A stretch of DNA of 64,000 nt. Origin: Variovorax sp. WS11 (GTDB lineage: Bacteria > Pseudomonadota > Gammaproteobacteria > Burkholderiales > Burkholderiaceae_C). The stretch spans positions 186,001 to 250,000 of the forward strand of contig NZ_JAAGOW010000001.1 of the NCBI RefSeq assembly GCF_010499245.1, given 5' to 3'. The notes under the pieces are model-generated. The model saw only the letters and a program-made list of their open reading frames with translations. It was not told the DNA's origin and made no database searches. Below, in pieces: positions 1 to 64,000 of the stretch. Within the stretch, counting starts at the first letter, position 1; each line of letters begins with the position of its first letter. A program made the translations under genes and the position numbers.

Positions 1-135
1 GGCGCCAGGCGCGCAGCTCGATGGAGGCTTCTCTCATACGCCGAGCATATCAATGGGCCCTTAAAAACGGATTGGAAGCAATCAGTCAATCGTCCGATAC
101 TTGCATTCCCCGATTCCCCCACGAGCAGAGACACG

Positions 136-1830
136 ATGGACACCAAAGCTATCCAAATCAACCGCCGCAGCGCCAACATCGTCGAAGGCAAGTCGCGCGC
201 CCCCAACCGCTCGATGTTCTACGCGATGGGCTACCAGGAAGGCGACTTCAAGAAGCCGATGGTCGGCGTGGCCAACGGCCACAGCACCATCACGCCCTGC
301 AACTCGGGCCTGCAGAAGCTGGCCGATGCCGCCATCGCCGGCATCGAGGAAGCCGGCGGCAATGCCCAGGTCTTCGGCACGCCCACCATCTCCGACGGCA
401 TGGCCATGGGCACCGAGGGCATGAAGTACTCGCTGGTGAGCCGCGAGGTGATTTCCGATTGCATCGAGACCTGCGTCGGCGGCCAGTGGATGGACGGCGT
501 GCTGGTCGTCGGCGGCTGCGACAAGAACATGCCCGGCGGCCTGATGGGCATGCTGCGCGCCAACGTACCGGCCATCTACGTCTACGGCGGCACCATCCTG
601 CCGGGCAGGTACAAGGGCCAGGACCTGAACATCGTGAGCGTGTTCGAGGCGGTGGGCCAGAACGCCGCCGGCAACCTGAGCGACGAGGACTTGAACGAAA
701 TCGAGAAGCGCGCCATCCCCGGCACCGGCTCCTGCGGCGGCATGTACACCGCCAACACCATGAGTTCGGCCTTCGAGGCGCTGGGCATCTCCCTGCCCTA
801 CTCCTCGACCATGGCCAACCCGCACGACGAGAAGGCCAACTCGGCCAAGGAATCGGCCAAGGTGCTGATCGAGGCCATCAAGAAGGACCTCAAGCCGCGC
901 GACATCGTGACCAAGAAGGCGATCGAGAACGCGGTGGCGGTGATCATGGCCACCGGCGGCTCGACCAACGCGGTGCTGCACTTCCTGGCCATCGCGCACA
1001 CGGCCGGCGTGGAGTGGTCCATCGACGACTTCGAGCGCATGCGCAAGAAGGTGCCGGTGATCTGCGACCTGAAGCCCAGCGGCAAGTACCTCGCGGTCGA
1101 CCTGCACCAGGCCGGCGGCATCCCGCAGGTCATGAAGATCCTGCTGAACGCGGGCCTGCTGCACGGCGACTGCATCACCATCAGCGGCCAGACCATCGCG
1201 GAGGTGCTGAAGGACGTGCCGGACCAGCCGCGCGCCGACCAGGACGTGATCCGCCCGATTTCGAATCCGATGTACGCCGAAGGCCACCTCGCCATCCTCA
1301 AGGGCAACCTGTCGCCCGAGGGCGCGGTGGCGAAGATCACCGGACTGAAGAACCCGGTCATCACCGGCCCGGCGCGCGTGTTCGACGACGAGCAGTCGGC
1401 GCTGCAGGCCATCCTCGACGGCAAGATCGTCGCCGGCGACGTGATGGTGCTGCGCTACCTCGGCCCCAAGGGCGGCCCCGGCATGCCGGAGATGCTGGCC
1501 CCGACCGGCGCGCTGATCGGCGCCGGCCTGGGCGAGAGCGTGGGCCTGATCACCGACGGCCGCTTCTCGGGCGGCACCTGGGGCATGGTGGTCGGCCACG
1601 TGGCGCCCGAGGCCGCGGCGGGCGGCACCATCGCCTTCGTCAAGGAGGGCGATTCGATCACCATCGACGCGCACCAGCTCAAGCTGGAGCTCAACGTGCC
1701 CGAGGCCGAGATCGCCAAGCGCCGCGAGGGCTGGAAGGCGCCGGCGCCGCGCTACACGCGCGGGGTGCAGGCCAAGTTCGCCTTCAACGCCTCGAGCGCG
1801 AGCTCGGGGGCGGTGCTCGACAAGTACTGA
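136..1830 (+). CDS. ilvD: Dihydroxy-acid dehydratase
   Basis: Branched-chain amino acid synthesis enzyme that dehydrates 2,3-dihydroxy-3-methyl(iso)valerate to the 2-oxo acid in the cytosol. The 564 residues match the usual IlvD length. Candidate Fe-S ligands are Cys55 (TPCNSG), Cys128 ([10 protein letters not shown]) and Cys200 ([10 protein letters not shown]), and the C-terminal [14 protein letters not shown] is the family signature. The ATG at 136 gives the conserved N terminus. It stands alone ahead of the thiamine genes, on the same strand, and shows no damage. Confidence 0.97.
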
Positions 1831-1887
1831 TCCGGTCTCGGCGGCGGCAGGCCTACAATGGCCGCTGCTTCGCCAGACCGACTGAAG

Positions 1888-1985
1888 CAAACGCTAGGGG
1901 TGCCAGCCCGCGGCCCAAGGGTCGCAGGCCGGCTGAGAGAGTCCCTTTGAACCTGACTGAGGTAATCCTCGCGCAGGGAAGCTGG
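1888..1985 (+). promoter_or_regulatory. TPP (THI-box) riboswitch
   Basis: Conserved TPP aptamer blocks occur in order: AGGGGTGCC near 1896, GGCTGAGAGA near 1931, TTTGAACCTGAC near 1946 and GGTAATCCTCGCGCAGGGAA ending near 1980. It lies about 95 bases before the cytX start, so thiamine pyrophosphate probably represses cytX. Whether it also controls the later thi genes is unclear, because thiD is read from the other strand. Confidence 0.95.
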
Positions 1986-2079
1986 TCCGGCGGCCGCCGC
2001 GTCTTTGTCTCCTCTCGCGCGGTGGTCCTGCCGCCGTGGCCTCGCCCACCTGCCAAACACTTTGCAATGGAGCAAATGG

Positions 2080-3399
2080 ATGGCAATCGAAACTCAAGGC
2101 AATGAAGCGCTGACGCCGCTCGCCGCAGGCAGCCGCGTGTTCCGCTGGCACGACCACCTGTCGCTGTGGTTCAGCCTCGGCGTCGGCCTGCTGGTGATGC
2201 AGATCGGTGCCTACCTAGTGCCGGCGGTCGGCACGCGCGATGCGCTGCTCGCGATCGTGCTGGGCTCGTGCATCGGCGCCGGGCTGCTGGCCTGGACCGC
2301 ACGCCTGGGCTGCGAAAGCGGCCTGGCCAGCGCCGGCCTCATGCACGCGACCTACGGCAGCGCCTTCGCGCCGCTGCCGGTGGTGCTCAACATCGTGCAG
2401 CTGATCGGCTGGACCACCTTCGAGCTCGTGATCATGCGCGAGGGCACGCAGGCCATCGGCAAGCAGGCCTTCGGCTGGTCGCTCGATGGCAGCCTCGGCA
2501 GCCTGCTGACCACGCTGCTGTGGGGCGCGGTCCTGCTGGCGCTGCTGGCTGGTTCCATGGTCAAGCTGGTGCGGCGCTTCGTCAGCCGCTTCGGGCTGCC
2601 GCTGGTGCTGCTGTCGCTGCTGTGGCTCAGCTGGCAGTTCGCGATCCAGTTGCAGGCCAAGGGGCTGGACGCCTTCTGGTCGCGCCCGGGCAACGGCAGC
2701 ATGGGCCTCTTCAGCGCGCTCGACCTGGTGATCGCGATGCCCGTCTCCTGGCTGCCGCTGGTGGCCGACTACGCACGCCACGGCCGGCGCAGCACCGGCG
2801 GGCTGGGCGGCGCCTTCTCGGGCACCTGGCTGGGCTATGCGCTCGCCAACATCTGGTGCTATGGCCTGGGCGTGATGGTGGCGAGCGCGGCCGAGCCGGG
2901 CAGCAACCTGGCGACGGCCCTGCTGCTGGCGCAGGGCGGCCTGGTGGCGCTGGGCCTGATCCTGATCGACGAACTCGACAACGCCTACGGCGACGTCTAC
3001 TCCGGCTCGGTCTCCGCCCACAGCCTGAAGCCGCGCTGGAGCGTGAAGCGCTGGGGCCTCGTGCTCGCCGTGCTGTGCATCGGCTTCGCGCTGGTGCTGC
3101 CGATGCACACGCTGGAGCCCTTTCTGCTGCTGCTCAGTTCGGTCTTCGTGCCGCTCTACGGCGTGATCCTCGGGCGCCTGGGCACCGGAGAAACGCCGGC
3201 GTCGGTGGACACGCGCCGCGTCGACCTGGGTGCCGCGCTGATCTGGATCGCGGGCATCGCCGTCTACCACGGCTGCGCCAAGTGGGCGCCTCAGCTCGGT
3301 TCGGCCCTGCCCACGCTGGCCTTCACCTTCCTGCTGGCCTGGTTCACGCGCCAGGCAGCGGCAGGCGGACCGTCGGCACTGGCGCAAAGCCGTGGTTGA
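2080..3399 (+). CDS. cytX: Putative hydroxymethylpyrimidine transporter CytX
   Basis: Inner-membrane transporter of the NCS1 (cytosine/purine permease) family, predicted to import the thiamine pyrimidine precursor HMP. The 439 residues contain about twelve hydrophobic segments. The function rests on CytX-like sequence and position directly behind a TPP riboswitch. I chose ATG 2080 (MAIETQGNEA); upstream in-frame starts would lie in the riboswitch expression platform. Its last ~56 bases overlap the end of convergent thiD. Confidence 0.87.
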   Translation: MAIETQGNEALTPLAAGSRVFRWHDHLSLWFSLGVGLLVMQIGAYLVPAVGTRDALLAIVLGSCIGAGLLAWTARLGCESGLASAGLMHATYGSAFAPLPVVLNIVQLIGWTTFELVIMREGTQAIGKQAFGWSLDGSLGSLLTTLLWGAVLLALLAGSMVKLVRRFVSRFGLPLVLLSLLWLSWQFAIQLQAKGLDAFWSRPGNGSMGLFSALDLVIAMPVSWLPLVADYARHGRRSTGGLGGAFSGTWLGYALANIWCYGLGVMVASAAEPGSNLATALLLAQGGLVALGLILIDELDNAYGDVYSGSVSAHSLKPRWSVKRWGLVLAVLCIGFALVLPMHTLEPFLLLLSSVFVPLYGVILGRLGTGETPASVDTRRVDLGAALIWIAGIAVYHGCAKWAPQLGSALPTLAFTFLLAWFTRQAAAGGPSALAQSRG

Positions 3400-4189
3400 G
3401 GGGTCCATGGCCCGCACCGACCTTCACATCCGCACCGGCTGCCATCGCGGCCACCACGTAGCCGCGCGCGCGTTCGACGGCTTCCGGCAGCGCGTAGCCG
3501 AGCGCCAGGTGCGCCGCGATGGCCGAGGACAGGGTGCAGCCCGTGCCGTGCAGGTTGCGGCTCGCGATGCGCTCCGACGCCAGGCGCAGCCGCTCGCCAT
3601 CGGCTTCGGCCAGCAGGTCCACGACGTCGTTGCCCGGCAGGTGGCCGCCCTTGAGCAGCACGGCGTGCGCGCCCAGCGCGAGCAGCTCGCTCGCCGCATC
3701 GTCGAGCGCGTCGACGCCGTCGATGGCATGGCCGATCAGCAGCGCCGCCTCGTCCAGGTTGGGCGTGACCACGGTCGCGCGCGGGAACAGCTCGCGCACC
3801 AGCACCTGCACGGTCTCGGCGGCGATCAGCCGGTCGCCGCTGGTGGCGACCATCACCGGGTCGAGCACCACCTTGTCGAGCTGGTAGTGGTCGATGGCCC
3901 AGGCCACCACCTCCACCACCTCGGGCGCATGCAGCATGCCGAGCTTGACCGCGTCGACGCCGATGTCTTCCACCACCGCCCGGATCTGGGCCTTGAGGAA
4001 TTCCGGCGGCACGCCGTGGATGCCGGAGACGCCCAGTGTGTTCTGCGCGGTCAGCGCGGTGATGGCCGTCATGCCGTAGCAGCCCAGGGCCGAGAAGGTC
4101 TTGAGGTCGGCCTGGATGCCGGCGCCGCCGCCGCTGTCGGAACCGGCGATCGAGAGCACGCGCGCATAGCGGGAAGTTGCTTGGGTCAT
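3344..4189 (-). CDS. thiD: Hydroxymethylpyrimidine/phosphomethylpyrimidine kinase
   Basis: Phosphorylates HMP and HMP-phosphate to HMP pyrophosphate, the pyrimidine half of thiamine. The 281-residue protein begins MTQATSRYARVLSIAGSDSG and has the ThiD N-terminal signature (AGSDSGGGAGIQADLKT) and the GTGCTLSSAIAA segment near residue 210. The start at 4189 was chosen over a longer frame because the signature lies about 14 residues in, as in the family. It is divergent from thiO and its 3' end overlaps cytX. Confidence 0.95.
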   Translation of the reverse strand: MTQATSRYARVLSIAGSDSGGGAGIQADLKTFSALGCYGMTAITALTAQNTLGVSGIHGVPPEFLKAQIRAVVEDIGVDAVKLGMLHAPEVVEVVAWAIDHYQLDKVVLDPVMVATSGDRLIAAETVQVLVRELFPRATVVTPNLDEAALLIGHAIDGVDALDDAASELLALGAHAVLLKGGHLPGNDVVDLLAEADGERLRLASERIASRNLHGTGCTLSSAIAAHLALGYALPEAVERARGYVVAAMAAGADVKVGAGHGPLNHGFAPVPTVRLPLPGA

Positions 4190-4239
4190 GCCGAAAATTA
4201 TGGGCCACGCCATCGCGGCCCCTGCAGGAGGATATGCCG

Positions 4240-5346
4240 ATGACCGCGCGCAGCGCACTTCCTTTCGCCTCGGCCGCGATCCTCGGCGCCGGGCTGATGG
4301 GCCGCCTGCTGGCCGTGGCGCTGGCCCGCGCCGGCTGCCGCGTCGAGCTCTTCGATGCCGGCGGACCGCAGGCCGATGGCTCGGCCGCCCGCGTCGCGGC
4401 CGCGATGCTGGCGCCGCTGGCGGAGTCGGCCGTGGCACCGCCCTCGATCGTGCGCATGGGGCACTACGGCCTCACGCGCTGGCCCGAGCTGCTGGGCGAG
4501 CTGGCGCAGCCCGTGTTCTTCCAGCGCGAAGGCACGCTGGTGTTGTGGCACCGGCAGGATGCCGCCGAGGCCGCGCGGCTGGCGCGCATGCTGGCGCGGA
4601 CCGGTGAGCTGGTGCCCGAAGTGGCCGTGATGAAGACGGTGGACGCCGCCGGCATCGCCGCGCTGGAGCCCGCGCTGGGCCGCCGCTTCGCCCAGGGCCT
4701 GTTCTTGCCGCAGGAAGGCCAGCTCGACAACCGCGAGCTGCTCGCGTCCCTGCTCGCCACGCTGGAGGCCCTGCCGAACGTCAAGCTGCATTGGCACGCG
4801 CCGCGCAGCCTCGACGATTTCCAGCCCGGCGAGGGCGAGCGTGTCATCGACTGCCGCGGCCTCGGCGCCCGGCCGCAGTGGGGCGCGCTGCGCGGCGTGC
4901 GCGGCGAGGTCATCCGCGTGCATGCACCCGAGGTGGCGCTGACGCGGCCCATGCGCGTGGTGCATCCGCGTTACCCGCTTTACGTCGTGCCCAAGCCGAA
5001 CCAGGTGTTCGTGATCGGCGCCACCGAAATCGAGTCCGAGGACATGTCGCCGGCCAGCGTGCGCTCCACGCTGGAGCTGCTGAGCGCGGCCTACGCGGTG
5101 CACAGCGGCTTCGCCGAGGCGCGCATCCTGGAGATCGCGACCCAGTGCCGCCCTGCCCTGCCCGACAACCTGCCGGCCTTCAGCCAGCCGCGCGCCCGCG
5201 TGATGCAGATCAACGGCCTTTACCGACACGGCTTCATGATTGCGCCGGTCATGCTCGACGTCGCGCTGGAGCTGCTGCGCGAAGGCCGCTCGGCGCTCGC
5301 GGGCCGCTTCGCGCTGGCGCCCAGCCTGGAGAAGATCGCAACATGA
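4240..5346 (+). CDS. thiO: Glycine oxidase ThiO (FAD-dependent)
   Basis: Oxidises glycine to the dehydroglycine used by ThiG for the thiazole ring. A Rossmann FAD motif (ILGAGLMGRLLAVAL) lies about 14 residues in, and a DAO-type C-terminal region ends in GLYRHGFMIAPVM. I placed the start at ATG 4240 because AGGAGG at 4226-4231 is about eight bases upstream; ATG 4234 would be only two bases from it. Its stop overlaps the thiS start as ATGA, so the two are probably coupled. Confidence 0.92.
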   Translation: MTARSALPFASAAILGAGLMGRLLAVALARAGCRVELFDAGGPQADGSAARVAAAMLAPLAESAVAPPSIVRMGHYGLTRWPELLGELAQPVFFQREGTLVLWHRQDAAEAARLARMLARTGELVPEVAVMKTVDAAGIAALEPALGRRFAQGLFLPQEGQLDNRELLASLLATLEALPNVKLHWHAPRSLDDFQPGEGERVIDCRGLGARPQWGALRGVRGEVIRVHAPEVALTRPMRVVHPRYPLYVVPKPNQVFVIGATEIESEDMSPASVRSTLELLSAAYAVHSGFAEARILEIATQCRPALPDNLPAFSQPRARVMQINGLYRHGFMIAPVMLDVALELLREGRSALAGRFALAPSLEKIAT

Positions 5347-5540
5347 ACGTCCTGATCAACGACAACCCGAAGACCCTGCCCGACGGCGCCACGCTGGCCG
5401 ACGCCATCGCCCTGATCGAGGCGAAGCCGCCTTTCGCCGCAGCCGTGAATCGCCAGTTCGTGCCGCGCTCGAACCACGCGTCCCACGTCCTGCATCCCGA
5501 CGACTGCATCGAAGTGATCCGCCCCGTGACGGGCGGCTGA
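5343..5540 (+). CDS. thiS: Sulfur carrier protein ThiS
   Basis: Ubiquitin-like carrier of 65 residues ending in the diagnostic Gly-Gly (VTGG), which is thiocarboxylated and donates sulfur to ThiG. The N-terminal MNVLINDNPKTLPDGATL matches ThiS. It overlaps thiO by four bases (ATGA) and precedes thiG by 19 bases. ThiF and ThiI are not in the window. Confidence 0.95.
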   Translation: MNVLINDNPKTLPDGATLADAIALIEAKPPFAAAVNRQFVPRSNHASHVLHPDDCIEVIRPVTGG

Positions 5541-5559
5541 AACCGGAGACCCACCCATC

Positions 5560-6378
5560 ATGATGAACACGAACGCCGACGATCCCCTGGTGCTCTACGG
5601 CCAGGCCTTCCAGAGCCGCATGCTGCTCGGCACCTCGCGCTACCCCTCGCCCGACGTGCTCGAAGCCGCGGTGCGGCGCGCCCGGCCCGCAATGCTGACC
5701 GCATCGCTGCGCCGCCAGACCGGAACGCCCGGCAACGGCAGCGATGGCAACGGCTTCTGGGAGCTGCTGCGGCGCCTCGATGTGCCGGTGCTGCCCAATA
5801 CCGCCGGCTGCCACAGCGTGCAGGAGGCCATCGCCACCGCGCAGATGGCGCGCGAAGTGTTCGACACGCCCTGGATCAAGCTCGAGCTGATCGGCGACGA
5901 CTACACGCTGCAGCCCGACACCCTCAGCCTGGTCGAAACGGCCTCCCAGCTGATCCGCGACGGCTTCCATGTGCTGCCCTACTGCACCGAGGACTTGGTG
6001 GTCTGCCAGCGCCTGGTGGACGTGGGTTGCCAGGCCGTGATGCCCTGGGCCGCCCCCATCGGCACGGGCCGCGGGCCGGTCAATCCCTATGCAATGCAGG
6101 TGCTGCGCGAGCGGCTCTCGGTGCCGCTGCTGGTCGACGCCGGGCTGGGGCTGCCCTCGCATGCCTGCCAGGTGATGGAATGGGGCTACGACGGCGTGCT
6201 GCTCAACACCGCCGTGGCGCTGGCGCAGGATCCGGTCGCGATGGCCGGCGCATTCGCCGACGCGGTGCAGGCCGGACGCAGCGCACGGCTGGCGGGCGCG
6301 ATGACCGCGCAGGATTCCGCGCAGCCCAGCACGCCGGTGCTGGGCACGCCCTTCTGGCATCACGCGAACTCGCAATGA
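5560..6378 (+). CDS. thiG: Thiazole synthase
   Basis: Builds the thiazole phosphate from deoxyxylulose 5-phosphate, dehydroglycine and ThiS thiocarboxylate. The 272-residue TIM barrel has the Schiff-base lysine at about residue 107 (PWIKLELIGDD) and the phosphate-binding AAPIGTGRGPVNP segment. Two tandem ATGs (5560, 5563) are possible starts. Its stop overlaps the thiE start (ATGA at 6375). Confidence 0.96.
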   Translation: MMNTNADDPLVLYGQAFQSRMLLGTSRYPSPDVLEAAVRRARPAMLTASLRRQTGTPGNGSDGNGFWELLRRLDVPVLPNTAGCHSVQEAIATAQMAREVFDTPWIKLELIGDDYTLQPDTLSLVETASQLIRDGFHVLPYCTEDLVVCQRLVDVGCQAVMPWAAPIGTGRGPVNPYAMQVLRERLSVPLLVDAGLGLPSHACQVMEWGYDGVLLNTAVALAQDPVAMAGAFADAVQAGRSARLAGAMTAQDSAQPSTPVLGTPFWHHANSQ

Positions 6379-7301
6379 CGGCCATGAACGACCAGAACGA
6401 CCAGAACGACATCGGGCGCGCGATCGTGGCGGCGCACGCGGCGCGCTTCGGCGAGACGGGCGACCGCCCGGCCTCCTTCTCTTCCGACGACGCGGTGTAC
6501 CGCGGCGCCAAGACCGCCTGCGCGGCGCTGGGCTTTATCGAGGTCGATGCCGAGTGCCTGGCCCGCGCCTGGCAGGCGCAGACGCAACGCACCGGCGCCT
6601 TCGATGCGCAGGCCTGGCCCGAGCATCCGGCCGATTTCGGCATGCGCCCCTTCCCGCCGTCGGCGCGCGCCGATGCATTCCCGCCCTGCCCCGAGAAGCT
6701 CGGCCTCTACGCCGTGCTGCCCGATGCCGCCTGGGTCGGCCGCATGGCGCGCGCCGGCGTGCCGACGGTGCAGCTGCGCTTCAAGTCCGGCGATGCGGAC
6801 GCGGTGAAGCGAGAAGTGCATGCGGCCGTGGAGGCCGTGCGCGGCACCAACGCCCTGCTCTTCATCAACGACCACTGGCAAGCTGCCATCGAGGCCCGCG
6901 CCTACGGCCTGCACCTGGGCCAGGAGGACCTCGACGCGCTTGACCCGCCGGAGCTCCAGGCCATCCGCGCCTCCGGCATCCGCCTGGGCGTCAGCACCCA
7001 TGGCTACGCGGAGATGGTGCGCGCCGACGCCGTGAGCCCGAGCTACCTCGCCATGGGCGCGGTGTATCCGACCACGCTGAAGCAGATGGTCACCGCGCCC
7101 CAAGGAGTGGCGCGGCTGGCCGCCTACGCGCGCCTCATGCGCGGCTATCCGCAAGTGGGCATCGGCGGCGTCGACGCAGTACGGCTGCCCGACGTGCTGG
7201 CCACCGGCGTGGGCTCGGTGGCGGTGGTGCGGGCGTTGGTGGCCGAGGCCGATCCCGAGGCTGCGGCGGCTCGACTGATGAAGGCGATGGCCGCCGCTTG
7301 A
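6375..7301 (+). CDS. thiE: Thiamine phosphate synthase with N-terminal extension
   Basis: Joins HMP pyrophosphate and thiazole phosphate to thiamine phosphate. The ThiE barrel occupies roughly residues 115-305 (LGLYAVLPDAAWV, TVQLRFKS, LLFINDHWQAAIEARAYGLHLGQEDL, VGIGGVD). At 308 residues it is about 100 longer than a minimal ThiE; the extra N-terminal ~110 residues are unassigned and are not the ThiD or ThiN fusion I would recognise. It is the last gene of the coupled thiO-S-G-E set. Confidence 0.9.
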   Translation: MTAMNDQNDQNDIGRAIVAAHAARFGETGDRPASFSSDDAVYRGAKTACAALGFIEVDAECLARAWQAQTQRTGAFDAQAWPEHPADFGMRPFPPSARADAFPPCPEKLGLYAVLPDAAWVGRMARAGVPTVQLRFKSGDADAVKREVHAAVEAVRGTNALLFINDHWQAAIEARAYGLHLGQEDLDALDPPELQAIRASGIRLGVSTHGYAEMVRADAVSPSYLAMGAVYPTTLKQMVTAPQGVARLAAYARLMRGYPQVGIGGVDAVRLPDVLATGVGSVAVVRALVAEADPEAAAARLMKAMAAA

Positions 7302-7362
7302 GAATTTTTTCGCGATCCGCGCCAGGTGGTGCGGACCGGTAGGAAGGGCCAAAAAGTCACGC

Positions 7363-7368
7363 TATAAT
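7363..7368 (+). promoter_or_regulatory. -10 element for tRNA-Asn
   Basis: A perfect TATAAT lies 11 bases before the tRNA 5' end. No good -35 is visible 17 bases upstream. Confidence 0.55.
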
Positions 7369-7379
7369 TTGAGGCTTGT

Positions 7380-7455
7380 TCCTCGATAGCTCAGTCGGTA
7401 GAGCGCCGGACTGTTAATCCGTAGGTCCCTGGTTCGAGCCCAGGTCGAGGAGCCA
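7380..7455 (+). tRNA. tRNA-Asn(GTT)
   Basis: A 76-base cloverleaf: acceptor TCCTCGA/TCGAGGA, anticodon loop CTGTTAA (GTT, Asn), T-loop TTCGAGC and encoded CCA at 7453-7455. The thiamine genes end just before it and phage-type genes begin just after it. Its 3' half is therefore the likely integration target (attL side), and an intact tRNA is preserved. Confidence 0.97.
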
Positions 7456-7478
7456 CCTACAAGCCGCAAAGGCAATGG

Positions 7479-7517
7479 AGGCCCTGCTATCAAACTGGTA
7501 GCAGGGCCTTCTTCTTT
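7479..7517 (+). terminator. Terminator downstream of tRNA-Asn
   Basis: An 11-bp perfect stem (AGGCCCTGCTA at 7479-7489 with its complement at 7499-7509), a 9-base loop, then TCTTCTTT. Confidence 0.75.
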
Positions 7518-7524
7518 GGGCGGC

Positions 7525-7558
7525 GATATTGGACAGTTTTTTGGACATGTCCAATATC
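7525..7558. repeat. Inverted repeat near the prophage left end
   Basis: GATATTGGAC (7525-7534) and GTCCAATATC (7549-7558) form a 10-bp inverted repeat. Nested in it is the perfect 14-bp palindrome TTGGACATGTCCAA (7541-7554). It lies between the tRNA terminator and the first cargo gene. It could be an integrase arm or core site or an operator; the sequence alone does not decide. Confidence 0.6.
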
Positions 7559-7601
7559 CAGTGTTCCAAACGATGAATACGAGGAAGGCGCGCAGCTCAA
7601 T

Positions 7602-8513
7602 ATGCAGGTTCACAGCAGCATCCGGGAGTGCTTCGAGGCGGCTTGCGCCGATCTTCAGAAAACCATTCAGAGCGCCGTCCGCACGCTTCTGGAAGACAAA
7701 CACCTCTACCAATCCGTCGTGGTGGAGGCAGACAAGGCCGTGGGCGCGCACAGGCTAAAAGTTGCGAGTGAAGAAGCGATCCGGGTCAGGCACTTTGCTG
7801 ATGTTAAGAATTGGGCTTGGTACGCAGAGGAAGTATCGACACAGTTCGGCCGACCGGGAGATGACGCCTTTGCAGACCAGTCACTTCAATGGACTGCGCC
7901 AAGCATCAGAAGCTACTGCTCGACCTGTGATCGACGTGAACCTTTCAACCTGGCATCTGCTTTGAACTTGTTCAACCGTGCCAGCGGCCACGTCGGTGGC
8001 GTCGTGACAGCGGCAGGGAAGACGGAAGTATTCTCCATGTCCTACATCTGCCAAGGGTGCAAGGGCCCGCCAGAAGTGTTCACAATCCGCCGGGTCGGTC
8101 CCAAACTGACGCTTTGTGGACGCGCGCCGATGGAACACGTCGAGGTGCCTCGAACCATCCCGGCTTCGATCTCTCGTTTCTTCTCAGGAGCAGTCATTGC
8201 ACACCAGTCAGGCCAAACCTTAGCCGGGCTGTTTCTGCTCAGGACCCTTTGCGAACAGTGGGCGCGCTTGTTCGCGTCGGCCTCTGACCGAGCAGACGCT
8301 GCTTTGGACGCGTACATGGACGGATTGCCGGTCGACTTCAAAGGCCGCTTCCCATCGCTGCGAACGATGTACGGCGAACTTAGCGAAGCGATCCACAGCG
8401 CGTACGCAGACACCGCCTTGTTCCAAGCTACCGCTCAGGCGATCACAGAACATTTCGAAGCGCGAAAGCTCTACAAGCTTTCTGATGCCACCCCTCAAGT
8501 CATCCGCGCCTGA
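7602..8513 (+). CDS. Unrecognised protein with two CxxC pairs
   Basis: A 303-residue protein I cannot assign. Two CxxC pairs, Cys106/109 (CSTCDRREPF) and Cys150/153 (CQGCKGP), could form a zinc site. A helical C-terminal half follows (PASISRFFSGAVIAHQSG, FLLRTLCEQWARLFASA). The layout loosely recalls DUF4145-type accessory proteins, but this is not secure. Its base composition looks less GC-rich than the neighbouring thi genes. It is the first gene after the tRNA and its last 14 bases overlap the convergent ligase gene. Likely cargo. Confidence 0.75.
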   Translation: MQVHSSIRECFEAACADLQKTIQSAVRTLLEDKHLYQSVVVEADKAVGAHRLKVASEEAIRVRHFADVKNWAWYAEEVSTQFGRPGDDAFADQSLQWTAPSIRSYCSTCDRREPFNLASALNLFNRASGHVGGVVTAAGKTEVFSMSYICQGCKGPPEVFTIRRVGPKLTLCGRAPMEHVEVPRTIPASISRFFSGAVIAHQSGQTLAGLFLLRTLCEQWARLFASASDRADAALDAYMDGLPVDFKGRFPSLRTMYGELSEAIHSAYADTALFQATAQAITEHFEARKLYKLSDATPQVIRA

Positions 8514-9126
8514 ACCGCTCCGCGGGCACCGCCCCCTTGCGCTTCACCTTCACCCAGTCGCGCGAGCGCTTCCCAGGCGTGTAAGGGCTGGTTGCCCACT
8601 TCGCCACCAGGCCCTCGAGCTTCAGGGGCAGCACGGCCTCGTGGAAGAAGCGATGGCCGTCGCTGTCGAAGTGCCCGACCACCAGGACGTTGGGTGGCGC
8701 AGGGTCCAGCAGGTCGGCCAGGGCCTGTTTGCGCTGCAGGAGGGGCACGGCGGTGATGTCCTTGCCGCCGTCGACCAGCAAGTCGAACACGCAGTAGGCG
8801 ACTGGGTCGGCACCCTCGTACCACCGCCGGCGCCGCGCGCGGTCCTGGAGCCGATCGAAGTCGCTGCGCCCCAGTTCGTCGAGCACGCAGACCTCGCCAT
8901 CGGTGACGTACGGGCCGCCAGGCACGGCGGCGAGGCTGCGCGCGACCTCCGGGAACCAGTTCGTCGCATCTGCGCCGTTGCGCGTGCGCAGCTCACATGC
9001 GCCCGTGCCGAACTTGGCCATCATCCGGTAGCCGTCGTACTTGAGCTCGTAGATCCAGCCGGGCTCTTCCAGGTTGAGCGGCCGCTCGTCGAGCAGCATC
9101 GGCCTGAGGGCGGCGAATTTGACCAT
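8500..9126 (-). CDS. Minimal ATP-dependent DNA ligase (LigD-type adenylation domain)
   Basis: Adenylation domain of an ATP-dependent DNA ligase. The nucleophile is Lys29 in motif I (ELKYDGYRM). Motif III (CVFDLLV), motif IV (LEGLVAKW) and motif V (WVKVKRK) are all present in order. The 208 residues end right after motif V, so the OB-fold found in most of these ligases is missing. It may be a stand-alone nucleotidyltransferase, a truncated ligase, or an enzyme relying on a partner. AAGGA lies about eight bases before the ATG. Confidence 0.88.
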   Translation of the reverse strand: MVKFAALRPMLLDERPLNLEEPGWIYELKYDGYRMMAKFGTGACELRTRNGADATNWFPEVARSLAAVPGGPYVTDGEVCVLDELGRSDFDRLQDRARRRRWYEGADPVAYCVFDLLVDGGKDITAVPLLQRKQALADLLDPAPPNVLVVGHFDSDGHRFFHEAVLPLKLEGLVAKWATSPYTPGKRSRDWVKVKRKGAVPAERFRRG

Positions 9127-9251
9127 GCCGACATCCTTGGGCCGGCGCCGCAGGTTGGCAATCCGAAGAAGCCGACGCGAGATGATGATCGGGGCCTACA
9201 CACCCATCAGTCTGGCGCGAGGACGTTGTGCCTGCCAACTGGGAGAACGCC

Positions 9252-9449
9252 ATGCCTGACGACACTAGCAAGACCGGCAGTGATCGGAAGTTCATCTCGC
9301 TCGAGCAGTACTACGAGCTGCGAGATTGGGCGGAGAGCCTGGGCTGCACGCCTGAGCAGCTGCGCGACGCCGTCAAGGCCGTGGGCAACTCGGCTGACAA
9401 GGTGCGCGAGTACCTCTCGGCGAGGCGCGCCAAACGTGCGGTGCGCTAA
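9252..9449 (+). CDS. DUF3606 family small protein
   Basis: A 65-residue protein starting MPDDTSKTGSDRKFISLEQY, with the family pattern of DR-x-I near residue 12 and AVKAVGNSADKVREYL near the C terminus. Function unknown; the family is common in proteobacterial chromosomes. GGGAG six bases upstream supports ATG 9252. It overlaps the next gene by 14 bases. Confidence 0.85.
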   Translation: MPDDTSKTGSDRKFISLEQYYELRDWAESLGCTPEQLRDAVKAVGNSADKVREYLSARRAKRAVR

Positions 9450-9636
9450 GTGCCGTGATTCGGGTTGGGTCTGCGAAGACCACCCGGACCGCCCCTCCGA
9501 CGTGGTCACCGAGGGCGGATGCGACTGCGGCGGCGCGGCCGCCCCCTGCACCTGCAATCCCGGTGCGATCTTCGAGGGCTGGGTGGAGGTGTTCGCAGTG
9601 AACGATCCCGAGCAGGTGGAACCGTCGGTGCACTGA
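9436..9636 (+). CDS. Small Cys-rich (zinc-type) protein
   Basis: A 66-residue protein from GTG 9436 with CAKCRDSGWVCEDHPDRP at the start, then CDCGG and CTCNP. This resembles a widespread small proteobacterial family with paired Cys motifs and a WVCExHPDRP core. Zinc binding is likely; function unknown. It overlaps the DUF3606 gene, so the two are probably co-translated. Confidence 0.75.
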   Translation: MRCAKCRDSGWVCEDHPDRPSDVVTEGGCDCGGAAAPCTCNPGAIFEGWVEVFAVNDPEQVEPSVH

Positions 9637-9664
9637 GGCGCGCGCCACCGCTGTCCGGCGGGCG

Positions 9665-10441
9665 CTAGAACAGAGAAGGCTCCTCGGCCGCCGGCGGCTC
9701 CTTCGGCCTGGCCCGCTCCGGTTTAGGTTTCGGGGCACGCGGCGGATCAGGCGGCGCGGGCCCGGCGTCGAAGATCTCGGCCGGCGCCAGCTTGAGCAGC
9801 TGCTGCGCCTGGTCGACGGTCCCCTCGAGCCACTGGTCGAAGTCGCCCGCCTCGATCGGGATCACCGAGCGCTTGTCCTGCAGCTCGAGCGGCAGCTTCA
9901 CCTTCGTCTTCGGGTCCACCTCGGGCTTGTGCATGCGGCCCATGAGCGGGTGCGCGTCCGCGTTGAGGGTGAGCATGGTGTAGCTCTCGAACTCGTCGCC
10001 CGTGGCCTTGTCGGTCCAGACGTTCCAGAGCCCGGCCAGGCCCCAGGGCGCGCTGTCAGCGCGGCGGAAGCGCCACCACTCGCACCTTGGGAACGGCTCC
10101 TCGTACGGCCCCCAGTACGGCTCGTCGAAGCTCGCGGCGGGGATGATGCACCGCTGGCCACGCTTCCACGGGTCTTTGTAGCTGGCCTTCTCCGCCAGCT
10201 CCTCGCTGCGGGCGTTGTTCGTCGGGTACTTGAGCTTCGGCTCCTTGGCGAACCAGGGGATGAGCCCCCACTGCCCCACCACCAGCTCGCGTTCGTAGCC
10301 CGTGGCGTCGCGCCGGCGGCGGATGAAGGGGCCAGGCGCCCTCGGGAAGATGTCTCGCGTCCACGGAGGCGTCTGGCGCGCGCCGACGTGCCAAAACCGC
10401 TCGATCTCCTTGATCTCCGGGCTCTCGTATCGATTGCACAT
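9665..10441 (-). CDS. SRAP (YedK/HMCES-type) abasic-site protein
   Basis: SOS-response-associated peptidase family: the Cys exposed by Met removal (MCNRYES) forms a thiazolidine crosslink with abasic sites in single-stranded DNA. Visible landmarks are Cys2, NNARSEEL, RCIIPAASFDEPY and HPLMGRMHKP, so the active site looks complete. The 258 residues include a Pro/Lys-rich tail of about 35 residues. The gene is divergent from a small gene across a LexA-like box, consistent with SOS control. Confidence 0.93.
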   Translation of the reverse strand: MCNRYESPEIKEIERFWHVGARQTPPWTRDIFPRAPGPFIRRRRDATGYERELVVGQWGLIPWFAKEPKLKYPTNNARSEELAEKASYKDPWKRGQRCIIPAASFDEPYWGPYEEPFPRCEWWRFRRADSAPWGLAGLWNVWTDKATGDEFESYTMLTLNADAHPLMGRMHKPEVDPKTKVKLPLELQDKRSVIPIEAGDFDQWLEGTVDQAQQLLKLAPAEIFDAGPAPPDPPRAPKPKPERARPKEPPAAEEPSLF

Positions 10442-10466
10442 CCGCGCGATTCTGCGTCAAACTATA

Positions 10467-10482
10467 CTGGATGCATACACAG
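10467..10482. promoter_or_regulatory. LexA-like SOS box
   Basis: CTGG-ATGCATAC-ACAG differs from the CTGT-N8-ACAG consensus at one base. It sits in a longer dyad with outer arms ATACTG and CAGTAT. It lies 25 bases before the SRAP start and 22 bases before the divergent small gene. Confidence 0.7.
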
Positions 10483-10504
10483 TATGAGAGTCCGAGTTTC
10501 TCTG

Positions 10505-10759
10505 ATGCGCAACGCCGGGCGGTGGCTCACCTGGAACCAGAAGCCGCGCGAGTTCACGGGCGCGCTGCTGAGCAGCCGAGCCGGGAAGACCGACGAGCAG
10601 GGGATCACCTACCTCTACCTGGGGGACGACGGACCGAAGCTGTACGACGCGAGGTTCGTGTCCGTGCTCGGCAACGAGTTGCGGCTCGTAGGCGTCGAAA
10701 AGTTCGAGTCAGCCTGGGTGGTCCAGGAGTGGAACTGCGAGATCCTCGCAGTGGAGTAG
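10505..10759 (+). CDS. Unrecognised 84-residue protein
   Basis: Begins MRNAGRWLTWNQKPREFTGA and is rich in beta-type residues (YLYLGDD, LVGVEKF, VVQEWNCEI). No family recognised. An in-frame ATG at 10484 would add seven residues but nearly touches the LexA-like box, so 10505 is preferred. The shared box suggests SOS induction. Confidence 0.6.
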   Translation: MRNAGRWLTWNQKPREFTGALLSSRAGKTDEQGITYLYLGDDGPKLYDARFVSVLGNELRLVGVEKFESAWVVQEWNCEILAVE

Positions 10760-10785
10760 CGGCCCTGCCCAAGGAAAACTGTGGC

Positions 10786-13061
10786 TCAGGGCACGTTCCC
10801 CATCGAGTAGGACAGCATCGGGCCCGCCACCATGAAGCGCCCGCAGCGCTGCGCCCCTTCCGCAGGAAGCGGATAGGCCTTGCCGCGGTAGGAGAACGGC
10901 AGGATGCGGAAGCTCTTCAGGAAGCCTTGCCCGTCGCACACCGCCAGGCTGCCGGTCCGCTGGTCGTAGGAGTCAGCCAGCTCGGCCCACATCGGATCTA
11001 GGTCTTTGTCGCGGAGGCTGAAGCGCTCGAACGCCGTCTTGCCACCGTCCAGCAGGCTGAACTGGTAGAAGCGCACTGCGCGACTGCCTCGGGCGCAGAA
11101 CATCAGCATGTGGCTCATCGCATGCGGCTTGTTGTCCCCCTCCTCGGGGCTCCAGGCGATGCCTTGCAGGTCGATGGGGTAGTCCTTCACGTTGCCCGCA
11201 TGCGTGATGTTGCTGCCCAGCCCGGTGATGCGGTTGATCTCCTTGATCTCGGAGGCGGCCGGTGTCCCCAGCACCTCGGTGATCGGGGTGGTCTGGCGCA
11301 CCGGCTTGCAGCCCGTGACCCACTTGCCCACCTCGCGCACGATCACGGTTCCGCTCTCCAGCACGGTCCACAGGGCTGGCACACGAGCGTCCGCCCGCCA
11401 GCCCGTGAAGGTCGGCGTGGGGTTGCGGCGCTCGTTGTACTTGTTCCAGTAGCCGTAGCCGATGGTGCTGACGATGGCGCGGACGCGCCCGCCTCCGGCC
11501 TCGGTCTTGATGACCTTGGGCAGGTAGGGAGAGCCCGCCGCCAGCAGGTACGGCCACTGGTTGTCGGCCATGCCGACCATCGGCAGCTGGGTCTTGGCGT
11601 TGTTGTCGGCACTGCCGAAGTACATGTCGTTGAAGTAGCCGATCAGGGGCTTCAGGTCGATGAAGCACTCCCGCTGCTCGGGATAGCTGCCCACCGCCAG
11701 GAGGCCATCCTTGGCATAGGTCTCGTACCAGACGCCGCCCGGCTGGAACTTGGCAAGGTTGTCCTTCAGCGGGTAGCTGTTCTCCGCGACGTTGCCGGGG
11801 TCGTTGCCCTGCGCCACGATCTGATTGAAGCCCGTCACGCCCGTCATCACCCGGCAGCAGGTCGGCGCCTTCATGTCGTCGGGCAGCGGCACGTAGCCCA
11901 CGATCTTCATGAAGCCGATGTTGCCCTGGTTGAACAGGCCCGGCTTGACCCCGCACAGCCATTCGTTCCACCACTCGTGCCAGGGCAGCGGGCCGTCGAT
12001 GGGCTGGCCAGGGCGCACGCAGCCGAGCGCGATCACCACGACCTCGCCCCGGAAGGTCTTCCAGTTCATGAGGGTGGCGTAGACGAACTCGTTGCAGTCG
12101 CTCACGTCCATCGAGGTGACGGAGTAGCCCACCGGGAGCTGCACGTAGGCCAAGCTGCCTGGCGCGGTGGCGGTGCCGATGTTGAAGATCACCGCGCCAC
12201 GGTCCTCGGTGCCCTGGGTGGCAAGGATCGAGTTGCGCGTCACCCCTGTGTCGCCCGGGCCGGCATGGCGGATCTGGTAGACCACCTTGTCGGTGTTCCT
12301 GAGGATGCCCTTGGCGATGTAGTCGCGCAGTTGCTGCGGCACGGGGTCGCGGCCGTCCTGCCAGAAGACATCGGGGTTGAGCGAGATGCAGCCACGGTCC
12401 TTCGCCATCGTGGTCAAGCGCACGATCGAGGTCAGCAGGGTGGCGCCCAGCACGAGACCTGCGCCCGAGTTGTTCACGTAGTCGCCCATCGCCTTGTTCT
12501 CGGGGCCGCCGAACTGGTACAGCGAGCGCCCTCCCCCATAGCCATCGGTGATGGTCCCAACGATGGGGGCCAGGGGCAGCTCGGGAGAATCGTTTACCGA
12601 CGAGGCCTCGCCGTAGCGCATCTTCATGGCGCGCGGTCCGGTCCAGTCCTTGGCAACCTCGTCGTAGGCGCTGCGGACGATCACGCCGCTGGCATCCACG
12701 ATGTCACCCTCGATCGCGCTCGGCGCCGGGGCCGGTGGGGGCGCTGGAGGTGCAGGCGGCGGCTCAGGATCTGGCGGAGGGCCGGAGGCGGTTCCGGGCG
12801 CCGGAGGTGGAGCGGGTGGCGGCTCCGGTGCGAGGCGCCGGAGGGGGTGGCTCGGGGGCCGGGGCGGGCGGTTGCGGCGCAGGAGCTGGGGGCTCAGGTG
12901 CGGGTGCTGGTGGCTCTGGTGCCGGGGGCCGGTGCGGGAGGCTCGGGCGCCGGCGGTGCCGGAGGCATCACGATGCCGAGCGCGTCGAGCAGGAAGGTGA
13001 CCGGCTCGCCGTACTGGCCGTTCTCGTCGGCCTGGCTGATGGAGATCTTGACGAGGCGCAT
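10786..13061 (-). pseudogene. Large virion protein, frame broken in a Pro-rich linker
   Basis: The natural start at 13061 gives MRLVKISISQADENGQYGEP and about 35 more residues, then a Pro/Ala linker; this frame stops at 12894. The linker continues as PEPPAPAP repeats in a second frame and then joins the long third frame (SAIEGDIVDASGVIVRSAY onward) running to 10786. Two single-base insertions, one near the G-run at 12923-12927 and one near 12830-12836, explain this: removing one base at each restores a continuous PEPPAPAP tract and a protein of about 757 residues. The body is unassigned; its place at the end of the late region suggests a tail or adhesion protein. Decay, translational frameshifting and sequencing error are all possible. 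Confidence 0.7.
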
Positions 13062-13094
13062 GAGAGGTCTTCCTTGCGGTGATAGACCTCCGCA

Positions 13095-13136
13095 ATTCTT
13101 CGCGCGCGCCCTCGCGCGGTCGAACTCTACTGGGGT
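13095..13136 (-). promoter_or_regulatory. Late promoter-like box, copy A
   Basis: Read leftward: a CCCCAGTAGAG box ending in TTCGAC (-35-like), 18 bases, then AAGAAT (-10-like, 13100-13095). The large virion gene starts 33 bases further on. One of seven related elements. Confidence 0.5.
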
Positions 13137-13169
13137 GCCCCAGGCTTCCTCCTTCAGAATGGTGTCTTG

Positions 13170-13463
13170 ATGCGCCTCACCCTCCTGTGCCTCGCGCTCC
13201 TCCTGCCGGCCGCCGTCGAAGCGCGCATCCCGCGCGACCGAGCTGAGGTTCGGGCCTTCCGAGCAGAGAACCCCTGCCCCTCCACCGGCCTACGGCGCGG
13301 CCGTTGCGATGGGTGGCAGGTTGACCACGTGGAACCGCTGTGCGCCGGCGGCGCGGACAAGCGCGCAAACCTGCAGTGGATCTCGACCGAAGATCATCGC
13401 TTCAAGACCTACGTCGACGTGCGGGAGTGCCGGAAGCAGCGCCGGGCGAACACTCAGCCCTGA
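13170..13463 (+). CDS. Secreted HNH nuclease-like protein
   Basis: A 97-residue protein with an apparent signal peptide (MRLTLLCLALLLPAAVEA) followed by a compact HNH-type core: VDHVEPLCAGGADKRANLQ, with Cys residues at both ends. Export of a small HNH protein is seen in several phages and bacteria; its role is unknown. ATG 13170 gives the signal peptide; TTG 13167 is the alternative. It is inserted against the leftward late genes and followed by its own terminator. Confidence 0.82.
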   Translation: MRLTLLCLALLLPAAVEARIPRDRAEVRAFRAENPCPSTGLRRGRCDGWQVDHVEPLCAGGADKRANLQWISTEDHRFKTYVDVRECRKQRRANTQP

Positions 13464-13486
13464 CTTACCGCTCAGGGCTTTTTTTT
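13456..13486 (+). terminator. Rho-independent terminator after the HNH gene
   Basis: AGCCCTGA (13456-13463) pairs with TCAGGGCT (13472-13479), followed by eight T. It overlaps the HNH stop codon. Confidence 0.9.
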
Positions 13487-14293
13487 GGGCGGCGCGGGCA
13501 CCTCGATTCGGGTCCGCTTGCGAATCTCGACGGTCCGACCGTCTGCCAGTTTCACGCGCACCTTGCTCGGCGGCGGCGCAGGGGGAGGAGTAGCTTCCAC
13601 GGCCTGCGCAACGCGTTTTGCAGATGGCGCGCTGCCAACGTCCCGAAGCTGATCGATTTGCATCTTGATCTCGTCCGAGCGCTGGTCGAGCGCCTGCAGT
13701 TGCTCCCGAATGCGCCCTACCCTGCCCGCATGCTTCTCCACTGCAAACGAATCCTCGCCCTTGTGAGCGGCGTCCAAGTCTTCCAGCGCGTCCGCGAGCG
13801 GGTTGTGCAAGGCCGTGATTTGCGACTGCAAGCCGAGTAGTTGCCCTTCAAGCATGGCAATGTTCGACTGCCGTTGGCTTTCGAGCATAGAGCGCATCAC
13901 TGCTTCCTGCTTCGCGAGTGCAGCCGAAATCCTCTCTTCGGTTGGATCCGCCGCGGCTGCAGCATGGGGAAACGTAGCAGCCCATTTCTCAGGAGCTCGC
14001 GTGCGTGGCTTTTTCTCCGCCCTGACGACCTGCGCCCTGACATATTCCGTGAGCTCTTCGAAAGTCATGTCCACAGATGACCCATCTCGCTTCAGCGATC
14101 TTATTGGCCCGGCTAGCTTGAGTTCCACCTGCGTAGGCATTTCAGCCAGAGAGCGCTCAAGCCTCTCGACGATTTCGCTGTTCATCGATCGCTTGTTCTT
14201 CGCCGCAGCCTCGGCAATACGGTCGCGCATGTCCCCGGGCAGCCGCACCATGAATTTCGCGGCTGCGTCACTGGGGTACTTTTCTTGTTCCAT
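13472..14293 (-). CDS. Arc-type ribbon-helix-helix protein with coiled coil
   Basis: The N terminus carries an Arc-like ribbon-helix-helix ([18 protein letters not shown], then [14 protein letters not shown], residues ~13-50). A long helical, Gln/Glu-rich middle follows, then a basic Pro/Lys tail. At 273 residues it is far longer than Arc. Probably a DNA-binding regulator of this insertion. It faces a second RHH gene across a region of inverted repeats. Confidence 0.82.
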
Positions 14294-14307
14294 TTGCGCA
14301 ATCGTAC

Positions 14308-14362
14308 TGTCAAGTCGACACCTTTCTGATGTGGCGACTTGACACTAGTAGCGACTCGACAT
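14308..14362. promoter_or_regulatory. Operator-like repeats between divergent RHH genes
   Basis: TGTCAAGTCG (14308-14317) and CGACTTGACA (14335-14344) are perfect inverted copies, and GCGACTCGACAT (14351-14362) is a third related half-site. They lie between two divergent ribbon-helix-helix genes, as expected for RHH operators. Confidence 0.65.
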
Positions 14363-14401
14363 ACATTTTTGCTGTCGTATGGACAAACATAAGGAATCAA
14401 G

Positions 14402-14596
14402 ATGGCACGACTGAAGGTCGACACTTGGCGCGGCGCGATCAGGATGCCGCTGCCTCTTGCTCAATGGTTGCAGGCCCGAGCAGATGCCAACTACCGCTCT
14501 TTGAACGCGGAGTTGGTCGAGATGGTGCGGAGGGCCAAGGAAGACGAGTCGACGTCGGCTCCGATGCCGTTGGAGCCGACGAAAGGATCACCGTGA
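14402..14596 (+). CDS. Small Arc-type ribbon-helix-helix protein
   Basis: 64 residues: RGAIRMPLPLAQWLQARAD, then RSLNAELVEMVRRAKED, the strand-helix-helix pattern of Arc/Mnt repressors. Predicted DNA-binding dimer, probably binding the upstream repeats. Starts at ATG 14402, 39 bases past the last half-site. Confidence 0.8.
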   Translation: MARLKVDTWRGAIRMPLPLAQWLQARADANYRSLNAELVEMVRRAKEDESTSAPMPLEPTKGSP

Positions 14597-14657
14597 GAAA
14601 TTGGCAGGCTGACCTTGCGCGATGCCAAGCCGCTTCCATAAGCTGTGCGCAAAGAAA

Positions 14658-14687
14658 GAAGCCCGACTGCGTCAACAGCCGGGCTTC
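14658..14687 (-). terminator. Hairpin with a leftward T-rich tail
   Basis: GAAGCCCG (14658-14665) pairs with CGGGCTTC (14680-14687). Leftward it is followed by TTTCTTT, so it is a possible terminator for that direction; rightward there is no T-run. Confidence 0.5.
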
Positions 14688-14724
14688 GAATGACAGCCGA
14701 ACGTACTACAGAACGGATATCTAA

Positions 14725-14997
14725 ATGAACAATAGCACACAGCGTGCCACGCACGCAAACGTCTTCGCCCTGCCCACAGCGGCTGCCTCGCTCGTCGTGC
14801 AGCATCCGCGCCACGGCCGCTATCCCAGCAGCATTGCGAGCATCGCTCGAGCGAGAACGGCGCGCGCCGCGCGCTTGGACAGTCAGAAGGTCCTCGCTCG
14901 AGAGCGCGATCACCTGATCGGCGCCCTGCTCTACAGCCAAGCCCGTCTGCGGGAAATCAACGCCGAACTGCACATAGGAAAGACGGGGGCACGCTAA
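14725..14997 (+). CDS. Unrecognised 90-residue protein
   Basis: Starts MNNSTQRATHANVFALPTAA, then a basic helical segment (RARTARAARLDSQKVLARER) and a heptad-like C-terminal helix (LIGALLYSQARLREINAEL). No family recognised. It could be a small nucleic-acid-binding protein. Confidence 0.6.
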   Translation: MNNSTQRATHANVFALPTAAASLVVQHPRHGRYPSSIASIARARTARAARLDSQKVLARERDHLIGALLYSQARLREINAELHIGKTGAR

Positions 14998-15038
14998 GAG
15001 GGTAGGGCGTCGCCAGCGCCAGGTGATACGACACCAAA

Positions 15039-15557
15039 TCAGTGGGTGAGAAGGCTGGGTTGAGCCAGGGCTTCCAGAGTCGCGCGCGCTTCGGCGAATT
15101 CCGGTTTCTCTCGGCGGCGCTCGTTCATCAGCTGCGAGCCGACCTGGCCCTTTACCTTCGAGGGCATTTCTCGGCGCTCCAGTTCGAGCAGTTGCTCGGT
15201 GATGGACTTTTCGGCCCTGGCCAGCCGCTCCGCTACCTCCTCGAAGGCGTTCAGGAAACGGATGCGGACCTCGCGGGCGTCGTCGCCCGAGAAGCCCATG
15301 GCCAGCTCAGACAAGCCTTTGGCTGTCATCCTGAACATCGCCAGCCGCCGGCCGGTCGAGTCGAAGTAGACGCTGGGCTGAAAATTCAGCCGAGCATGCT
15401 CAGCAATGAGCTCGCGGCCGCTCCTTAGCATGCGGTCGATGGTTTGCAGCACGTTCTTGTGCCGCTTGCCGAACGCAAGCGCGACGGCGCGGGTGTCGGT
15501 GACAAGCTCCGCGCCGTCGCGGGCGATGAAGACGGTCAGGTCATCGATGTAGCTCAT
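15039..15557 (-). CDS. Rha family phage regulatory protein
   Basis: The N-terminal half carries the Rha pattern (AVALAFGKRHKNVLQTIDRM, then FRMTAKGLSELAMGF). Rha proteins are phage-encoded regulators; in lambdoid phages Rha interferes with growth in hosts lacking IHF. The C-terminal third is a charged helix. It follows a small HTH gene by three bases, so both are probably one transcript from box B. Confidence 0.85.
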   Translation of the reverse strand: MSYIDDLTVFIARDGAELVTDTRAVALAFGKRHKNVLQTIDRMLRSGRELIAEHARLNFQPSVYFDSTGRRLAMFRMTAKGLSELAMGFSGDDAREVRIRFLNAFEEVAERLARAEKSITEQLLELERREMPSKVKGQVGSQLMNERRREKPEFAEARATLEALAQPSLLTH

Positions 15558-15560
15558 CGC

Positions 15561-15767
15561 TCAGCCCTCCACGCCCATCAAGCGCTTGATATCGGCGACC
15601 GGCCATGCCAGTCGGCCATTCACGCGCAGCGGCTTGAGCGGACCTTCACCTTTGCATGCCCAGAGGTGCAAGGTCTTAATCGATCGGCTGAGATGATGGG
15701 CAGCTTCTGCAGACGGTATTGCGGAGCGGGTTTCACGCTCCAGAGGAATGACAGCCCTGGCTACCAT
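15561..15767 (-). CDS. Excisionase-like helix-turn-helix protein
   Basis: 68 residues from ATG 15767 (MVARAVIPLERETRSAIPSA). An AlpA/Xis-type winged HTH is visible (IPSAEAAHHLSRSIKTLHLW) with a KPLRVNGRLAWPVADIKRLM wing. AAGGG lies about ten bases upstream. ATG 15794 would leave almost no leader after box B. It is more likely a MerR-like phage regulator than the integrase partner, since no integrase is nearby. Confidence 0.7.
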   Translation of the reverse strand: MVARAVIPLERETRSAIPSAEAAHHLSRSIKTLHLWACKGEGPLKPLRVNGRLAWPVADIKRLMGVEG

Positions 15768-15802
15768 GATGCGCACCCTTGAGTGGTTGAACATGGTTTC
15801 TC

Positions 15803-15843
15803 ATTCTTCGCATGGGTCGCATTTCTCCAATCCATACGGGGGG
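15803..15843 (-). promoter_or_regulatory. Late promoter-like box, copy B
   Basis: Read leftward: CCCCCCGTATGGATTGGAG, 16 bases, then AAGAAT (15808-15803). The HTH-Rha pair starts 35 bases after the -10-like element. Confidence 0.5.
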
Positions 15844-15916
15844 TATCGGCTGGCAACAGCGACAGCGCTTGCGAAGTATTTGGCTCCTGAAGCAGGCCCC
15901 TGCTACATTCCGGGCT

Positions 15917-16069
15917 GTGACGACCTACCTCTTCATCAAGCTTTTGGCCTTCGGCGTAGGTGCGTTCTGCTGGGGATGGTGGTGCTCGGTTAACGGTCGC
16001 GATTTGTCAGGCCGACGGGTAGGCCAGCGGCCGCCAAACGAGCCACCTCCGACTCAGCGGGGCGACTGA
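15917..16069 (+). CDS. Possible small membrane protein
   Basis: GTG-started frame of 50 residues: MTTYLFIKLLAFGVGAFCWG then WWCSVNGRDLSG, one clear hydrophobic segment followed by a hydrophilic tail. Its last ~80 bases overlap the end of the convergent 550-residue gene. Supported only by its membrane-protein-like sequence. Confidence 0.4.
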   Translation: MTTYLFIKLLAFGVGAFCWGWWCSVNGRDLSGRRVGQRPPNEPPPTQRGD

Positions 16070-17642
16070 GGCCCAGCCTCGGGCCGTCGACCGTCGGCGC
16101 CTTTGTGATCCCGCGCTGCATGGTTTGCGAAAGCGCCGCGGCCCGCGCAAGCGGGCGCGCAACCAGGTGCAGGGCTGCCGCCGGGCCGAATGCGGCGGAC
16201 CCCAATGCCGCACCTCCAAAATCTAGCGGGCTGATGCCGGGCTGAGAGCCGATCTGCTCGACTGCCTGCGTTGCTTTCGGGAACGCGGCTGAAAACTCTG
16301 CGGCCTTCTTCAAGTCACCGGTCAGGCGGCCCTTCTTCAAGGCGGCGACCAACTTGCGCCCATCGATGGTGCCGGTGCTGGGATTCGTCGCCCGCTCGAC
16401 GTCATACACCCGCGCGAGCGTCTGCCGCGCGTTGCGATAGCCGGCGAGCAATTCAGGCTTGCCCTGGGCGGTGAGGTTGCGGTCGATCAAATCTTCGAGC
16501 GCGCCGGACACCTTGTTTTGCACTCGTCCAAGTGCCTGCTTCTCCGGGTCGCTGAAGGCGGACTTGTTGGCGTTCGCGCTCGCACGCAAGCGCTTGATCG
16601 CCTCGATTGCGCTCTGCGCATCGAAAGCGGTCTTGCCTGCGAAACTGTCGACCAGAGCCTCGACATCCTTGTGGATCACTTCGGGGAAATCGGCCTTCAA
16701 CTGCTTCGAGCTCGCTCCGACTTTTTCGAGTGCGCCACGGAACGCGTCGTCGGCAGTGAAGGTGCCGGCGCGGCCGAGAGCGTCGTATGCTTGATTCGCG
16801 CGAGCACGGACAGCTGCCAGGCCTTCCGGTGTCAGATCTTCTGCGCCGATCGCTTCTCGCGCGATCTTGTTGAGGAAGCCCTGATTCCTCGAACTCGCCT
16901 GTTGCGCGACGCTTGCTTTCCCCGCGTAACCCTCGACCGCTCGATTCACCAGGGTCGGCTTGACCATCGATGGCGGCACGATCAGTCCACTTTCCGCTCC
17001 TGCAGCGGCGGCGTCGCGGAGGCCCGTCGGCACCTCTGGCCCTCGCATTGCTTGCTGCGCCCGAAAGCCAGCTACGCCAAGGCCGCGCACAACAGCCGGC
17101 AGTGCAGCACCAATCGCGGCACCCGTCGCGGCATCATTCGGATCCACGAGCGCAGTGGTCGCCGCGCCGCCGATGGCGCCACCGGCAACGCGGGTGGCCA
17201 AGCCAGCGCCATCTGCGCTCAACCCGCCTGTTTCGATCGCCCGCCCCAGGGCTGCAACTCGTGGTGCAGCGCTGGCGACGCCAGCAGCCCGCACTCCCGC
17301 GCCGAGGGCAGCACCCGCAGGGGCAGCGATGGCGACCTGGCCAGCGATGCGCCCCACATCGGCGGCCGTGCTGTCGCTGTACGTCTTGTCGAAGTCGGAC
17401 TTGCCGGTCTCATTGAGGGCGGCGACTCGATCGCCCTCTTTCGAGCTGAATGCGTTGGCCAGCACCTGCGCCGGCTTGTCGATCACGTCTCGAACTCCGC
17501 GCACGAAGCCAGCGCCCAGGCCTTCGATCGTGCCCACTGCGGGCGCCGGCGCAGCGTATTTCGTCCAGGGCCCCGCCTCAGCCGGCGGCACAGCGGCGGC
17601 GGCCGGCGGCGCTGCCTGGTACTTCTCCCACGGGCCGGCCAT
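15990..17642 (-). CDS. Putative ejected or virion-internal protein
   Basis: 550 residues. The N terminus repeats a short motif (GPWEKYQ, GPWTKYA) seen at the start of many podovirus virion or ejection proteins. A Gly/Ala-rich hydrophobic region (residues ~95-200) resembles a membrane-inserting segment, then an all-helical half follows (VIHKDVEALVDSFAGKTAFD). Its ATG overlaps the stop of the upstream gene (TAATG). A role in DNA ejection is inferred from composition and position. Confidence 0.65.
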   Translation of the reverse strand: MAGPWEKYQAAPPAAAAVPPAEAGPWTKYAAPAPAVGTIEGLGAGFVRGVRDVIDKPAQVLANAFSSKEGDRVAALNETGKSDFDKTYSDSTAADVGRIAGQVAIAAPAGAALGAGVRAAGVASAAPRVAALGRAIETGGLSADGAGLATRVAGGAIGGAATTALVDPNDAATGAAIGAALPAVVRGLGVAGFRAQQAMRGPEVPTGLRDAAAAGAESGLIVPPSMVKPTLVNRAVEGYAGKASVAQQASSRNQGFLNKIAREAIGAEDLTPEGLAAVRARANQAYDALGRAGTFTADDAFRGALEKVGASSKQLKADFPEVIHKDVEALVDSFAGKTAFDAQSAIEAIKRLRASANANKSAFSDPEKQALGRVQNKVSGALEDLIDRNLTAQGKPELLAGYRNARQTLARVYDVERATNPSTGTIDGRKLVAALKKGRLTGDLKKAAEFSAAFPKATQAVEQIGSQPGISPLDFGGAALGSAAFGPAAALHLVARPLARAAALSQTMQRGITKAPTVDGPRLGLSRPAESEVARLAAAGLPVGLTNRDR

Positions 17643-20347
17643 TACGACTTCCTCCAGCTCTTCGGGTCAGCCGGATCGCCGCCGAGGAAGGTGTACCCGC
17701 CATCCTGGGCGCCGGCCTGCGGTGCCGACGGGCGAGTGCTCGCGGCCGCAGGGTTGGCGGCCGCTGCAGGCGTAGGAGACAGCTGGGCAGCAGCCGGGGT
17801 CTCCGGCCCTCGCACCTGCGCCACACGCTTGTCGGAGTCCGGTACCTCGGCGAGGATGCCGCGCGTGGCCAGCAGCCGGTTCTGCCGCTTCTGCTCGATG
17901 ACCTTCTCGCCATCGCCAGGCTGCGGGAAGTACTGCTTCCGGGCATTGTCGAACTCGTGATCGGCGATGGCCGCGCCCGACTCGCGACGCAGTGCGGCAT
18001 TGATGAAGTCGCGCTGCGCCTGCTCGACCTGCTGCTGCTCGGCGCTCTGCGTGAAGTTGGCGAGGCCGCCGGCACCCACCGTCTCGGCCGCGCGCTTGAT
18101 GAGCCCAGGCTGGTTGACCCCCTTCGACGCCAGGCTGTCCAGGAGGTCGCCAGCGGTCTGCATGCGCGTGCCGAACTGCAGCGCCTTCGCCTGCGTATCG
18201 TTCAGCGGCGCGCGCGAGCCGCGCACCGAAGGATCGGCCGGACCGCCTGGAACGAACTCGAGGGTGCCGTCCGTTTTTCGCCGATAGCCTGCGGGCGACT
18301 CGCCCGCGACCTTGGCTGCCTCGATCTCCAGCCGCTTCCGCGCGATCGCGTTGGTCTCGGCGTTCTGCGCGTCAGCGATCCTCGCGCGCGCCTCGGTGCC
18401 GCGCTCGGCGATCAGTGCGCGAGCTGTGTCGCCAGCTTCGGCCTGCGCAGTCCTTGCAGCTTGCGCGCGCAGCTGGATGGGCGTCAGTGCCGCCTGCACC
18501 GCGGCCTCATCTCCCTGGAAGCCACGGCGCGGAGACCAGGAGCCACGTGCGGCCGCGGTGCGCAGAGCCGCGCCTTCGTTGAACTCGGCGTTCCGGTTCG
18601 CATAGTCGGCACCGATCACGGCGACGCCCGGCGTCGGGTCGCTGGGTTTGCGCACCTTCTGCAGATCTTGCTGGTGGGCGATGTCTCGGTTCAGTTGGCC
18701 GAGAGTATCCGTCGAGCCCGGCAAAGCGGTGACGCTGCCGGCGGCCGGGTAACTCGGTGCCGCGGCTGCAGGCGCAGCGACAGGCGCAGCAGCAGCCGGA
18801 GCGGGCTCCGCAGCAGCCGCCGGAGGCGCTGCAGGATCTTGGTAGGCGCTGCTGCGCGGATCCGTTGTGGCATTGAGGCGCTGCGCGGAAGGTGCAGCGG
18901 CCGGCGGCGCGGGGGGTGCGACGGTGACCGCGGGCGCGAACGTCTGGCCTTCAGGGCCGCTCGTGGCGGTGACGCCCTGGCGTAGCCGATTCGCCAGCCC
19001 GTAGGTGCGCGCGTCGCCAGCCAACTGCGGATAGAGGCCGAACGCAGCCCCTCCGCTCTGTGGCGCTGCTGCCGCCGCATCGCGGCGTCGCTGCTCTTCG
19101 TCATCGACCAGACCACCATCGGCATAGCCCGCGCGCTTCTTCTTCAGCCCTAAGCCGCCAGGCGCAACACACGAGCCATCGACCACACCGCCGTCGCGAT
19201 AGGCCACGAACTGGCCCCCAGTGCGGTTCGAGTACGGCGCCGGCGGCGGAGGGAGCGGTACCGGAGCCGCGGCGGCCGGCGCAGCTGCTGGTGTCGCCGC
19301 GGGTGCAGGAGCAGCAGGGGGCGGAGGCGTCGAAATGCCGCCGTAGGCCGCAAACGTCGGCTGGCTGGCCGGTCGCTGCAGGCCGAGCCCCGGAGCCGGC
19401 GCCGTCGGCGTGGCGGGTGCCGCTGGTGCTGCAGCTGGCCGCAAGCCCAACCCTGGCGCCGAGTTGGACGCCTGCAGGCTGGCAATCTGCGCCTTCGTGT
19501 CGGCCAGGCTGCCAAGCGCATTCGGTCGGCCGATCCCCGACGCAGGATTGAAAGTGCTCGGCGGTTGCGCAGGTTGTGGTTGAGGTGCGGCTTGGCGCCC
19601 GAGGTCGTACGTGCGCAACACCTGCCCGCCCACCGAAGGCGCTGCAGGCGCTGGCGCGCCGGATAGGCCAACCGGCGGCGCGCGGTATGGCGCGGCGGCC
19701 GGCGCCGGCACGCCAGTCGGCACCACCGTGACGGAAGGATCGCTCGCTGCCGCCGCTGCGTCGCCGAAGCTACGCGGACGGCTCGGGTCATCGATCAACC
19801 CGCCATCGGCGCGCCTGGTCAGGCCGAGCTTGGGACCATCGTCAGCAGGCTTGTGCGTGATGTCCTTCAACGCGGTGAGCACCGCGGCGCCGAGGCCATG
19901 AACCTTCTCTGGCGTCACTTCGAATTCGCCGTTGCTGACCATCGCCGGAACGGTGTCGGGCAGCCGCTCGAGGTTCTGGGCGCCGAGCGTTGCGGTCGAA
20001 TCGGCCGGCATGATGAACGCACCCAGGGGCAGATCGCGGGGGATCGAATCGGAGGTGCCGGTACCGGGGCCCCTGACCATTCCCCCGTCCTTCAGGCCTG
20101 CTGCCTTCATGCGCCGATCCAGCGCAGTGTTGCCGGCATAGTTGCTGACGTTGCCCAGGCCACCAGGCGCAGCAGGCGCTTCCGCTGGAGCCGGTGCCGG
20201 CGCGGGGGCAGCTGCAGGCGGCGACGTGTTGCCGTAGATCCGGTCGGTGATCCGTCGCACGATCCCGCCGTCGGCGTAGTGCTGCACCTCCGTGTGCCGC
20301 GTGCGCGCCAGAGAGGCGCCGGCGTTGCCAGGCTGGGAATCGGTCAT
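17642..20347 (-). CDS. Large Ala/Pro-rich virion-associated protein
   Basis: 901 residues with at least four spaced xDGG motifs (HYADGGIV, GLKDGGMV, RRADGGLI, AYRDGGVV, GYADGGLV) separated by Ala/Pro-rich low-complexity linkers, and a helical C-terminal third. The C terminus DGGYTFLGGDPADPKSWRK is a recurring phage-virion ending. I cannot name the function. It is the first gene behind box C, with a roughly 21-base leader. Confidence 0.65.
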   Translation of the reverse strand: MTDSQPGNAGASLARTRHTEVQHYADGGIVRRITDRIYGNTSPPAAAPAPAPAPAEAPAAPGGLGNVSNYAGNTALDRRMKAAGLKDGGMVRGPGTGTSDSIPRDLPLGAFIMPADSTATLGAQNLERLPDTVPAMVSNGEFEVTPEKVHGLGAAVLTALKDITHKPADDGPKLGLTRRADGGLIDDPSRPRSFGDAAAAASDPSVTVVPTGVPAPAAAPYRAPPVGLSGAPAPAAPSVGGQVLRTYDLGRQAAPQPQPAQPPSTFNPASGIGRPNALGSLADTKAQIASLQASNSAPGLGLRPAAAPAAPATPTAPAPGLGLQRPASQPTFAAYGGISTPPPPAAPAPAATPAAAPAAAAPVPLPPPPAPYSNRTGGQFVAYRDGGVVDGSCVAPGGLGLKKKRAGYADGGLVDDEEQRRRDAAAAAPQSGGAAFGLYPQLAGDARTYGLANRLRQGVTATSGPEGQTFAPAVTVAPPAPPAAAPSAQRLNATTDPRSSAYQDPAAPPAAAAEPAPAAAAPVAAPAAAAPSYPAAGSVTALPGSTDTLGQLNRDIAHQQDLQKVRKPSDPTPGVAVIGADYANRNAEFNEGAALRTAAARGSWSPRRGFQGDEAAVQAALTPIQLRAQAARTAQAEAGDTARALIAERGTEARARIADAQNAETNAIARKRLEIEAAKVAGESPAGYRRKTDGTLEFVPGGPADPSVRGSRAPLNDTQAKALQFGTRMQTAGDLLDSLASKGVNQPGLIKRAAETVGAGGLANFTQSAEQQQVEQAQRDFINAALRRESGAAIADHEFDNARKQYFPQPGDGEKVIEQKRQNRLLATRGILAEVPDSDKRVAQVRGPETPAAAQLSPTPAAAANPAAASTRPSAPQAGAQDGGYTFLGGDPADPKSWRKS

Positions 20348-20374
20348 GTGCGGGGGCCTTTCAGGATGCCCGGC

Positions 20375-20417
20375 ATTCTTCGCGCGCGTGCGCGAGCGGC
20401 CAAACCTTGGTGGGGGG
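20375..20417 (-). promoter_or_regulatory. Late promoter-like box, copy C
   Basis: Read leftward: CCCCCCACCAAGGTTTGGCC (TTGGCC as -35), 17 GC-rich bases, then AAGAAT (20380-20375). Confidence 0.55.
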
Positions 20418-20419
20418 CC

Positions 20420-20692
20420 TCAGGGCTTGGCGATAGGAGCGATGCACTCATCGAGCGCAGCGACCAGCTTCTCTTCGTAGCCGTCGCGCTGCAGCCGTTC
20501 TGCGCGTGCGGCGCGCACGTACTGATCGACGTCCGACCCCTTGCGAAGGGCCTCGGTCGCGAAGACCGGCCGCTCGGGCTTCTGCGCCTTGCACTCCACG
20601 CCCACGGCTGTCTTCACGGTGAAGGCACCGCCGGTGGCGCTGCAACCCACCAGGGTCGACGCGGCCAGGATCACCAAGGCGAGGCGTTTCAT
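20420..20692 (-). CDS. Rz1-like outer-membrane spanin lipoprotein
   Basis: 90 residues beginning MKRLALVILAASTLVGCSAT: a lipoprotein signal with lipobox LVGC at Cys17. It starts inside the upstream Rz-like gene stop (ATGA), the usual nested or adjacent Rz/Rz1 arrangement. Together they would fuse inner and outer membranes at lysis. Assigned by lipobox and position, since spanins are poorly conserved. Confidence 0.78.
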   Translation of the reverse strand: MKRLALVILAASTLVGCSATGGAFTVKTAVGVECKAQKPERPVFATEALRKGSDVDQYVRAARAERLQRDGYEEKLVAALDECIAPIAKP

Positions 20693-21054
20693 GGCGCTCT
20701 CCCTGCGAGCTCTTCGTCGACCTCGGCCTGCGCGCTGGCGCACACGTTGCCCGGCACCTTCGGCGGCGAGGTCAGGATGCCCTGAGCTAGCTTCTGCCAG
20801 CTGGCCGCCTTCTTCTCGGCGGCCTGGCGCGCGGCCTCGCCCTGGTCGTGGCGCTTGTTCGACAACTCGGCCAGCGCCTCGGTCGCGTCGCTGCAGGCGG
20901 TGGCCGCGCCGCGCGCGCTGTCACGATCGGCAATGGCCTGCGTCTTCGCATCGCGGGCCTTCAGGTAGGCCTTGGTCAGCCCGATGTTCGTCAGCGCGCT
21001 CAGCCCCAGCAGGATGCCTAGGCCGATGATGAGCCACTTCGTGACCGGGATCAT
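20689..21054 (-). CDS. Rz-like inner-membrane spanin
   Basis: 121 residues from ATG 21054: one N-terminal membrane anchor (TKWLIIGLGILLGLSALTNI) followed by a long periplasmic helix (ARDAKTQAIADRDSARGA onward). This is the type II topology of i-spanins. It precedes and overlaps the lipoprotein gene. Confidence 0.78.
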   Translation of the reverse strand: MIPVTKWLIIGLGILLGLSALTNIGLTKAYLKARDAKTQAIADRDSARGAATACSDATEALAELSNKRHDQGEAARQAAEKKAASWQKLAQGILTSPPKVPGNVCASAQAEVDEELAGRAP

Positions 21055-21248
21055 TGCTCGAGCTCCGCGGGCCGCGAGCAGACGTGGCACGTGACGCGAG
21101 ACGGCAAGCCGCGAAAGACGTTGTTGCAGGCCGTGCAGGTGTTGAGGCTCAGGCCGCCCGGCTTGTCCGCATCCTGCGGGTGGTCGTACGGCGTGGGGTG
21201 CGCCACCGCTTCCGCCAGGAAGTACGGCAGGGGCACGCCGGGATGCAT
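21051..21248 (-). CDS. Small zinc-ribbon protein in the lysis cassette
   Basis: 65 residues from ATG 21248 (MHPGVPLPYFLAEAVAHPTP) with two CxxC pairs at the C terminus (CTACNN, CHVCSR), probably one zinc site. Function unknown. An upstream in-frame GTG at 21293 would add 15 residues; neither start has a clear Shine-Dalgarno. Its end overlaps the Rz-like start. Confidence 0.6.
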   Translation of the reverse strand: MHPGVPLPYFLAEAVAHPTPYDHPQDADKPGGLSLNTCTACNNVFRGLPSRVTCHVCSRPAELEQ

Positions 21249-21309
21249 CGAGGTGATCACCACCAGCCCCAGGGGCGCCACCACATCGCCCACCAGATCG
21301 AGCTGTAGA

Positions 21310-21873
21310 TCATGAGCTCACCGCCTTGCCGATCGCGATGGCCACCAGGCCGCTTTCGCCGTCGAACAAGGCGCGCTCGGCGGCGCGGCGTCGCTTCAGG
21401 CCCAGCATCACCTTGCCGCCCGCCTTGTTCCAGACCAGGAACTGGGCCGATGCGGTAGCAATGTCGCCGAGATTGAACCTTCGCAGCAGCGTGGAACTGC
21501 GGAAGTTCGGCAGTCCGATGTTGTAGGCCAGGCAAACGAGCGCATCGAACTGGCGCTGCGTCATCTCCTGCTGCACGCAATCGAGCACGCCCGGCTCGAA
21601 CTCGTGGCCGAGCCGGAGCTCGAAGCGCACGTCTGCCTCCTCCTGGGTGATCTCAAGTCCCGGCACCACGTCGGGCCCGGTGTCGCCCCAGCCGATCGTC
21701 CATGGCCTGCCGCTCAGGTGCGCCAGGTCGGGCGGCACGGCAGTGAGCCCGTAGGGATAGATGCCGGCACGGACCAGCGCTGCAAAGAGGGGCGAGCCGG
21801 GATCGGGATATGCGCACAGCTTGCACGTCTCGAAGTAGTGCATCACGGCAATGCCATCGGGTCCGGTCTTCAT
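21310..21873 (-). CDS. GH24 (T4-type) lysozyme, endolysin
   Basis: Muramidase that cleaves the glycan backbone of peptidoglycan at lysis. 187 residues; the catalytic glutamate is probably Glu15 (VMHYFETCKLCAYPDP), with WTIGWGDTGPDV carrying the following Asp/Thr site. ALVCLAYNIGLPNFRSSTLL is the typical second block. No signal peptide is visible, so release should depend on the neighbouring holin. Confidence 0.93.
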   Translation of the reverse strand: MKTGPDGIAVMHYFETCKLCAYPDPGSPLFAALVRAGIYPYGLTAVPPDLAHLSGRPWTIGWGDTGPDVVPGLEITQEEADVRFELRLGHEFEPGVLDCVQQEMTQRQFDALVCLAYNIGLPNFRSSTLLRRFNLGDIATASAQFLVWNKAGGKVMLGLKRRRAAERALFDGESGLVAIAIGKAVSS

Positions 21874-21880
21874 GGTCGCC

Positions 21881-22357
21881 TCACTTCTCGGAGAGCGGAA
21901 CAGCCGCGGAACTCGGTGGTTCGATCGGCGCGCCGTCGCGGGCCTTCTGGTTCACGCTGTCGAGCTTGCTGCTGACGATCTGGTCGAGGCGCTTGAAGAT
22001 CGAGGCCCGCGACCAGCCGGCGCCGATGATCACGAGCATGCGGATCTCGCGCGTGATCAGGTCCGGATACTTCGAGGCGATGGCGATCAGCAGCAGGTAC
22101 GCCAGGGCCCCGGCCATCAGCGCGACCACCAGGTCCTTCCGCGATTCCTTGAGGATGCTATAGACCACGCGGTTGTCGTTGGCCAGCGTGAAGATGGTGC
22201 GCAGCGCGCCGCCGAGCAGGCCAGCGATGGCGCCCCACATAAGCGACTCATAGTCGAACCCGAGCAGGTCCTGGGTGAAGGTCGCAGCGTAGACGACGCG
22301 CGTCGCGCACAGGCACCAGAGTGCCATCAGGATGTGAACGAGGGCTTTGTGCTTCAT
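21881..22357 (-). CDS. Phage holin (LydA / superfamily III-like)
   Basis: 158 residues from ATG 22357 with an N-terminal hydrophobic segment (ALVHILMALWCLCATRVVYA), then GLLGGALRTIFTLAND and a second membrane segment (DLVVALMAGALAYLLLIAIA). Predicted to form the inner-membrane lesion releasing endolysin. It directly precedes lysozyme and overlaps the upstream membrane gene by ATGA. Confidence 0.78.
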   Translation of the reverse strand: MKHKALVHILMALWCLCATRVVYAATFTQDLLGFDYESLMWGAIAGLLGGALRTIFTLANDNRVVYSILKESRKDLVVALMAGALAYLLLIAIASKYPDLITREIRMLVIIGAGWSRASIFKRLDQIVSSKLDSVNQKARDGAPIEPPSSAAVPLSEK

Positions 22358-22875
22358 GGGAAGAGCTTTTCCGCGAGGTTGCGCAGCTGCTGCGCGTTGA
22401 GCGACATGCCGAAGATGCCGGCGATGACCAGTGCTCCCAGGCCACTGCAGATGTAGAGGAGCGTCAGCGGCCCGGCGTCGAGCGGCCTGGCCAGCGCCGA
22501 GAGGTAGAACCACAGCACGGCCGTGCCCATCGCTGCGAAGCACGCCATCTTCCGAGGCAGGCGATGCGCCAGGAGGCGCGGCAGGAAGAGAAGCGAGACG
22601 ACGTGCGGCAGCGTTGCCAGTGCGGCGGAAGCGAACAGCACCGCCACCAGCCACGATGCATGCGTCATGGCGGCAACTCGATGCAGCGTCGAGGTCTCGA
22701 TCGCGAGGATGTAGATAGTCCCCTGCAGCAGGTTGCCCATGAAGAAGCCCGTCAGCATCAGAGTGAGCATGCGGACCTCGATCCGATCCTGCTCGATCGG
22801 GCTCGGGATCTTCGCGACGGCCAAGGTCTCGACGAGCTCGTCGCGATGCCCAGCCTCGGGGAAAGTGGCGTTCAT
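22354..22875 (-). CDS. Multi-pass membrane protein of the lysis cassette
   Basis: 173 residues from ATG 22875 with about four hydrophobic segments (LTLMLTGFFMGNLLQGTIYI; LVAVLFASAALATLPHVVSL; FAAMGTAVLWFYLSALA; LLYICSGLGALVIAGIFGM). No family recognised. Tight overlap with holin genes on both sides suggests a lysis-timing or accessory role, by context only. Confidence 0.65.
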   Translation of the reverse strand: MNATFPEAGHRDELVETLAVAKIPSPIEQDRIEVRMLTLMLTGFFMGNLLQGTIYILAIETSTLHRVAAMTHASWLVAVLFASAALATLPHVVSLLFLPRLLAHRLPRKMACFAAMGTAVLWFYLSALARPLDAGPLTLLYICSGLGALVIAGIFGMSLNAQQLRNLAEKLFP

Positions 22876-23132
22876 GGGACGTTCCTCGAGTCTTCGCCGA
22901 CGTCCAACAGGACCTCGCCGGCCGGCGCCAGGTTGAACTGCTTGATGAGCCGCGCCGCGATGCCCGCCAAGCCGATGAGGAAGAGCAGCACGCCGAGCAT
23001 CCAGTCGGGCAGCAACCACGACAGGAACGGCATGAAGGTCTGCACCACGCCCATCGCGCTGATGAACATGAAGACCCAGTTGCTGTACATGCGCCACCAG
23101 GCGCTGGCGTTCTCGACGAGTTGGATGTTCAT
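22872..23132 (-). CDS. Small two-segment holin-like protein
   Basis: 86 residues starting MNIQLVENASAWWRMYSNWV with two membrane segments (WVFMFISAMGVVQTFMPFL and DWMLGVLLFLIGLAGIAARL). This resembles the small holin family typically starting with a WWRxxS motif. It heads the lysis cassette and overlaps the next gene (ATGA). Holin or antiholin cannot be told apart here. Confidence 0.7.
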   Translation of the reverse strand: MNIQLVENASAWWRMYSNWVFMFISAMGVVQTFMPFLSWLLPDWMLGVLLFLIGLAGIAARLIKQFNLAPAGEVLLDVGEDSRNVP

Positions 23133-23176
23133 GGTGGGCTTCCGGGATGTGGTCTTGATCAGCTGAGGGCGCGGCG

Positions 23177-24016
23177 TCAGAAAGTGATGGAGCCCGATCC
23201 GACCCACACGTAGGTGCGGTAGCCGCCCGAGACCGTGATCGCCGGGCTGCCGGTGGTGGCAGCCGCCGCCGCGTAGCTGTCTGGGTAGCGGATCACTACG
23301 GTGCCCGACCCACCACTAGCGCCTGTCGTGTTGTATCCACCACCGCCACCGCCGCCAGTGTTCGCGGTGCCGTTGCTAGGGGGCGAATTTCCGCCGCCGT
23401 TGCCGGTTGCGCCTTGCCCGGCGCCGTGCGTCGCTAGGCCGCGCGTTGTGTTGCCACCTCCGCCACCGCCGCCCGAGTAACCGACAGAAGACCCGGAAAG
23501 CGAGTTTGATAGTCCTGCACCGCCATCGCCACCCGTAAGCGCCGCGCCTGCTGCGCCGGCTGTCGATGCACCGCCACCGCCGCCGAATCCGGACGCGCCC
23601 GACGCCTGTGCGGCGCCGCCATTGCTGCCCTGCCCGCCTGTGCCTGTACCTGCCGCCCCGGTGTTGTACGGCGACGTAGCCGAGCTTCCGGCGCCCCCAC
23701 CGGAACCACCGTTTAAGCCGTCTTGGATCGTGTCCGAGAAACCGCCGCCGCCGCCGCCGCCGATCGCGGTGATTGAACTAAAAACGGAATTGCCGCCGGA
23801 AGACCCTTGCGACCCTGCGCCGGAACCGCCAGAGCCGCCGCCGCCGACGGTCACGGTGATTGGCGAGCCCGGAGTTACGGCAAAACCAGAGGCCGTCAGA
23901 AACCCGCCGCCGCCGCCGCCGCCGCCCGAACCGCCGCCGCCGCCGCCGGCGACTACGAGGTAATCGACCGGAATCGAAGAGGCCGGGGCGCCAAACCGGT
24001 AGGGGTTCAGCATCAT
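23177..24016 (-). CDS. Glycine-rich tail adhesin
   Basis: 279 residues dominated by Gly tracts of four to eight residues separated by Ser/Ala/Asn. The N terminus DYLVVAGGGGGG and the C-terminal SGTVVIRYPDSY are hallmarks of the glycine-rich domain family, related in style to polyglycine-II helix adhesins of phage fibre tips. It follows the tail fibre gene with an ATGA overlap, so it is probably the receptor-binding tip or its chaperone/adhesin. Confidence 0.8.
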   Translation of the reverse strand: MMLNPYRFGAPASSIPVDYLVVAGGGGGGSGGGGGGGGFLTASGFAVTPGSPITVTVGGGGSGGSGAGSQGSSGGNSVFSSITAIGGGGGGGFSDTIQDGLNGGSGGGAGSSATSPYNTGAAGTGTGGQGSNGGAAQASGASGFGGGGGASTAGAAGAALTGGDGGAGLSNSLSGSSVGYSGGGGGGGNTTRGLATHGAGQGATGNGGGNSPPSNGTANTGGGGGGGYNTTGASGGSGTVVIRYPDSYAAAAATTGSPAITVSGGYRTYVWVGSGSITF

Positions 24017-25584
24017 GTGGGGTACCCGATCAGGTAGACCTTCAACCCGGCGCCGGCGATCGTGGAGCCGATCGCGTCGATGTCGATGGTGATCTCCGCA
24101 TCGTCAGCGAGAGAGGCGTCGCTGATCACTGCAGGGGTCGCGGCCGTGGTGCTGGTCTTCTCAGTGGCGTCGATCGTCAGCTTCGTCGAAAGGATGGTCG
24201 TTCCGGCTTCGTTGATGTCCACCGTCAAGACCGATCCTGTCGGCGCAGTGGTCGCGCTGGACCGCACGCCGGTCAACGTGAATGCGAACGGCATCCTGAA
24301 GGTGACTTTGGCAGTGCCGGTCGTCAATGCGGTCGTCTCGTCGCTACAAGCGATTGCGATGCACTGGAGCGCCCCACCCCATTCAGCAGCCGTTGCGCCG
24401 CTGTTCATGCGCAGCAGCTGGTAGGCAGTTCCCTTCGCGAGACGCGCTGCCGCACCAGATGCACCGCCTACGATCAAGTCGCCGGCCGTCGTCATCGGGT
24501 TGACGAACGTGCTGTACAGCGTGTCGAAGTAGGTCTTGAGCGTAGCCTTGATGTTGGCCCACGTCACCTTCTTCAGCACGTTGCTCGCCGCGCTGTCGGC
24601 CAGCGGCATCACATCGGCGTCGACTGGCGTGGTCTTGCCGGTGGCTGCCACCGTACCTGGCGCAATGACCGTGATGTCGGCCGTGCCGTTGAAGGCCTGG
24701 CCGTCGATATTGCGCGAGGTCGCGAGTGCGGTCGCCGTGCCGGCGTTGCCCGTGACGCTGGTCTGGTCGCCGGTGTTCGAGCCGCTCAGCGTCAGGCCGC
24801 TGTCCTTGAGCAGCTTGCCGGTCGTGCCGTCGAAGAGCGCCACCCGGTTGTTGACCGAGGAGGCTGGGCCGACGACGTCACCGCTACCGCCGCCCGCCGG
24901 CGCGTTGAAAGTACCGTCAGCGCGCAGGAAGTTCGTGGTGCCACCAGGGAAGCCGACCAGGTCGTTCACGTCGCCGGAGGTCGCGACAGCGGCGAGGTCG
25001 CCCGGCTGCACCGCGCTGTCGGCCTTCACGCCCTGGGCCGCCGTAGCGTAGGCTGCCGCGGCGGTCGTAGCAGCAGTGCCGAGGCCGAGCGTCGTGCGCG
25101 CGGCGGCCGCGTCGGCATCGTCAACCAGCGTCAGGCCGAACGCGCTGATCTGCGAGTCGTCGACCTTGGCATCGAGCGCCGCCTGCAGGCCGCTGACCGT
25201 GCCGATCGCCTGGCTTCCGGTGTGCGTCGCCCGATCGCGCAGCTGGGCGTCCGTGGCGTTTGCCGTGGCTCCAGCAGCGATGCCGTCGAGCTTCGTCTTG
25301 TCCGCGCCGGTCATGAAGCCGGCTGCGCCGGCCGCCACCGCATTCGCGTGGGCCGTGCCGCCGGCACCGACGTGCGAGGCTGGCGCGCGGGAGGTGTCGA
25401 CCGGGTGCACGTGGTCGCTGCGCGATGCCTCCTCGGCCACGCCGGGGCCGGCCGTGCCGTTCATCAGCGGCGTGGCATCCGAGAGGTCGCCACTTCCGCC
25501 GCCGCCTGGCCCGCGCGGGCCCGTCTCGCCGACGGTGACGACGGTGAACTCTTCCGGGCTCTCGACAACGACGATATCGTCCAT
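24013..25584 (-). CDS. Tail fibre protein
   Basis: 523 residues. A short collagen-like GPRGPGG follows the N-terminal domain, then fibre repeats typical of short-tailed and lambdoid fibres (GFMTGADKTKLDGIAAGAT; LQAALDAKVD; TTLGLGTAAT; FLRADGTFNAP; GSNTGDQTSVTGNAGTATAL). The C-terminal ~120 residues look like a beta-sandwich tip. Likely a trimeric receptor-contacting fibre. Start ATG 25584, three bases after the upstream gene. Confidence 0.88.
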   Translation of the reverse strand: MDDIVVVESPEEFTVVTVGETGPRGPGGGGSGDLSDATPLMNGTAGPGVAEEASRSDHVHPVDTSRAPASHVGAGGTAHANAVAAGAAGFMTGADKTKLDGIAAGATANATDAQLRDRATHTGSQAIGTVSGLQAALDAKVDDSQISAFGLTLVDDADAAAARTTLGLGTAATTAAAAYATAAQGVKADSAVQPGDLAAVATSGDVNDLVGFPGGTTNFLRADGTFNAPAGGGSGDVVGPASSVNNRVALFDGTTGKLLKDSGLTLSGSNTGDQTSVTGNAGTATALATSRNIDGQAFNGTADITVIAPGTVAATGKTTPVDADVMPLADSAASNVLKKVTWANIKATLKTYFDTLYSTFVNPMTTAGDLIVGGASGAAARLAKGTAYQLLRMNSGATAAEWGGALQCIAIACSDETTALTTGTAKVTFRMPFAFTLTGVRSSATTAPTGSVLTVDINEAGTTILSTKLTIDATEKTSTTAATPAVISDASLADDAEITIDIDAIGSTIAGAGLKVYLIGYPT

Positions 25585-25587
25585 GGC

Positions 25588-26190
25588 TCAGTCCGTTGTC
25601 ACTTCGGGTTGCACGGTCACCGTGCCGGAGAGCAGCGTCTTCACCACGCCGGTCGAGCTCACCATCTCAAGGTCGAAGACGCCGTAGGTCCAATCGAGCG
25701 CCGCGGTGTCGGCGGCGCTGACGTCCAGCGTGATCTTGAAGCCCGTCGCGTCGATGACGATGCCGCCGGCCGTGGTGTCCAGGCGCAGCAGCTCGGTGCC
25801 GCCGACCCGATCCTTCACCGACATGCGCGCCGTGTAGCCCGTGAGCGGTACCGGCGTGTTGTAGCGGAGGTAGCCGCCGCTCTTGTAGGCCGAGAAGCCC
25901 GCGGAGTTGATGCCGTCGAACTGCACCGTGTCGGCGGTCAGCACCTTGGCCTTGAAGTAGTCGCGGCTGCGCGGCGGGTCGTTCTGCGCGTTGATCTGCC
26001 GCATGCCCACCACCGAGACGATGGCCACGCGCCAGCCCTCGGGAATGTCGTGGTCCACGCACGTGACGACCGTCGGCGCGGCCTTCGGGATTCCAGTGAT
26101 AGGTTTGTAGACCACCGGGCCCGACTCCCAGCGCAGGATGCGCGAGAAAGTCGAGCCCTTGCGGATCACGAGATTGGTGGGGGACGCCAT
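25588..26190 (-). CDS. Virion protein with FCCH-like domain
   Basis: 200 residues beginning MASPTNLVIRKGSTFSRILR. The middle (EGWRVAIVSVVGMRQINAQ) is a beta-rich segment annotated in many phages as ubiquitin-activating E1 FCCH-like. The C-terminal part is beta-rich too. Probably a baseplate or fibre-attachment protein. First gene behind box D and adjacent to the tail fibre. Confidence 0.65.
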   Translation of the reverse strand: MASPTNLVIRKGSTFSRILRWESGPVVYKPITGIPKAAPTVVTCVDHDIPEGWRVAIVSVVGMRQINAQNDPPRSRDYFKAKVLTADTVQFDGINSAGFSAYKSGGYLRYNTPVPLTGYTARMSVKDRVGGTELLRLDTTAGGIVIDATGFKITLDVSAADTAALDWTYGVFDLEMVSSTGVVKTLLSGTVTVQPEVTTD

Positions 26191-26198
26191 GGGCCGAG

Positions 26199-26241
26199 AT
26201 GGTGTCGGCCCCCTGCCCGCCCGCCAAACCTTGGTGGGGGG
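26199..26241 (-). promoter_or_regulatory. Late promoter-like box, copy D
   Basis: Read leftward: CCCCCCACCAAGGTTTGGCG, then 17 bases to CACCAT (weak -10, 26204-26199). The box edge is 33 bases from the next start codon. A small hairpin (CTGGCG, 26242-26247 with 26255-26260) separates it from the upstream gene. Confidence 0.5.
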
Positions 26242-26263
26242 CTGGCGCGAGCCCCGCCAGGGT

Positions 26264-27301
26264 TCAGCTGGAGGTCGAATCCGACCCGCTGATGCCAGCA
26301 GAGGCGTTGATGCCGTTCAGCGAGGCCGCGGCAGCCGAGGCGACCATCTGGGCGTTTGACAGCGCCGCGCGCGCCCGGTCCTCGATCGCCTGGCTCTTCG
26401 CCCGCAGGTTCGCCTCCTGGCCGCGCAGCTTGATGTCCGCGTCCTGGATGGCCAGGCGCACGCGCGGCTCCAGCGCTGCTGTTTCCGCGCTGTAGAGCGC
26501 CACCAGGCTGCGCGCGAGGTCGGTGCGCAGGCCCACCATCGAGGTCGCCAGCTGCATCGCCGTCTGCGGCCCGAGGACCAGCGTGCGGATGTAGTCGCCG
26601 GCCGCGGCAATCGCCTTCATGCGCAGGTCGATCGCGTGGGTGACGGCGAAGCGCGTGTTCTCCAGTTCGGCGCGGAAGGCCTCGATGCTGATGTCCCGGC
26701 TCTGCTCGGCCAGCTTGTCGCGGCGGTCCTGGTCGATCAGCTTGACCTGATGCACCAGCGCGCCGGGCGGCAAGGGGAAGCCGCGATTGGCGAAGCCCTG
26801 CAGCGCGTCGTTGGTCGCCCGGTCGGCCTCGATGCCCAGACGCGAGCGGGCGCGCTCCCACAGCTGCTGCTCGACACCCACGTTGATGCCGGTACCGCCG
26901 TCGACGATGGCGCGCTCCAGCCAGGCGAGCGCCGCAGTGTAGTACGGCCCGTCGGGGAAGTAGGTGTTCAGGAAATCGACGTAGCCGCCCTGGATGAGCG
27001 CATCGATCTCCAGCCGTGCATCGTCGTAGATGGCCTTCGCGTCGGCCGGGTTGTTCTCCGGCAACTCCGGCTTCAGCGCTGGCAGGTAGGTGGTGTCGAG
27101 CACTGGCGCTGTGAGCTGCGGCGCGGGGTCGGCAATGTTGATCGCGTCATCGCTCAGCACGAAGGCGCGGTTCAGCAGGCTGATGCCGTTCGCCCAGTTC
27201 GCATTGATGATCTGCGAGACGATCGTCGGCGCGCCGGCGCCGCCGGTGACCGGATCCGGTACCGAAACGATGCCGCCGGGTGGGATGGGTGCTGTTGCCA
27301 T
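26264..27301 (-). CDS. Helical structural protein, unassigned
   Basis: 345 residues, mostly helical and Ala-rich: an N-terminal Pro-rich piece, then long helices (AKAIYDDARLEIDALIQGGY; LRMKAIAAAGDYIRTLVLGP; DIKLRGQEANLRAKSQAIED). Its place in a chain of closely spaced virion genes suggests an ejection or tail-hub component. It starts two bases after the upstream stop. Confidence 0.6.
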   Translation of the reverse strand: MATAPIPPGGIVSVPDPVTGGAGAPTIVSQIINANWANGISLLNRAFVLSDDAINIADPAPQLTAPVLDTTYLPALKPELPENNPADAKAIYDDARLEIDALIQGGYVDFLNTYFPDGPYYTAALAWLERAIVDGGTGINVGVEQQLWERARSRLGIEADRATNDALQGFANRGFPLPPGALVHQVKLIDQDRRDKLAEQSRDISIEAFRAELENTRFAVTHAIDLRMKAIAAAGDYIRTLVLGPQTAMQLATSMVGLRTDLARSLVALYSAETAALEPRVRLAIQDADIKLRGQEANLRAKSQAIEDRARAALSNAQMVASAAAASLNGINASAGISGSDSTSS

Positions 27302-27303
27302 GG

Positions 27304-29151
27304 TCAGGTCTTTCGCGACAGGGTTGCGACCGAGAATTCGAGGCTGTCGATCTCGAAGTCCTCACCGTTCTGGTTGTAGAAGACGGGTGTCAGGTAGTTG
27401 GCCTTCAGGCCCTTGCCGAGCTTGAAGCGGTGCTGCTTGAGCTTCTCGCTGTAGCTCTGCGCGACGTACAGGTACTCGTCGCCGTCCTCGCCGGCCGCGA
27501 TCTTGAGCGCCATGCAGCCTTCGGACGCGGCCCCGATGAAAGCCTCGGAGATGGTCTTCTCCTGCGGGCTTCCGAAGTCCAGCGTGCCTGGGCAGATCGC
27601 TGCTTGGATGGGCGCGCCGGCATCGTCGTCGCCGCCGAGCAGGAACAGGCCATCGAGCTTGGCGCCGTAGTACCGATCGCCGATGCGCGCGAAGCTGTTG
27701 AAGGGGTAGCCCGCGTAGGTGGTGCTGCCGAAGCCGTCGAGGTTGACCGCGTGCACCTCCAGGTCGGCCCCCGGGGCCGTCATCACGACATCGATCAGGA
27801 ACGAGTCGCGCACGTCGACGATGTCGACCTCCGTGGTGGCGAAGGCCACGTCGAACCCGAAGTCGTCCAGGACCTGCACGGTCTCGACCAGCGTGGTGGC
27901 GATCTCGACGTCGACCTCGATCACATCCCGCACTTCGATCGTCTCCACCTTGGCGACGGTCATCGCGAAATCGAAGGTCACCGTCTCCAGCATGAAGGCC
28001 ATGCTGGGGTCTTCGTTGTAGCTCGACGCGTTCAACGGCTTCAGCGTCGCGAAGCTGCCGCCATATGGGCGATCGGCGGCCAGCCCGAGCAGGGGCTTCA
28101 GGGTGGCGGTGCTGGTTCCCGTTTCCCCCACCAGCAGCAGCGAGGCGGCCACCATGCCCGACAGCTGCGCGTAGGACGACGAGTTCGGCAGGACGATCAC
28201 CGTCCCACCGTAGGAGTCGGCGTCGATCGGCGAGAGCGTCGCCTCCGACCCGCCGTGACCGGCCAGCTCGCCGGAGAACGCGCGCAGGCCACCGAGCAGC
28301 GCCGTGCTGGTGTTGCGCATGCTCGTGGCTGCCGTCAGAGGCGACATCGATGCGAACGACACGGCCTTGTCGCCCTCCCCGCCGAACGCGGCCAGGGGCG
28401 TGAGCACCGCCGACGACGATCCGAACTGCTGCTCGTCGAGCGTCGGCTCGTCGACCGCGTCGCCGGCGCCATAGAGCACTGCCGACAGGTACAGCGGCTC
28501 GCCAGGCGTCACGAGGCTGGGGTCGGTGCCGATCTCCGAGCCATCGTTCGTGAAGCTGAGCGTCGAGCTCCGGAGCTGGATGCCGAGCACGTCCGCCGCG
28601 TCGTAGCTCCCGAGCGAGGCCCCGGTGCGGAGGTTGCGCACGGTGCCGCCCGACAGCAGCAAGCCATTGCGGATGTGGCCGTAGCCGTGTGTCGGGTTCG
28701 GCACCGCGGAGAAGCCGATGGCCACGCCGGAGACGCCCGGCAAGGCCTTGAAGGTCGCCAGCCCGCCGCCGTGGATCGCGGCAATCGAGTGCGCGAACGA
28801 CGTCCAGCCGAGCGGCGGCACGTCCATACGCGTGGCACCGGAGCCCAGTACCTCTGGCGTGGCAGGATGGTGCACCAGCTGCGTCGTGTAGTAGGTGGTC
28901 CCGAAGCCGGTGACGCTGCCAGCGCCATTGCCGGTCCAACGTGGAACCCCGCGCTGAACCACCGTGCCATCTTCCAGCGTGGTCGGCACCAGCACGTAGA
29001 CCCAGCCCGGCGCGAGGCCACCGTCGGGCGTGAAGTTCTGGCTGCCTGACACCAGCACCGTCTCGTAGCTGTCGTAGGCCGGGCGCGCCGGCTGGTACGC
29101 AACCGCGGGCGTGGTGTAAGAGTAGCCGGAGCGCTTGAGCGTGTTAGTCAT
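27304..29151 (-). CDS. Large beta-rich virion protein, unassigned
   Basis: 615 residues beginning MTNTLKRSGYSYTTPAVAYQ. Repeated short beta units of the type S-x-A-x-L-x-PL (SSSAVLTPLAAFGGEGDKA; GSEATLSPIDADSYGGT; STATLKPLLGL; SFATLKPLNAS) occur between residues ~225 and 370. A region with three V-x-DV/EV blocks (EVRDVIEVDVEI and similar) follows. Probably a tail or appendage protein; starts overlap as ATGA with the upstream propeller protein. Confidence 0.62.
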   Translation of the reverse strand: MTNTLKRSGYSYTTPAVAYQPARPAYDSYETVLVSGSQNFTPDGGLAPGWVYVLVPTTLEDGTVVQRGVPRWTGNGAGSVTGFGTTYYTTQLVHHPATPEVLGSGATRMDVPPLGWTSFAHSIAAIHGGGLATFKALPGVSGVAIGFSAVPNPTHGYGHIRNGLLLSGGTVRNLRTGASLGSYDAADVLGIQLRSSTLSFTNDGSEIGTDPSLVTPGEPLYLSAVLYGAGDAVDEPTLDEQQFGSSSAVLTPLAAFGGEGDKAVSFASMSPLTAATSMRNTSTALLGGLRAFSGELAGHGGSEATLSPIDADSYGGTVIVLPNSSSYAQLSGMVAASLLLVGETGTSTATLKPLLGLAADRPYGGSFATLKPLNASSYNEDPSMAFMLETVTFDFAMTVAKVETIEVRDVIEVDVEIATTLVETVQVLDDFGFDVAFATTEVDIVDVRDSFLIDVVMTAPGADLEVHAVNLDGFGSTTYAGYPFNSFARIGDRYYGAKLDGLFLLGGDDDAGAPIQAAICPGTLDFGSPQEKTISEAFIGAASEGCMALKIAAGEDGDEYLYVAQSYSEKLKQHRFKLGKGLKANYLTPVFYNQNGEDFEIDSLEFSVATLSRKT

Positions 29152-30968
29152 GGTGTCGCCGGTTTCTCGAATTCAGGGTAGCCGGGCCGCACCAGCGGCT
29201 TGAAGCGGCTGTTGGCCTGCTTGTTGCCCACGTACACCGGGCCCGGCATGTAGCCGGGGGGCGGAAAGGTGCCGAACGGCGCGGCCAGGGACGTGTCTGC
29301 CAGGCGGTTGGTCGCCACCTTCTTGAAGCTCGAGAACGTCGCGTCGGTGCGGTACACGTTCTGGACCCACTGGTAGCCGTCGACGGGCGGGACGAGAGGC
29401 ACCAAGCCCTCGATGTAGAGCGCGCCGTTGCTCTCCGGGGTCAGCGGCTTGGCCACGGCAACCTTGGGGATGCTGAAACTGGTCTGACCCGAGGGGTTGA
29501 ACGGCTGCGGGTTACGGCTGATGGCATCGTCCGGCACCAGATCGGAGAGCGCCCAGGTCGCGCCGTAGTCCGTGGTCCACAGGAAGCGAACCGCGTTCTC
29601 GTCGAAGTCGGCATAGTCGCCGCTCGCGTTGGTCCACTGGCCCACGCTCATGAAGAAGCTGCCGGGCCCGGCGGACATCGGCGCGCCGCCCAGCCCAAGG
29701 CGCGCGAACTCGACCGCAGGGTGCAGCCCGCTGAAGTCGATGCCTGCGGTACCGCCCGCCTCGCGGCCGAGACGGATGCCCGGGCTGGCGTCGAGCGGCC
29801 ACGGCACGTTCTCGTAGTTTGCGCCGGTCTCGTCGCTGAGGAAGAATCGCCAGCAGGTCAGGTCGCCGAGGTAGGGCTGTGCGGCCGCGACCTCCGCATT
29901 CGTCCAGGTCCGGCCCTCCTCCTTCGAGCACAGCAGCACGAGCGCGATGCGACCCTCGCCGATGGGCGACATGCAGGCCCGATCGCTGGCGCTGAGATTC
30001 ACGTGGTTCCAGCGGTCATCGCCTGCGCCGTTGAGGTAGTGGAAGATCCAATCCTGCAGTTCGGGCAGGTTCTGAGTGCTCCAGGTCGCGCCGTGGTCAG
30101 TCGTCACCTTCAGGCCCACCGCATTGGTCACCACCGCGGCCTCGGGCTGCAGCCGCAGCATCGCGACCTTGCCATGGCCAACCGTCCACGGCCAGAAGAT
30201 GCGGGTGTTGGTCGGGTTGAGCGTCTCCACCACCGATTCGCTGACCGTGCGCGTGGCCGTGCTGCCGTAGTAGCAGCGCGCCTCGGGCGCCGCGAGCTCA
30301 CCGCTGCTCTCGGGCACGCGCCAGCCCGTCCAGCCGAAGCGGTAGCCCTCGGTCGCCGCATCCCAGCCGCTGGCGAAGGCGCCGCTGGCGTTGATGGTCA
30401 GCCAGGTCTTGTCGGAGAAGGTGATGTCCTTGCCTGCCGCGTTGTCCGGGCTGAGCGACGGAACTTGCTCGATGACCTCGCGCGGCCGCACCCAGGTCAG
30501 GTAGGCGAACAGCCGGCTCGTGTCGTTGCCGAACCAGAAGGGATGCTCGTCGAAGAGGCGGTAGTTCAGGCGCGACAACCGCAGCGCGTAGTCATCGCCG
30601 ACATAGAGCTGGGCCGGGTACCAGAAGGGCTCTTCGACGAACGGGTACGGGTCCCCGGTGCGCACCTGGAAGCCCCAGGCCTTGGCCCGCGTGCGCTGAT
30701 TGGGCGCGGTGATCGTCTGGAGGCCGAAGGCGTAGACATTGCCGAGGTAATTGACCTCGAACGCCGTCCAGAGGTACGGGTCATCGAGCCCGGTGGTGGG
30801 ATCGACCTGGACGTAGAGGAACTCGCCCTTCTTGATCGCCGTCGCGCCCGGCACCTTCTTGCGCAGGAAGGCGACCTCGATGTTGTCCAACTCGCCGGCC
30901 TTCGCGCGCCCAAGCCCGCTGAACCCGCCGCGGTTCTTTGGGAACTTGAAGGGGTCGCGGATGGTCAT
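29148..30968 (-). CDS. Virion protein with Asp-box (sialidase-type) motifs
   Basis: 606 residues. Two Asp-box motifs are clear (VTTDHGATWST near residue 295 and LWTTDYGATWALS near 460), as in BNR/sialidase beta-propellers, although a glycosidase active site is not evident. Aromatic-rich N-terminal region (PFVEEPFWYPAQLYVGDD). It may bind surface glycans. Starts overlap with both neighbours. Confidence 0.68.
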   Translation of the reverse strand: MTIRDPFKFPKNRGGFSGLGRAKAGELDNIEVAFLRKKVPGATAIKKGEFLYVQVDPTTGLDDPYLWTAFEVNYLGNVYAFGLQTITAPNQRTRAKAWGFQVRTGDPYPFVEEPFWYPAQLYVGDDYALRLSRLNYRLFDEHPFWFGNDTSRLFAYLTWVRPREVIEQVPSLSPDNAAGKDITFSDKTWLTINASGAFASGWDAATEGYRFGWTGWRVPESSGELAAPEARCYYGSTATRTVSESVVETLNPTNTRIFWPWTVGHGKVAMLRLQPEAAVVTNAVGLKVTTDHGATWSTQNLPELQDWIFHYLNGAGDDRWNHVNLSASDRACMSPIGEGRIALVLLCSKEEGRTWTNAEVAAAQPYLGDLTCWRFFLSDETGANYENVPWPLDASPGIRLGREAGGTAGIDFSGLHPAVEFARLGLGGAPMSAGPGSFFMSVGQWTNASGDYADFDENAVRFLWTTDYGATWALSDLVPDDAISRNPQPFNPSGQTSFSIPKVAVAKPLTPESNGALYIEGLVPLVPPVDGYQWVQNVYRTDATFSSFKKVATNRLADTSLAAPFGTFPPPGYMPGPVYVGNKQANSRFKPLVRPGYPEFEKPATP

Positions 30969-31882
30969 GGCGTCTCATAGGTGTTCACGAAGCCAGTCCA
31001 GAAGGGCAGAGCCGGCGGCAGCGTGCCTCCAGGGCCGAACGCATTGAGTCCACCGGACGCGGCGGCCACGAAAATGCCGGCGCCATATGCCATCGACTTC
31101 CAGTTGCCAGCCGGCATGACGTCATCGTCGAAAGTGGAGAAGTCGGCCGTGGAGTAAGACGCCTCCCCAGGCACACCCGTGTCGTCGTCGGCGAAGGCCA
31201 CCGTGCCGCCGCCAGCTGCGCCGCGAGACATCGTGCGGCCATCTGCCGGGCCCATGGGGACAGTGGCCCAAGAGAGGCCATTGGCCGAGCGAGCGAGTTC
31301 AGGGCCACTGCGCAGCACGTAGAAGTAGCCGTCGCCGCCGTACAGAAGATCGTCGTTGGACGACGTCGGCAGCGCGGTCTGCTCGGTCCACGTGTCCCCG
31401 TCCGGAGAGGTGAAGACCGACCCATCGAAGCAGGTCGCCAGGAAGAGAGAGCCGCTGCAGGCTAGGTGCTTGAAGTTCGAGCCGGTCCCCGTGGGCATGA
31501 AGCGCAGTGCCCACGTGGCCCCATCCGTCGACACGTAGGGCACGCGATTTCCGTTGATGATGACGTAGGTGGTCCCGTTCGATGCGAGGCAGCGCGGCTG
31601 GTTGTCGAAGCCGCCCAGGGTGGTCCCGGTCTGGGTCCACGTCTCGCCATCCGCCGAATGGATGATGTAGTCAGTGGCGATAGCGACGAACCCAGCCGTC
31701 GCGTGCGCGAGCGCCGAAAGCGCTCCCGAGAGCACGACGGGGACGGTGCGCTCGACGAACGTCTCCCCGTCGGTCGAGGTTGCGATCTTGAAGCCGACGA
31801 AGACGAACTTCCCGGCCGCGTAAATGCCAGCGACCTCGCTGCCGACTGGCATCCCCGCACCGCTGGCCCACGTGATCGCCAT
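30965..31882 (-). CDS. Asp-box beta-propeller virion protein
   Basis: 305 residues with five regularly spaced Asp-box motifs (STDGETF ~37, SADGETW ~76, STDGATW ~118, SPDGDTW ~159, SANGLSW ~199), about 41 residues apart, so the protein is almost wholly a propeller. Catalytic residues of sialidases are not obvious; glycan binding is more likely than hydrolysis. It lies in the tail module just before the larger Asp-box protein. Confidence 0.75.
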   Translation of the reverse strand: MAITWASGAGMPVGSEVAGIYAAGKFVFVGFKIATSTDGETFVERTVPVVLSGALSALAHATAGFVAIATDYIIHSADGETWTQTGTTLGGFDNQPRCLASNGTTYVIINGNRVPYVSTDGATWALRFMPTGTGSNFKHLACSGSLFLATCFDGSVFTSPDGDTWTEQTALPTSSNDDLLYGGDGYFYVLRSGPELARSANGLSWATVPMGPADGRTMSRGAAGGGTVAFADDDTGVPGEASYSTADFSTFDDDVMPAGNWKSMAYGAGIFVAAASGGLNAFGPGGTLPPALPFWTGFVNTYETP

Positions 31883-31885
31883 GAC

Positions 31886-32323
31886 TTAGATCGGCAGTGC
31901 GACGGCGTGCGAGTCGAGGGTCTGGGTCGCGCCGCTGGTGAGCGTCGAGCTCGTCAGGTTCATGTCGGCGCCGGCGACGGCGACCGTGCCCTGGTAGCGC
32001 GGCGCCGTGGTGCTCAGCGCGCCCGTGTCGGCGGTCAGCACGTGGCGGTAGAAGGTCGGCGTGCCGGTGGCGGCATTCACGCCGCTCCAGGTCTCGGCCG
32101 CGTTCTTCTCGAGAATGCCACCCGAAGGCGCTGCCTCGAAGGTGATACCACTGACGCCGTTCTTGATCGTCACCAGCAGCGTGGCGGCGCCGATCGATGC
32201 ATCGGCGTCTGCCGGCACGGTGCCGGCGTAGATGCGGATCTCGCTGCCCGCATCGAAAGTGGCCTTGAGGGAACCGGTGCCGAGCAGGATGTCGCGCAGG
32301 CCGGTCGAGGACTTGATGGTCAT
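31886..32323 (-). CDS. Small virion protein, unassigned
   Basis: 145 residues starting MTIKSSTGLRDILLGTGSLK, beta-rich throughout (SEIRIYAGTVPADADA). Recurs in phage structural clusters; probably a tail or head-joining component. No catalytic motif. Confidence 0.6.
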   Translation of the reverse strand: MTIKSSTGLRDILLGTGSLKATFDAGSEIRIYAGTVPADADASIGAATLLVTIKNGVSGITFEAAPSGGILEKNAAETWSGVNAATGTPTFYRHVLTADTGALSTTAPRYQGTVAVAGADMNLTSSTLTSGATQTLDSHAVALPI

Positions 32324-32334
32324 GAGGGTGCTCC

Positions 32335-32835
32335 TTAAGAGGCAGAGATGGCCGAGGGGCCGGCGAACACGCGCAGGATGGAGCCCACGTCGTATGTCTT
32401 GGGGGAAGGCAGGCGCACCACGCTCAGCAGCGTGCCCGCGGTGCTGCCCTTGGCGGACGCCGAGGACATGGCGACGCAGCGCACGGTCTTCTGCGCGGTG
32501 AAGGTCATCTCGGCGAGGCTGGCGGCGTTGCTGACCGAGCCGGCGGCCACCGCGCCCTCTACGAACTCCGGCCGCGTGCTCGGCGTGTAGGCCGTAATCT
32601 CGGTGGCCAGGCCCGGCAGCGTGGCGGCCGTGACGTCCTCGTCCGGCGTGTAGTCGGCTTCGTAGATGCTGAGGTACCAGGTCGGCACCTGTGTCACGCT
32701 CTTGAAGGCGATGCCGAGCAGGAAGTTCAGGCCCTCGATCGGCACGAGGTTGTGGGCGTGGAACTTGTCGAGGAGGATGCCGCCAGGGCTGCGGACCTCG
32801 AAGTCGTAGCGCAGGCCGCGGTGTGGGGTGTTCAT
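32335..32835 (-). CDS. Small virion protein, unassigned
   Basis: 166 residues starting MNTPHRGLRYDFEVRSPGGI, beta-rich with GLNFLLGIAFKSVTQVPTWY near residue 35, a pattern common to phage structural proteins that pair with the preceding 145-residue type. Overlaps the upstream gene by ATGA. Confidence 0.6.
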   Translation of the reverse strand: MNTPHRGLRYDFEVRSPGGILLDKFHAHNLVPIEGLNFLLGIAFKSVTQVPTWYLSIYEADYTPDEDVTAATLPGLATEITAYTPSTRPEFVEGAVAAGSVSNAASLAEMTFTAQKTVRCVAMSSASAKGSTAGTLLSVVRLPSPKTYDVGSILRVFAGPSAISAS

Positions 32836-34085
32836 AGGTCGGTGTCCTTGACGATGGTTTCGACGGGGAAGAAGGCGTCAGCGGCGGCCGCCGCGGGGCG
32901 AGCTGCCTCCTGCCGCGCGGCGAGGATGTGGTGCGCGCCGTCCTGCTCGCGGAAGAGCGTGGCGCCTGCGCGCGCTGCGCCGAACTTGAGCGCGTGCTCC
33001 TGCACGTTCGAGGCGTTGCCGCTGGGCGTGCCGATCACCAGGCCGCGCGGTGAAAGCCAGAACGCCTGGGTGACAGCATCGGCGCCATCGGCGGTGCGCA
33101 CGGATCCGCCGGAGCCCTGCAGGCCGCCGTACGGAAGCACTGCGACCGGAGAGGTGTCGAGCAGGCCGCCGGCCAGCCAGTAGGTGCGGTCCGCGCAGAC
33201 GAACACGCCGCTTTCGCAGGGCTCGACAACGGTGATCGGCGCAGGGAAAGGGATGTAGCCCTTCGAGGGATTGAACAGGCCGTAGTAGTAGGGCTCGGAG
33301 AAGCACAGCAGCCGGCCAGCGGCCACCAGCAGCGAGCCTTTGTAGTGCCGCAACACCTGCCCGGCCGGCATGTCCGCCAGCAGCAGCGAGCGCAGCGTCG
33401 GCCCGTTGTTGGCCAGCGTGACGATGTCGCCGGCGTCGGTGAAGGTGGCGTTGAACACAGAGCCGTTGGGCCCGGTCATGTAGACCAAGGTGCCGGCGCC
33501 CAGGCCGGTGACGCGGATGCCGCCGTTCTCAGGCACCTCCACGGCGACCGGCACCGTGGATCCGGATTCTCCGAGCGCGCCCACCTCGGTGAAGGCCAGC
33601 TGGTACCGGCCCGGCGGCAGTGCCCCGGCGATCAGCGAGACCGAAGGCGAGACGCTCGGGCGCGGCGTGGCCAGCGGCAGTGCGCTCGCGCCGCGCAGGC
33701 GGCCGATGCGCCGAGCGTTCGACCAGATGACATCGCCGTCGGGCATGCGCACATAGCTGATGGCGGCCAGCTCCGGCAGATCGTCGAGCACGCTGGTCGG
33801 CACCAGGTCATCACCGTCCGGCTGCAAGTGCAGCAGGTCGTTGCCGATCGCGAGGTAGCCCTCGGTCTCATCGCCCCAGACCGAATGCGCGGCGGTACCG
33901 GACTGTGCGAGGGTGAAGCCGCGGCGGCGCTTCAGGTAACCGCGGCCCGTGATGTCGATGTTCTCGCCGGCGTAGAGGTAGGTGGCCTTCGAGCGGTCAG
34001 GCAGCGTCCGGCCGAGCTGCGTCGGCTCCAGGCGGTTGTTGACGCCTGGGGACATGGAGCCGAGTTTGCCGGTACTCAGGGCCAT
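32832..34085 (-). CDS. Tail/stopper-like beta-propeller structural protein
   Basis: 417 residues. N-terminal MSPGVNNRLEPTQLGRTLPD then YLKRRRGFTLAQSG, the kind of start seen in P22 gp10-type and related tail-hub proteins that plug the portal after packaging. Repeated beta segments suggest a propeller (RLRGASALPL; VFVCADRTYWLAGGL; GLVIGTPSGN). Its place right after the adaptor supports a head-tail stopper, but homology is not certain. Confidence 0.6.
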   Translation of the reverse strand: MALSTGKLGSMSPGVNNRLEPTQLGRTLPDRSKATYLYAGENIDITGRGYLKRRRGFTLAQSGTAAHSVWGDETEGYLAIGNDLLHLQPDGDDLVPTSVLDDLPELAAISYVRMPDGDVIWSNARRIGRLRGASALPLATPRPSVSPSVSLIAGALPPGRYQLAFTEVGALGESGSTVPVAVEVPENGGIRVTGLGAGTLVYMTGPNGSVFNATFTDAGDIVTLANNGPTLRSLLLADMPAGQVLRHYKGSLLVAAGRLLCFSEPYYYGLFNPSKGYIPFPAPITVVEPCESGVFVCADRTYWLAGGLLDTSPVAVLPYGGLQGSGGSVRTADGADAVTQAFWLSPRGLVIGTPSGNASNVQEHALKFGAARAGATLFREQDGAHHILAARQEAARPAAAAADAFFPVETIVKDTDL

Positions 34086-34089
34086 GGCC

Positions 34090-34755
34090 TCACCAATACG
34101 CCTTGTTGCGGTGCGGGCGGTTCGCTTGCTCGTCCTTCCGCAGATCTGCGTCGGGCCGCAGGCCGAAGTACTGCTCGAAGGCGCTCAGTGCCTTCTGGGC
34201 CTTGTCCGGATTGAAGATCTCGGAGTCGGGCTTGCTGTACGCGCGGTGCAGCACCCAGTGCACGAGGAAGCGGTGGTGCGGCCGCCCGATCTCCGGCGTG
34301 TCCGCGTCGTCTTCCATCTGCTCGAGCGGCAGCCGGTAGCCTTCGAGCTTCAGCGTGTAGTCCGCGCGCACGATGCACGGCAGGTAGAGGCGCGTGTCTT
34401 CCTGGATGAAGAACTCCGGCGTGCAGCGATCGGTGCGCCAGTCCGGCCGGATCCGGTCCATCTCCACGCGATCGGTGGGCATGAGCCTCGTGGCGCAGGT
34501 CGATTCCGCGTTGTGCAGGAACGCCGCCGTGATCTCGAACAGCGCCGGGTGCAGCGGGTAGCCGGAAACGCCCTCCTGCACCGCGATCTGGCAGACCTCC
34601 GGCGTCGTCTCGTCGAAGAGCAGGCGCTTGCGGATCGCCGCCTCCTCCTCCGCCTCATTGAACCAGCGCGCGAGATCCTCGTCCGCGAAGAGCTGCGGCT
34701 TTTCGAGGTCGTCGGCGTCGACTCGGAACGAGCCGATGAGGGCTTCGAGGTCCAT
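34090..34755 (-). CDS. Phage head-tail adaptor (SU10-like)
   Basis: 221 residues. The N terminus matches phage adaptor proteins that bind the portal: a short helix, KPQLFADEDLARWFNEAEEE, then AAIRKRLLFDE and GYPLHPALFEITAAFL. The rest is helical. Start overlaps the upstream stop by one base. Confidence 0.72.
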   Translation of the reverse strand: MDLEALIGSFRVDADDLEKPQLFADEDLARWFNEAEEEAAIRKRLLFDETTPEVCQIAVQEGVSGYPLHPALFEITAAFLHNAESTCATRLMPTDRVEMDRIRPDWRTDRCTPEFFIQEDTRLYLPCIVRADYTLKLEGYRLPLEQMEDDADTPEIGRPHHRFLVHWVLHRAYSKPDSEIFNPDKAQKALSAFEQYFGLRPDADLRKDEQANRPHRNKAYW

Positions 34756-35519
34756 CAGGTGCCGAACTGGTCGATGAGCTGGACAACCTGGGCGCGCGTG
34801 TCAGCGAGCGACAGGCGCCCGTCGATCTTCATTCGGAACTGCGACATCGCGAGATCCCTCAGCGCAGCCTTGTCCATGTTCTGCACCTGGTCGCGCAGCT
34901 CCTGCGAGAGATCGTCCTGGGTCTCGCCAGCCTTGCGCTGCTGCACCACTGTCGAAGCCGCAGCGGGCAACGGCACCTCGATGAACACATCGGCGTGCTT
35001 GAGCAGCTGCCTGGCCAGGGCTGCCGTGACGGCCTTGACCTGGTTCTTCGCCCACGAGCCCGAGCCGTAGAGGGTGTCGGCATGCGGATCGCGCCGGCCC
35101 ACGTACTTCACGCCGACGGCAGCGACAGGCAGGGTCAGCACCGCAGCAGGCGCGCCCTTGGCATCAGGCTCGGCCGGCAGTGCGGCCAGCGCATGCACGA
35201 CGCCACGGAAGAGGAAGTCCTTCGCGCGCTGATCGGGCGGCAGGTCCTCGTAGGGGACCATGCAGGGATGTTCCTTGGCCTCGAGGTTCTTCACCGGCCC
35301 GTGCACCCAGCCGTCGGCGAGCTTCGCCTCGAACCATGCCAGATGCGAGGCCGCAGGCTCCACGTCGGGATTGGCGAGATGCATGTCCACGCCGGCGAGG
35401 ATGCTTTCGCGCTGGTGGTCAGACGCCGCGGACCATTCCGGCACCGTGTTGTCGCCCATCGACTGGCAGTAGGCCCGGTTCACTTCGTGCGCGACCTGCG
35501 CGATCTGCTCTCGATTCAT
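34755..35519 (-). CDS. RyR-domain protein in the capsid module
   Basis: 254 residues. Residues ~5-105 look like a RyR domain, named for the ryanodine receptor and found in many phages: IAQVAHEVNRAYCQSMGDNT, then SILAGVDMHLANPD, WVHGPVKNLEAKEHPCMVPY and LPPDQRAKDFLFRGVV. The rest is a mixed and then helical region. A role in virions is unknown. It follows a strong terminator and precedes the adaptor, so it is not in the main capsid transcript. Confidence 0.8.
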   Translation of the reverse strand: MNREQIAQVAHEVNRAYCQSMGDNTVPEWSAASDHQRESILAGVDMHLANPDVEPAASHLAWFEAKLADGWVHGPVKNLEAKEHPCMVPYEDLPPDQRAKDFLFRGVVHALAALPAEPDAKGAPAAVLTLPVAAVGVKYVGRRDPHADTLYGSGSWAKNQVKAVTAALARQLLKHADVFIEVPLPAAASTVVQQRKAGETQDDLSQELRDQVQNMDKAALRDLAMSQFRMKIDGRLSLADTRAQVVQLIDQFGT

Positions 35520-35537
35520 GTTTTGCTCCGGTGGATC

Positions 35538-35566
35538 AAAAAGGGGGCGGACCGAAGCCCGCCCCC
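35538..35566 (-). terminator. Leftward terminator after the capsid genes
   Basis: Read leftward: GGGGGCGG, an 8-base loop, CCGCCCCC, then a T-run (35542-35538). It would limit readthrough from the highly expressed capsid genes into the adaptor and tail genes. Confidence 0.85.
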
Positions 35567-35593
35567 GAACGGGACTTTCCCAAGGAGAGAGGC

Positions 35594-36067
35594 TTACTGC
35601 GGACCGCGGTCTTCACCGTCGATGAAGATGTCGGCGCGGCCCACCGAAGCGTGCGCGGCGACCTCGTTCGTCCAGGTCAGGTACGCATCCTTCGGCAGGG
35701 TCACGGGCTTGACCGCAGTGGTCTGGCGCGTGCGCGCGGCGGTGATGGCCACGCTGGCGAAGAAGTAGTCCGGATCCTGCGGAACGGCCGAGTCGTCCAC
35801 GCCGTCCACGTACTCGAAGCCAATGTCACCGGTGATGGTGGCAGTGAAGGCGTCCGAGATGATGAGCAGCGAGTCGTCCAGGCGAAGGCCGGCCGGCAGC
35901 ACGCCGAGAATGACCTTGTCCGTTGCACCGATGGCGGCCGTGGAGTTGCCGCCGACGAGTGCGCCAGAGGCGTTGGTCTCCAGCACGAAGTGCCGGCGCG
36001 AGAGGTTGCCATAGGGCGTACCGCCGAAAGCGGAGGTGCCCAGGTTCTTTGCAGTGATGATGGCCAT
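35594..36067 (-). CDS. Capsid decoration-like protein
   Basis: 157 residues, beta-rich, immediately after the major capsid gene (MAIITAKNLGTSAFGGTPYG). Size, composition and position match head decoration or stabilisation proteins; no specific family confirmed. Confidence 0.62.
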   Translation of the reverse strand: MAIITAKNLGTSAFGGTPYGNLSRRHFVLETNASGALVGGNSTAAIGATDKVILGVLPAGLRLDDSLLIISDAFTATITGDIGFEYVDGVDDSAVPQDPDYFFASVAITAARTRQTTAVKPVTLPKDAYLTWTNEVAAHASVGRADIFIDGEDRGPQ

Positions 36068-36135
36068 GAGAGGCTCCTGAATGAAGTTGAGGGTGTTGCG
36101 TCAGGGGCGAGCCGGCCGGAGCCGGCCCATCCGCA

Positions 36136-37416
36136 TCACTGGCCAGCGATGGCCACCGCCGTGTCGATGGCAATCACGCCGTTGTCGGTTGGCTGGAACG
36201 CGTCGCCGTAGTTCACGTCGAAGCGCACCTTGCTCTTGCCGCCGACCGAGCCGATCAGCACTTCCAGCTTGTCGCCGTGGTCCAGCTCCTTCTCGCTCCA
36301 GAAGAACGGGTTGCCCGAACGGCTGTTCTTGCCCCAGGCCTCGGCCAGCGCCTGGCCGCCCAGCAGGATCGCGCGGTCGACGGCGAAGCCGGTACCGAAC
36401 GCGGCCGGCACCAGGTCGGTCGCGGTCTCCGTCTCGCTGGTGATGTCCGCGCACCAGCGCAGACTGTTGCCCGCGTAGAAGCGGATCGGCTTGGGCATCT
36501 TGACCAGCAAGATGTTGTTCCACAGGCCCGCGTCGCCGGTGAAGAGCGGGTTGCCCTTCGCCTGCTGCGCGCGCGCCATCGCCGAGGCCTGGAGCGTGCG
36601 GAAGTTGCCCGACCGCACGAACGAGGTGTACTGCTCGGCCGAGACCAGCAGCACGCGCAGGGGCGCGTCGTCGGCCATGGCGTCACCCTCGAACTTCACC
36701 GGGGGCGGCGGCAGCGGGATCGACGCGATGACCGTGGCGATGGCATCCACCACATCCATGTTCATCAGGTCGGTCGTGGCGATGGTGATCTCGTTGCCCG
36801 AGGCGGCGATGCGCTCGATGCCCGTGCCCGTCGACATGTAGTGGCGGTTGCGGGTTGGCGCCTTCACCGGGTTCACCATGATCTCGGCGTGGTCCGGGTC
36901 GCTCGCAAGCGGCACCGCCCACTCGATGTTGTCGTGGAAGCCGCGCGCGCCGGCGAGGTGCACCAGGGTGCGCTGATCTTCCAGGCGCAGCATATAGCCG
37001 TTGGCGGCCGCACGCGCGAGTTGGCGCAGCTGGTGGGGCGTGCGCTGTTGCGTCATCGTGTCGCCGGCCGAGATCGGCTTGCGCGACTGGTTGATGCGCA
37101 GCTTGTCCTGTTGGAGGTCGAGCTTCTCGCCGCGGCCCTCGGCCATGCGCCCGCCCATGATCGGCTTGCCGCCGATCGGGTTGACCAGGTCGAACGTCAC
37201 TTCGTCGCCCGCGACCTTCGTCAAGTCCATGCAGCGCACGATGGGCATGTCGGTGCTGGATTGCACGCGAAGCTTGCTCTCGGCGTCTGCCTGGGTCGGC
37301 ATCTGGCCGGTCAGGCGGTTGAGCTGGGTGAGGCGCTGCATGGTGGCAGCGAAGAGGCCTACCGACTGCGCCTTGTTGGCGAGCGGCGAGCCGTAGGGGA
37401 TGTTGGTGGTTGGCAT
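36136..37416 (-). CDS. Major capsid protein (DUF4043 / N4 gp56-like)
   Basis: 426 residues with the layout of the DUF4043/N4-gp56 capsid family: PIVRCMDLTKVAGDEVTFDL, then the QDKLRINQSRKPISAGDTMT and QQRTPHQLRQLARAAANGY blocks, and a C-terminal GFAVDRAILLGGQALAEAWG segment. It follows the scaffold and precedes the decoration gene, the usual order in this lineage. Confidence 0.87.
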   Translation of the reverse strand: MPTTNIPYGSPLANKAQSVGLFAATMQRLTQLNRLTGQMPTQADAESKLRVQSSTDMPIVRCMDLTKVAGDEVTFDLVNPIGGKPIMGGRMAEGRGEKLDLQQDKLRINQSRKPISAGDTMTQQRTPHQLRQLARAAANGYMLRLEDQRTLVHLAGARGFHDNIEWAVPLASDPDHAEIMVNPVKAPTRNRHYMSTGTGIERIAASGNEITIATTDLMNMDVVDAIATVIASIPLPPPPVKFEGDAMADDAPLRVLLVSAEQYTSFVRSGNFRTLQASAMARAQQAKGNPLFTGDAGLWNNILLVKMPKPIRFYAGNSLRWCADITSETETATDLVPAAFGTGFAVDRAILLGGQALAEAWGKNSRSGNPFFWSEKELDHGDKLEVLIGSVGGKSKVRFDVNYGDAFQPTDNGVIAIDTAVAIAGQ

Positions 37417-37439
37417 TCAGGACTCCGTGGCGGTTTGGT

Positions 37440-38543
37440 TCACACCAGCCGGCGCATCAGGGCTTCGATCTGCGAGGGCGTCTTGCCCTCGAACTTGCCC
37501 ATCAGGTCCAGCGGGCTCATCTCGGCCATCGCCGCGGCTTCGTCGTGAGGCGACGCGGTGCCTGCCGGGATGTCCGACAGGCTCACGGGCGCCCTGGGCT
37601 GCACGTTGGCGATGATCTGGTCGGCCTTCTTCAGCGGGTCCACTGCAGGTGCTGCAGCAGGTGCTGGCGCCGGCGCGGGCGCGAGAGTGGCAGGAGCGTG
37701 AGCAACCTTGTAGGTGTCCAGCAGTTCGTTGATCTGCGCCGCGCTCCCGCTCTTGATCACGGATTCGTACGACTGGCGCACGAACGACGGTTGCGCAGCG
37801 AGCCATTTCTCGTACTCGGCGCTCTCGACGATTGAATCCGCATCGGGGTGCTTGGTGTAGATCGTCCGGAAGTGCGCTTCGGCAGCGGTGTCAGCCGACT
37901 GCTTCTTCACCGGCTCCAGCTCGGCGGTCAGTTCGGACTTGAGCTTGCCCACCGCTTGCGCGACGAGCGTGTCCACGCCCTTCCTGATCGATTCGTCGGA
38001 GTAGTCGCCGAAGATCTCCGCGGCCGGGGCCGCAGCGGTCGACGGTGCCGGCGCAGCAGCTGGAGCCGGTGGCGCGGCGGGGGCCGTGCTCCGTTCTGCC
38101 AGTTGCGTCTTGAGGGCCTCGGCTTCCGCCTTGGCCGTGCGCGCTTCCTCCCGCGCGTCCACCAGCTTCTGGTAGGGGATGGTGTGCTTGCCATCCTTCG
38201 CCAGGATCACCGCGTCCGACTCGGCGGGTGCTGCGCCTGCAGGTGCAGGAGCGGCGGCCGGGCTGGGTGCGGGGGGTGCTGGTGCCGCAGGCGGAGCGCT
38301 GGCCGGCGGGGTTGCCGCTGGTGCGACCGCTGCGGGCGCGGGTGCTGGTGCAGCCGGGGCAGATGCGGGTGCTGGGGCCGGTGCGTCGGTGCCGGCGTCG
38401 GGCGCGCCGGTGTCCGCAGACGTTGCCGCCGCGGTATCGCCCTCGACAGCGCCGCCCGTCAAAAGGCGCGCCATCGCTTCGTCGCTCACGTTGCCATCGG
38501 CATCCGCGTGCTGTTCCAAAAACTGCTCGATGTTTCCTGCCAT
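37440..38543 (-). CDS. Scaffolding protein
   Basis: 367 residues from ATG 38543 (MAGNIEQFLEQHADADGNVS). Two Ala/Pro low-complexity stretches flank a coiled-coil (KLVDAREEARTAKAEAEALK), and a short helical C-terminal segment (LMGKFEGKTPSQIEALMRRL) is the probable capsid-binding tail. Composition and position directly before the capsid gene are typical of scaffolds. Confidence 0.78.
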   Translation of the reverse strand: MAGNIEQFLEQHADADGNVSDEAMARLLTGGAVEGDTAAATSADTGAPDAGTDAPAPAPASAPAAPAPAPAAVAPAATPPASAPPAAPAPPAPSPAAAPAPAGAAPAESDAVILAKDGKHTIPYQKLVDAREEARTAKAEAEALKTQLAERSTAPAAPPAPAAAPAPSTAAAPAAEIFGDYSDESIRKGVDTLVAQAVGKLKSELTAELEPVKKQSADTAAEAHFRTIYTKHPDADSIVESAEYEKWLAAQPSFVRQSYESVIKSGSAAQINELLDTYKVAHAPATLAPAPAPAPAAAPAVDPLKKADQIIANVQPRAPVSLSDIPAGTASPHDEAAAMAEMSPLDLMGKFEGKTPSQIEALMRRLV

Positions 38544-38621
38544 GTTTCCAGTTCCTTGCCACATCTCGCCGTGGCCGCCAAAGGTCTTGGGTGCTCAGCC
38601 GGGATGGCTTTGCTGGCGGCG

Positions 38622-38664
38622 ATGGTGTCGATCGAGAACTAGTTGGCAAAACCTTAGTGGGGGG
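38622..38664 (-). promoter_or_regulatory. Late promoter-like box, copy E
   Basis: Read leftward: CCCCCCACTAAGGTTTTGCC, 17 bases, then CACCAT (38627-38622). It precedes the scaffold-capsid transcript by about 80 bases and is divergent from the HsdR_N-like gene. Confidence 0.55.
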
Positions 38665-38714
38665 ACATTGCGAGAGAAGCTATAAAGCCAGCAGACCCAA
38701 AGAACGGAGCGAGG

Positions 38715-39731
38715 ATGGACTTTCCTGAGTACAACTTCGACGCGATGAACGAAGCCGATGTCCGAGAGGAGATCGTCGCGCCACTGATCAGACACCTTGG
38801 CTATCGAGCCGGCACGGAACACGACGTCATCCGCGAGCAGGCCCTGAGCTATGACAGGTCCCAACTCGGGAGGACCAAGTCAAATGACCCTCCCCTTCGC
38901 GGCCGGGCGGACTACATCTGCGTAGCAGGTGGGCGAGTTCGTTGGGTCATCGAGGCAAAGCCACCGACAGACCCCCTCGATCAGGTGGCGGAAGCTCAAG
39001 CCTGGTCCTATGCGAACCACCCAGAGGTGCGCGCCGTCTTTTTTGTCGTGACGAATGGCAGGGAATTCAAACTCTATGAGACGAATCGCGGGCCAACCTC
39101 AGATCCGCTGATGCAGTGCACCTATGCCGATCTGCAGGCGAAGCTGCTGAAGATCGAAAACACGCTGAAGCCCGAGAACATCCTCAGGGATCACCCAGAG
39201 GCGATCGTGGACCCTGGCGAGCCGTTGGCTCCGGGGTTGCGGTCGTTCGCACGCATCGTGAGTGGACGGATGAGGGCGACCAGCATTACGCCGGCTATGG
39301 GACCTATCACCGAGCTGGTGATCTCGATCACGAGCGGCTCCGTGGAACGCAGTGCCGACGGCACCCTTCTGGTGAATTACGCCACCCTCGCACCACTCCA
39401 ATCGCTGCAGCAGGCGAATGTCCAGCTCGGCCTGAGTGAGGTGCAACTGGTTTCCACTGATCGCGTGATCTCTGTCGACAAGGACCGTCCAACGGTTCTG
39501 TCGGGAGCTCGAAGCATCGTGATCCCACGGGGCATGCCGATGCTCAACATGTTGGATTGGAAGACCAACTTGACGCCCGTTGATCTGCTTACATCCGTCA
39601 CCATAGGTGCAAGCGGATACATCTCCGGGCACACGTTCGCAGGCTCCTACGATTCAACCCTCACGATGAGCGGTGGCCCCCGCCTCTTCCAATTTCGACT
39701 GCTCGGCGACTTCGAGGTGCAACTCACCTGA
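38715..39731 (+). CDS. HsdR N-terminal-like PD-(D/E)xK protein (cargo)
   Basis: 338 residues. The first ~150 resemble the type I restriction HsdR_N nuclease domain: NEADVREEIVAPLIRHLGYR, then LRGRADYICV with Asp66 and RWVIEAKPP with Glu80-x-Lys82, followed by EAQAWSYANHPEVRAVFFVV. The helicase and specificity partners of HsdR are absent; the C-terminal half is unassigned and beta-rich. It is read against the late genes, has its own TATAAA (38681-38686) and a purine-rich site before the ATG. This suggests a moron, possibly defensive. Confidence 0.8.
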   Translation: MDFPEYNFDAMNEADVREEIVAPLIRHLGYRAGTEHDVIREQALSYDRSQLGRTKSNDPPLRGRADYICVAGGRVRWVIEAKPPTDPLDQVAEAQAWSYANHPEVRAVFFVVTNGREFKLYETNRGPTSDPLMQCTYADLQAKLLKIENTLKPENILRDHPEAIVDPGEPLAPGLRSFARIVSGRMRATSITPAMGPITELVISITSGSVERSADGTLLVNYATLAPLQSLQQANVQLGLSEVQLVSTDRVISVDKDRPTVLSGARSIVIPRGMPMLNMLDWKTNLTPVDLLTSVTIGASGYISGHTFAGSYDSTLTMSGGPRLFQFRLLGDFEVQLT

Positions 39732-39734
39732 TCT

Positions 39735-42017
39735 CTAAGGCGCGTTGTCCGTCACGCGTTCGGTCTCGATGCCCTGCATGCCGCCATCCAGTGGCGAGGG
39801 TGGCGCCTGCGGCACCGGCGGCTGTGTCGGGCTGGTGTTCTCGGCTACACCAGGCGTGCCGGCCACGTCGACCACACCGGCCGGCGGTAGGCCTGCGGGC
39901 ACAGGCAGGTTCGGATTCTGGCCCACCGGGTTCGGCGGCTGGTAGCCGGCTGCCTGCGCCACCACATCCGCGACCGGCGCGATGGCCGGATTCATCGCGA
40001 TCGTCGCGGCCGTCTGGTTCGCCGAATACAGGGCCTCGACGTTGGTCTTGAACGCGTCGGCGATCAGCTTGCCGATCTCGGCCTTGAGCTTCTCTTGCGG
40101 GTAGCGCATCGAGAGTTCCTGCAGCTTGAGGTCTCGGGCGTCCTGCATGCGCGCCTGCGCCACAGCCTGGTCGATGCGCTCCTGGATCTGCTCGGGCGAC
40201 ATCTGCGCCGAGGCCTCGCGCACGGCCTTGATGATGTCCTCGCGGTTCGGCAGGTCCATCAGCGCGATCAGGTAAGGCATCGCCACCTGCTGGTACTGCA
40301 CCGGCATCGCCTTGAAGGCTTCGGACATGGCCGTGAGCTGCTGGCTGCGGTAGCTCGGCGTGCTGGGCACGTCGTTGAGTGCTACCTTGAGCTTCGTGCG
40401 CTCGACGTCGTTGTCCAGGTAGGTGTAGCCGCCCTCGTCCTGCGTTGGCACGTTGAGCTGCACTTCCTTCTCGTCGCGCAGCGGATCGCCCTTGATCTTC
40501 ACCGTCTCCTCGCGACCGATCATGTCCTCGACGATCAGCGACAGCAGCATGTCGCCGACCTCGGCGCGCGCGGTCGCGAAGTTGTCGTTGATCTCGGCCA
40601 GGGCCTGGGTGCTCTGCTCGAGCTGGGTTGCTTCCTGGACGCCCGATGTGGCATTGCCACGGCCGCCCTGCAGGCTGTCGGTGATGCCGCTCACGCGCTG
40701 GATGCCGGCGCGCGAGTCCTGCAGCATCTGGTACTGCTGCTGGTTCAACTCGAAGTCGCGCTCGACCTTGAAGGTGGCGCCCTGCTTGGCCATGTGCTCC
40801 TGGCTGAGCACGATGTCCGCATCCACCCGAGCGATCTCCTGCCGGAACTGCTCGTCCGTCCCGGCGATGGCGCCCTTCGTGCGGGTCGTGCGTACAGCCG
40901 AGAGGCCCCAGCGCAGCTTGCTGTTCGTCGCGTTGACGTTGTCCTGCATGTAGACCATGCCGCGCACCAGACCGTAGGGCACGCCCGTGCGATCCTCCTT
41001 CTTGCCCCAGAACGGGATGTAGGGGAACTTCTGGTGCCGGTAGGGCGTGGGCCCGTCGTCCAGCATGTGCGGACCCATCCACATCGAGCGGCGCATCTTC
41101 GGCACGATCGCCCATTCCGGGACCGTGGCGCCGACCGCCACCAGCTGCACGTGCACCGCGTTCTTGCGGTCGTACTCCACGACCCGGCCGTCCGGCGTCT
41201 TCAGCACCAGCACGCGCTTCCAGCGTCGGTACCAGGTCTCGAACAGGCAGACGCGCTTGCCCGTCATGTCGCGCCACTGCTGCTCCTCGACGCTCCAGCC
41301 GCGCTGCTGGTCCCACGCACTGGCCAGATCGGTGGAGGTGCCGCCCTCGGTGGTCCCGAGGCCTTCGTAGATCGGCCAGCCGCTGACCGCCTGCGTGATC
41401 AGGTCCTGCTTGCCCGGGAACAGCAGCTTGGCCTGCGAGGTGGGCGTCCAGCGCCGGCGGATCAGGTAGCGAGCATCGCTGAGGTCGGGCTCGACGCTGA
41501 GCATGTCCCACCAGATCTCGTTGCGGTGGATCGCCCTGCAGCGGTACTGGTACTGGAAAGGGTTGGGGTTGCGCCCGACTTCCACCCAACCGAGGCCGAC
41601 CGCCACCTGCGGCTTGAAGGCGTCCGAGCAGGCCTGATCGGCTTTGCTCTGCCGCTCCGCCTGGTTGAGCTTGTAGTTCAGCGCCTGCGCAACGTCGTCG
41701 CCCTCCTGGTCGCCGTCGGGCAGCACGCGCCAGTCCGCTCGCGTCTTCGCCTCCAAGCCCAGCACCGCATCGATCGCCGGGCCGATCAGCGGCTCGATCG
41801 CCGGCGGCATGCCGATCTGCTGCTGCTTCTGCAGGATCTCGGCGCTGAGTTGGTTCCCGTCGTAGTACTCCATCTCCCGGTCGGCCTTGGAGCGCCAGGC
41901 CGGCTGTTCCTCGACCTCGTGGAAGAAGTCGGAGAACTCCGATAGCGTGAGCCTGTCGGCGTCGTCGGCTTGCGCGTTGGGCTTCGGGCCGTTGAGCTCG
42001 GTGGTGAGTGCGGTCAT
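39735..42017 (-). CDS. Portal protein (P22-like)
   Basis: 760 residues. The order of blocks matches large podovirus portals: a leading helical region (FFHEVEEQPAWRSKADREME), PLIGPAIDAVLGLEAKTRAD, the clip/stem region around RYLIRRRWTPTSQAKLLFPG, MYWGPHML-like sheets, and a long helical C-terminal barrel ending with Ala/Pro/Gly. It forms the dodecameric ring through which DNA enters and leaves. Starts eight bases after terL. Confidence 0.87.
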   Translation of the reverse strand: MTALTTELNGPKPNAQADDADRLTLSEFSDFFHEVEEQPAWRSKADREMEYYDGNQLSAEILQKQQQIGMPPAIEPLIGPAIDAVLGLEAKTRADWRVLPDGDQEGDDVAQALNYKLNQAERQSKADQACSDAFKPQVAVGLGWVEVGRNPNPFQYQYRCRAIHRNEIWWDMLSVEPDLSDARYLIRRRWTPTSQAKLLFPGKQDLITQAVSGWPIYEGLGTTEGGTSTDLASAWDQQRGWSVEEQQWRDMTGKRVCLFETWYRRWKRVLVLKTPDGRVVEYDRKNAVHVQLVAVGATVPEWAIVPKMRRSMWMGPHMLDDGPTPYRHQKFPYIPFWGKKEDRTGVPYGLVRGMVYMQDNVNATNSKLRWGLSAVRTTRTKGAIAGTDEQFRQEIARVDADIVLSQEHMAKQGATFKVERDFELNQQQYQMLQDSRAGIQRVSGITDSLQGGRGNATSGVQEATQLEQSTQALAEINDNFATARAEVGDMLLSLIVEDMIGREETVKIKGDPLRDEKEVQLNVPTQDEGGYTYLDNDVERTKLKVALNDVPSTPSYRSQQLTAMSEAFKAMPVQYQQVAMPYLIALMDLPNREDIIKAVREASAQMSPEQIQERIDQAVAQARMQDARDLKLQELSMRYPQEKLKAEIGKLIADAFKTNVEALYSANQTAATIAMNPAIAPVADVVAQAAGYQPPNPVGQNPNLPVPAGLPPAGVVDVAGTPGVAENTSPTQPPVPQAPPSPLDGGMQGIETERVTDNAP

Positions 42018-42025
42018 GGTGGTTC

Positions 42026-43558
42026 TCAGAGGCGCCAGTCGGGTGCAGCGCGAGACCTCGAGGTCTGCGCCACGACGGCAGGGATGTCGGAAACGAAAGT
42101 CATGGCGACCGCGTCGCCCTTGTCTGGCGAGCGGCCGAGCACCTCGCGGATCTCGTCCTTGTCACGGATCAGGATCGCGGCGAACCGGCCGGCCTGGACG
42201 ATCTTGTAGCGAACGGCGCAGAGGTCGCCCTCGAGCTCTTGGTCGGGCGGCAGCGCGATCGGGTTCTCCGCCGTCGGGTCGAGCGCCTCGCGCAGCAGCC
42301 AATACATCTCCGCTCGCTTGTTGCGGAAGTGCAGGTTGCCGGTCTTGTCCATCATGTCGCTCTTCTCGGAGCCGACGACGGGCACGCACGAGATGTTGAG
42401 GCCCTTGATGAAGTCCAGCGCGGCAGTGCCGACGCCGATCGCGTCGATCGCCACGGGCGCGCCGTTGCGGATCAGCGGCGCGACGAAGCCGGCGGCCTGG
42501 GGGCCATCCTTCGTGGCCACGCCAGGGACGGTCACGAGCTCGTCGAACCAGCTGCCGTGCCGGCGGGCCGCCGTGGTCTTGTCGATGCCGCCGCGCGCGA
42601 TGTCCAGGCCTACCGCGGACATCGGGCCCTTCACGTCCCGCGCCCGCCAGCGCGCCTGCGCGGCCTTCACCCACTCGGTGGGGATCAGCTGCCACACCGG
42701 ATCGGCGCGGCCAGCCTGGAAGTCGCCCCGCAGCATCTGGCTGCGCAGCGGCTCGGGCAGCGCCTGCAGCGTCGCCTTGTAGCCGGTGAGGGTCAGGAAC
42801 AGGTTGTCGTCGACCGAGCTCGGGATGAACGTCCGGCTCTTCGGCGTCATCAACTCCTTGCCGACCAGCACCGGCTCAGGCCCGGGCACCTCCATGTCCT
42901 TGCCGGTCTCGTCCGTGACGTACCACCGCAACTCTCCGGGCTTGGCCTTGTTCGGGTGGTTCGGATCGAGCCAGGGCGCCCAGAAGCGAATGACCCATTC
43001 ACCCTCCGAGCTGGTGGGCGGGTTGCCAGCGCAGATCACGCGCTGGCGCACGTTCGGATTGTCCGTGCGCATCCACCCGATGAGGGTGCGGAACTGGAGC
43101 TCCAGGAAGTGGGTGATCTCGTCGAAGCCCTTGAGGTCGTGCGGCCGACCCTGGTACTTCTGCCAGTCGTCGGGCTCCTTGACCGAGCCGAACTCGAGCA
43201 CGCGGTCAGCGGGCAGGCGCCAGACGCCGGACTGGCTGTTGTATCCAGCGCGCGTGCCCAGGATCGTCGTCATCCGCTCTTCCAGGCCCACGAGCTGCAC
43301 GGCCTCGCGCCGGAAGATGATGCTGTGCTCCTGCTGCGTCAGCGCCGCGCCCAGAAGCAGGTCGGTCTTGCCGCCGCCGGCGGAGCCACCGTAGAAGACG
43401 ATGTCCGCCAGCGACTCCAGCGCCATGGTCTGCGGCCCGATCTGCGCCATCCACAGCGGCAGGCCATCGGTGAGCAGCGAGTCCAGCTCGGCGCGCTCGT
43501 CCGAGCTCAGGAAGGGCATCAGCTTCGCCAGATCGGCGGGCGCGAGGTTAGGCAGCAT
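42026..43558 (-). CDS. Terminase large subunit
   Basis: 510 residues. ATPase: Walker A at residues 57-65 (GGSAGGGKT), Walker B near 144-147 (GFDE). Nuclease: Asp319 in AVGLDIARGG and a later GVGTAALDFIKG / DAIGVG block, with a C-terminal acidic cluster. It cuts and pumps phage DNA into the capsid. It overlaps the TerS stop by 11 bases. Confidence 0.93.
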   Translation of the reverse strand: MLPNLAPADLAKLMPFLSSDERAELDSLLTDGLPLWMAQIGPQTMALESLADIVFYGGSAGGGKTDLLLGAALTQQEHSIIFRREAVQLVGLEERMTTILGTRAGYNSQSGVWRLPADRVLEFGSVKEPDDWQKYQGRPHDLKGFDEITHFLELQFRTLIGWMRTDNPNVRQRVICAGNPPTSSEGEWVIRFWAPWLDPNHPNKAKPGELRWYVTDETGKDMEVPGPEPVLVGKELMTPKSRTFIPSSVDDNLFLTLTGYKATLQALPEPLRSQMLRGDFQAGRADPVWQLIPTEWVKAAQARWRARDVKGPMSAVGLDIARGGIDKTTAARRHGSWFDELVTVPGVATKDGPQAAGFVAPLIRNGAPVAIDAIGVGTAALDFIKGLNISCVPVVGSEKSDMMDKTGNLHFRNKRAEMYWLLREALDPTAENPIALPPDQELEGDLCAVRYKIVQAGRFAAILIRDKDEIREVLGRSPDKGDAVAMTFVSDIPAVVAQTSRSRAAPDWRL

Positions 43559-44192
43559 CGGGCTGGGCTCGCTTCTGGGCGGCCGCGAAGATCGCAGCCA
43601 GGCGGCTGGCGCGCTCGGCGTCGGTCAGCTTGCTCGCGATGCCGCTCTCGTCCGGCACGAACTTGTCGATGCCGTAAGCCTCGCGCTCGCCGCGGCGGAT
43701 CTTTTCGTCGACCTCGGACAGCTTCTTCAGGGACTCGATGCGGGCCGGCAGAGACAGGCCTGCTGCAGGTGCGGCTTCGCCTTCCTGCTGCGCGCCAGCG
43801 TCTACAACTGGCGGCGCAGTCTTGCCAAGCTCGTCCAGCAGTTGATCCTTCAGGTCAGTGAGCTTGGTCAGCCCGGTGCGGTGGCCGAGTTGAACCTTGT
43901 AGACGGCGGTGGCGTTGGCGTCTACGACGATCTTGTCGGGGATTCGGTTCGCGGTGCGAACCTCAGTGCGAACCGCATCCATGCGAACCATCTCGTCGGC
44001 CTTGGCCTGGATGGCGGCGGAGAGGTCACGGGCCCATTGCTCGGCCTTCGCGCGCTTACGGATGGCTGTCTCGGAAATGCCGTGCTCGCGGGCGATCTGC
44101 CGGATGCTCTTCACGCCCGCGCGGTAGTCGGCCTCGATCGTTGGCCAGTGAGGTTGGGGCTTCTCGGTATTTGGTTCGCACGCGGCTGTCAT
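43548..44192 (-). CDS. Terminase small subunit
   Basis: 214 residues from ATG 44192. An N-terminal HTH (DYRAGVKSIRQIAREHGISE then TAIRKRAKAEQW) recognises the packaging site; a long helix and an Ala/Pro tail follow. Box F ends 33 bases upstream. No clear Shine-Dalgarno lies before this ATG, so the true start could be a little downstream. Confidence 0.82.
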   Translation of the reverse strand: MTAACEPNTEKPQPHWPTIEADYRAGVKSIRQIAREHGISETAIRKRAKAEQWARDLSAAIQAKADEMVRMDAVRTEVRTANRIPDKIVVDANATAVYKVQLGHRTGLTKLTDLKDQLLDELGKTAPPVVDAGAQQEGEAAPAAGLSLPARIESLKKLSEVDEKIRRGEREAYGIDKFVPDESGIASKLTDAERASRLAAIFAAAQKRAQPDAA

Positions 44193-44200
44193 GGCGCCGG

Positions 44201-44242
44201 ATGATTCCGGGCGCGAACCGGGTTGGCGAACCCTACGGGGGG
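44201..44242 (-). promoter_or_regulatory. Late promoter-like box, copy F
   Basis: Read leftward: CCCCCCCGTAGGGTTCGCC, 18 bases, AATCAT (44206-44201). It lies between a terminator and terS, so it probably starts the packaging transcript. Confidence 0.55.
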
Positions 44243-44260
44243 GACGGTGCGCCCCAATGC

Positions 44261-44282
44261 AAACGGGCCCCGAAGGGCCCGT
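44261..44282 (-). terminator. UUCG-loop terminator before the packaging genes
   Basis: Leftward: AACGGGCCC-TTCG-GGGCCCGTT, a perfect 9-bp stem with an ultrastable UUCG loop, then TTTG. It would end the transcript of the tRNA and the 97-residue gene. Confidence 0.75.
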
Positions 44283-44304
44283 TGCTGCGTGTGCGTGGGT
44301 CAGG

Positions 44305-44598
44305 TCAGATCGAAGGGCACATGCGCCACTGAGGCCGTACCTGCGGGCGCTCGCGCTTGGCGATCCGCAGGGCATAGGCACAGGCCTGGACGAGCTCGAC
44401 CGGGCGGGCCACGAGGCGCAGCGCTGGGCTCTCGAACTTCGCCGTCACGTCCTTCACGAAGTCCCACACGAAGGCGCGCACTGCGGTGCAGGTGCGCGCC
44501 ACGTGGTACGTCACGGTGCTGAAGGCGCTGGCGCCGGCCAGGATGCAGGCCGCGGCCGCGAAGGCCAGGGTGGACAGGAAGCTGCGGGATCGGATCAT
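44305..44598 (-). CDS. Small exported or membrane protein, unassigned
   Basis: 97 residues from ATG 44598: MIRSRSFLSTLAFAAAACIL is a signal peptide or anchor, then a mostly soluble helical region (AFVWDFVKDVTAKFES). It shares a short transcript with the tRNA (between box G and the UUCG terminator). Function unknown. Confidence 0.6.
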   Translation of the reverse strand: MIRSRSFLSTLAFAAAACILAGASAFSTVTYHVARTCTAVRAFVWDFVKDVTAKFESPALRLVARPVELVQACAYALRIAKRERPQVRPQWRMCPSI

Positions 44599-44625
44599 GG
44601 GATGCCCTCTGGATGGTTGGATGGG

Positions 44626-44701
44626 TGGTAGCAAGGGCCAGGCTCGAACTGGCGACCTTCGGGTTATGAGCCCGACGAGATACCGACTTCTCTACCCTGC
44701 T
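44626..44701 (-). tRNA. Phage tRNA-Met(CAT), initiator-like
   Basis: 76 bases including encoded CCA. Acceptor AGCAGGG pairs with CCTTGCT (one G-U), the D arm is GAGA-loop-TCTC, the anticodon arm TCGGG-CTCATAA-CCCGA, the variable loop AGGTC, and the T arm GCCAG-TTCGAGC-CTGGC. The three G-C pairs next to the anticodon loop and A11-U24 in the D stem are initiator features; base pair 1-72 is A-U, not the C-A mismatch of host tRNA-fMet. It could instead be an elongator or a k2C-Ile type, but the arms fit tRNA-fMet best. Confidence 0.9.
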
Positions 44702-44708
44702 GGCGGGG

Positions 44709-44751
44709 ATTGTTGGCGCCGGGGCGCGCCCGGGCCAATCCCTACTGGGGG
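44709..44751 (-). promoter_or_regulatory. Late promoter-like box, copy G
   Basis: Read leftward: CCCCCAGTAGGGATTGGCC, 18 bases, AACAAT (44714-44709). It is immediately before the phage tRNA; the box edge is 33 bases from the mature tRNA 5' end. Confidence 0.55.
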
Positions 44752-44756
44752 CACGC

Positions 44757-45074
44757 TCAGATGATGCGCGCCTTCATCATCGACTCGGCCTTCAGGTAGC
44801 GGATGCGGGCCTCGGCGTCGCACCACCAGGCCATGGCCTTCAGGTCGTTGCCCTCCCAGGTCGGCGGCTGCTCGCCCATGACGGCGACCGCGCTGCGGGC
44901 CTGGATGTTGCCCTCCGCGTCGCGACCGATCGCCGCGGTGGTGGCGAAATGGTCGCGCAGCGCCGCGTCCTGGGTGGCGAGGTCGATGTGGGAGCCGATC
45001 CACTGGAGGGCCTGGTCTTGGGTGCACTCGCCCTTGGCGAGCATGGCGATGATTTCCTCGATTGCCGGGATCAT
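44757..45074 (-). CDS. Small phage protein, unassigned
   Basis: 105 residues: MIPAIEEIIAMLAKGECTQD then ALQWIGSHIDLATQ, a compact helical N terminus common in phage early operons, and a C-terminal stretch with WCDAEARIRYLKAESMM. Overlaps the upstream gene by ATGA. Function unknown. Confidence 0.65.
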   Translation of the reverse strand: MIPAIEEIIAMLAKGECTQDQALQWIGSHIDLATQDAALRDHFATTAAIGRDAEGNIQARSAVAVMGEQPPTWEGNDLKAMAWWCDAEARIRYLKAESMMKARII

Positions 45075-45733
45075 TGCTGCCCCGCGAGTTGCGACTTGAG
45101 CGCGTAGCCCATCAGGGGCCAGATCTTCTGGACCGCGTTCTCGCGGGCGATGCGGCGGCCGATCTCGGGGTCGAAGTTCTCCGGCCTGGCAGGCGCACTC
45201 TCACCGGTGACGGTGAAGCCGTTACGCAGCACGAGGACGCAGAAGGTCAGGACCTGCATCGAACCGAGCAACCAGCCGGCGTCGCCATGCACGTGGACGG
45301 CATTCTCGTGCTGCGCGCCGTCGGATGCAGTGAAGTAGTGCTCTTCTACGATGTTCGCCCTGATGTCAGCCGGCGTGACGCGCGGCGCGACCGCCTTTGC
45401 TGCCAGTTCGCCCTCGGTCACGACAGTTCGCGCGCTGCTACCGATCGGCGCGTAGCCAGACTCGAAGGCCTGGGCCGGCGAGAACGACTTGTAGCCATCG
45501 TCGTAGACGACGTAGTAGCCGCCCGCCTTGGGGTTGTGCTTGCACACGTACTCGGCGTCGACCTCGAACGCAGCGAAGCCCTCGTCCGCCGGGACGATGC
45601 GCGCTCCGTACGAGGAAGCGGCGCTGCGCCCGGTCGGGTCAGGGTTCTCCTTGGGCACGATCCCGGCGATCTTCAGGGCCCAGACCTTCTTGTGGCACTG
45701 GTATTGGGGCATCTCGCAACCGACTTCTGGCAT
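45071..45733 (-). CDS. Phage Gp49/Sf6 gene 66-type protein
   Basis: 220 residues. The C-terminal ~105 residues match the N4 Gp49/Sf6 gene 66 family: VTPADIRANIVEEHYFTASD, then VLTFCVLVLRNGFTVTGESA and IGRRIARENAVQKIWPLMGY. The N-terminal part (MPQYQCHKKVWALKIAGIVP) is a separate short phage domain, so this is a fusion. AGGAGA lies just before ATG 45733. Function of the family is unknown. Confidence 0.85.
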   Translation of the reverse strand: MPEVGCEMPQYQCHKKVWALKIAGIVPKENPDPTGRSAASSYGARIVPADEGFAAFEVDAEYVCKHNPKAGGYYVVYDDGYKSFSPAQAFESGYAPIGSSARTVVTEGELAAKAVAPRVTPADIRANIVEEHYFTASDGAQHENAVHVHGDAGWLLGSMQVLTFCVLVLRNGFTVTGESAPARPENFDPEIGRRIARENAVQKIWPLMGYALKSQLAGQQ

Positions 45734-45775
45734 GGTTTTCTCCTGGTGGGTGGGGCTCTCGCCCGGGGTTGTGGG

Positions 45776-46255
45776 CTACCGCCCGAATTGAAGTGCGACG
45801 CCGGCGGTGGCCATGCCGACCATCCGGGTCTCGCGAAGGGTGAGGTCGATGCAGGTGTCACCGATCTCCAACTTGACGCCGCCACCCGGCAAGTGCGTGA
45901 CGGAGACCGCCCGGTCCTCCGGGGCGTCCGGCACCGGCTCGAAGATCCCGTTGACCACCCGCCGCACGCGGCCGTCGTCGATCATTCGCTTCACGTGGTC
46001 ATCGACCACGCTGTAGGTCAGGCCCGTGATGTCGACCAGGACCTGCCGGCTGGCGATGCGGTTGCTGTTGTGCAGGTCGACCAGCGCCTGGTAGATGACC
46101 GAGCTGACGGGGATGCGCGCGGGCGCCGGCGGTGGTGGCGCGGGCGGCAGCACCGCGGCGGGGGGTGCGGCGTCGTGGCCGTTGGCCGCGCGTGCGGCGC
46201 GCGCTGTGTTCTTGAATCGCTTGGCGGGGACGCTGATGGATGGCTGGGTCAGCAT
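45776..46255 (-). CDS. Winged-helix-like regulator with Pro-rich N terminus
   Basis: 159 residues. After an Ala/Pro-rich 50-residue start comes a helical region (VSSVIYQALVDLHNSNRIAS, then QVLVDITGLTYSVVDDHVKR and RVRRVVNGIFEPV) typical of a wHTH. It may be a transcription factor. Its start overlaps the end of the upstream frame by seven bases. Confidence 0.62.
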   Translation of the reverse strand: MLTQPSISVPAKRFKNTARAARAANGHDAAPPAAVLPPAPPPPAPARIPVSSVIYQALVDLHNSNRIASRQVLVDITGLTYSVVDDHVKRMIDDGRVRRVVNGIFEPVPDAPEDRAVSVTHLPGGGVKLEIGDTCIDLTLRETRMVGMATAGVALQFGR

Positions 46256-46768
46256 GCGGGCTCCTTGGAAACTGATGGCGCGGTACCGCCGTAGACCTTG
46301 ACGCTCGGGTGCGCTGAGCGGATGCGGTCCGCCGTCTTTTTGATCGCGCGGAAATAGGTGCTGCGGTCCACGCTCTGCCTCTGCAGGTCGTGGAACTCGA
46401 AGAGATCACGCATGGCTTTGAGGCCCTGGCCGGTGGTGCCCAGGCGCCCGGTGGCCAGGAAGCGCGCATTGGCCTCGCCGAGCGCCTCCTCGACCTGCTC
46501 GGCCGCCGGCAGCGCCTCCGGGCCCACGCCCATCTCGCAGAGCGTCTGGGTCAGGTTCGAGAGATCGGCGAGCGTTCGCCAGTCGTCCAGGCTTGCAGTG
46601 CCAGTCGTCCAGGCTTGCAGTGCCAGTCGTCCAGGCTTGCAGTGCTGAGAGCTCGAGCGTGCGCAACTGGTCGAGCCGGGCCTGGTCGGTGATGCTCGCG
46701 CCATCGATCGCGAGGGCGATGGGATTGGTCAAGCCCCAGTGCTTGCGACGGGTGTGCTTCCTGCTCAT
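46249..46768 (-). pseudogene. Phage protein broken by a 22-bp tandem repeat expansion
   Basis: ATG 46768 gives MSRKHTRRKHWGLTNPIALA and continues through LDQLRTLELSALQAWTTG, then runs into the repeat. The natural C-terminal half (RTLADLSNLTQTLCEMGVGP onward, ending KVYGGTAPSVSKEPAC at 46249) is in another frame. With exactly two copies of the repeat the two halves join in one frame as TTGTASLDDWRTLADL, giving a 165-residue protein like those in related Burkholderiales phages. The window has three copies, so the frame is shifted. Function unknown. Confidence 0.82.
46581..46646 (-). repeat. 22-bp tandem repeat, three copies
   Basis: Units at 46581-46602, 46603-46624 and 46625-46646 share the start AGTCGTCCAGG on the + strand and are identical except for the final base of the third. 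Since 22 is not a multiple of three, copy-number change shifts the reading frame of the gene that contains it. Confidence 0.97.
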
Positions 46769-46974
46769 CGTTCGATCTCCCGAGTCGGCTTGACCGGACG
46801 CTCGAACCGCCAGAAGTGCACCGGGTCCTTGCCGTGCGCGTGCCAGTTGAAGGCAAGCGCCAGGCCGCGGGCGTGGCGGGCATGCTGCACCACCTCGACA
46901 CGCTCAGTCGGAGGCACCGGGCATGGTCCGCCGTACCACTCCTGCCAGTCGTACAGGGCTGCCGGCGCGTTCAC
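46765..46974 (-). CDS. Small phage protein, unassigned
   Basis: 69 residues from GTG 46974: MNAPAALYDWQEWYGGPCPV then TERVEVVQHARHARGLALAF and HAHGKDPVHFWRF. GTG 46974 overlaps the upstream stop as GTGA, which supports this start over the longer frame from 47025. Function unknown. Confidence 0.68.
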   Translation of the reverse strand: MNAPAALYDWQEWYGGPCPVPPTERVEVVQHARHARGLALAFNWHAHGKDPVHFWRFERPVKPTREIER

Positions 46975-47477
46975 AACGGACTCTCCAGGCCCACCGGCGA
47001 GGCGTTGAGGTGATCGAGCGCCCATTGCGCTGCGGCGCGGTCTCGGGCCGGCTGGCCAGGGTCAGCGACGATCGCGCGCCAGACTTCCACCTGGCGGAGG
47101 TGGCCGAGCATGAACGCGGCTTCCTTCTCCTCGGCCGTGGCGTGCGCGTAGGCGTCGGTGTAGTGGTTGCAGCGGTAGCAACCTGCGGCCGTGAAGTGGT
47201 CCCCGACCTTGTAGCCCATGCCCTTGCCGTTGCGCACGCCGGCGCCGTGGCACGCGACGGTGGTCTCAGGATCGCCGCAGCAGATCGGGCTGCGGATCAG
47301 GCACGGCTGGCCCTGGGCCATGTCGAGTAGGTGCCGGTTCTCGGCGCGCGGCTGCTTTGCGATGGTCTGCGCCGGCGCCGCGCAGGTGGCCAGCACCGCG
47401 GTGCGCGTGGCGCGCGTGGTCGGCGGTGCCGGCGGCGGCGTGTAGACGTGGCGCTTAAAGCCTGTGCGACGCAGCAT
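46971..47477 (-). CDS. YbcO/DUF1364-like nuclease
   Basis: 168 residues starting MLRRTGFKRHVYTPPPAPPT. The C-terminal half has the spaced Cys/His set of the YbcO-type nuclease family (GQPCLIRSPICCG, TVACHGAG, DHFTAAGCYRCNHYTDAY). Such genes sit with ninB in lambdoid operons and are thought to process recombination intermediates. Start overlaps the NinB stop by one base (TGATG). Confidence 0.82.
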   Translation of the reverse strand: MLRRTGFKRHVYTPPPAPPTTRATRTAVLATCAAPAQTIAKQPRAENRHLLDMAQGQPCLIRSPICCGDPETTVACHGAGVRNGKGMGYKVGDHFTAAGCYRCNHYTDAYAHATAEEKEAAFMLGHLRQVEVWRAIVADPGQPARDRAAAQWALDHLNASPVGLESPL

Positions 47478-47935
47478 CAGCCCTCCTCCTCTTGTTCGGT
47501 GAATTCCACGCCCAGATCGACAACCGCGAAGGCCTGGACCTGGGTCAGGAAGATCTGGAACTCGTCGTCGCTGAGCTGCTCGGTGCTGCGTCGGCACTCG
47601 CGCACCTTCAACTCGCCGGTGCTCTTCACCGTGAACTCCTCGAAGGTGGGCTCGATGAACATCTGGGCGAAGAGATGCTTCCAAGCGGCCGGCGCGTACC
47701 GCACGCGGCAGCCGGTGATCGGGTCGCGCACCCAGACCTGCTGGGAGATGTCGCGCAGCACTGGCCCGTGAAAGAGCTTGCGCAGCTGGTGCCGGTAGTA
47801 CTGGCTCACCGTCTCCCAGCGGATGAGGCCGCGGGCGCCCTTCGCCGTGTGGGGCTTGATGTCTTGCTGGTACAGCTGGTTCAGCACCTCGTTGGCCTGG
47901 CGCGGGCTGGCGACGATGTAGCTGCGGCTGGTCAA
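47477..47935 (-). CDS. ninB: NinB recombination protein
   Basis: 152 residues from TTG 47935 (MTSRSYIVASPRQANEVLNQ). Family pattern: QQVWVRDPITGCRVRYAPAA, WKHLFAQMFIEP, RRSTEQLSDDEFQIFLTQVQ. In lambda NinB (Orf) is an SSB-interacting mediator that can replace RecFOR. The TTGA overlap with the upstream gene supports the unusual TTG start. Confidence 0.87.
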   Translation of the reverse strand: MTSRSYIVASPRQANEVLNQLYQQDIKPHTAKGARGLIRWETVSQYYRHQLRKLFHGPVLRDISQQVWVRDPITGCRVRYAPAAWKHLFAQMFIEPTFEEFTVKSTGELKVRECRRSTEQLSDDEFQIFLTQVQAFAVVDLGVEFTEQEEEG

Positions 47936-48081
47936 GGCCTGACCTCCGCCACACGGAAAACCACGCCGCCGATCGTGATGCGCTGGCCAACGGTAACGAA
48001 CAGTGGAGGCACCCGCCGTTCGTCGATCTCGATGGACATGGGGCGCCACTTCCCGCGGCCGACGGGCTTGAGCACGAGCAT
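47932..48081 (-). CDS. Small basic phage protein
   Basis: 49 residues from ATG 48081: MLVLKPVGRGKWRPMSIEID then FVTVGQRITIGGVVFRV. Compact and beta-rich; may bind nucleic acid or NinB. Starts in the RuvC-like stop (TGATG). Function unknown. Confidence 0.6.
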   Translation of the reverse strand: MLVLKPVGRGKWRPMSIEIDERRVPPLFVTVGQRITIGGVVFRVAEVRP

Positions 48082-48575
48082 CACTCGAGCCCCCGCATTC
48101 CGAAGTGGCCGATCAAGATCGACTCGGCGCGGTTGTGGTCCTTCACGCGAGCCACCGGCGCCGAGTTGTACAGGCGCAGGCACACCTCGCGCGATGCGGC
48201 CTTCTCAGTGCTCAGCCCAAAAGACTTCTTCCAGTCTCGTGGGTTCACGTAGTGCATAACGCCGCGGCGCGCGAGCTGGGCACGCAGCACCCCAAACGTG
48301 TCGAACTGACTGGCGATGGTTTGTGCCGGCAGGCTCGGCATGGGAATTGGCCGCTCAATGAACACCGTCACGCCCTCACGCGCAAAGTCGTGTCGGTCGG
48401 ACCATCCCTGCAGCAGCCGGCTGAACGCCTCAGCGTCGAGCCAGCGCTTCATGCTGCCGCTGGCCGTGCCGTTGTCGCACGTGGGAAGGTCCTGGCAGTC
48501 GAGCAATGCGCGGCGATCGGCGCTGAGCAGAGAGATGGCGCCAGTGAGGCCAGGGTCACAACCGATGATCAGCAT
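48081..48575 (-). CDS. RuvC-like Holliday junction resolvase
   Basis: 164 residues. RNase H-fold with the first Asp at residue 7 (LIIGCDPGLTGAISLL), a central Glu (VTVFIERPIPMP) and a C-terminal Asp pair (VKDHNRAESILIG): the RuvC catalytic layout. It would resolve branched replication or recombination DNA before packaging. Overlaps the upstream HTH gene by seven bases. Confidence 0.88.
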   Translation of the reverse strand: MLIIGCDPGLTGAISLLSADRRALLDCQDLPTCDNGTASGSMKRWLDAEAFSRLLQGWSDRHDFAREGVTVFIERPIPMPSLPAQTIASQFDTFGVLRAQLARRGVMHYVNPRDWKKSFGLSTEKAASREVCLRLYNSAPVARVKDHNRAESILIGHFGMRGLE

Positions 48576-48886
48576 GTGGTTCTCCCGAGGTCGAACACGC
48601 TTCTCGGCGTGCGCAGTGCGTTGCCAACGATTGACCCGTCGGCAGCGAAGGGCATGGCCTCGGCGGCGCTGGCCAGCATCTCCGCCCTGGTGCGCGCGGC
48701 GCCGGCGAGGCGGTGCACCACCGGCTTCTGGCCGCCGTACACGTACTCCAGCTGCTCGCGCTCGCGAAGCCGTGCCGTGTAGGTCGCAATGACCGTGATG
48801 CAGTAGCCAGTGCGGTCGCAAAGCTGGCGGTTGGTGAGTTCTTCGTCCACGCCGAAGACCTTGAGGATGGTGTCGGCGATGCTCAT
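48569..48886 (-). CDS. Small helix-turn-helix protein
   Basis: 105 residues. N-terminal wHTH (DEELTNRQLCDRTGYCITVI, then ATYTARLREREQLEYVYGG). Possibly an activator or repressor of the late genes. Overlaps both neighbours. Confidence 0.65.
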   Translation of the reverse strand: MSIADTILKVFGVDEELTNRQLCDRTGYCITVIATYTARLREREQLEYVYGGQKPVVHRLAGAARTRAEMLASAAEAMPFAADGSIVGNALRTPRSVFDLGRTTC

Positions 48887-49173
48887 GCGCTCACCGCCTC
48901 TCCAGGTGCGGGCACTTCGTCGGCCTCCGGCGCGTCAGGGTTGCGCCATGGCACCAAATATTTGTCGGCGATGTAGCCCTGCGCCCTGTCGGACCAGGTC
49001 ACTTCGCCGCACCAGCACAGCTTCAACGGCCGGCTTTCCTCGACGAAGCGCCACATGGCCGGGACACCATCGACCTCGATCGCTTCGACCACCTTCAGCG
49101 TCGCGCCGATATTGCAGAGGCAGTCTGGGTCCTCGCCGACCACCACCGCCATCTCATTCGGTTTGCAGTTCAC
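48883..49173 (-). CDS. Small phage protein, unassigned
   Basis: 96 residues starting MNCKPNEMAVVVGEDPDCLC, with a Cys-rich middle (KLCWCGEVTWSDRAQGYIAD). Common in phage replication operons. It may bind zinc. Overlaps the helicase stop (ATGA). Confidence 0.62.
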   Translation of the reverse strand: MNCKPNEMAVVVGEDPDCLCNIGATLKVVEAIEVDGVPAMWRFVEESRPLKLCWCGEVTWSDRAQGYIADKYLVPWRNPDAPEADEVPAPGEAVSA

Positions 49174-50624
49174 AGGTCACCTCCGGTGGTGGTGGGTTTG
49201 CCGGCGCGCGCCACGCGCACCTGGTTGGTGGGGATCGGCGTCTCTTCCGGCCAATCCATGAAGCGGGTGTTCTCGCCGACGTACATCAGGTCAAGGAAGC
49301 CGGGCTCGGCGTCGCGCGCCTTTGCCACCGAGACCTTGGCGTAGTACTTCCACTCGGGCGCGAGATCCGGCTTGGACTTGATCGGGCGGTGCACGAAGAC
49401 GACGATGTCGGCGTCCTGCTCAATCGACCCGGAGTCGCGCAGGTCGGCAAGGATGGGCATTGGGTCCGGGCGTTCGTCGACCTTGCGGTTGACCTGGGCC
49501 AGCAGCAGGATGGGCGTGGCCAGCTCCTTGGCCAAGGCCTTGAGGCCTTTGGTCACCTCCTCGAGCTGGTAGACGCGCGGCATCTTCGGATCCGTGCCGT
49601 CCATCAGCCCGAGGTAGTCGACGATCAGGCAGCCGAGCTTCCCGTGGCGCCGGCGCAGGCCGCGGGCCCGGGCGCGCAGCTGGTTGATGTTCACGCCGCT
49701 GCGGTCGCTAACGTGGAAGTTGATCTGGCGCAGCTTCTCGACGGAGCTGGTGATGGCTGGCCAGTCGTAGTCCTTGAGCCGCTCTGGACGTTTGATGCGG
49801 CTGAGGTGGATGTGCGAGACCAGGGACATCGCACGGTTCATCACCTGCGCCTTGGGCATCTCCATCGAGAACATCCCGACCACGAGCCCCTCGTTCAAGG
49901 CGACGTTGACGCCGATGGTCAGCGCCAGCGCGCTCTTGCCCATGCTCGGGCGGGCGCCGAGCACCCACAGCTCGCCGGGCCGCATGCCACCGTCCAGCTG
50001 CTCGTCCAGGTCCTTGAGGCCCGTCGGGATGAAGTCCGGCGGAGCCGTGCCGTCCGAAGCAGCCTGGATCCGGTCCAGCAGCTCGACCATGCCGCTGTCC
50101 ATGCCCTCCCAGTCGTCGCCAGACGCATCGGGGCTGATCCCCATCACCTTCTGCATCGCGGCGTCGAGCACAACGTCGACGCCCTTCCCCTGGGTGTTGA
50201 AGGCTGTGGTGGCGATCTCGTCCGCAGCGGAGATCAGCTTGCGCAGGATGGAGCGCTCGCGCACGATTTCGGCGTAGCGCCGCAGGTTGCCAGGGCCAGG
50301 CGTGTACTGCGCCAGGGAGTGCAGGTACGCCATCCCGCCGACGTCCGTGGCCTTGCCGGCGCGCTCCAATTCGGAGAAAACCGTCACGACATCGGCGGCC
50401 CTCATGGAGTTGACCAGGCTGCCTATCGCGGCGTAGACCAGCTTGTGCTCGTGACGGTAGAAGTCGCTGTCGAGCAGCAGATCGGCCACGCGATCCCACC
50501 CGCCGTTGTCCAGCAGCAGGCCGCCCAGCACGCTGGACTCGGCCTCAATGGAATGCGGCGGCACCCGCAGCTGTGCGACCTGGCTGTCGAGGTCGAAGTC
50601 GGGGAAGTTGGCGCGGTCGTTCAT
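49170..50624 (-). CDS. dnaB: Replicative DNA helicase (DnaB family)
   Basis: 484 residues from ATG 50624. N-terminal DnaB domain (PPHSIEAESSVLGGLLLDNG), then the RecA-like motor: Walker A at 223-231 (GARPSMGKS), Walker B (CLIVDYLGLM), and the DRDSGSIEQ-like LRDSGSIEQDADIVVFVHRP block. It unwinds DNA ahead of the fork. ATGA overlap with the upstream DUF1376-type gene. Confidence 0.93.
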   Translation of the reverse strand: MNDRANFPDFDLDSQVAQLRVPPHSIEAESSVLGGLLLDNGGWDRVADLLLDSDFYRHEHKLVYAAIGSLVNSMRAADVVTVFSELERAGKATDVGGMAYLHSLAQYTPGPGNLRRYAEIVRERSILRKLISAADEIATTAFNTQGKGVDVVLDAAMQKVMGISPDASGDDWEGMDSGMVELLDRIQAASDGTAPPDFIPTGLKDLDEQLDGGMRPGELWVLGARPSMGKSALALTIGVNVALNEGLVVGMFSMEMPKAQVMNRAMSLVSHIHLSRIKRPERLKDYDWPAITSSVEKLRQINFHVSDRSGVNINQLRARARGLRRRHGKLGCLIVDYLGLMDGTDPKMPRVYQLEEVTKGLKALAKELATPILLLAQVNRKVDERPDPMPILADLRDSGSIEQDADIVVFVHRPIKSKPDLAPEWKYYAKVSVAKARDAEPGFLDLMYVGENTRFMDWPEETPIPTNQVRVARAGKPTTTGGDL

Positions 50625-51577
50625 GCGGCCTCCGTGGTCTGTTCGATGACCTTCTGCATGCCCTTGGCCGACAGCAGCCATTCAAACGGGCAGCGCCAGT
50701 TCTCGTGCCCGGGCGAACGCGCTCCGCGGCCCATGATGAAGTCGTTGTGTCGCGCACGCTCGAAGTAGTCGCGTGTCCAGGCAAGGAACTCCACGTCGTC
50801 ATTTGCTCGGGGGGTTCCATCGCGCCGCGGTGTGGTGAGCACCCAGTGCCGGAAGTCCTTGGCCGCCTGCTCGCGCTCGGCGTTCATCACCACTACGCCG
50901 GGCAGCTCCGGCAACACCTCGTGCCAAAGATCAATCAGCGCCTGCAACCAGGTCGGCAGTCCTGCCGACGTAGGAGCTTTAGCTCCTCTCTTCTTTCCCT
51001 TCCCTGTCCCTTTACTGTCCCTTCTCTTATTAGCTGTCTCTGAGTCATCTACCAGAGACGCTTGTGTAGACGCTTCGGTAGACGTTTGACCGTCTACATG
51101 GTTGTCTACATGTAGAAGAACGAGACGCTCCAGTTCGGCGAGTGAAGCGTTCATCGGAGGTGTCACGTTGACGCTCCGCAGGAGCTCCGACATCTCCTTC
51201 ACCTTCTTCCGCCAACGCGCCTGGCGCTCGTTGCGGCTCTCGTTGGTCTCGCGGTGGTCGACTCGGCTCTCCCATGCTTGGATGGCGTTCTGTGCGACGA
51301 CCGGGTGATAGAGCCGGCCATCCGAGCACTTGACCCAGCCGCGCAGTGCCATCTCGCGCACCTTCTTCCAAACCTTGGACCCGGACAGCGCCTCCAGAAT
51401 CTGGTCGTTGTCCGGCAGGCTGCCGCCGGGAATCTGGTTCCAACTCTTGCACCAGAGCGCCACTGCGGCCTTGAACTGATCGCCCGAACTGAGGATGAAA
51501 AGGTCCGAGTCGAGCAACCGCACGGTCTCCAGCGGCATGAACGGCATGCCGCGCAGGTCGCAGTCCGCGGGTGTCAT
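50621..51577 (-). CDS. Replication protein (DUF1376 / YdaU-like)
   Basis: 318 residues from ATG 51577 (MTPADCDLRGMPFMPLETVR). The N-terminal winged-helix DUF1376 region (DLFILSSGDQFKAAVALWCK then QIPGGSLPDND) leads a charged linker and a C-terminal helical part that is often the DnaC-like or helicase-loading portion in related proteins. Directly precedes dnaB. An in-frame TTG at 51598 is an alternative. Confidence 0.75.
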   Translation of the reverse strand: MTPADCDLRGMPFMPLETVRLLDSDLFILSSGDQFKAAVALWCKSWNQIPGGSLPDNDQILEALSGSKVWKKVREMALRGWVKCSDGRLYHPVVAQNAIQAWESRVDHRETNESRNERQARWRKKVKEMSELLRSVNVTPPMNASLAELERLVLLHVDNHVDGQTSTEASTQASLVDDSETANKRRDSKGTGKGKKRGAKAPTSAGLPTWLQALIDLWHEVLPELPGVVVMNAEREQAAKDFRHWVLTTPRRDGTPRANDDVEFLAWTRDYFERARHNDFIMGRGARSPGHENWRCPFEWLLSAKGMQKVIEQTTEAA

Positions 51578-51590
51578 CGGATCGGGAAGA

Positions 51591-51815
51591 TCAGCCAAGG
51601 CTCGTCCCCCCCTCTGCCGCCTGCCGTGCCAGGTCACCCTGCTCTGCGAAGTAGCAGCCTTCCATGCGAGCCACCTGCCGCGGCGTGCGGGCCTTGATCG
51701 CCTCGTTCTGCAGCGCCAGCCAGTGCTTGGCGCCCTCGACGTCACCCTCGCGGTGAGCCTTGAGCAGCAGCAGGCCGCAGCTCTTGATGTGTGCTTCGCG
51801 CTCTTCGTCGGTCAT
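51591..51815 (-). CDS. Small helical phage protein
   Basis: 74 residues starting MTDEEREAHIKSCGLLLLKA, fully helical. Between the DndC-like and DUF1376 genes, overlapping the former by ATGA. Function unknown. Confidence 0.6.
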   Translation of the reverse strand: MTDEEREAHIKSCGLLLLKAHREGDVEGAKHWLALQNEAIKARTPRQVARMEGCYFAEQGDLARQAAEGGTSLG

Positions 51816-53047
51816 GAGGCTTCCTCCGCACTGAACAGCAGGGGCTGCACGGCGCCGTTCTGGTAGACGATGGGCATGACGGTCTCAGCGGAGGGCTCGT
51901 CGCCTTCCCACCCGTCAGGCCAGGTGCCGGCGGCAATCAGCTCGCGGATGCGGGCCTCCTCCTCGGCGTTGATCAGGCTGATGCGGGGCCGGCCCTGAGC
52001 GTTCGCGGCGGCGTTGCAGGCAGCCTGGATGCCCAGCACGCGCTCCAGGCCCATGAGCCGGGCTTCGAGCGTCAGCGGGCCCATGCGCTGAGGGTTCTTG
52101 GCGATGCTGCCGTCCTTCAGCCGCTCAAGGCCGGCCTTCTTGATCCGATTCTTTGGCTCGCGAAGTTCGCGCCACAGCACCCGCAGGCCGAGCAGCGGCG
52201 ACAGGTAGGCCCAAGCGGGATTGCGCAGCAGCGTGTTAAGCGCCGTGTCCTCGGCAGCCAGCGGGCAGCCGATGCAGCCGGTCCGGGCATTGATCTCTTC
52301 GGCCTCGTCGCCACCGTAGGCATCCGCGATCATGGCCGTGGACCAATCGCCGAACTCGACCAGGGGCGCCCAATGCTTCAGCCACTCCCACACGTGGCAG
52401 ACGCGCATATGCAGCAGCGGCGCCAACGTGGCCAGGATGCCGCTCAGGCCCTTGGCGTCGGGCAGCACCTTCTGGTACCAGCCCTGCCCGCACTCGGCGC
52501 CGTCCTTGCCACACGACATCTCGATGCGCTGGTCGCGGATGGCGCTCTCGCCCTGCCGCACACCGGTGATCATGAGGAACTTGCCGTCGAACTCGGCGAT
52601 GCGCTCGGTCAGCGCGGCCTGCATCGGGTCGATCTTGATCTGCCGCGTGCACCAGCGCAGCGTGTTGTTGTTCGGCGGCGGCACGCCGCGGCCGAGGATG
52701 TAGACCATGAAGCGCTTGTCCATCGGCGCGGTCACCACCTCGACGCGGATGCCGCGCTCGCGCAACTCATCCATGATCTGCTCAGCGGCGATGGCCAGCG
52801 GCGGGAGCTCCTGCCGCGTGTCGGCGTAGAAGACGGTCAGCGAGCGCGGGCGAGGAATCTTCCTGCTCTCGATCAGCCAGACGATCATGGTCAGCGTGGC
52901 GGTGCTGTCCTTCCCGCCAGACCAGGCGATGCCCACGTCCGGGTGGTCCGGCAGGTAGGCTTGCAGCGACTGGATCGTGAGCTCGATGCTCTCCGTCATC
53001 TGCAGGCGCTTGCCGCCGTCGAAGAAGCTGGATTGGTGTGCCTTCAT
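51812..53047 (-). CDS. DndC/PAPS-reductase-like PP-loop enzyme
   Basis: 411 residues. An ATP-pyrophosphatase PP-loop lies at residues 43-49 (SGGKDST). The following blocks match the DndC/phage PAPS-reductase-like class: YADTRQELPPLAI, then NNNTLRWCTRQIK, GVRQGESAIRDQRI, and Cys pairs (CGKDGAECGQGWYQ, RTGCIGCPL). DndC installs sulfur in DNA phosphorothioation; plain PAPS reductases lack the long C-terminal half. The other Dnd proteins are not in the window. Either phage DNA modification or sulfur-nucleotide chemistry is plausible. Confidence 0.85.
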   Translation of the reverse strand: MKAHQSSFFDGGKRLQMTESIELTIQSLQAYLPDHPDVGIAWSGGKDSTATLTMIVWLIESRKIPRPRSLTVFYADTRQELPPLAIAAEQIMDELRERGIRVEVVTAPMDKRFMVYILGRGVPPPNNNTLRWCTRQIKIDPMQAALTERIAEFDGKFLMITGVRQGESAIRDQRIEMSCGKDGAECGQGWYQKVLPDAKGLSGILATLAPLLHMRVCHVWEWLKHWAPLVEFGDWSTAMIADAYGGDEAEEINARTGCIGCPLAAEDTALNTLLRNPAWAYLSPLLGLRVLWRELREPKNRIKKAGLERLKDGSIAKNPQRMGPLTLEARLMGLERVLGIQAACNAAANAQGRPRISLINAEEEARIRELIAAGTWPDGWEGDEPSAETVMPIVYQNGAVQPLLFSAEEAS

Positions 53048-53106
53048 GCAGCGAGCTCCTCGAGGTCGAAGTGATCGCCATGGTTCTTGGGGTCGATCAG
53101 GCTCAT
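53044..53106 (-). CDS. 20-residue micro-ORF between CII-like and DndC-like genes
   Basis: ATG 53106 to TGA 53044 reads MSLIDPKNHGDHFDLEELAA. It overlaps the genes on both sides as ATGA, and its codons carry the GAGGAG Shine-Dalgarno of the DndC-like gene. It may act mainly as a translational coupler or leader. Confidence 0.45.
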   Translation of the reverse strand: MSLIDPKNHGDHFDLEELAA

Positions 53107-53489
53107 GCCACCGCCCGCACGGCCTGCCGGGCCTTGAGTTGCTCGAGCGTCTTCATGGCGCGGTTCAAGGTGTTGGCCGCACCGTTAATCACCTCGACCA
53201 ACTTGACTTCCTCGTCCGCCGGCGTCTTGCGATCGGGCCGCGCGTGCAGTGTCTCGTCGCAGGCATGCATCAGTGGGTCATAGGCTTCGCAGAAGACCAT
53301 GAGCCGGATCACCTGCCCAAAGGTCAGGCGCTGGTCGCCGGTGGGGCTGGCGCAGACCTTCAGCTTCGCGTAGGCGCTGTCGGGCTTCATGTCGGGGAAG
53401 ATGTGCGCCGCGACTTCCTTCCAGCTCTTGCTGGAGTCGTTCACCGCCTGGGTGATCGCGTCGAATTCGTCGTCGTAGAAGAGCTTCAT
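53103..53489 (-). CDS. Putative CII-like phage regulator
   Basis: 128 residues from ATG 53489 (MKLFYDDEFDAITQAVNDSS). The middle (SWKEVAAHIFPDMKPDSAYA then KLKVCASPTGDQRLTFGQVI) resembles phage CII-type regulators that pair a DNA-binding helix with a long KLN-like helix. Assignment is tentative. First gene of the leftward replication operon. Confidence 0.55.
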   Translation of the reverse strand: MKLFYDDEFDAITQAVNDSSKSWKEVAAHIFPDMKPDSAYAKLKVCASPTGDQRLTFGQVIRLMVFCEAYDPLMHACDETLHARPDRKTPADEEVKLVEVINGAANTLNRAMKTLEQLKARQAVRAVA

Positions 53490-53537
53490 TGAGACTCCCA
53501 TAAGAGTTATGGGTGGTTAGGGGAGACGGGCCGGGCC

Positions 53538-53557
53538 AAAAAAAAGACCATCGGTCC
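53538..53557 (-). terminator. Possible weak leftward terminator
   Basis: Leftward GACC-GAT-GGTC is followed by eight T. The stem is only four pairs, but the T-run is clear. It lies between the 75-residue membrane gene and the CII-like gene. Confidence 0.4.
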
Positions 53558-53578
53558 ATGTTTCAAAGCCTTCACGAA

Positions 53579-53806
53579 CTAGCCCTTGAGCGTTTCGGCC
53601 CCCTGCTCGCGGCGCGGGCGCAGGTCCAGCGCACCAGCGAAAGCGACGCATGCCCAGCCGAAGCCGAAAGTGGGGGGAAGGAGATAGCCGGCGGCGTCGA
53701 GCGCCCCGGTGACGATCAGGAAGGCCGCGCTGTAGATGCAGACCAGGAAGAGGACCGCAGAGAGTCGGAACTCCCAGTGCGCAGCGAAGCGGCGGCGGAG
53801 CGGCAT
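53579..53806 (-). CDS. Small two-segment membrane protein
   Basis: 75 residues: MPLRRRFAAHWEFRLSAVLF, two membrane segments (SAVLFLVCIYSAAFLIVTGA and YLLPPTFGFGWACVAFAGA). In the immunity region; possible role in host interaction or exclusion, by position only. Confidence 0.6.
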   Translation of the reverse strand: MPLRRRFAAHWEFRLSAVLFLVCIYSAAFLIVTGALDAAGYLLPPTFGFGWACVAFAGALDLRPRREQGAETLKG

Positions 53807-53891
53807 TCAGGCACTCCTGGCGAAAGGTGTCCGCCCACCCGCGGGGTAGAGTCCGAGCTTCCCAACTTGGACCCCGCGAGGGGCGGACGAC

Positions 53892-54128
53892 ATGGAATTC
53901 CTTGGACAACCGTTTGGCATCCAAAACACATCGGAGGGATGGCTGGTCACCTGGAACGACGCGGTGCTGCACGGTCCGAAGGGAGCGCCGGACGAATCGG
54001 TTTCGTTCACAGTGCTGCTCCCAAGGCGGGCCGATCTGACGATTGCGGAAGTCCAGACGTACGCCCTAAAGCGGGCTGCGGAACTTCTTCAGCACATGAT
54101 TCAGGCGAAGACGACGCCCGGCCAGTAG
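53892..54128 (+). CDS. Unrecognised 78-residue protein
   Basis: MEFLGQPFGIQNTSEGWLVT then ADLTIAEVQTYALKRAAELL. GAGGGG is nine bases before the ATG. Read opposite to its neighbours. No family recognised. Confidence 0.6.
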   Translation: MEFLGQPFGIQNTSEGWLVTWNDAVLHGPKGAPDESVSFTVLLPRRADLTIAEVQTYALKRAAELLQHMIQAKTTPGQ

Positions 54129-54160
54129 CGCCGCACCAGCAGTACTGCTCGAACGCCATG

Positions 54161-54394
54161 TCAGGCGGCCTTGGGCTCGGGCTCGCCGGCACTCTCAGAA
54201 AACTCTTCGACCAGATCTGCGACCTTGAGCCGCGCATCCGCGTCAGCAAGCTTGGCCAACAGGTCTACGGTGGGCTTTTTCCCCTTCCACCGAGTCGCCA
54301 ACTGCCAGAGGTATCCCGGTGAAATGCCGCAGCGTTTCGCCAGGTCGGCGCGCTGTTCGCGCGTCAGCGATGGGTGAAGTTCGGATAGGCGCAT
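54161..54394 (-). CDS. Cro-like HTH protein
   Basis: 77 residues. HTH (LTREQRADLAKRCGISPGYL then WQLATRWKGKKPTVDLLAKL) of the YdaS/Cro type. Divergent from the CI-like gene across a cluster of operators, in the cro position. A leftward TTGCAA-16-TATCAT promoter overlaps the first operators. Confidence 0.8.
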   Translation of the reverse strand: MRLSELHPSLTREQRADLAKRCGISPGYLWQLATRWKGKKPTVDLLAKLADADARLKVADLVEEFSESAGEPEPKAA

Positions 54395-54404
54395 CCGTGA
54401 ATGA

Positions 54405-54465
54405 TAGCGCCGCGCTAAGCAATTGCAATAGCGCTGCGCTACGCCACATGATCAGCGGCGCGCTA
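54405..54465. promoter_or_regulatory. Operator cluster between cro-like and CI-like genes
   Basis: TAGCGCCGCGCTA (54405-54417) and TAGCGCTGCGCTA (54429-54441) are perfect 13-bp palindromes with a free central base; CAGCGGCGCGCTA (54453-54465) is a degenerate third. The palindrome GCAATTGC (54419-54426) carries the shared -35 region. Confidence 0.85.
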
Positions 54466-54477
54466 TTCAATGCGGGG

Positions 54478-54897
54478 ATGAAGACAGTAGAAGAGGTTCG
54501 GCGCGTCCGCCTTCAGGAGTTGAAGGCGACGTTCGGTTCGTTCGCCGCCATCAACAAGGCTCTCAACCGCACCCCGACAGACTCGACGCTCAGCCAGATC
54601 GCCAACCAGGCGTCTGGGAGCAAGACCGACAAGCCCAAGACGATGGGATCGCCTCAGGCCAGAGCAATCGAAGCTGCGCTGAAGCTCGAGGCCGGTTGGA
54701 TGGACACAGACCCCCAACTGGTCGCTGCTGCCGCGAATGCACCACGGTCCTGGCCATTTCCAGGCATCGATATGGCCAAGGTGGCCGCCCTCGATGCCGA
54801 TTCGATCAATCGACTCGAGGGAGCACTCCTGCTGACCGCCGCCCAATTGGGCAAAGACGTGGCAGCCCAGCGCCCAGAAAACCGCAAGGCCGCGTGA
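54478..54897 (+). CDS. CI-like repressor without a peptidase domain
   Basis: 139 residues from ATG 54478 (MKTVEEVRRVRLQELKATFG). The HTH and following signature (TDSTLSQIANQASGS, then PQARAIEAALKLEAGWMDTD) match the N terminus of phage repressors with LexA-type peptidases. Here the protein ends after a short helical tail, with no Ser-Lys peptidase. Induction therefore cannot use the usual RecA-stimulated self-cleavage, unless a partner provides it. Confidence 0.82.
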   Translation: MKTVEEVRRVRLQELKATFGSFAAINKALNRTPTDSTLSQIANQASGSKTDKPKTMGSPQARAIEAALKLEAGWMDTDPQLVAAAANAPRSWPFPGIDMAKVAALDADSINRLEGALLLTAAQLGKDVAAQRPENRKAA

Positions 54898-55087
54898 GCG
54901 CCCCCGCCCCAATCTACGTGCTGCAGCGAACCGAAGGTATTAGCCTTGCGTCCCGGCTAGGGTGGGTCCGGGGCATTTGCGTGAAAAATTCCTCGTGGTG
55001 GTGTGCGCGCGTCAGCCCAGAATCCGCTTGGGGGTCTTTGCCAGAGACGTGCGGCCACGCGCGCAGGCGCTAGCAAGGAGCGAGGGA

Positions 55088-55366
55088 ATGCTGAAGGTGT
55101 TGTTGTGGCTCGTGGCGCTGCTGCCGATAGCAGCCTTCGCGCAGCCGCGTTGCTACTGGACCGACATGATTGAACCCCAGCCATTCCTCGGTACGGAGAA
55201 CGAAGTCATTGTTCTTGCCGATGGCAGCGTCTGGAAAGACATCAGCTACCTCTACCTGTACCTCTACGAGTACTCGCCGAGGGTCGTGATCTGCCCTGAT
55301 CAAGGCCGGATGATCTTGGAATCGGGTGGCAGGCGCCATGTCTTCACGTTGATCCGTCTGAGATAG
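55088..55366 (+). CDS. Small secreted protein next to the repressor
   Basis: 92 residues with a signal peptide (MLKVLLWLVALLPIAAFAQP), a Tyr-rich stretch (DISYLYLYLYEYS) and two Cys. AAGGAG is upstream. Its place beside the repressor, in a region that would be expressed in the lysogen, suggests a lysogenic conversion or superinfection exclusion protein; no family recognised. Confidence 0.72.
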   Translation: MLKVLLWLVALLPIAAFAQPRCYWTDMIEPQPFLGTENEVIVLADGSVWKDISYLYLYLYEYSPRVVICPDQGRMILESGGRRHVFTLIRLR

Positions 55367-55391
55367 CGCGCTCTCTCAACCTCCTCTCCTC

Positions 55392-55414
55392 AGCCCGCCG
55401 CGCGCGGGCTTTTT
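55392..55414 (+). terminator. Terminator after the secreted protein gene
   Basis: AGCCCGC (55392-55398) pairs with GCGGGCT (55404-55410) and a TTTTT run. It separates the immunity genes from the rightward early promoter. Confidence 0.9.
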
Positions 55415-55446
55415 CACGCCTTTAGATGCCGCCCAAGAGCGATACT

Positions 55447-55487
55447 TAGCGCTGCGCTATTGACAATGCATAGCGCGGCGCTATTAT
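55447..55487 (+). promoter_or_regulatory. Rightward early promoter with two operators
   Basis: TTGACA (55460-55465) and TATTAT (55482-55487), 16 bases apart. Operators TAGCGCTGCGCTA (55447-55459) and TAGCGCGGCGCTA (55471-55483) abut the -35 and cover the spacer and -10. Repressor binding would block this promoter, which starts the operon from 55513. Confidence 0.88.
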
Positions 55488-55512
55488 TTGTCCATCCAAA
55501 CAGGAGATGGAC

Positions 55513-55764
55513 ATGGACAACAGAGGACTTCGGGAGCACGGCAGCGAGCTGCAAAAGCTCCACGAACTGCGCCTTGAGACCACGACGGTCGCGCTGACGC
55601 AGGAAGAGTTTGAGGCGCACGCCGCCGAAACGGCCGCGGCCCTCCTGCAACTGATGCGGGTGTTCCAGGTGCGCAGCGTCCGTCGCCGCGCGAAGGCAGA
55701 AGCGATCCTCGCCACGTTTGAAGGTCGTCGCGCAATTGCCAGGGCTTCGGGAGCCGCATCGTGA
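55513..55764 (+). CDS. Small helical phage protein
   Basis: 83 residues from ATG 55513 (MDNRGLREHGSELQKLHELR), all-helical and charged. AGGAG at 55502-55506 is six bases before this ATG; an ATG at 55507 would touch it. First gene of the repressor-controlled rightward operon. Function unknown. Confidence 0.65.
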   Translation: MDNRGLREHGSELQKLHELRLETTTVALTQEEFEAHAAETAAALLQLMRVFQVRSVRRRAKAEAILATFEGRRAIARASGAAS

Positions 55765-55937
55765 ACGGCGCCCTCTTCCCCAACGTCGAGCGCCGCGACA
55801 GCGGCCCGGCCAGCCAGGACCGCACGTCCGAGGAGTGGTTCGAGAACAGCGTCGAGTCGACCGAGGCGCGCGACTGCGACGACCTGACCGATGACATGGT
55901 GGACGCCGCCGATTCCATGTTCGGAGTCGCGGCATGA
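55761..55937 (+). CDS. Small acidic phage protein
   Basis: 58 residues from GTG 55761 (MNGALFPNVERRDSGPASQD), acidic, ending with FGVAA. GTGA and ATGA overlaps with its neighbours support the frame. Function unknown. Confidence 0.58.
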   Translation: MNGALFPNVERRDSGPASQDRTSEEWFENSVESTEARDCDDLTDDMVDAADSMFGVAA

Positions 55938-56078
55938 AGGTGCTCGACCGCATCAGCAGCGCTGTTGCGCTTCCTGACCGCGCAGCAGCGCAAGGAACAC
56001 GCGCCGACGGCTTCCGAGGCCGCCATTAACGATCTCGCGCGCCGCATGGGCGTGCGCCTGCCGGGGAGCGCATCGTGA
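55934..56078 (+). pseudogene. Small phage protein with a one-base frame shift
   Basis: ATG 55934 overlaps the previous stop and TGA 56076-56078 overlaps the next start, but the 145-base span is one base over a multiple of three. The start frame reads MKVLDRISSA then ends early; the good frame continues as LLRFLTAQQRKEHAPTASEA to LARRMGVRLPGSAS. Deleting one base near 55960-55966 gives a 47-residue protein. Confidence 0.65.
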
Positions 56079-56491
56079 GCCACGTCACGCACGAATTCCC
56101 GCGCGCCTACGAAGCCGCGACGAAGGTCGACCCGCTGATCCTGGACCAGGCGCTGGATCACATCGCCCGCACCGCGGCGCGCAGCCGTAGCCAGACCCGG
56201 CGCCTGCGCTGGATCGAGCAGCGCGCACTGATCGCCCTGCGCGGCGATGAGTTCCGCGACCTCGACATCGAGCTGCCCAAGAGCGCCGGGCCTGACACGC
56301 ACGAGAAGCTGCAGCGGCGGATGGCGTACCACATCGCTGTCAAGCACGAGATGCTCGAAGCCCTACAGGCGCTGCACGCCAACATGCTGGCGCAAGGCCT
56401 GGAAGACGAAGCCAAGCGACCGACCGAAGACGAGTTCCAGCAGTGCATGCGGCAAGCCGCGGCCGCCATCGCGAAAGGCGGTGAAGCATGA
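56075..56491 (+). CDS. Phage early protein, unassigned
   Basis: 138 residues from GTG 56075: MSHVTHEFPRAYEAATKVDP, mostly helical (AMYHIAVKHEML-type segments), basic N-terminal third. Overlaps both neighbours (GTGA, ATGA). Function unknown. Confidence 0.65.
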   Translation: MSHVTHEFPRAYEAATKVDPLILDQALDHIARTAARSRSQTRRLRWIEQRALIALRGDEFRDLDIELPKSAGPDTHEKLQRRMAYHIAVKHEMLEALQALHANMLAQGLEDEAKRPTEDEFQQCMRQAAAAIAKGGEA

Positions 56492-56823
56492 AGTGCCGCC
56501 CTGGCGACCTCGCCCTCACCTACGGTGCGCCGACGGACAACGGCCTTCTGGTGGAAGTTGCCGAGGTCGGCGAACTGCCGCCGAGCCTCAAGCTGGAGTG
56601 GGGCCCGTTCTGGCGGGTGACCTCGCTTGGCTCGCCCTTCCACATGGAGCCGCACCAGCGCTCGCAGACGGCCATCTGGCCAGACCGACTGCTGCACCCC
56701 ATCCGCAACCCCGGCGACGACGCGATCGACTGGGCCAGCCATCGCACGCCGCGCAGCGCAGATCTGCGCCAGGAGCAACTGGCCCGGGCCCGTCACCAAC
56801 TGCTGGAGGTGGCGTCCTCATGA
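56488..56823 (+). CDS. Phage early protein, unassigned
   Basis: 111 residues: MKCRPGDLALTYGAPTDNGL, a small beta-rich N-terminal part with a conserved W-x-V (EWGPFWRVTSLG), then a helix. ATGA overlaps both sides. Function unknown. Confidence 0.65.
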   Translation: MKCRPGDLALTYGAPTDNGLLVEVAEVGELPPSLKLEWGPFWRVTSLGSPFHMEPHQRSQTAIWPDRLLHPIRNPGDDAIDWASHRTPRSADLRQEQLARARHQLLEVASS

Positions 56824-56999
56824 TCTTCGCGCCGCTCTCCCCTGAGAAGGTTGTCGCTCAGCAGCTGTACGAGGCGCGCCGGCTGGCGCTCGAGCATCGC
56901 GCTGCCGCCGAGCACCACGCCGCCCTGGCCGACATGTACGACGGCCGCGTCGAGCGACTGGAGCCCCTGAGCCCACCGCTCTCGAAAGGCAAGCCATGA
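56820..56999 (+). CDS. Small helical phage protein
   Basis: 59 residues from ATG 56820: MIFAPLSPEKVVAQQLYEAR then RAAAEHHAALADMYDGRVER. ATGA overlaps at both ends support this frame. Function unknown. Confidence 0.6.
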   Translation: MIFAPLSPEKVVAQQLYEARRLALEHRAAAEHHAALADMYDGRVERLEPLSPPLSKGKP

Positions 57000-57181
57000 G
57001 CCGAGCACATCCGCACGGCTTCCCCGATGACACGCCGGAGCCGCTCGCCCAGCCCTACAGCGCTGCCAGCGCCTTCATCGACCGGGTGCTCTATTGGTCC
57101 GTCTTCGCCGGCGTGCTGGTGCTGGGCGCCTCGATCGGCGGCCTGGTCGTCTGGCTCTCTCGCGTCCCCGTCAACAGCTGA
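56996..57181 (+). CDS. Small membrane protein
   Basis: 61 residues: MSRAHPHGFPDDTPEPLAQP, then one membrane segment (WSVFAGVLVLGASIGGLVVW). Function unknown. Confidence 0.6.
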   Translation: MSRAHPHGFPDDTPEPLAQPYSAASAFIDRVLYWSVFAGVLVLGASIGGLVVWLSRVPVNS

Positions 57182-57192
57182 AAGGACTCGCC

Positions 57193-57339
57193 ATGGACTC
57201 CGATGACCACGACCTCACGTCCACCGAGGACCTCGACTTCATCGTCTCCGCGGCATTGCTGTGGGCCGGTGTCCTGCTGCTCGCGCTGTACGGCGACCGC
57301 GCCGCCCTCTTCCTCAACTCCCTCTTCCTCAACCTCTGA
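57193..57339 (+). CDS. Very small membrane protein
   Basis: 48 residues from ATG 57193: MDSDDHDLTSTEDLDFIVSA then LLWAGVLLLALYGDRAALFL. Starts 11 bases after the previous gene. Function unknown. Confidence 0.5.
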   Translation: MDSDDHDLTSTEDLDFIVSAALLWAGVLLLALYGDRAALFLNSLFLNL

Positions 57340-57346
57340 GAGCTTC

Positions 57347-58402
57347 ATGAGCAACGTACTTGCAATCCAACAGCAACAGGGCGGCGCGCTGGCGCAGTCC
57401 GCAGCCTCCGGCCGCATGGCAGTGGCCGACATCATCAGCCACGTGGCGATGGTGCAGGAAGTCATGCGCGCCGTCATGAAGCCCGACGTGCACTACGGCG
57501 TCATCCCGGGCACGGATAAGCCGACGCTCCTGAAGCAAGGTGCGGAAGTCCTGTGCATGGCGTTCCGGGTCGCCGACTCCTATCAGGTCGAGGACCTGTC
57601 TACGGGCGAAGTCGTGCGCTATCGCGTCACCTGCACCGGCGTGCATCAGACCAGTGGCCTCGTGCTCGGCACCGGCATGGGCGAAGCCTCGAGCGGCGAG
57701 GAAAAGTACAAGTGGCGCAAGGCCTACAAGGAAGAGTTCGAGGCCACGCCTGCGAACCTGCGCCGCGAGAAGAAGGGCTTCAACAAGGCGAAGAAGGAAA
57801 GCTACTCGACTTTCCAGGTGCGCACGGAGCCGGCTGACCTCGCGAACACCATCCTGAAGATGGCGAACAAGCGCGCCAAGATCGCCATGACCATCAACGT
57901 CACGGCGTGCGGCGACATGTTCGGCCAAGACCTGGAAGACATGGAAGAGACGTTGCGCGACCACCTGACGCGGCACGGCGGCGAGGGCGGAGCAACTGAT
58001 CAAGACGCGCCGGCGGCACCCACCTACTACCTGCAGGCCGACTTCGATGCGAACCTCGCAATCTGGAAGAAGGTCATCGCCAAGGGCGCGAAGCCGGATG
58101 ACGTCATCGCCAAGATCAACTCGGCGAACCAGAAGACGCCGCTGAGCGACGCTCAGAAGGAAGTCATCCGCGGCCTGGCCCAAGCCTCGCAGGCGGCGCC
58201 CGCGCCAGCACCAGCGCCGGCCCCTGCCGCCGCCGCAGTGCAACTCTCGCACGCCGACGTGCTGGAGAAGTTGCGCGCAGCCAAGGACGAAGACGCGCTC
58301 AATGCCGCGCTCGACCTCGCCAACTCCGTTACGCGCACCGATGAGGAGAGCGCGGCCGAGGAGGCCTGCTACGACGAGTGCCTCGCCAAGCTGCGCGGCT
58401 GA
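57347..58402 (+). CDS. Putative single-strand annealing/recombination protein
   Basis: 351 residues from ATG 57347. The N terminus (IISHVAMVQEVMRAVMKPDV, then HYGVIPGTDKPTLLKQGAEV) is conserved in phage proteins found beside YqaJ exonucleases. A basic middle (ANKRAKIAMTINVTACGDMF) may bind DNA. The C terminus (ADFDANLAIWKKVIAKGAKP) resembles the tail of RecT/ERF-type partners. Annealing function is inferred from adjacency, not from a recognised domain. Confidence 0.65.
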   Translation: MSNVLAIQQQQGGALAQSAASGRMAVADIISHVAMVQEVMRAVMKPDVHYGVIPGTDKPTLLKQGAEVLCMAFRVADSYQVEDLSTGEVVRYRVTCTGVHQTSGLVLGTGMGEASSGEEKYKWRKAYKEEFEATPANLRREKKGFNKAKKESYSTFQVRTEPADLANTILKMANKRAKIAMTINVTACGDMFGQDLEDMEETLRDHLTRHGGEGGATDQDAPAAPTYYLQADFDANLAIWKKVIAKGAKPDDVIAKINSANQKTPLSDAQKEVIRGLAQASQAAPAPAPAPAPAAAAVQLSHADVLEKLRAAKDEDALNAALDLANSVTRTDEESAAEEACYDECLAKLRG

Positions 58403-58427
58403 TCACCGACCGATACCAAGGATCACC

Positions 58428-60215
58428 ATGGAAAGAATCGTTCACGATCTCGTGCAGGGCGTGCCCGCATGGGATGAGTTCCGACTGACCCACTTCGGCG
58501 CCAGCGAGATCGCTGCAGTCTTGGGTCTGTCGAAGACCACAACGCGCACCGAGCTGCTGCGCGCCAAGAAGACTGGCATCGCGAAGGAGTTCGGCGACTG
58601 GCTGCAGCGCAACGTGCTGGACCGCGGCCACGAGATCGAAGCACTGGCACGGCCGCTGGCTGTCGAGTTCGCAGGGGTTGATGGCTTCTACCCTGCAACT
58701 GCATCGATCGGCCGCATCAGCGCCTCCAGCGATGGCCTCGACATGCTCGACGAGACTGCGTGGGAGTGCAAGAGCCTGAACGCCCAGAACGGGCCCATCG
58801 TGCGCGCCGGCCAAGTGCCGGAAGAGCACATGCCGCAATGTCAGCAGGTGTTGATGGTCACGGGCGCCGACCGCCTCCTTTTCACCGTCTCTGACGGCAC
58901 GCGCGAGAACACCTTCCATGTCTGGGTGGAGCCCGACACGACCTGGTTTGACCGCATTCGCGCGGCTTGGGCGCAGTTCGAGATCGACCTCGCCGCCTAT
59001 GTGCCGGTCGAGATCAAGGAGCGCCCTGCGGCCGAGGTCACCCTCGCGTTGCCGGCGCTGGTGATCCACGCCAAGGGCGAGATCACGACCAGCAACATGA
59101 AGGAGTACGGCGACGCCCTTACCCGGCGCTTGGCGGAGGTCCGCGCGATCCAGTTGGTCACCGACCAGGACTTTTCCAACGCGAAGGAATCGGCCAAGCT
59201 GTTGCGCGAGAACATCCAACAGGCCAAGCACGCGAAGGAAGCGATGCTCGCCCAGACGGTAACGGTCGGCGAGGCCGCTCGGATGATCGACAGCTGGTGC
59301 GAGGACATGCGCCAGACGGCGCTGAAGCTGGAGCAGGACGTCGAGCGCGAGGACAGGGTCAAGAAGGCCGCCATGCTCGCCAAGGCGAGGACTGACTATG
59401 AGGCGCACATCGAAGCGCTGAAGGTCGACACCGGCGGCCCCTGGATTGTCCTCCCCTCCCCGGATTGGCCCGGCGCGATCAAGAGCAAGCGCAGCTTCGC
59501 CAGCATGCAGGACGCGCTCGACACGATGCTGGCGAACGCAAAGATCGTCGCCGACGAGTCGGCTCGGAAGATTCGCGCATCGCTGGCATGCATGGCGGAG
59601 GAAGGCAAGGGCTACGAGTTCCTGCTGGCCGACCGGCTGGCGCACATCGGCAAGCCGGTGGAAGACGTGCGCATTCTGGTGCGGGCTCGCATCACCGAGC
59701 ACAAGGCGACCGAGGAGCGCCGCGCCGCAGAACTCGCCGAGCGGGAGCGCGCACGCATCCGCGCCGAGGAGGAGGATCGCGCGCGCGCACAGGCGGCCCG
59801 CGAGCAGCAGGATCGCGAAGCGGCGGAGCGCCGCGAGCGTGAGGAAGCCGAAGGCCGAAAGCGCCAGCAGGAGCAGGAGGCGGCGGCGCGCGAGCAGCAG
59901 GAGCGCCAGCAAACCCTAGCGCGCACGGAGCCGCAGCGCGAGGCACCCGTGGCGCCCGCCGCCGCACCGGCGCCAACCGTCATTCCCATGCCAGCGCGCC
60001 CCGCCGCTACACCCGCCGGCAAGCCGACGCTCAGCCTGGGCCAGCTCAAGGAGCGGCTCGCCCCAATCCAGATCACCGCCGACGGCCTGGCCACCTTGGG
60101 CTTCACGGGCCTGAAGGACCGCGGTTCCGTGCTGTTCCACGAGGCCGAGTACCCGCACATCTTGGCCGCGCTCGTCGCGCACGTGCAGGCCATCCAAGCC
60201 AAGCAGGCCGCCTGA
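58428..60215 (+). CDS. YqaJ-type viral exonuclease with long coiled-coil tail
   Basis: 595 residues. Residues ~20-175 are a lambda-exonuclease/YqaJ fold: HFGASEIAAVLGLSK, then GHEIEALARP (Glu), ISASSDGLD (Asp) and WECKSL (Glu-x-Lys). It should degrade one strand from dsDNA ends to feed the preceding annealing protein. After ~200 it extends into a long helical region and an Arg/Glu/Gln coiled coil (~430-520), far longer than minimal YqaJ, perhaps for multimerisation. Confidence 0.87.
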   Translation: MERIVHDLVQGVPAWDEFRLTHFGASEIAAVLGLSKTTTRTELLRAKKTGIAKEFGDWLQRNVLDRGHEIEALARPLAVEFAGVDGFYPATASIGRISASSDGLDMLDETAWECKSLNAQNGPIVRAGQVPEEHMPQCQQVLMVTGADRLLFTVSDGTRENTFHVWVEPDTTWFDRIRAAWAQFEIDLAAYVPVEIKERPAAEVTLALPALVIHAKGEITTSNMKEYGDALTRRLAEVRAIQLVTDQDFSNAKESAKLLRENIQQAKHAKEAMLAQTVTVGEAARMIDSWCEDMRQTALKLEQDVEREDRVKKAAMLAKARTDYEAHIEALKVDTGGPWIVLPSPDWPGAIKSKRSFASMQDALDTMLANAKIVADESARKIRASLACMAEEGKGYEFLLADRLAHIGKPVEDVRILVRARITEHKATEERRAAELAERERARIRAEEEDRARAQAAREQQDREAAERREREEAEGRKRQQEQEAAAREQQERQQTLARTEPQREAPVAPAAAPAPTVIPMPARPAATPAGKPTLSLGQLKERLAPIQITADGLATLGFTGLKDRGSVLFHEAEYPHILAALVAHVQAIQAKQAA

Positions 60216-60240
60216 CCCGATCAACCCCGAAGGACCAACC

Positions 60241-60528
60241 ATGCCCAAGCAGTACACCCCGGCCGCTCCCTTCAACGACATCGCGGAGTACATCGAGATC
60301 CCGATGACGTCCGTGGAGAGCCATCAGGTCGCCGCCATCGGCTACGACCCCGAAAGCAAGACCCTGGCCGTGACCTTCACGCGCGGCCCGGGCCACATCT
60401 ACCAATACCCCGGCGTCGAGCCGGAGGTGCACGCCGCCTTCATCGCGGCTGAGTCCATCGGCAAGTACTTCGGCGAGCACATCAAGCCGCTGCCCTTCAA
60501 GAAGTTCCCGGCGCCCGTCGCCGCCTGA
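60241..60528 (+). CDS. KTSC domain protein
   Basis: 95 residues: MTSVESHQVAAIGYDPESKT then LAVTFTRGPGHIYQYPGVEP and AESIGKYFGEHIKPL, the KTSC pattern. These small proteins occur in phages and in bacteria, often fused or adjacent to nucleic-acid enzymes; function unknown. Confidence 0.88.
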   Translation: MPKQYTPAAPFNDIAEYIEIPMTSVESHQVAAIGYDPESKTLAVTFTRGPGHIYQYPGVEPEVHAAFIAAESIGKYFGEHIKPLPFKKFPAPVAA

Positions 60529-60632
60529 CCCAGTTCGGGCCGGCGAGGGCACGCGGAAGTTATTCAGCCGCGCGCCTGGCGTTTTAGTAGTCGCCTGCCG
60601 GCCCTCCTCCTTCTCCACCAACAGCAAGACCA

Positions 60633-61319
60633 ATGAAGCAAACCATCATCGCCCTGGCCATCTTCGCCGCGTCCGGCGTCCATGCAACCGGCCATCCGCC
60701 GCCGCCCAGCAACCCGGCGCCGAACGCCAGCTCGAGCGCGCAAGCTGGCGCAGTTGCCGGTGCCGCGGCGGTGGCCGGCGTCAAGAACCGCGTCAGCGTG
60801 CGCAACACCGCGGCCGGCGGTGCCGGCGGCTCGGCGACCATCACCGGCCTGACCGGCATCGCGGGCGGCCAGTTCGGCGGCGCTGGTGGCGCGGTGGGCA
60901 ATGTCATGGCCGGCGGCCTGGAACTGGCCGGCGCGCGCATCGGCTCGGACGTGAAGGTCGAGCGCTCGGCGCCGAGCCTCTACGGCGCCACACCCACGCA
61001 GCCGACCCAGCCCTGCGCTCGGCCCGGCTTCAGCATCGGTGGCTCCGGTCGCGACGGCAGCGGCCTGCTGTCGATCCCCACCGGCACGGACGTCACCTGC
61101 CGCGTCGACAACGCGCTGACCATCATGGCCCGCAATTCGAAGCTCTTCAGCGACGACGACCGCCTCACAGTCTCGTGCAAGCAGGAAGACATCGCCGAGA
61201 CCCAGACCTGCAAGGACTTGGCGCGGCGCAAGGCCAGCGCCGAGCGCGCGGCCGCTGTCTTGGAAGACCGGCACACGCGCGCCTACATCGCTGCCCGCGA
61301 CTCGTCGCTCCTGCCCTGA
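60633..61319 (+). CDS. Secreted protein, unassigned
   Basis: 228 residues with a signal peptide (MKQTIIALAIFAASGVHATG), a Gly/Ala-rich low-complexity region (TITGLTGIAGGQFGGAGGAV), and a C-terminal half with four Cys (QPCARPGF, TDVTCRVD, LTVSCKQEDI, TQTCKDLARR) and KASAERAAAVLEDRHTRAYI. Unusual for an early operon: it could act in the periplasm on the host. Function unknown. Confidence 0.68.
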   Translation: MKQTIIALAIFAASGVHATGHPPPPSNPAPNASSSAQAGAVAGAAAVAGVKNRVSVRNTAAGGAGGSATITGLTGIAGGQFGGAGGAVGNVMAGGLELAGARIGSDVKVERSAPSLYGATPTQPTQPCARPGFSIGGSGRDGSGLLSIPTGTDVTCRVDNALTIMARNSKLFSDDDRLTVSCKQEDIAETQTCKDLARRKASAERAAAVLEDRHTRAYIAARDSSLLP

Positions 61320-61348
61320 TCAACAACAACCCCGGAAGGCCCAACTTC

Positions 61349-62029
61349 ATGTTCGAACTCAAAGACCAGACCACGATGAAGCTCAAGAAGGCGAGCACGC
61401 ACGTGGAGAACCATGGCGACGAAGAACGGATCGCGCTCGACCTGCGCGTGATCTGGACCACGAACAATCGCAATCTCAATCTGATCAAGAAGGGATTGCG
61501 AGAGGCCTTCTTCTGCGACCTGCGCGCCCAGCAGCAGGGTGACCAGGAAGAGATGGACTTACCGGTCGACGAGTTGCCGAATGTGCGCTTCCCCGACCTC
61601 GACTACCCGATCAAGATCAAGGACTTCCAGCTGATGGGCGCGCGGGTCGAGGTCGCCTATGGCATCGACGACGCGAGCGCCGTGGTGATGCAGTTGTGCA
61701 AGGCGCACAAGTTCGAATTCACGCCCATCGAAGGCGGATCGGTGCTCATCGAATACTCGATCTCTTCGTCGGCCGACATCGATCGCGACATGATCGGCAC
61801 GACCTCGATGCTGCAAAAGCATGAGATCTCGATGAAGCAGACCATGCCGGAGGTCGAGCAACCGACGCGCCCGCTCACCGAAGCGGACGTGTTCACGAAT
61901 CCGGTGCCGGACAGCACGGAGCCGCCCCTCACTCCCGAGGATGTTTTCATCAACCAGTCCGCCGAGACCACTCCGGCCGCCACGGTGTCGGTCAAGGGCA
62001 AGGGCCGCAAGCCCAAGGCGGAGGCCTGA
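61349..62029 (+). CDS. Phage protein, unassigned
   Basis: 226 residues from ATG 61349 (MFELKDQTTMKLKKASTHVE). A beta-rich region (ALDLRVIWTTNNRNLNLIKK; YPIKIKDFQLMGARVEVAYG) and a disordered Thr/Pro/Glu C-terminal end with a basic KGKGRKPKAEA tail. Common in phage recombination clusters. Function unknown. Confidence 0.62.
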   Translation: MFELKDQTTMKLKKASTHVENHGDEERIALDLRVIWTTNNRNLNLIKKGLREAFFCDLRAQQQGDQEEMDLPVDELPNVRFPDLDYPIKIKDFQLMGARVEVAYGIDDASAVVMQLCKAHKFEFTPIEGGSVLIEYSISSSADIDRDMIGTTSMLQKHEISMKQTMPEVEQPTRPLTEADVFTNPVPDSTEPPLTPEDVFINQSAETTPAATVSVKGKGRKPKAEA

Positions 62030-62033
62030 CGCG

Positions 62034-62219
62034 ATGGGCTTCACCGTCATCCCCATCGAAAAGGTGCGAGCGGCGCTCGCGCGCGCTGAAGAGCTCGGCG
62101 CCGCAGGCATCGAGGAAGCGTGTGCCGCCGCCGCGCAGTCGCTGGGCATCGCCGTCGAGTCGGTGCGCGAGGTGGCGTACGAGCTGGCTGATCAGGATGC
62201 AGGGGGCGACGCAGCATGA
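62034..62219 (+). CDS. Small helical phage protein
   Basis: 61 residues: MGFTVIPIEKVRAALARAEE then EACAAAAQSLGIAVESVREV. ATGA overlap with the methyltransferase gene. Function unknown. Confidence 0.6.
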   Translation: MGFTVIPIEKVRAALARAEELGAAGIEEACAAAAQSLGIAVESVREVAYELADQDAGGDAA

Positions 62220-63901
62220 TCTCGCCGCAGTTCGTGCTCAACCTCGCCGCGAAGCTGGTGATCGTGCTGTTCGCCGGCTCCGGCGGCAGTTGTACCGGCA
62301 TCGAGCAAGCGATCGGCCGGCACGTCGACATCGCCGTGAACCACAACGACGACGCCGTCTCTTGCCACGCGGTGAACCACCCGCAGACCCGCCACTACCG
62401 CAAGGACGTGCGCGAGCTGTGCCCGCGCGCGTTGACCGGCGGCCAGCCTGCAGGCTACTTCCATGCCAGTCCCGACTGCACGCACTTCAGCCAGGCGCTG
62501 GGCGGCCAGCCTCGCGACACAGAGATCCGCTCGCTGTCCTGGGTGGTGGTGCGCTGGGCTGGCCAAGCGCTGCCCGACGTCATCACCCTCGAAAATGTTG
62601 AACAAATTCGGAAATGGTGCCCGCTGATCGCGAAGCGCGACAAGGCGACCGGCCGCGTGATCAAGCTCGACGGAACTGTCGCCGGGCCCGGTGAGCACAC
62701 CCCGCGGCGGCTGCAGCACTTGGTGCCCGACCCGAAGCGCCTGGGCCAGACCTGGGAGCGCTTCCTCGCGCTGCTGCGCCTGCAGGGCTACGTCATCGAG
62801 CACCGGCTGCTGAAGGCGGCTGACTACGGCGTGCCGACCACCCGCACGCGCCTGTTCATGGTCGCGCGCCGCGACGGCCTGCCCATCCAGTGGCCGGAGC
62901 CCACGCATGCGCGCAAGCCCGGCAAGGGTCTCAAGAAGTGGCGCCCGGCCGCCGAGTGCATCGACTTCAGCCTCCCGACGCGGAGCATCTTCGACCGACC
63001 AAAGCCGCTGGCGGATGCCACATGCCGGCGCGTGGCCCACGGCATGAAGAAGTTCGTGCTCGACAGCGGGGACCCTTTCATCGTTCCGATCGCCAACTGG
63101 TCGCGCGAGGCGGTCGACTCGGTGCAGCAGCCGATGCGGACCATCACGGCCTGGCCGCGGGGTGGCGCTCTCTCCGTTGTCACGCCCGTGCTCATCCAGA
63201 CCGGCTACGGCGAGCGCGCCGGGCAGGCGCCGCGTGCGCTCGACATCGACCAGCCGCTCGGTACGGTCGTCGCCGGCGGCGCGAAGCACGCGCTGGTGAC
63301 TGCCTTCGTCGAGCAGGCCAACGGCTTCGGCAACGCGCTGCCGGCGCACAGCCTCGACAAGCCGCTGTCCACGATCTTGACGAAGGGCGCGAATCAGCGG
63401 CTGGTGACCGCCCACCTGGCGCACCTGCGTGGCAACTGCGACGCGCGGCCGCTGGATGAGCCGCTGCGCACCGTCAGCGCAGGCGGCCAGCACCACGGGC
63501 TGGTCGAGTACCACCTCGCACCCGAAGCCGAGGCCGGCGCGCTGCGCTGCGCGGCGTTCCTGATCCGCTACTACGGCGAGGGCGGCCAGTGGGGTGACCT
63601 GCGCGAGCCGATGCACACCATCACCACGAAGGATCGGCTGGCGCTGGTCACCGTCTGGATCCGCGGCGAACCGTGGGTGGTGGTCGACATCTGCCTGCGC
63701 ATGCTGGTGCCGCGCGAGCTGGCCAACGCCACAGGCTTCCCGCGTCAGTACGTCATCGACCGCGGCCACGACGGCCGCATGTTCACCAAGACCCAGCAGG
63801 TGGCCATGATAGGCAACGCCGTGCCGCCTGGGCTGCAGCGCGCCGTCACCGCGGCGAACTTCAGCGACCTGTGGGACCAACCGCAGCGGAGGGCCGCCTG
63901 A
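62216..63901 (+). CDS. C5 DNA cytosine methyltransferase
   Basis: 561 residues. Motif I VLFAGSGGSCTGIEQAIG; motif IV ASPDCTHFSQALGGQP with the catalytic Cys near residue 86, using Pro-Asp-Cys instead of Pro-Pro-Cys; motif VI TLENVEQ; motif VIII RTRLFMVARR; and motif IX/X blocks near the C terminus (ANATGFPRQYVI, MIGNAVPPGL). Five repeats of the form PL-x-T(I/V) lie in the target recognition region. It probably protects phage DNA from host restriction. No cognate endonuclease is visible. Confidence 0.92.
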   Translation: MISPQFVLNLAAKLVIVLFAGSGGSCTGIEQAIGRHVDIAVNHNDDAVSCHAVNHPQTRHYRKDVRELCPRALTGGQPAGYFHASPDCTHFSQALGGQPRDTEIRSLSWVVVRWAGQALPDVITLENVEQIRKWCPLIAKRDKATGRVIKLDGTVAGPGEHTPRRLQHLVPDPKRLGQTWERFLALLRLQGYVIEHRLLKAADYGVPTTRTRLFMVARRDGLPIQWPEPTHARKPGKGLKKWRPAAECIDFSLPTRSIFDRPKPLADATCRRVAHGMKKFVLDSGDPFIVPIANWSREAVDSVQQPMRTITAWPRGGALSVVTPVLIQTGYGERAGQAPRALDIDQPLGTVVAGGAKHALVTAFVEQANGFGNALPAHSLDKPLSTILTKGANQRLVTAHLAHLRGNCDARPLDEPLRTVSAGGQHHGLVEYHLAPEAEAGALRCAAFLIRYYGEGGQWGDLREPMHTITTKDRLALVTVWIRGEPWVVVDICLRMLVPRELANATGFPRQYVIDRGHDGRMFTKTQQVAMIGNAVPPGLQRAVTAANFSDLWDQPQRRAA

Positions 63902-63903
63902 TG

Positions 63904-64000
63904 TCAGTGGTTCACCATCAACCGCTTCCGCAGCCAATCCCTCGCTGCTGCCAAGCCAGCGTCGGCGGCCTCAAGTTCTGTGTCGAAGATCTCGCCGGAG
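63904..64000 (-). CDS. Partial leftward gene at the window edge
   Basis: Reading leftward from 64000 gives SGEIFDTELEAADAGLAAAR then DWLRKRLMVNH and a stop at 63904: an amphipathic helical C terminus with high-GC third positions. A + strand ATG at 63901 overlapping the methyltransferase stop is an alternative frame. Only the end is in the window, so identity is unknown. Confidence 0.4.
   Translation of the reverse strand, partial: SGEIFDTELEAADAGLAAARDWLRKRLMVNH

Follow-up and report, generated by a model that had tools for sequence, protein, structure and literature searches.

What switches on the late genes of a temperate phage when they lie in several separate units? The window analyzed here, a stretch of 64,000 nucleotides from the soil bacterium Variovorax sp. 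WS11, raises this question: a sequence-only reading had picked out seven intergenic G/C boxes in it, each running leftward into sigma70-like elements, and had suggested that one phage activator may turn on all seven. The boxes belong to an F116/P22-like prophage. The idea of a single late activator is supported and is the best reading, and we give a probability of about 80% to the proposal that this temperate phage uses the seven sites as late promoters, switched jointly by the product of the gene at 45776-46255.

Seven boxes on one strand of a prophage

A sequence check of the window found all seven boxes on the minus strand, letter for letter where they had been read, and a model scan also gave each of them. 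The hexamers that follow are as described (AAGAAT three times, AACAAT, AATCAT, and CACCAT twice). Box 7 (CCCCCAGTAGGGATTGG, 44735-44751) precedes a phage tRNA and has the -10-like AACAAT at 44709-44714 (spacer 20); the tRNA, an initiator-like tRNA-Met(CAT) at 44626-44701 (ARAGORN; Rfam RF00005, 64.5 bits), has its 5' end 7 nt past this hexamer. Box 6 (CCCCCCGTAGGGTTCGC, 44226-44242) lies before the terminase genes, and its AATCAT (44201-44206) is flanked by the inverted-repeat arms CCGG/CCGG. From the predicted leaderless ATG, the terminase small subunit would have 214 aa (43548-44192; PHROG 1206 at 6.3e-47 on the longer ORF 43548-44381). Box 5 (CCCCCCACTAAGGTTTTG, 38647-38664; CACCAT at 38622-38627) precedes the scaffold-coat unit. 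Box 4 (CCCCCCACCAAGGTTTGG, 26224-26241) precedes the tail-fibre/lysis module; its CACCAT at 26199-26204 is also flanked by inverted-repeat arms, with a predicted leaderless ATG at 26190. The same letters, CCCCCCACCAAGGTTTGG, form box 3 (20400-20417; AAGAAT at 20375-20380), before genes of 901 and 550 aa with the ATG at 20347. Box 2 (CCCCCCGTATGGATTGG, 15827-15843; AAGAAT at 15803-15808, spacer 18; predicted leaderless ATG at 15794) precedes an HTH-Rha pair (Rha PF09669, 2.6e-20), and box 1 (ACCCCAGTAGAGTTCG, 13121-13136; AAGAAT at 13095-13100) a large gene whose ATG at 13061 has an SD-like AAGGAAG. The gap of exactly 33 bases claimed between the box edge and the ATG or tRNA 5' end holds for the boxes at 26224, 44226, and 44735; at 15827 it is 32 bases.

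Aligned without gaps, the boxes read CCCCCMSYADGGWTYKS in six copies, the 13121 copy deviating. A degenerate pattern built from these six, with the 13121 copy left out, has six matches in the whole 8.49 Mb genome, on one strand and all within the prophage; the reversed control pattern has none. In the window, a 33-site model at a threshold of 11 returned the seven boxes and three other positions: 36705 and 10473, which are weak late-strand matches without a placed -10, and 19215, the single match on the opposite strand. The scatter in coding sequence that had been named as a refuting outcome was thus not seen.

Architecture of the proposed promoters

The promoter form has two parts, CCCCC(A/T)GTAGGGTTYG and, after 18-20 bases, NANNNT. 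In the wider set of sites, which was found via models seeded on the window, the offset from box to hexamer is 19 in 59 of 82 and 18-20 in 75 of 82. Over the 82 sites the hexamer, placed by EM, has A at position 2 in 91% and T at position 6 in 97%, while T at position 1 occurs in 4% of 73 sites. A TTGACA-like -35 is not present, the conserved part being the TTYG at the box end only. The description of the elements as sigma70-like needs correcting on two points: T1 of the -10 is rare, and the -35 likeness is limited to TTYG. Because of these two features, the sites look activator-dependent rather than like ordinary sigma70 promoters. The box itself is an imperfect inverted repeat, CCCC-nnTA-GGG, which, counted from the leaderless ATG as +1, has its center near -44. 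The site is shared by several operons on the late strand, in 7 of 7 cases in the window and with 91 late-strand against 4 opposite-strand matches in 22 regulator regions.

An ATG lies 6-9 nt past the -10 in 31 of the 73 sites, and four tRNA ends fall 7-9 nt past it. These 31 sites, in which the -10 is inside an inverted repeat, are predicted to give leaderless mRNAs, which strengthens the earlier idea of short or absent leaders. The inverted repeat before the ATG is significant.

The box in related phages

Related prophages and Pseudomonas phage F116 carry the promoter form as well. As had been proposed, we built a motif model from the seven window sites and ran it on related phages. Its four best matches in F116 (16.7-18.4), all on the plus strand, lie at the starts of late modules, before terminase, scaffold, p58, and holin. 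Y7 gave a stray match only. Three coat-bearing phages without the regulator (the 45776-46255 family) had no match above 13 in the stretches scanned. A de novo motif search of F116 recovered the box neither in the whole genome nor in its 30 gaps. In the LKA5 record, an ab initio promoter feature (59725-59759) overlaps the box promoter, whose box is at 59710. The F116/Hollowayvirus group has the regulator family, the late-module box, and a related portal-coat module in common with the window prophage, and differs from it in letter 6 of the box, which is mostly T there and A or C in the window.

Twenty further loci were held out of the model; they had been fetched with the protein as the only query, and some are closely related to training phages. 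Matches were found in 16 of them, 37 in total, 34 with a placed -10. For comparison, 30 column-permuted models gave 5.2 matches (maximum 14), of which 0.43 had a placed -10 (maximum 3). The other four (L087, L090, L093, and L094) had no box within about 1.5 kb on either side of the regulator. Taken phage by phage, the real counts exceed those of permuted models by a modest margin, and in several regions single permuted runs equaled or exceeded the real count (6 against a maximum of 6 in G014, 5 against 17 in G049a). Regulator loci with a single box are G076 and also G049b and G059, where it lies upstream of the regulator itself.

A 16-base pattern matched 97 stretches in virus contigs. This raw count is not evidence, because chance could yield many matches in so large a collection, and for this reason only multi-match contigs and the protein test count. 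The protein was present in 11 and absent in 2 of the 13 contigs with at least two box matches, chosen on the matches alone, and present in 12 and absent in 14 of the 26 with one; many of the protein-lacking contigs are fragments. The type-A pattern was found in one contig with a regulator identical to that of the window and in one contig of 152 kb, a search of which gave no regulator. Among 100 genomes of the genus, the box occurs in 11, the protein (E<1e-15) in 13, and both in 8. Matches in G056, G065, and G097 were set aside: they come with no regulator at E<1e-15, G097 having a partial match at 2e-4, and those in G056 and G065 had no placed -10 on inspection.

A candidate activator and its alternatives

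The sites, their conservation, spacing, and strand, the gene positions, and the co-occurrence with a protein are all observed directly, and they point to the 159-aa product of 45776-46255 (minus strand), which probably turns the late genes on together. Its gene lies between the replication genes and the terminase. It belongs to the PHROG 8117/F116 gp37 family (4.4e-38 to the profile, in a shared core; 40 phage records at E<=0.01), and the AlphaFold model has a winged helix. It was one of two HTH candidates named by the sequence-only reading, and it fits on three counts: box and protein tend to be found together, the type of the protein is reflected in letter 6 of the box, and the F116 homologue, gp37, lies directly 5' of TerS, a Q-like position. 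Beside a DDH putative recognition helix, 27 of 28 sites have a letter other than T at position 6, and beside DDR or DDN 32 of 37 have T. Phylogeny confounds both this pattern and the co-occurrence, and there are exceptions (AP1, L086, L088, L092, G071, G076, and G019). The second candidate, 48569-48886, was dropped, as it has no homologue at E<=1e-4 in nine regions, in five of which the expected stretch upstream of the regulator was covered.

The steps that we infer (binding, activation, sigma use, transcript starts, and timing) would run as follows. The winged-helix product would bind the box and contact the host RNA polymerase carrying the main sigma factor (class II activation), which would then use a poor -10 (NANNNT, seldom with T as its first base) 18-20 bases away. 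In this way all seven units (tRNA, terminase-portal, scaffold-coat, tail/lysis, ejection, HTH-Rha, and large-gene) would fire together under one activator. An mRNA whose ATG is 6-9 bases past the -10 would start at or beside the AUG.

Co-occurrence alone cannot prove binding, and most box phages have other genes in common too, so that another shared factor, of host or phage, might bind the box and the winged-helix protein be a mere neighbor. We consider this improbable: in the 38-kb G076 stretch, only 1 of 40 window proteins has a homologue and this is the winged-helix gene, letter 6 changes with the protein type, and no box was seen in the scanned stretches of the three phages that have related coats but not the regulator. 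Slightly less probable still is that the protein is a Q-like antiterminator loading at the box, the sites being constitutive promoters followed by terminators. It would suit the F116 gene, directly before the terminase where lambdoid phages keep Q, and the action of Q at the late promoter (PMC7326022). However, a -10 without T1 should have weak basal activity, and no Q family appears in the PHROG or Pfam matches of the product, nor any Q protein among the 50 Foldseek matches listed per structure model. Moreover, lambdoid Q systems use one promoter, and a phage of the present kind has as many as seven separate ones. The least probable is that the box serves as a -10 in its own right (TARGGT) or as the promoter of a phage polymerase, with RNA starting just after it and the hexamer and hairpin in leader RNA: letters 8-13 read TAGGGT/TAAGGT, the box resembles CACTAAAGGG of T3-type promoters (a T3/T7-type likeness kept as a rival), and the significant repeat would fit, but the constant spacing of A2/T6, whether a site has the repeat or not, and the short distances to the ATG and the four tRNA ends are left unexplained, and nine window proteins scanned with Pfam have no RNA polymerase domain.

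A possible leaderless late program

Initiator tRNAs are marked by a weak or absent 1:72 pair, A11:U24, and three G:C pairs in the anticodon stem. Read by eye, the window tRNA has A11:U24 and GGG/CCC, but A1:U72 in place of C1:A72. The tRNA most similar to it in the rest of the genome, a tRNA-Met with initiator features, has all three marks. No tRNA was found in F116 1-50000 or LKA5 20000-64746.

We tentatively suggest, while regarding it as doubtful, that F116-like phages run a coordinated leaderless late program. Under the winged-helix activator, many late mRNAs would begin with the AUG itself, read-through transcripts of those genes would be kept silent by a hairpin across the -10 until the late promoter fires, and the first late unit of some members would supply an initiator-like tRNA that favors leaderless translation.

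Relation to known systems and implications

In the regulons of P2 Ogr, P4 Delta, and Mu C, as proposed here, one small phage activator turns on several late operons whose poor sigma70 promoters have a common site upstream. Family and position differ: the zinc-finger protein Ogr acts near -55 and C belongs to the Mor/C family, whereas here a winged-helix PHROG 8117 protein would act at a box touching the -35 region. GIL01 gp6 of a Bacillus thuringiensis phage acts at P3 in class II position, from a site that overlaps the -35 and is centered at -43.5 (PMC6182141). Like our candidate, it is a small phage DNA-binding activator of a lytic promoter; unlike it, gp6 is LexA-like and serves one late promoter. 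In T4 gene e, longer early transcripts are silenced by a hairpin, and the late promoter lies within the DNA for its 5' arm (PMC3014915). The overlap of late promoter and hairpin arm region is similar, whereas the T4 hairpin hides a ribosome binding site and the sigma factor is T4's own gp55; here, the repeat precedes predicted leaderless starts at many promoters, and it may have a silencing role. Literature searches, and passages from papers on relatives of F116 or on further phages of Pseudomonas and Vibrio, gave no description of the box or the activator; the paper that first described the F116 genome was not part of this coverage.

If the proposal is true, PHROG 8117 gains a function, and a promoter-activator pair becomes available for further use. 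Start-codon corrections are also suggested, e.g., F116 TerS would begin 25 codons earlier, and leaderless translation in phages becomes directly testable. The missing late-gene switch would moreover be identified for a widespread group of temperate podoviruses, to which the transducing phage F116 belongs.

Boxes of the prophage in the window

The sequence-only reading had proposed seven leftward boxes in the window, and all seven lie where it put them, all leftward. Their gap-free alignment reads CCCCCMSYADGGWTYKS, from which the copy at 13121 departs, and 18-20 bases beyond each box comes a hexamer whose second base is A and whose sixth is T. A degenerate form of the box gave 6 matches in the 8.49 Mb genome, every one in this prophage and on a single strand, and its reversed control gave 0 in the same genome. 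Selected ORFs were scanned with PHROG and Pfam, and the matches (portal, coat, terminase, head-closure, endolysin and Rha) assign the prophage to the F116/P22-like podoviruses. Beyond the replication genes, it also encodes a phosphoadenosine phosphosulfate reductase (51812-53047, minus strand; PHROG 12882, 5.5e-234). An inverted repeat, AGGTCT...AGACCT (13062-13094, minus strand), separates the -10 of box 1 from the ATG at 13061, and an SD-like AAGGAAG stands where its loop ends. Between the scaffold promoter and its start codon ATG, the leader (38565-38621, minus strand) has a core, CCAGC..nGCCATCC, that is similar in several relatives, and the stretch is kept at the same place in three genomes of the genus (G014, G049a, G060) and in the regulator locus L110.

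Distribution of the box and the candidate regulator

The candidate late activator is the winged-helix protein of 45776-46255 (minus strand; PHROG 8117, F116 gp37 family), hereafter the regulator. Of the 100 genus genomes searched, 11 carry the box pattern and 13 the regulator at E<1e-15 (17 when the limit is E<=0.001), and 8 have both at the stricter value. Coats more than 50% identical to that of the window were found in 7 of these genomes, all 7 with the regulator; in G012, G067 and G052, whose coats are distant, neither regulator nor box was found. When 40 window proteins were searched, the regulator alone had a homologue in the fetched stretch of G076, and that of G019 matched only the regulator and distant DnaB and replication proteins. 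A divergent pair of boxes, ~100 bp apart, lies near the regulator gene of G019 (C20:487467-487590). Two homologues have their sole detected box upstream of the regulator itself, possibly reflecting autoregulation or a remnant: G059 (C8 4602-4997, 63% identical) and G049 (C1 479757-480149, 58%). Homologues occur in 40 phage records, including F116 (gp37, directly before TerS), 8P, Acidovorax AP1, Pseudoalteromonas Y7 and Shewanella Y11.

We also started from the box, collecting virus contigs that contain CCCCCTGTAGGGTTYG exactly (97 stretches, 80 listed, 39 contigs tested). Among the matches listed, contigs with at least two matches encode the regulator in 11 of 13 cases, and those with one match in 12 of 26. 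The control pattern retrieved 2 virus contigs, with the regulator in 0.

Box models in phages and held-out loci

A model built only from the seven sites of the window (threshold 13) gave 5 matches in F116. The four with the highest scores lie on the plus strand just before TerS (22727), scaffold (28680), p58 (45730) and holin (59201), and the fifth (13.3) is on the minus strand. The F116 relative LKA5 gave the same result. Y11 has 5 matches, of which those at 12886, 24605 and 56382 precede module starts and 2 are strays; 8P has one, before holin, AP1 one, before TerS, and Y7 only a stray. In the coat-bearing Achromobacter CF418P1, Vibrio 1F273_PE002 and BcepMigl, there were 0 matches in the 45.6-50 kb scanned of each, and the regulator was not found. 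Sixty column-permuted models gave a mean of 0.4-1.7 matches per region. Since single permutations sometimes equalled or exceeded the observed count (6 observed vs 6 permuted in G014, 5 vs 17 in G049a), strand and place outweigh counts.

With a 33-site model (threshold 11) scanned over 22 regulator regions, we found 91 matches on the late strand vs 4 on the opposite one, the late strand being that of the regulator in 21 regions and set to the opposite strand in G019; if G019 is counted by its regulator's strand, the totals are 92 and 3. Twenty further loci, fetched by the regulator protein alone and kept out of the model, gave 37 matches above a cut-off of 12 vs a mean of 5.2 (maximum 14) for 30 permuted models, and 34 with a placed -10 vs 0.43 (maximum 3). 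This set includes near-duplicates (L106/107, L108/109, L110-112). In L106-L112 the regulator shares 76-86% identity with that of G014. The matches comprise 35 on the plus strand and 2 on the minus strand (L086, L088), where the regulator is likewise on the minus strand. No match above 12 was found in L087, L090, L093 and L094.

Regulator structure and the sixth letter of the box

AlphaFold models (pLDDT 78 and 84) predict a winged helix, a small sheet and, at the C-terminus, a helix that is long in the F116 protein and short in the window protein. No sequence relative was found in the PDB. Among the Foldseek matches listed, none reached E<=0.001, and the best were winged helices, e.g., DtxR/IdeR, Mlc/ROK and DasR.

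Beside regulators with a DDH helix, letter 6 of the box is other than T in 27 of 28 sites; where the helix is DDR or DDN, it is T in 32 of 37, counted without G049a (helix DDH; four A) and G071 (helix DEH; letters mixed). In the held-out loci, typed on boxes with a placed -10 and skipping duplicates and short-family loci, the 8 DDH boxes have 7 A and 1 G, and all 11 DDR boxes have T. Among short-family loci, L086 (DDH, T) and L088 (DDR, A) go against this pattern, whose match to neither type is shared by L085 (DDQ, G) and L092 (DAH, T and G) only in that they stand outside it.

Promoter anatomy and predicted leaderless starts

Expectation-maximisation over 82 unique sites placed the hexamer 19 bases from the box in 59 and 18-20 bases from it in 75. 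The logo of the 73 sites with this offset, A2 and T6 (9 were dropped) reads CCCC(C)(T/A)GTAGGGTTYG ... (A/C)AN(A/C)(A/C)T; A2 and T6 are at 100% by selection, and T occupies hexamer position 1 in only 4%. An ATG lies 6-9 nt past the hexamer in 31 of the 73 sites vs ~4.5 expected, and at these sites the mRNA is predicted to start at or beside the AUG. The frames thus opened have a median of 214 codons; four of less than 25 codons are doubtful (G049a 268689, G033 2210440, G071 190994, G015 5839). If the leaderless ATG is +1, the box lies at about -50 to -34. In F116 (NC_006552, 22776-22850), the predicted TerS start is an ATG in frame with the annotated one and 25 codons ahead of it; it agrees with the leaderless promoter, and the annotated gene may be too short.

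The bases flanking the hexamer of the 31 leaderless sites form 116 complementary pairs vs 97.8 +/- 3.6 for right arms swapped between sites, and 0 of 2000 swaps reached the observed value. The 42 other sites show no excess in the same test (99 vs 99.7). Collapsing similar arms (19 leaderless sites) leaves 65 pairs vs 54.6 (p 0.0006). With mononucleotide shuffles as the reference, leaderless sites have a mean folding z of -2.6 and the others one of -0.35. A late transcript begun at the AUG would be without the 5' arm of the hairpin, and a read-through transcript would carry it. T4 gene e has a hairpin of this kind (PMC3014915), and we infer that the repeat may likewise silence read-through transcripts.

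Box 7 precedes a tRNA-Met(CAT) (44626-44701, minus strand). No more than 2 kb downstream of the regulator, a single such gene is present in six phages of this group (window, G094b, G007, G051, L102 and L103), each time preceded by a box or a box-like promoter; those outside the window are at L071:14745-14820 (G094b), L078:11625-11697, L082:10228-10304, L102:10510-10586 and L103:10508-10584. Judged by eye, the distance from the end of the -10 to the tRNA is 7 nt in the window, G007 and G051 and 9 nt in G094b. Also by eye, the window and G094b tRNAs have A11:U24 and GGG/CCC as in an initiator, a pair of features absent from those of G051, L102 and G007, and C1:A72 is present in G051, G007, G094b and L103. 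Outside the window and G094b, the initiator features are incomplete. According to a review (PMC9031893), extra initiator tRNA strongly boosts leaderless translation and only mildly boosts canonical translation. This makes the pairing of a phage tRNA-Met with predicted leaderless promoters suggestive, no more.

The system is ordinary in kind, with one candidate phage activator and many late promoters. What is new is the protein family, its box, the fixed geometry, and a predicted leaderless subset with an inverted repeat.
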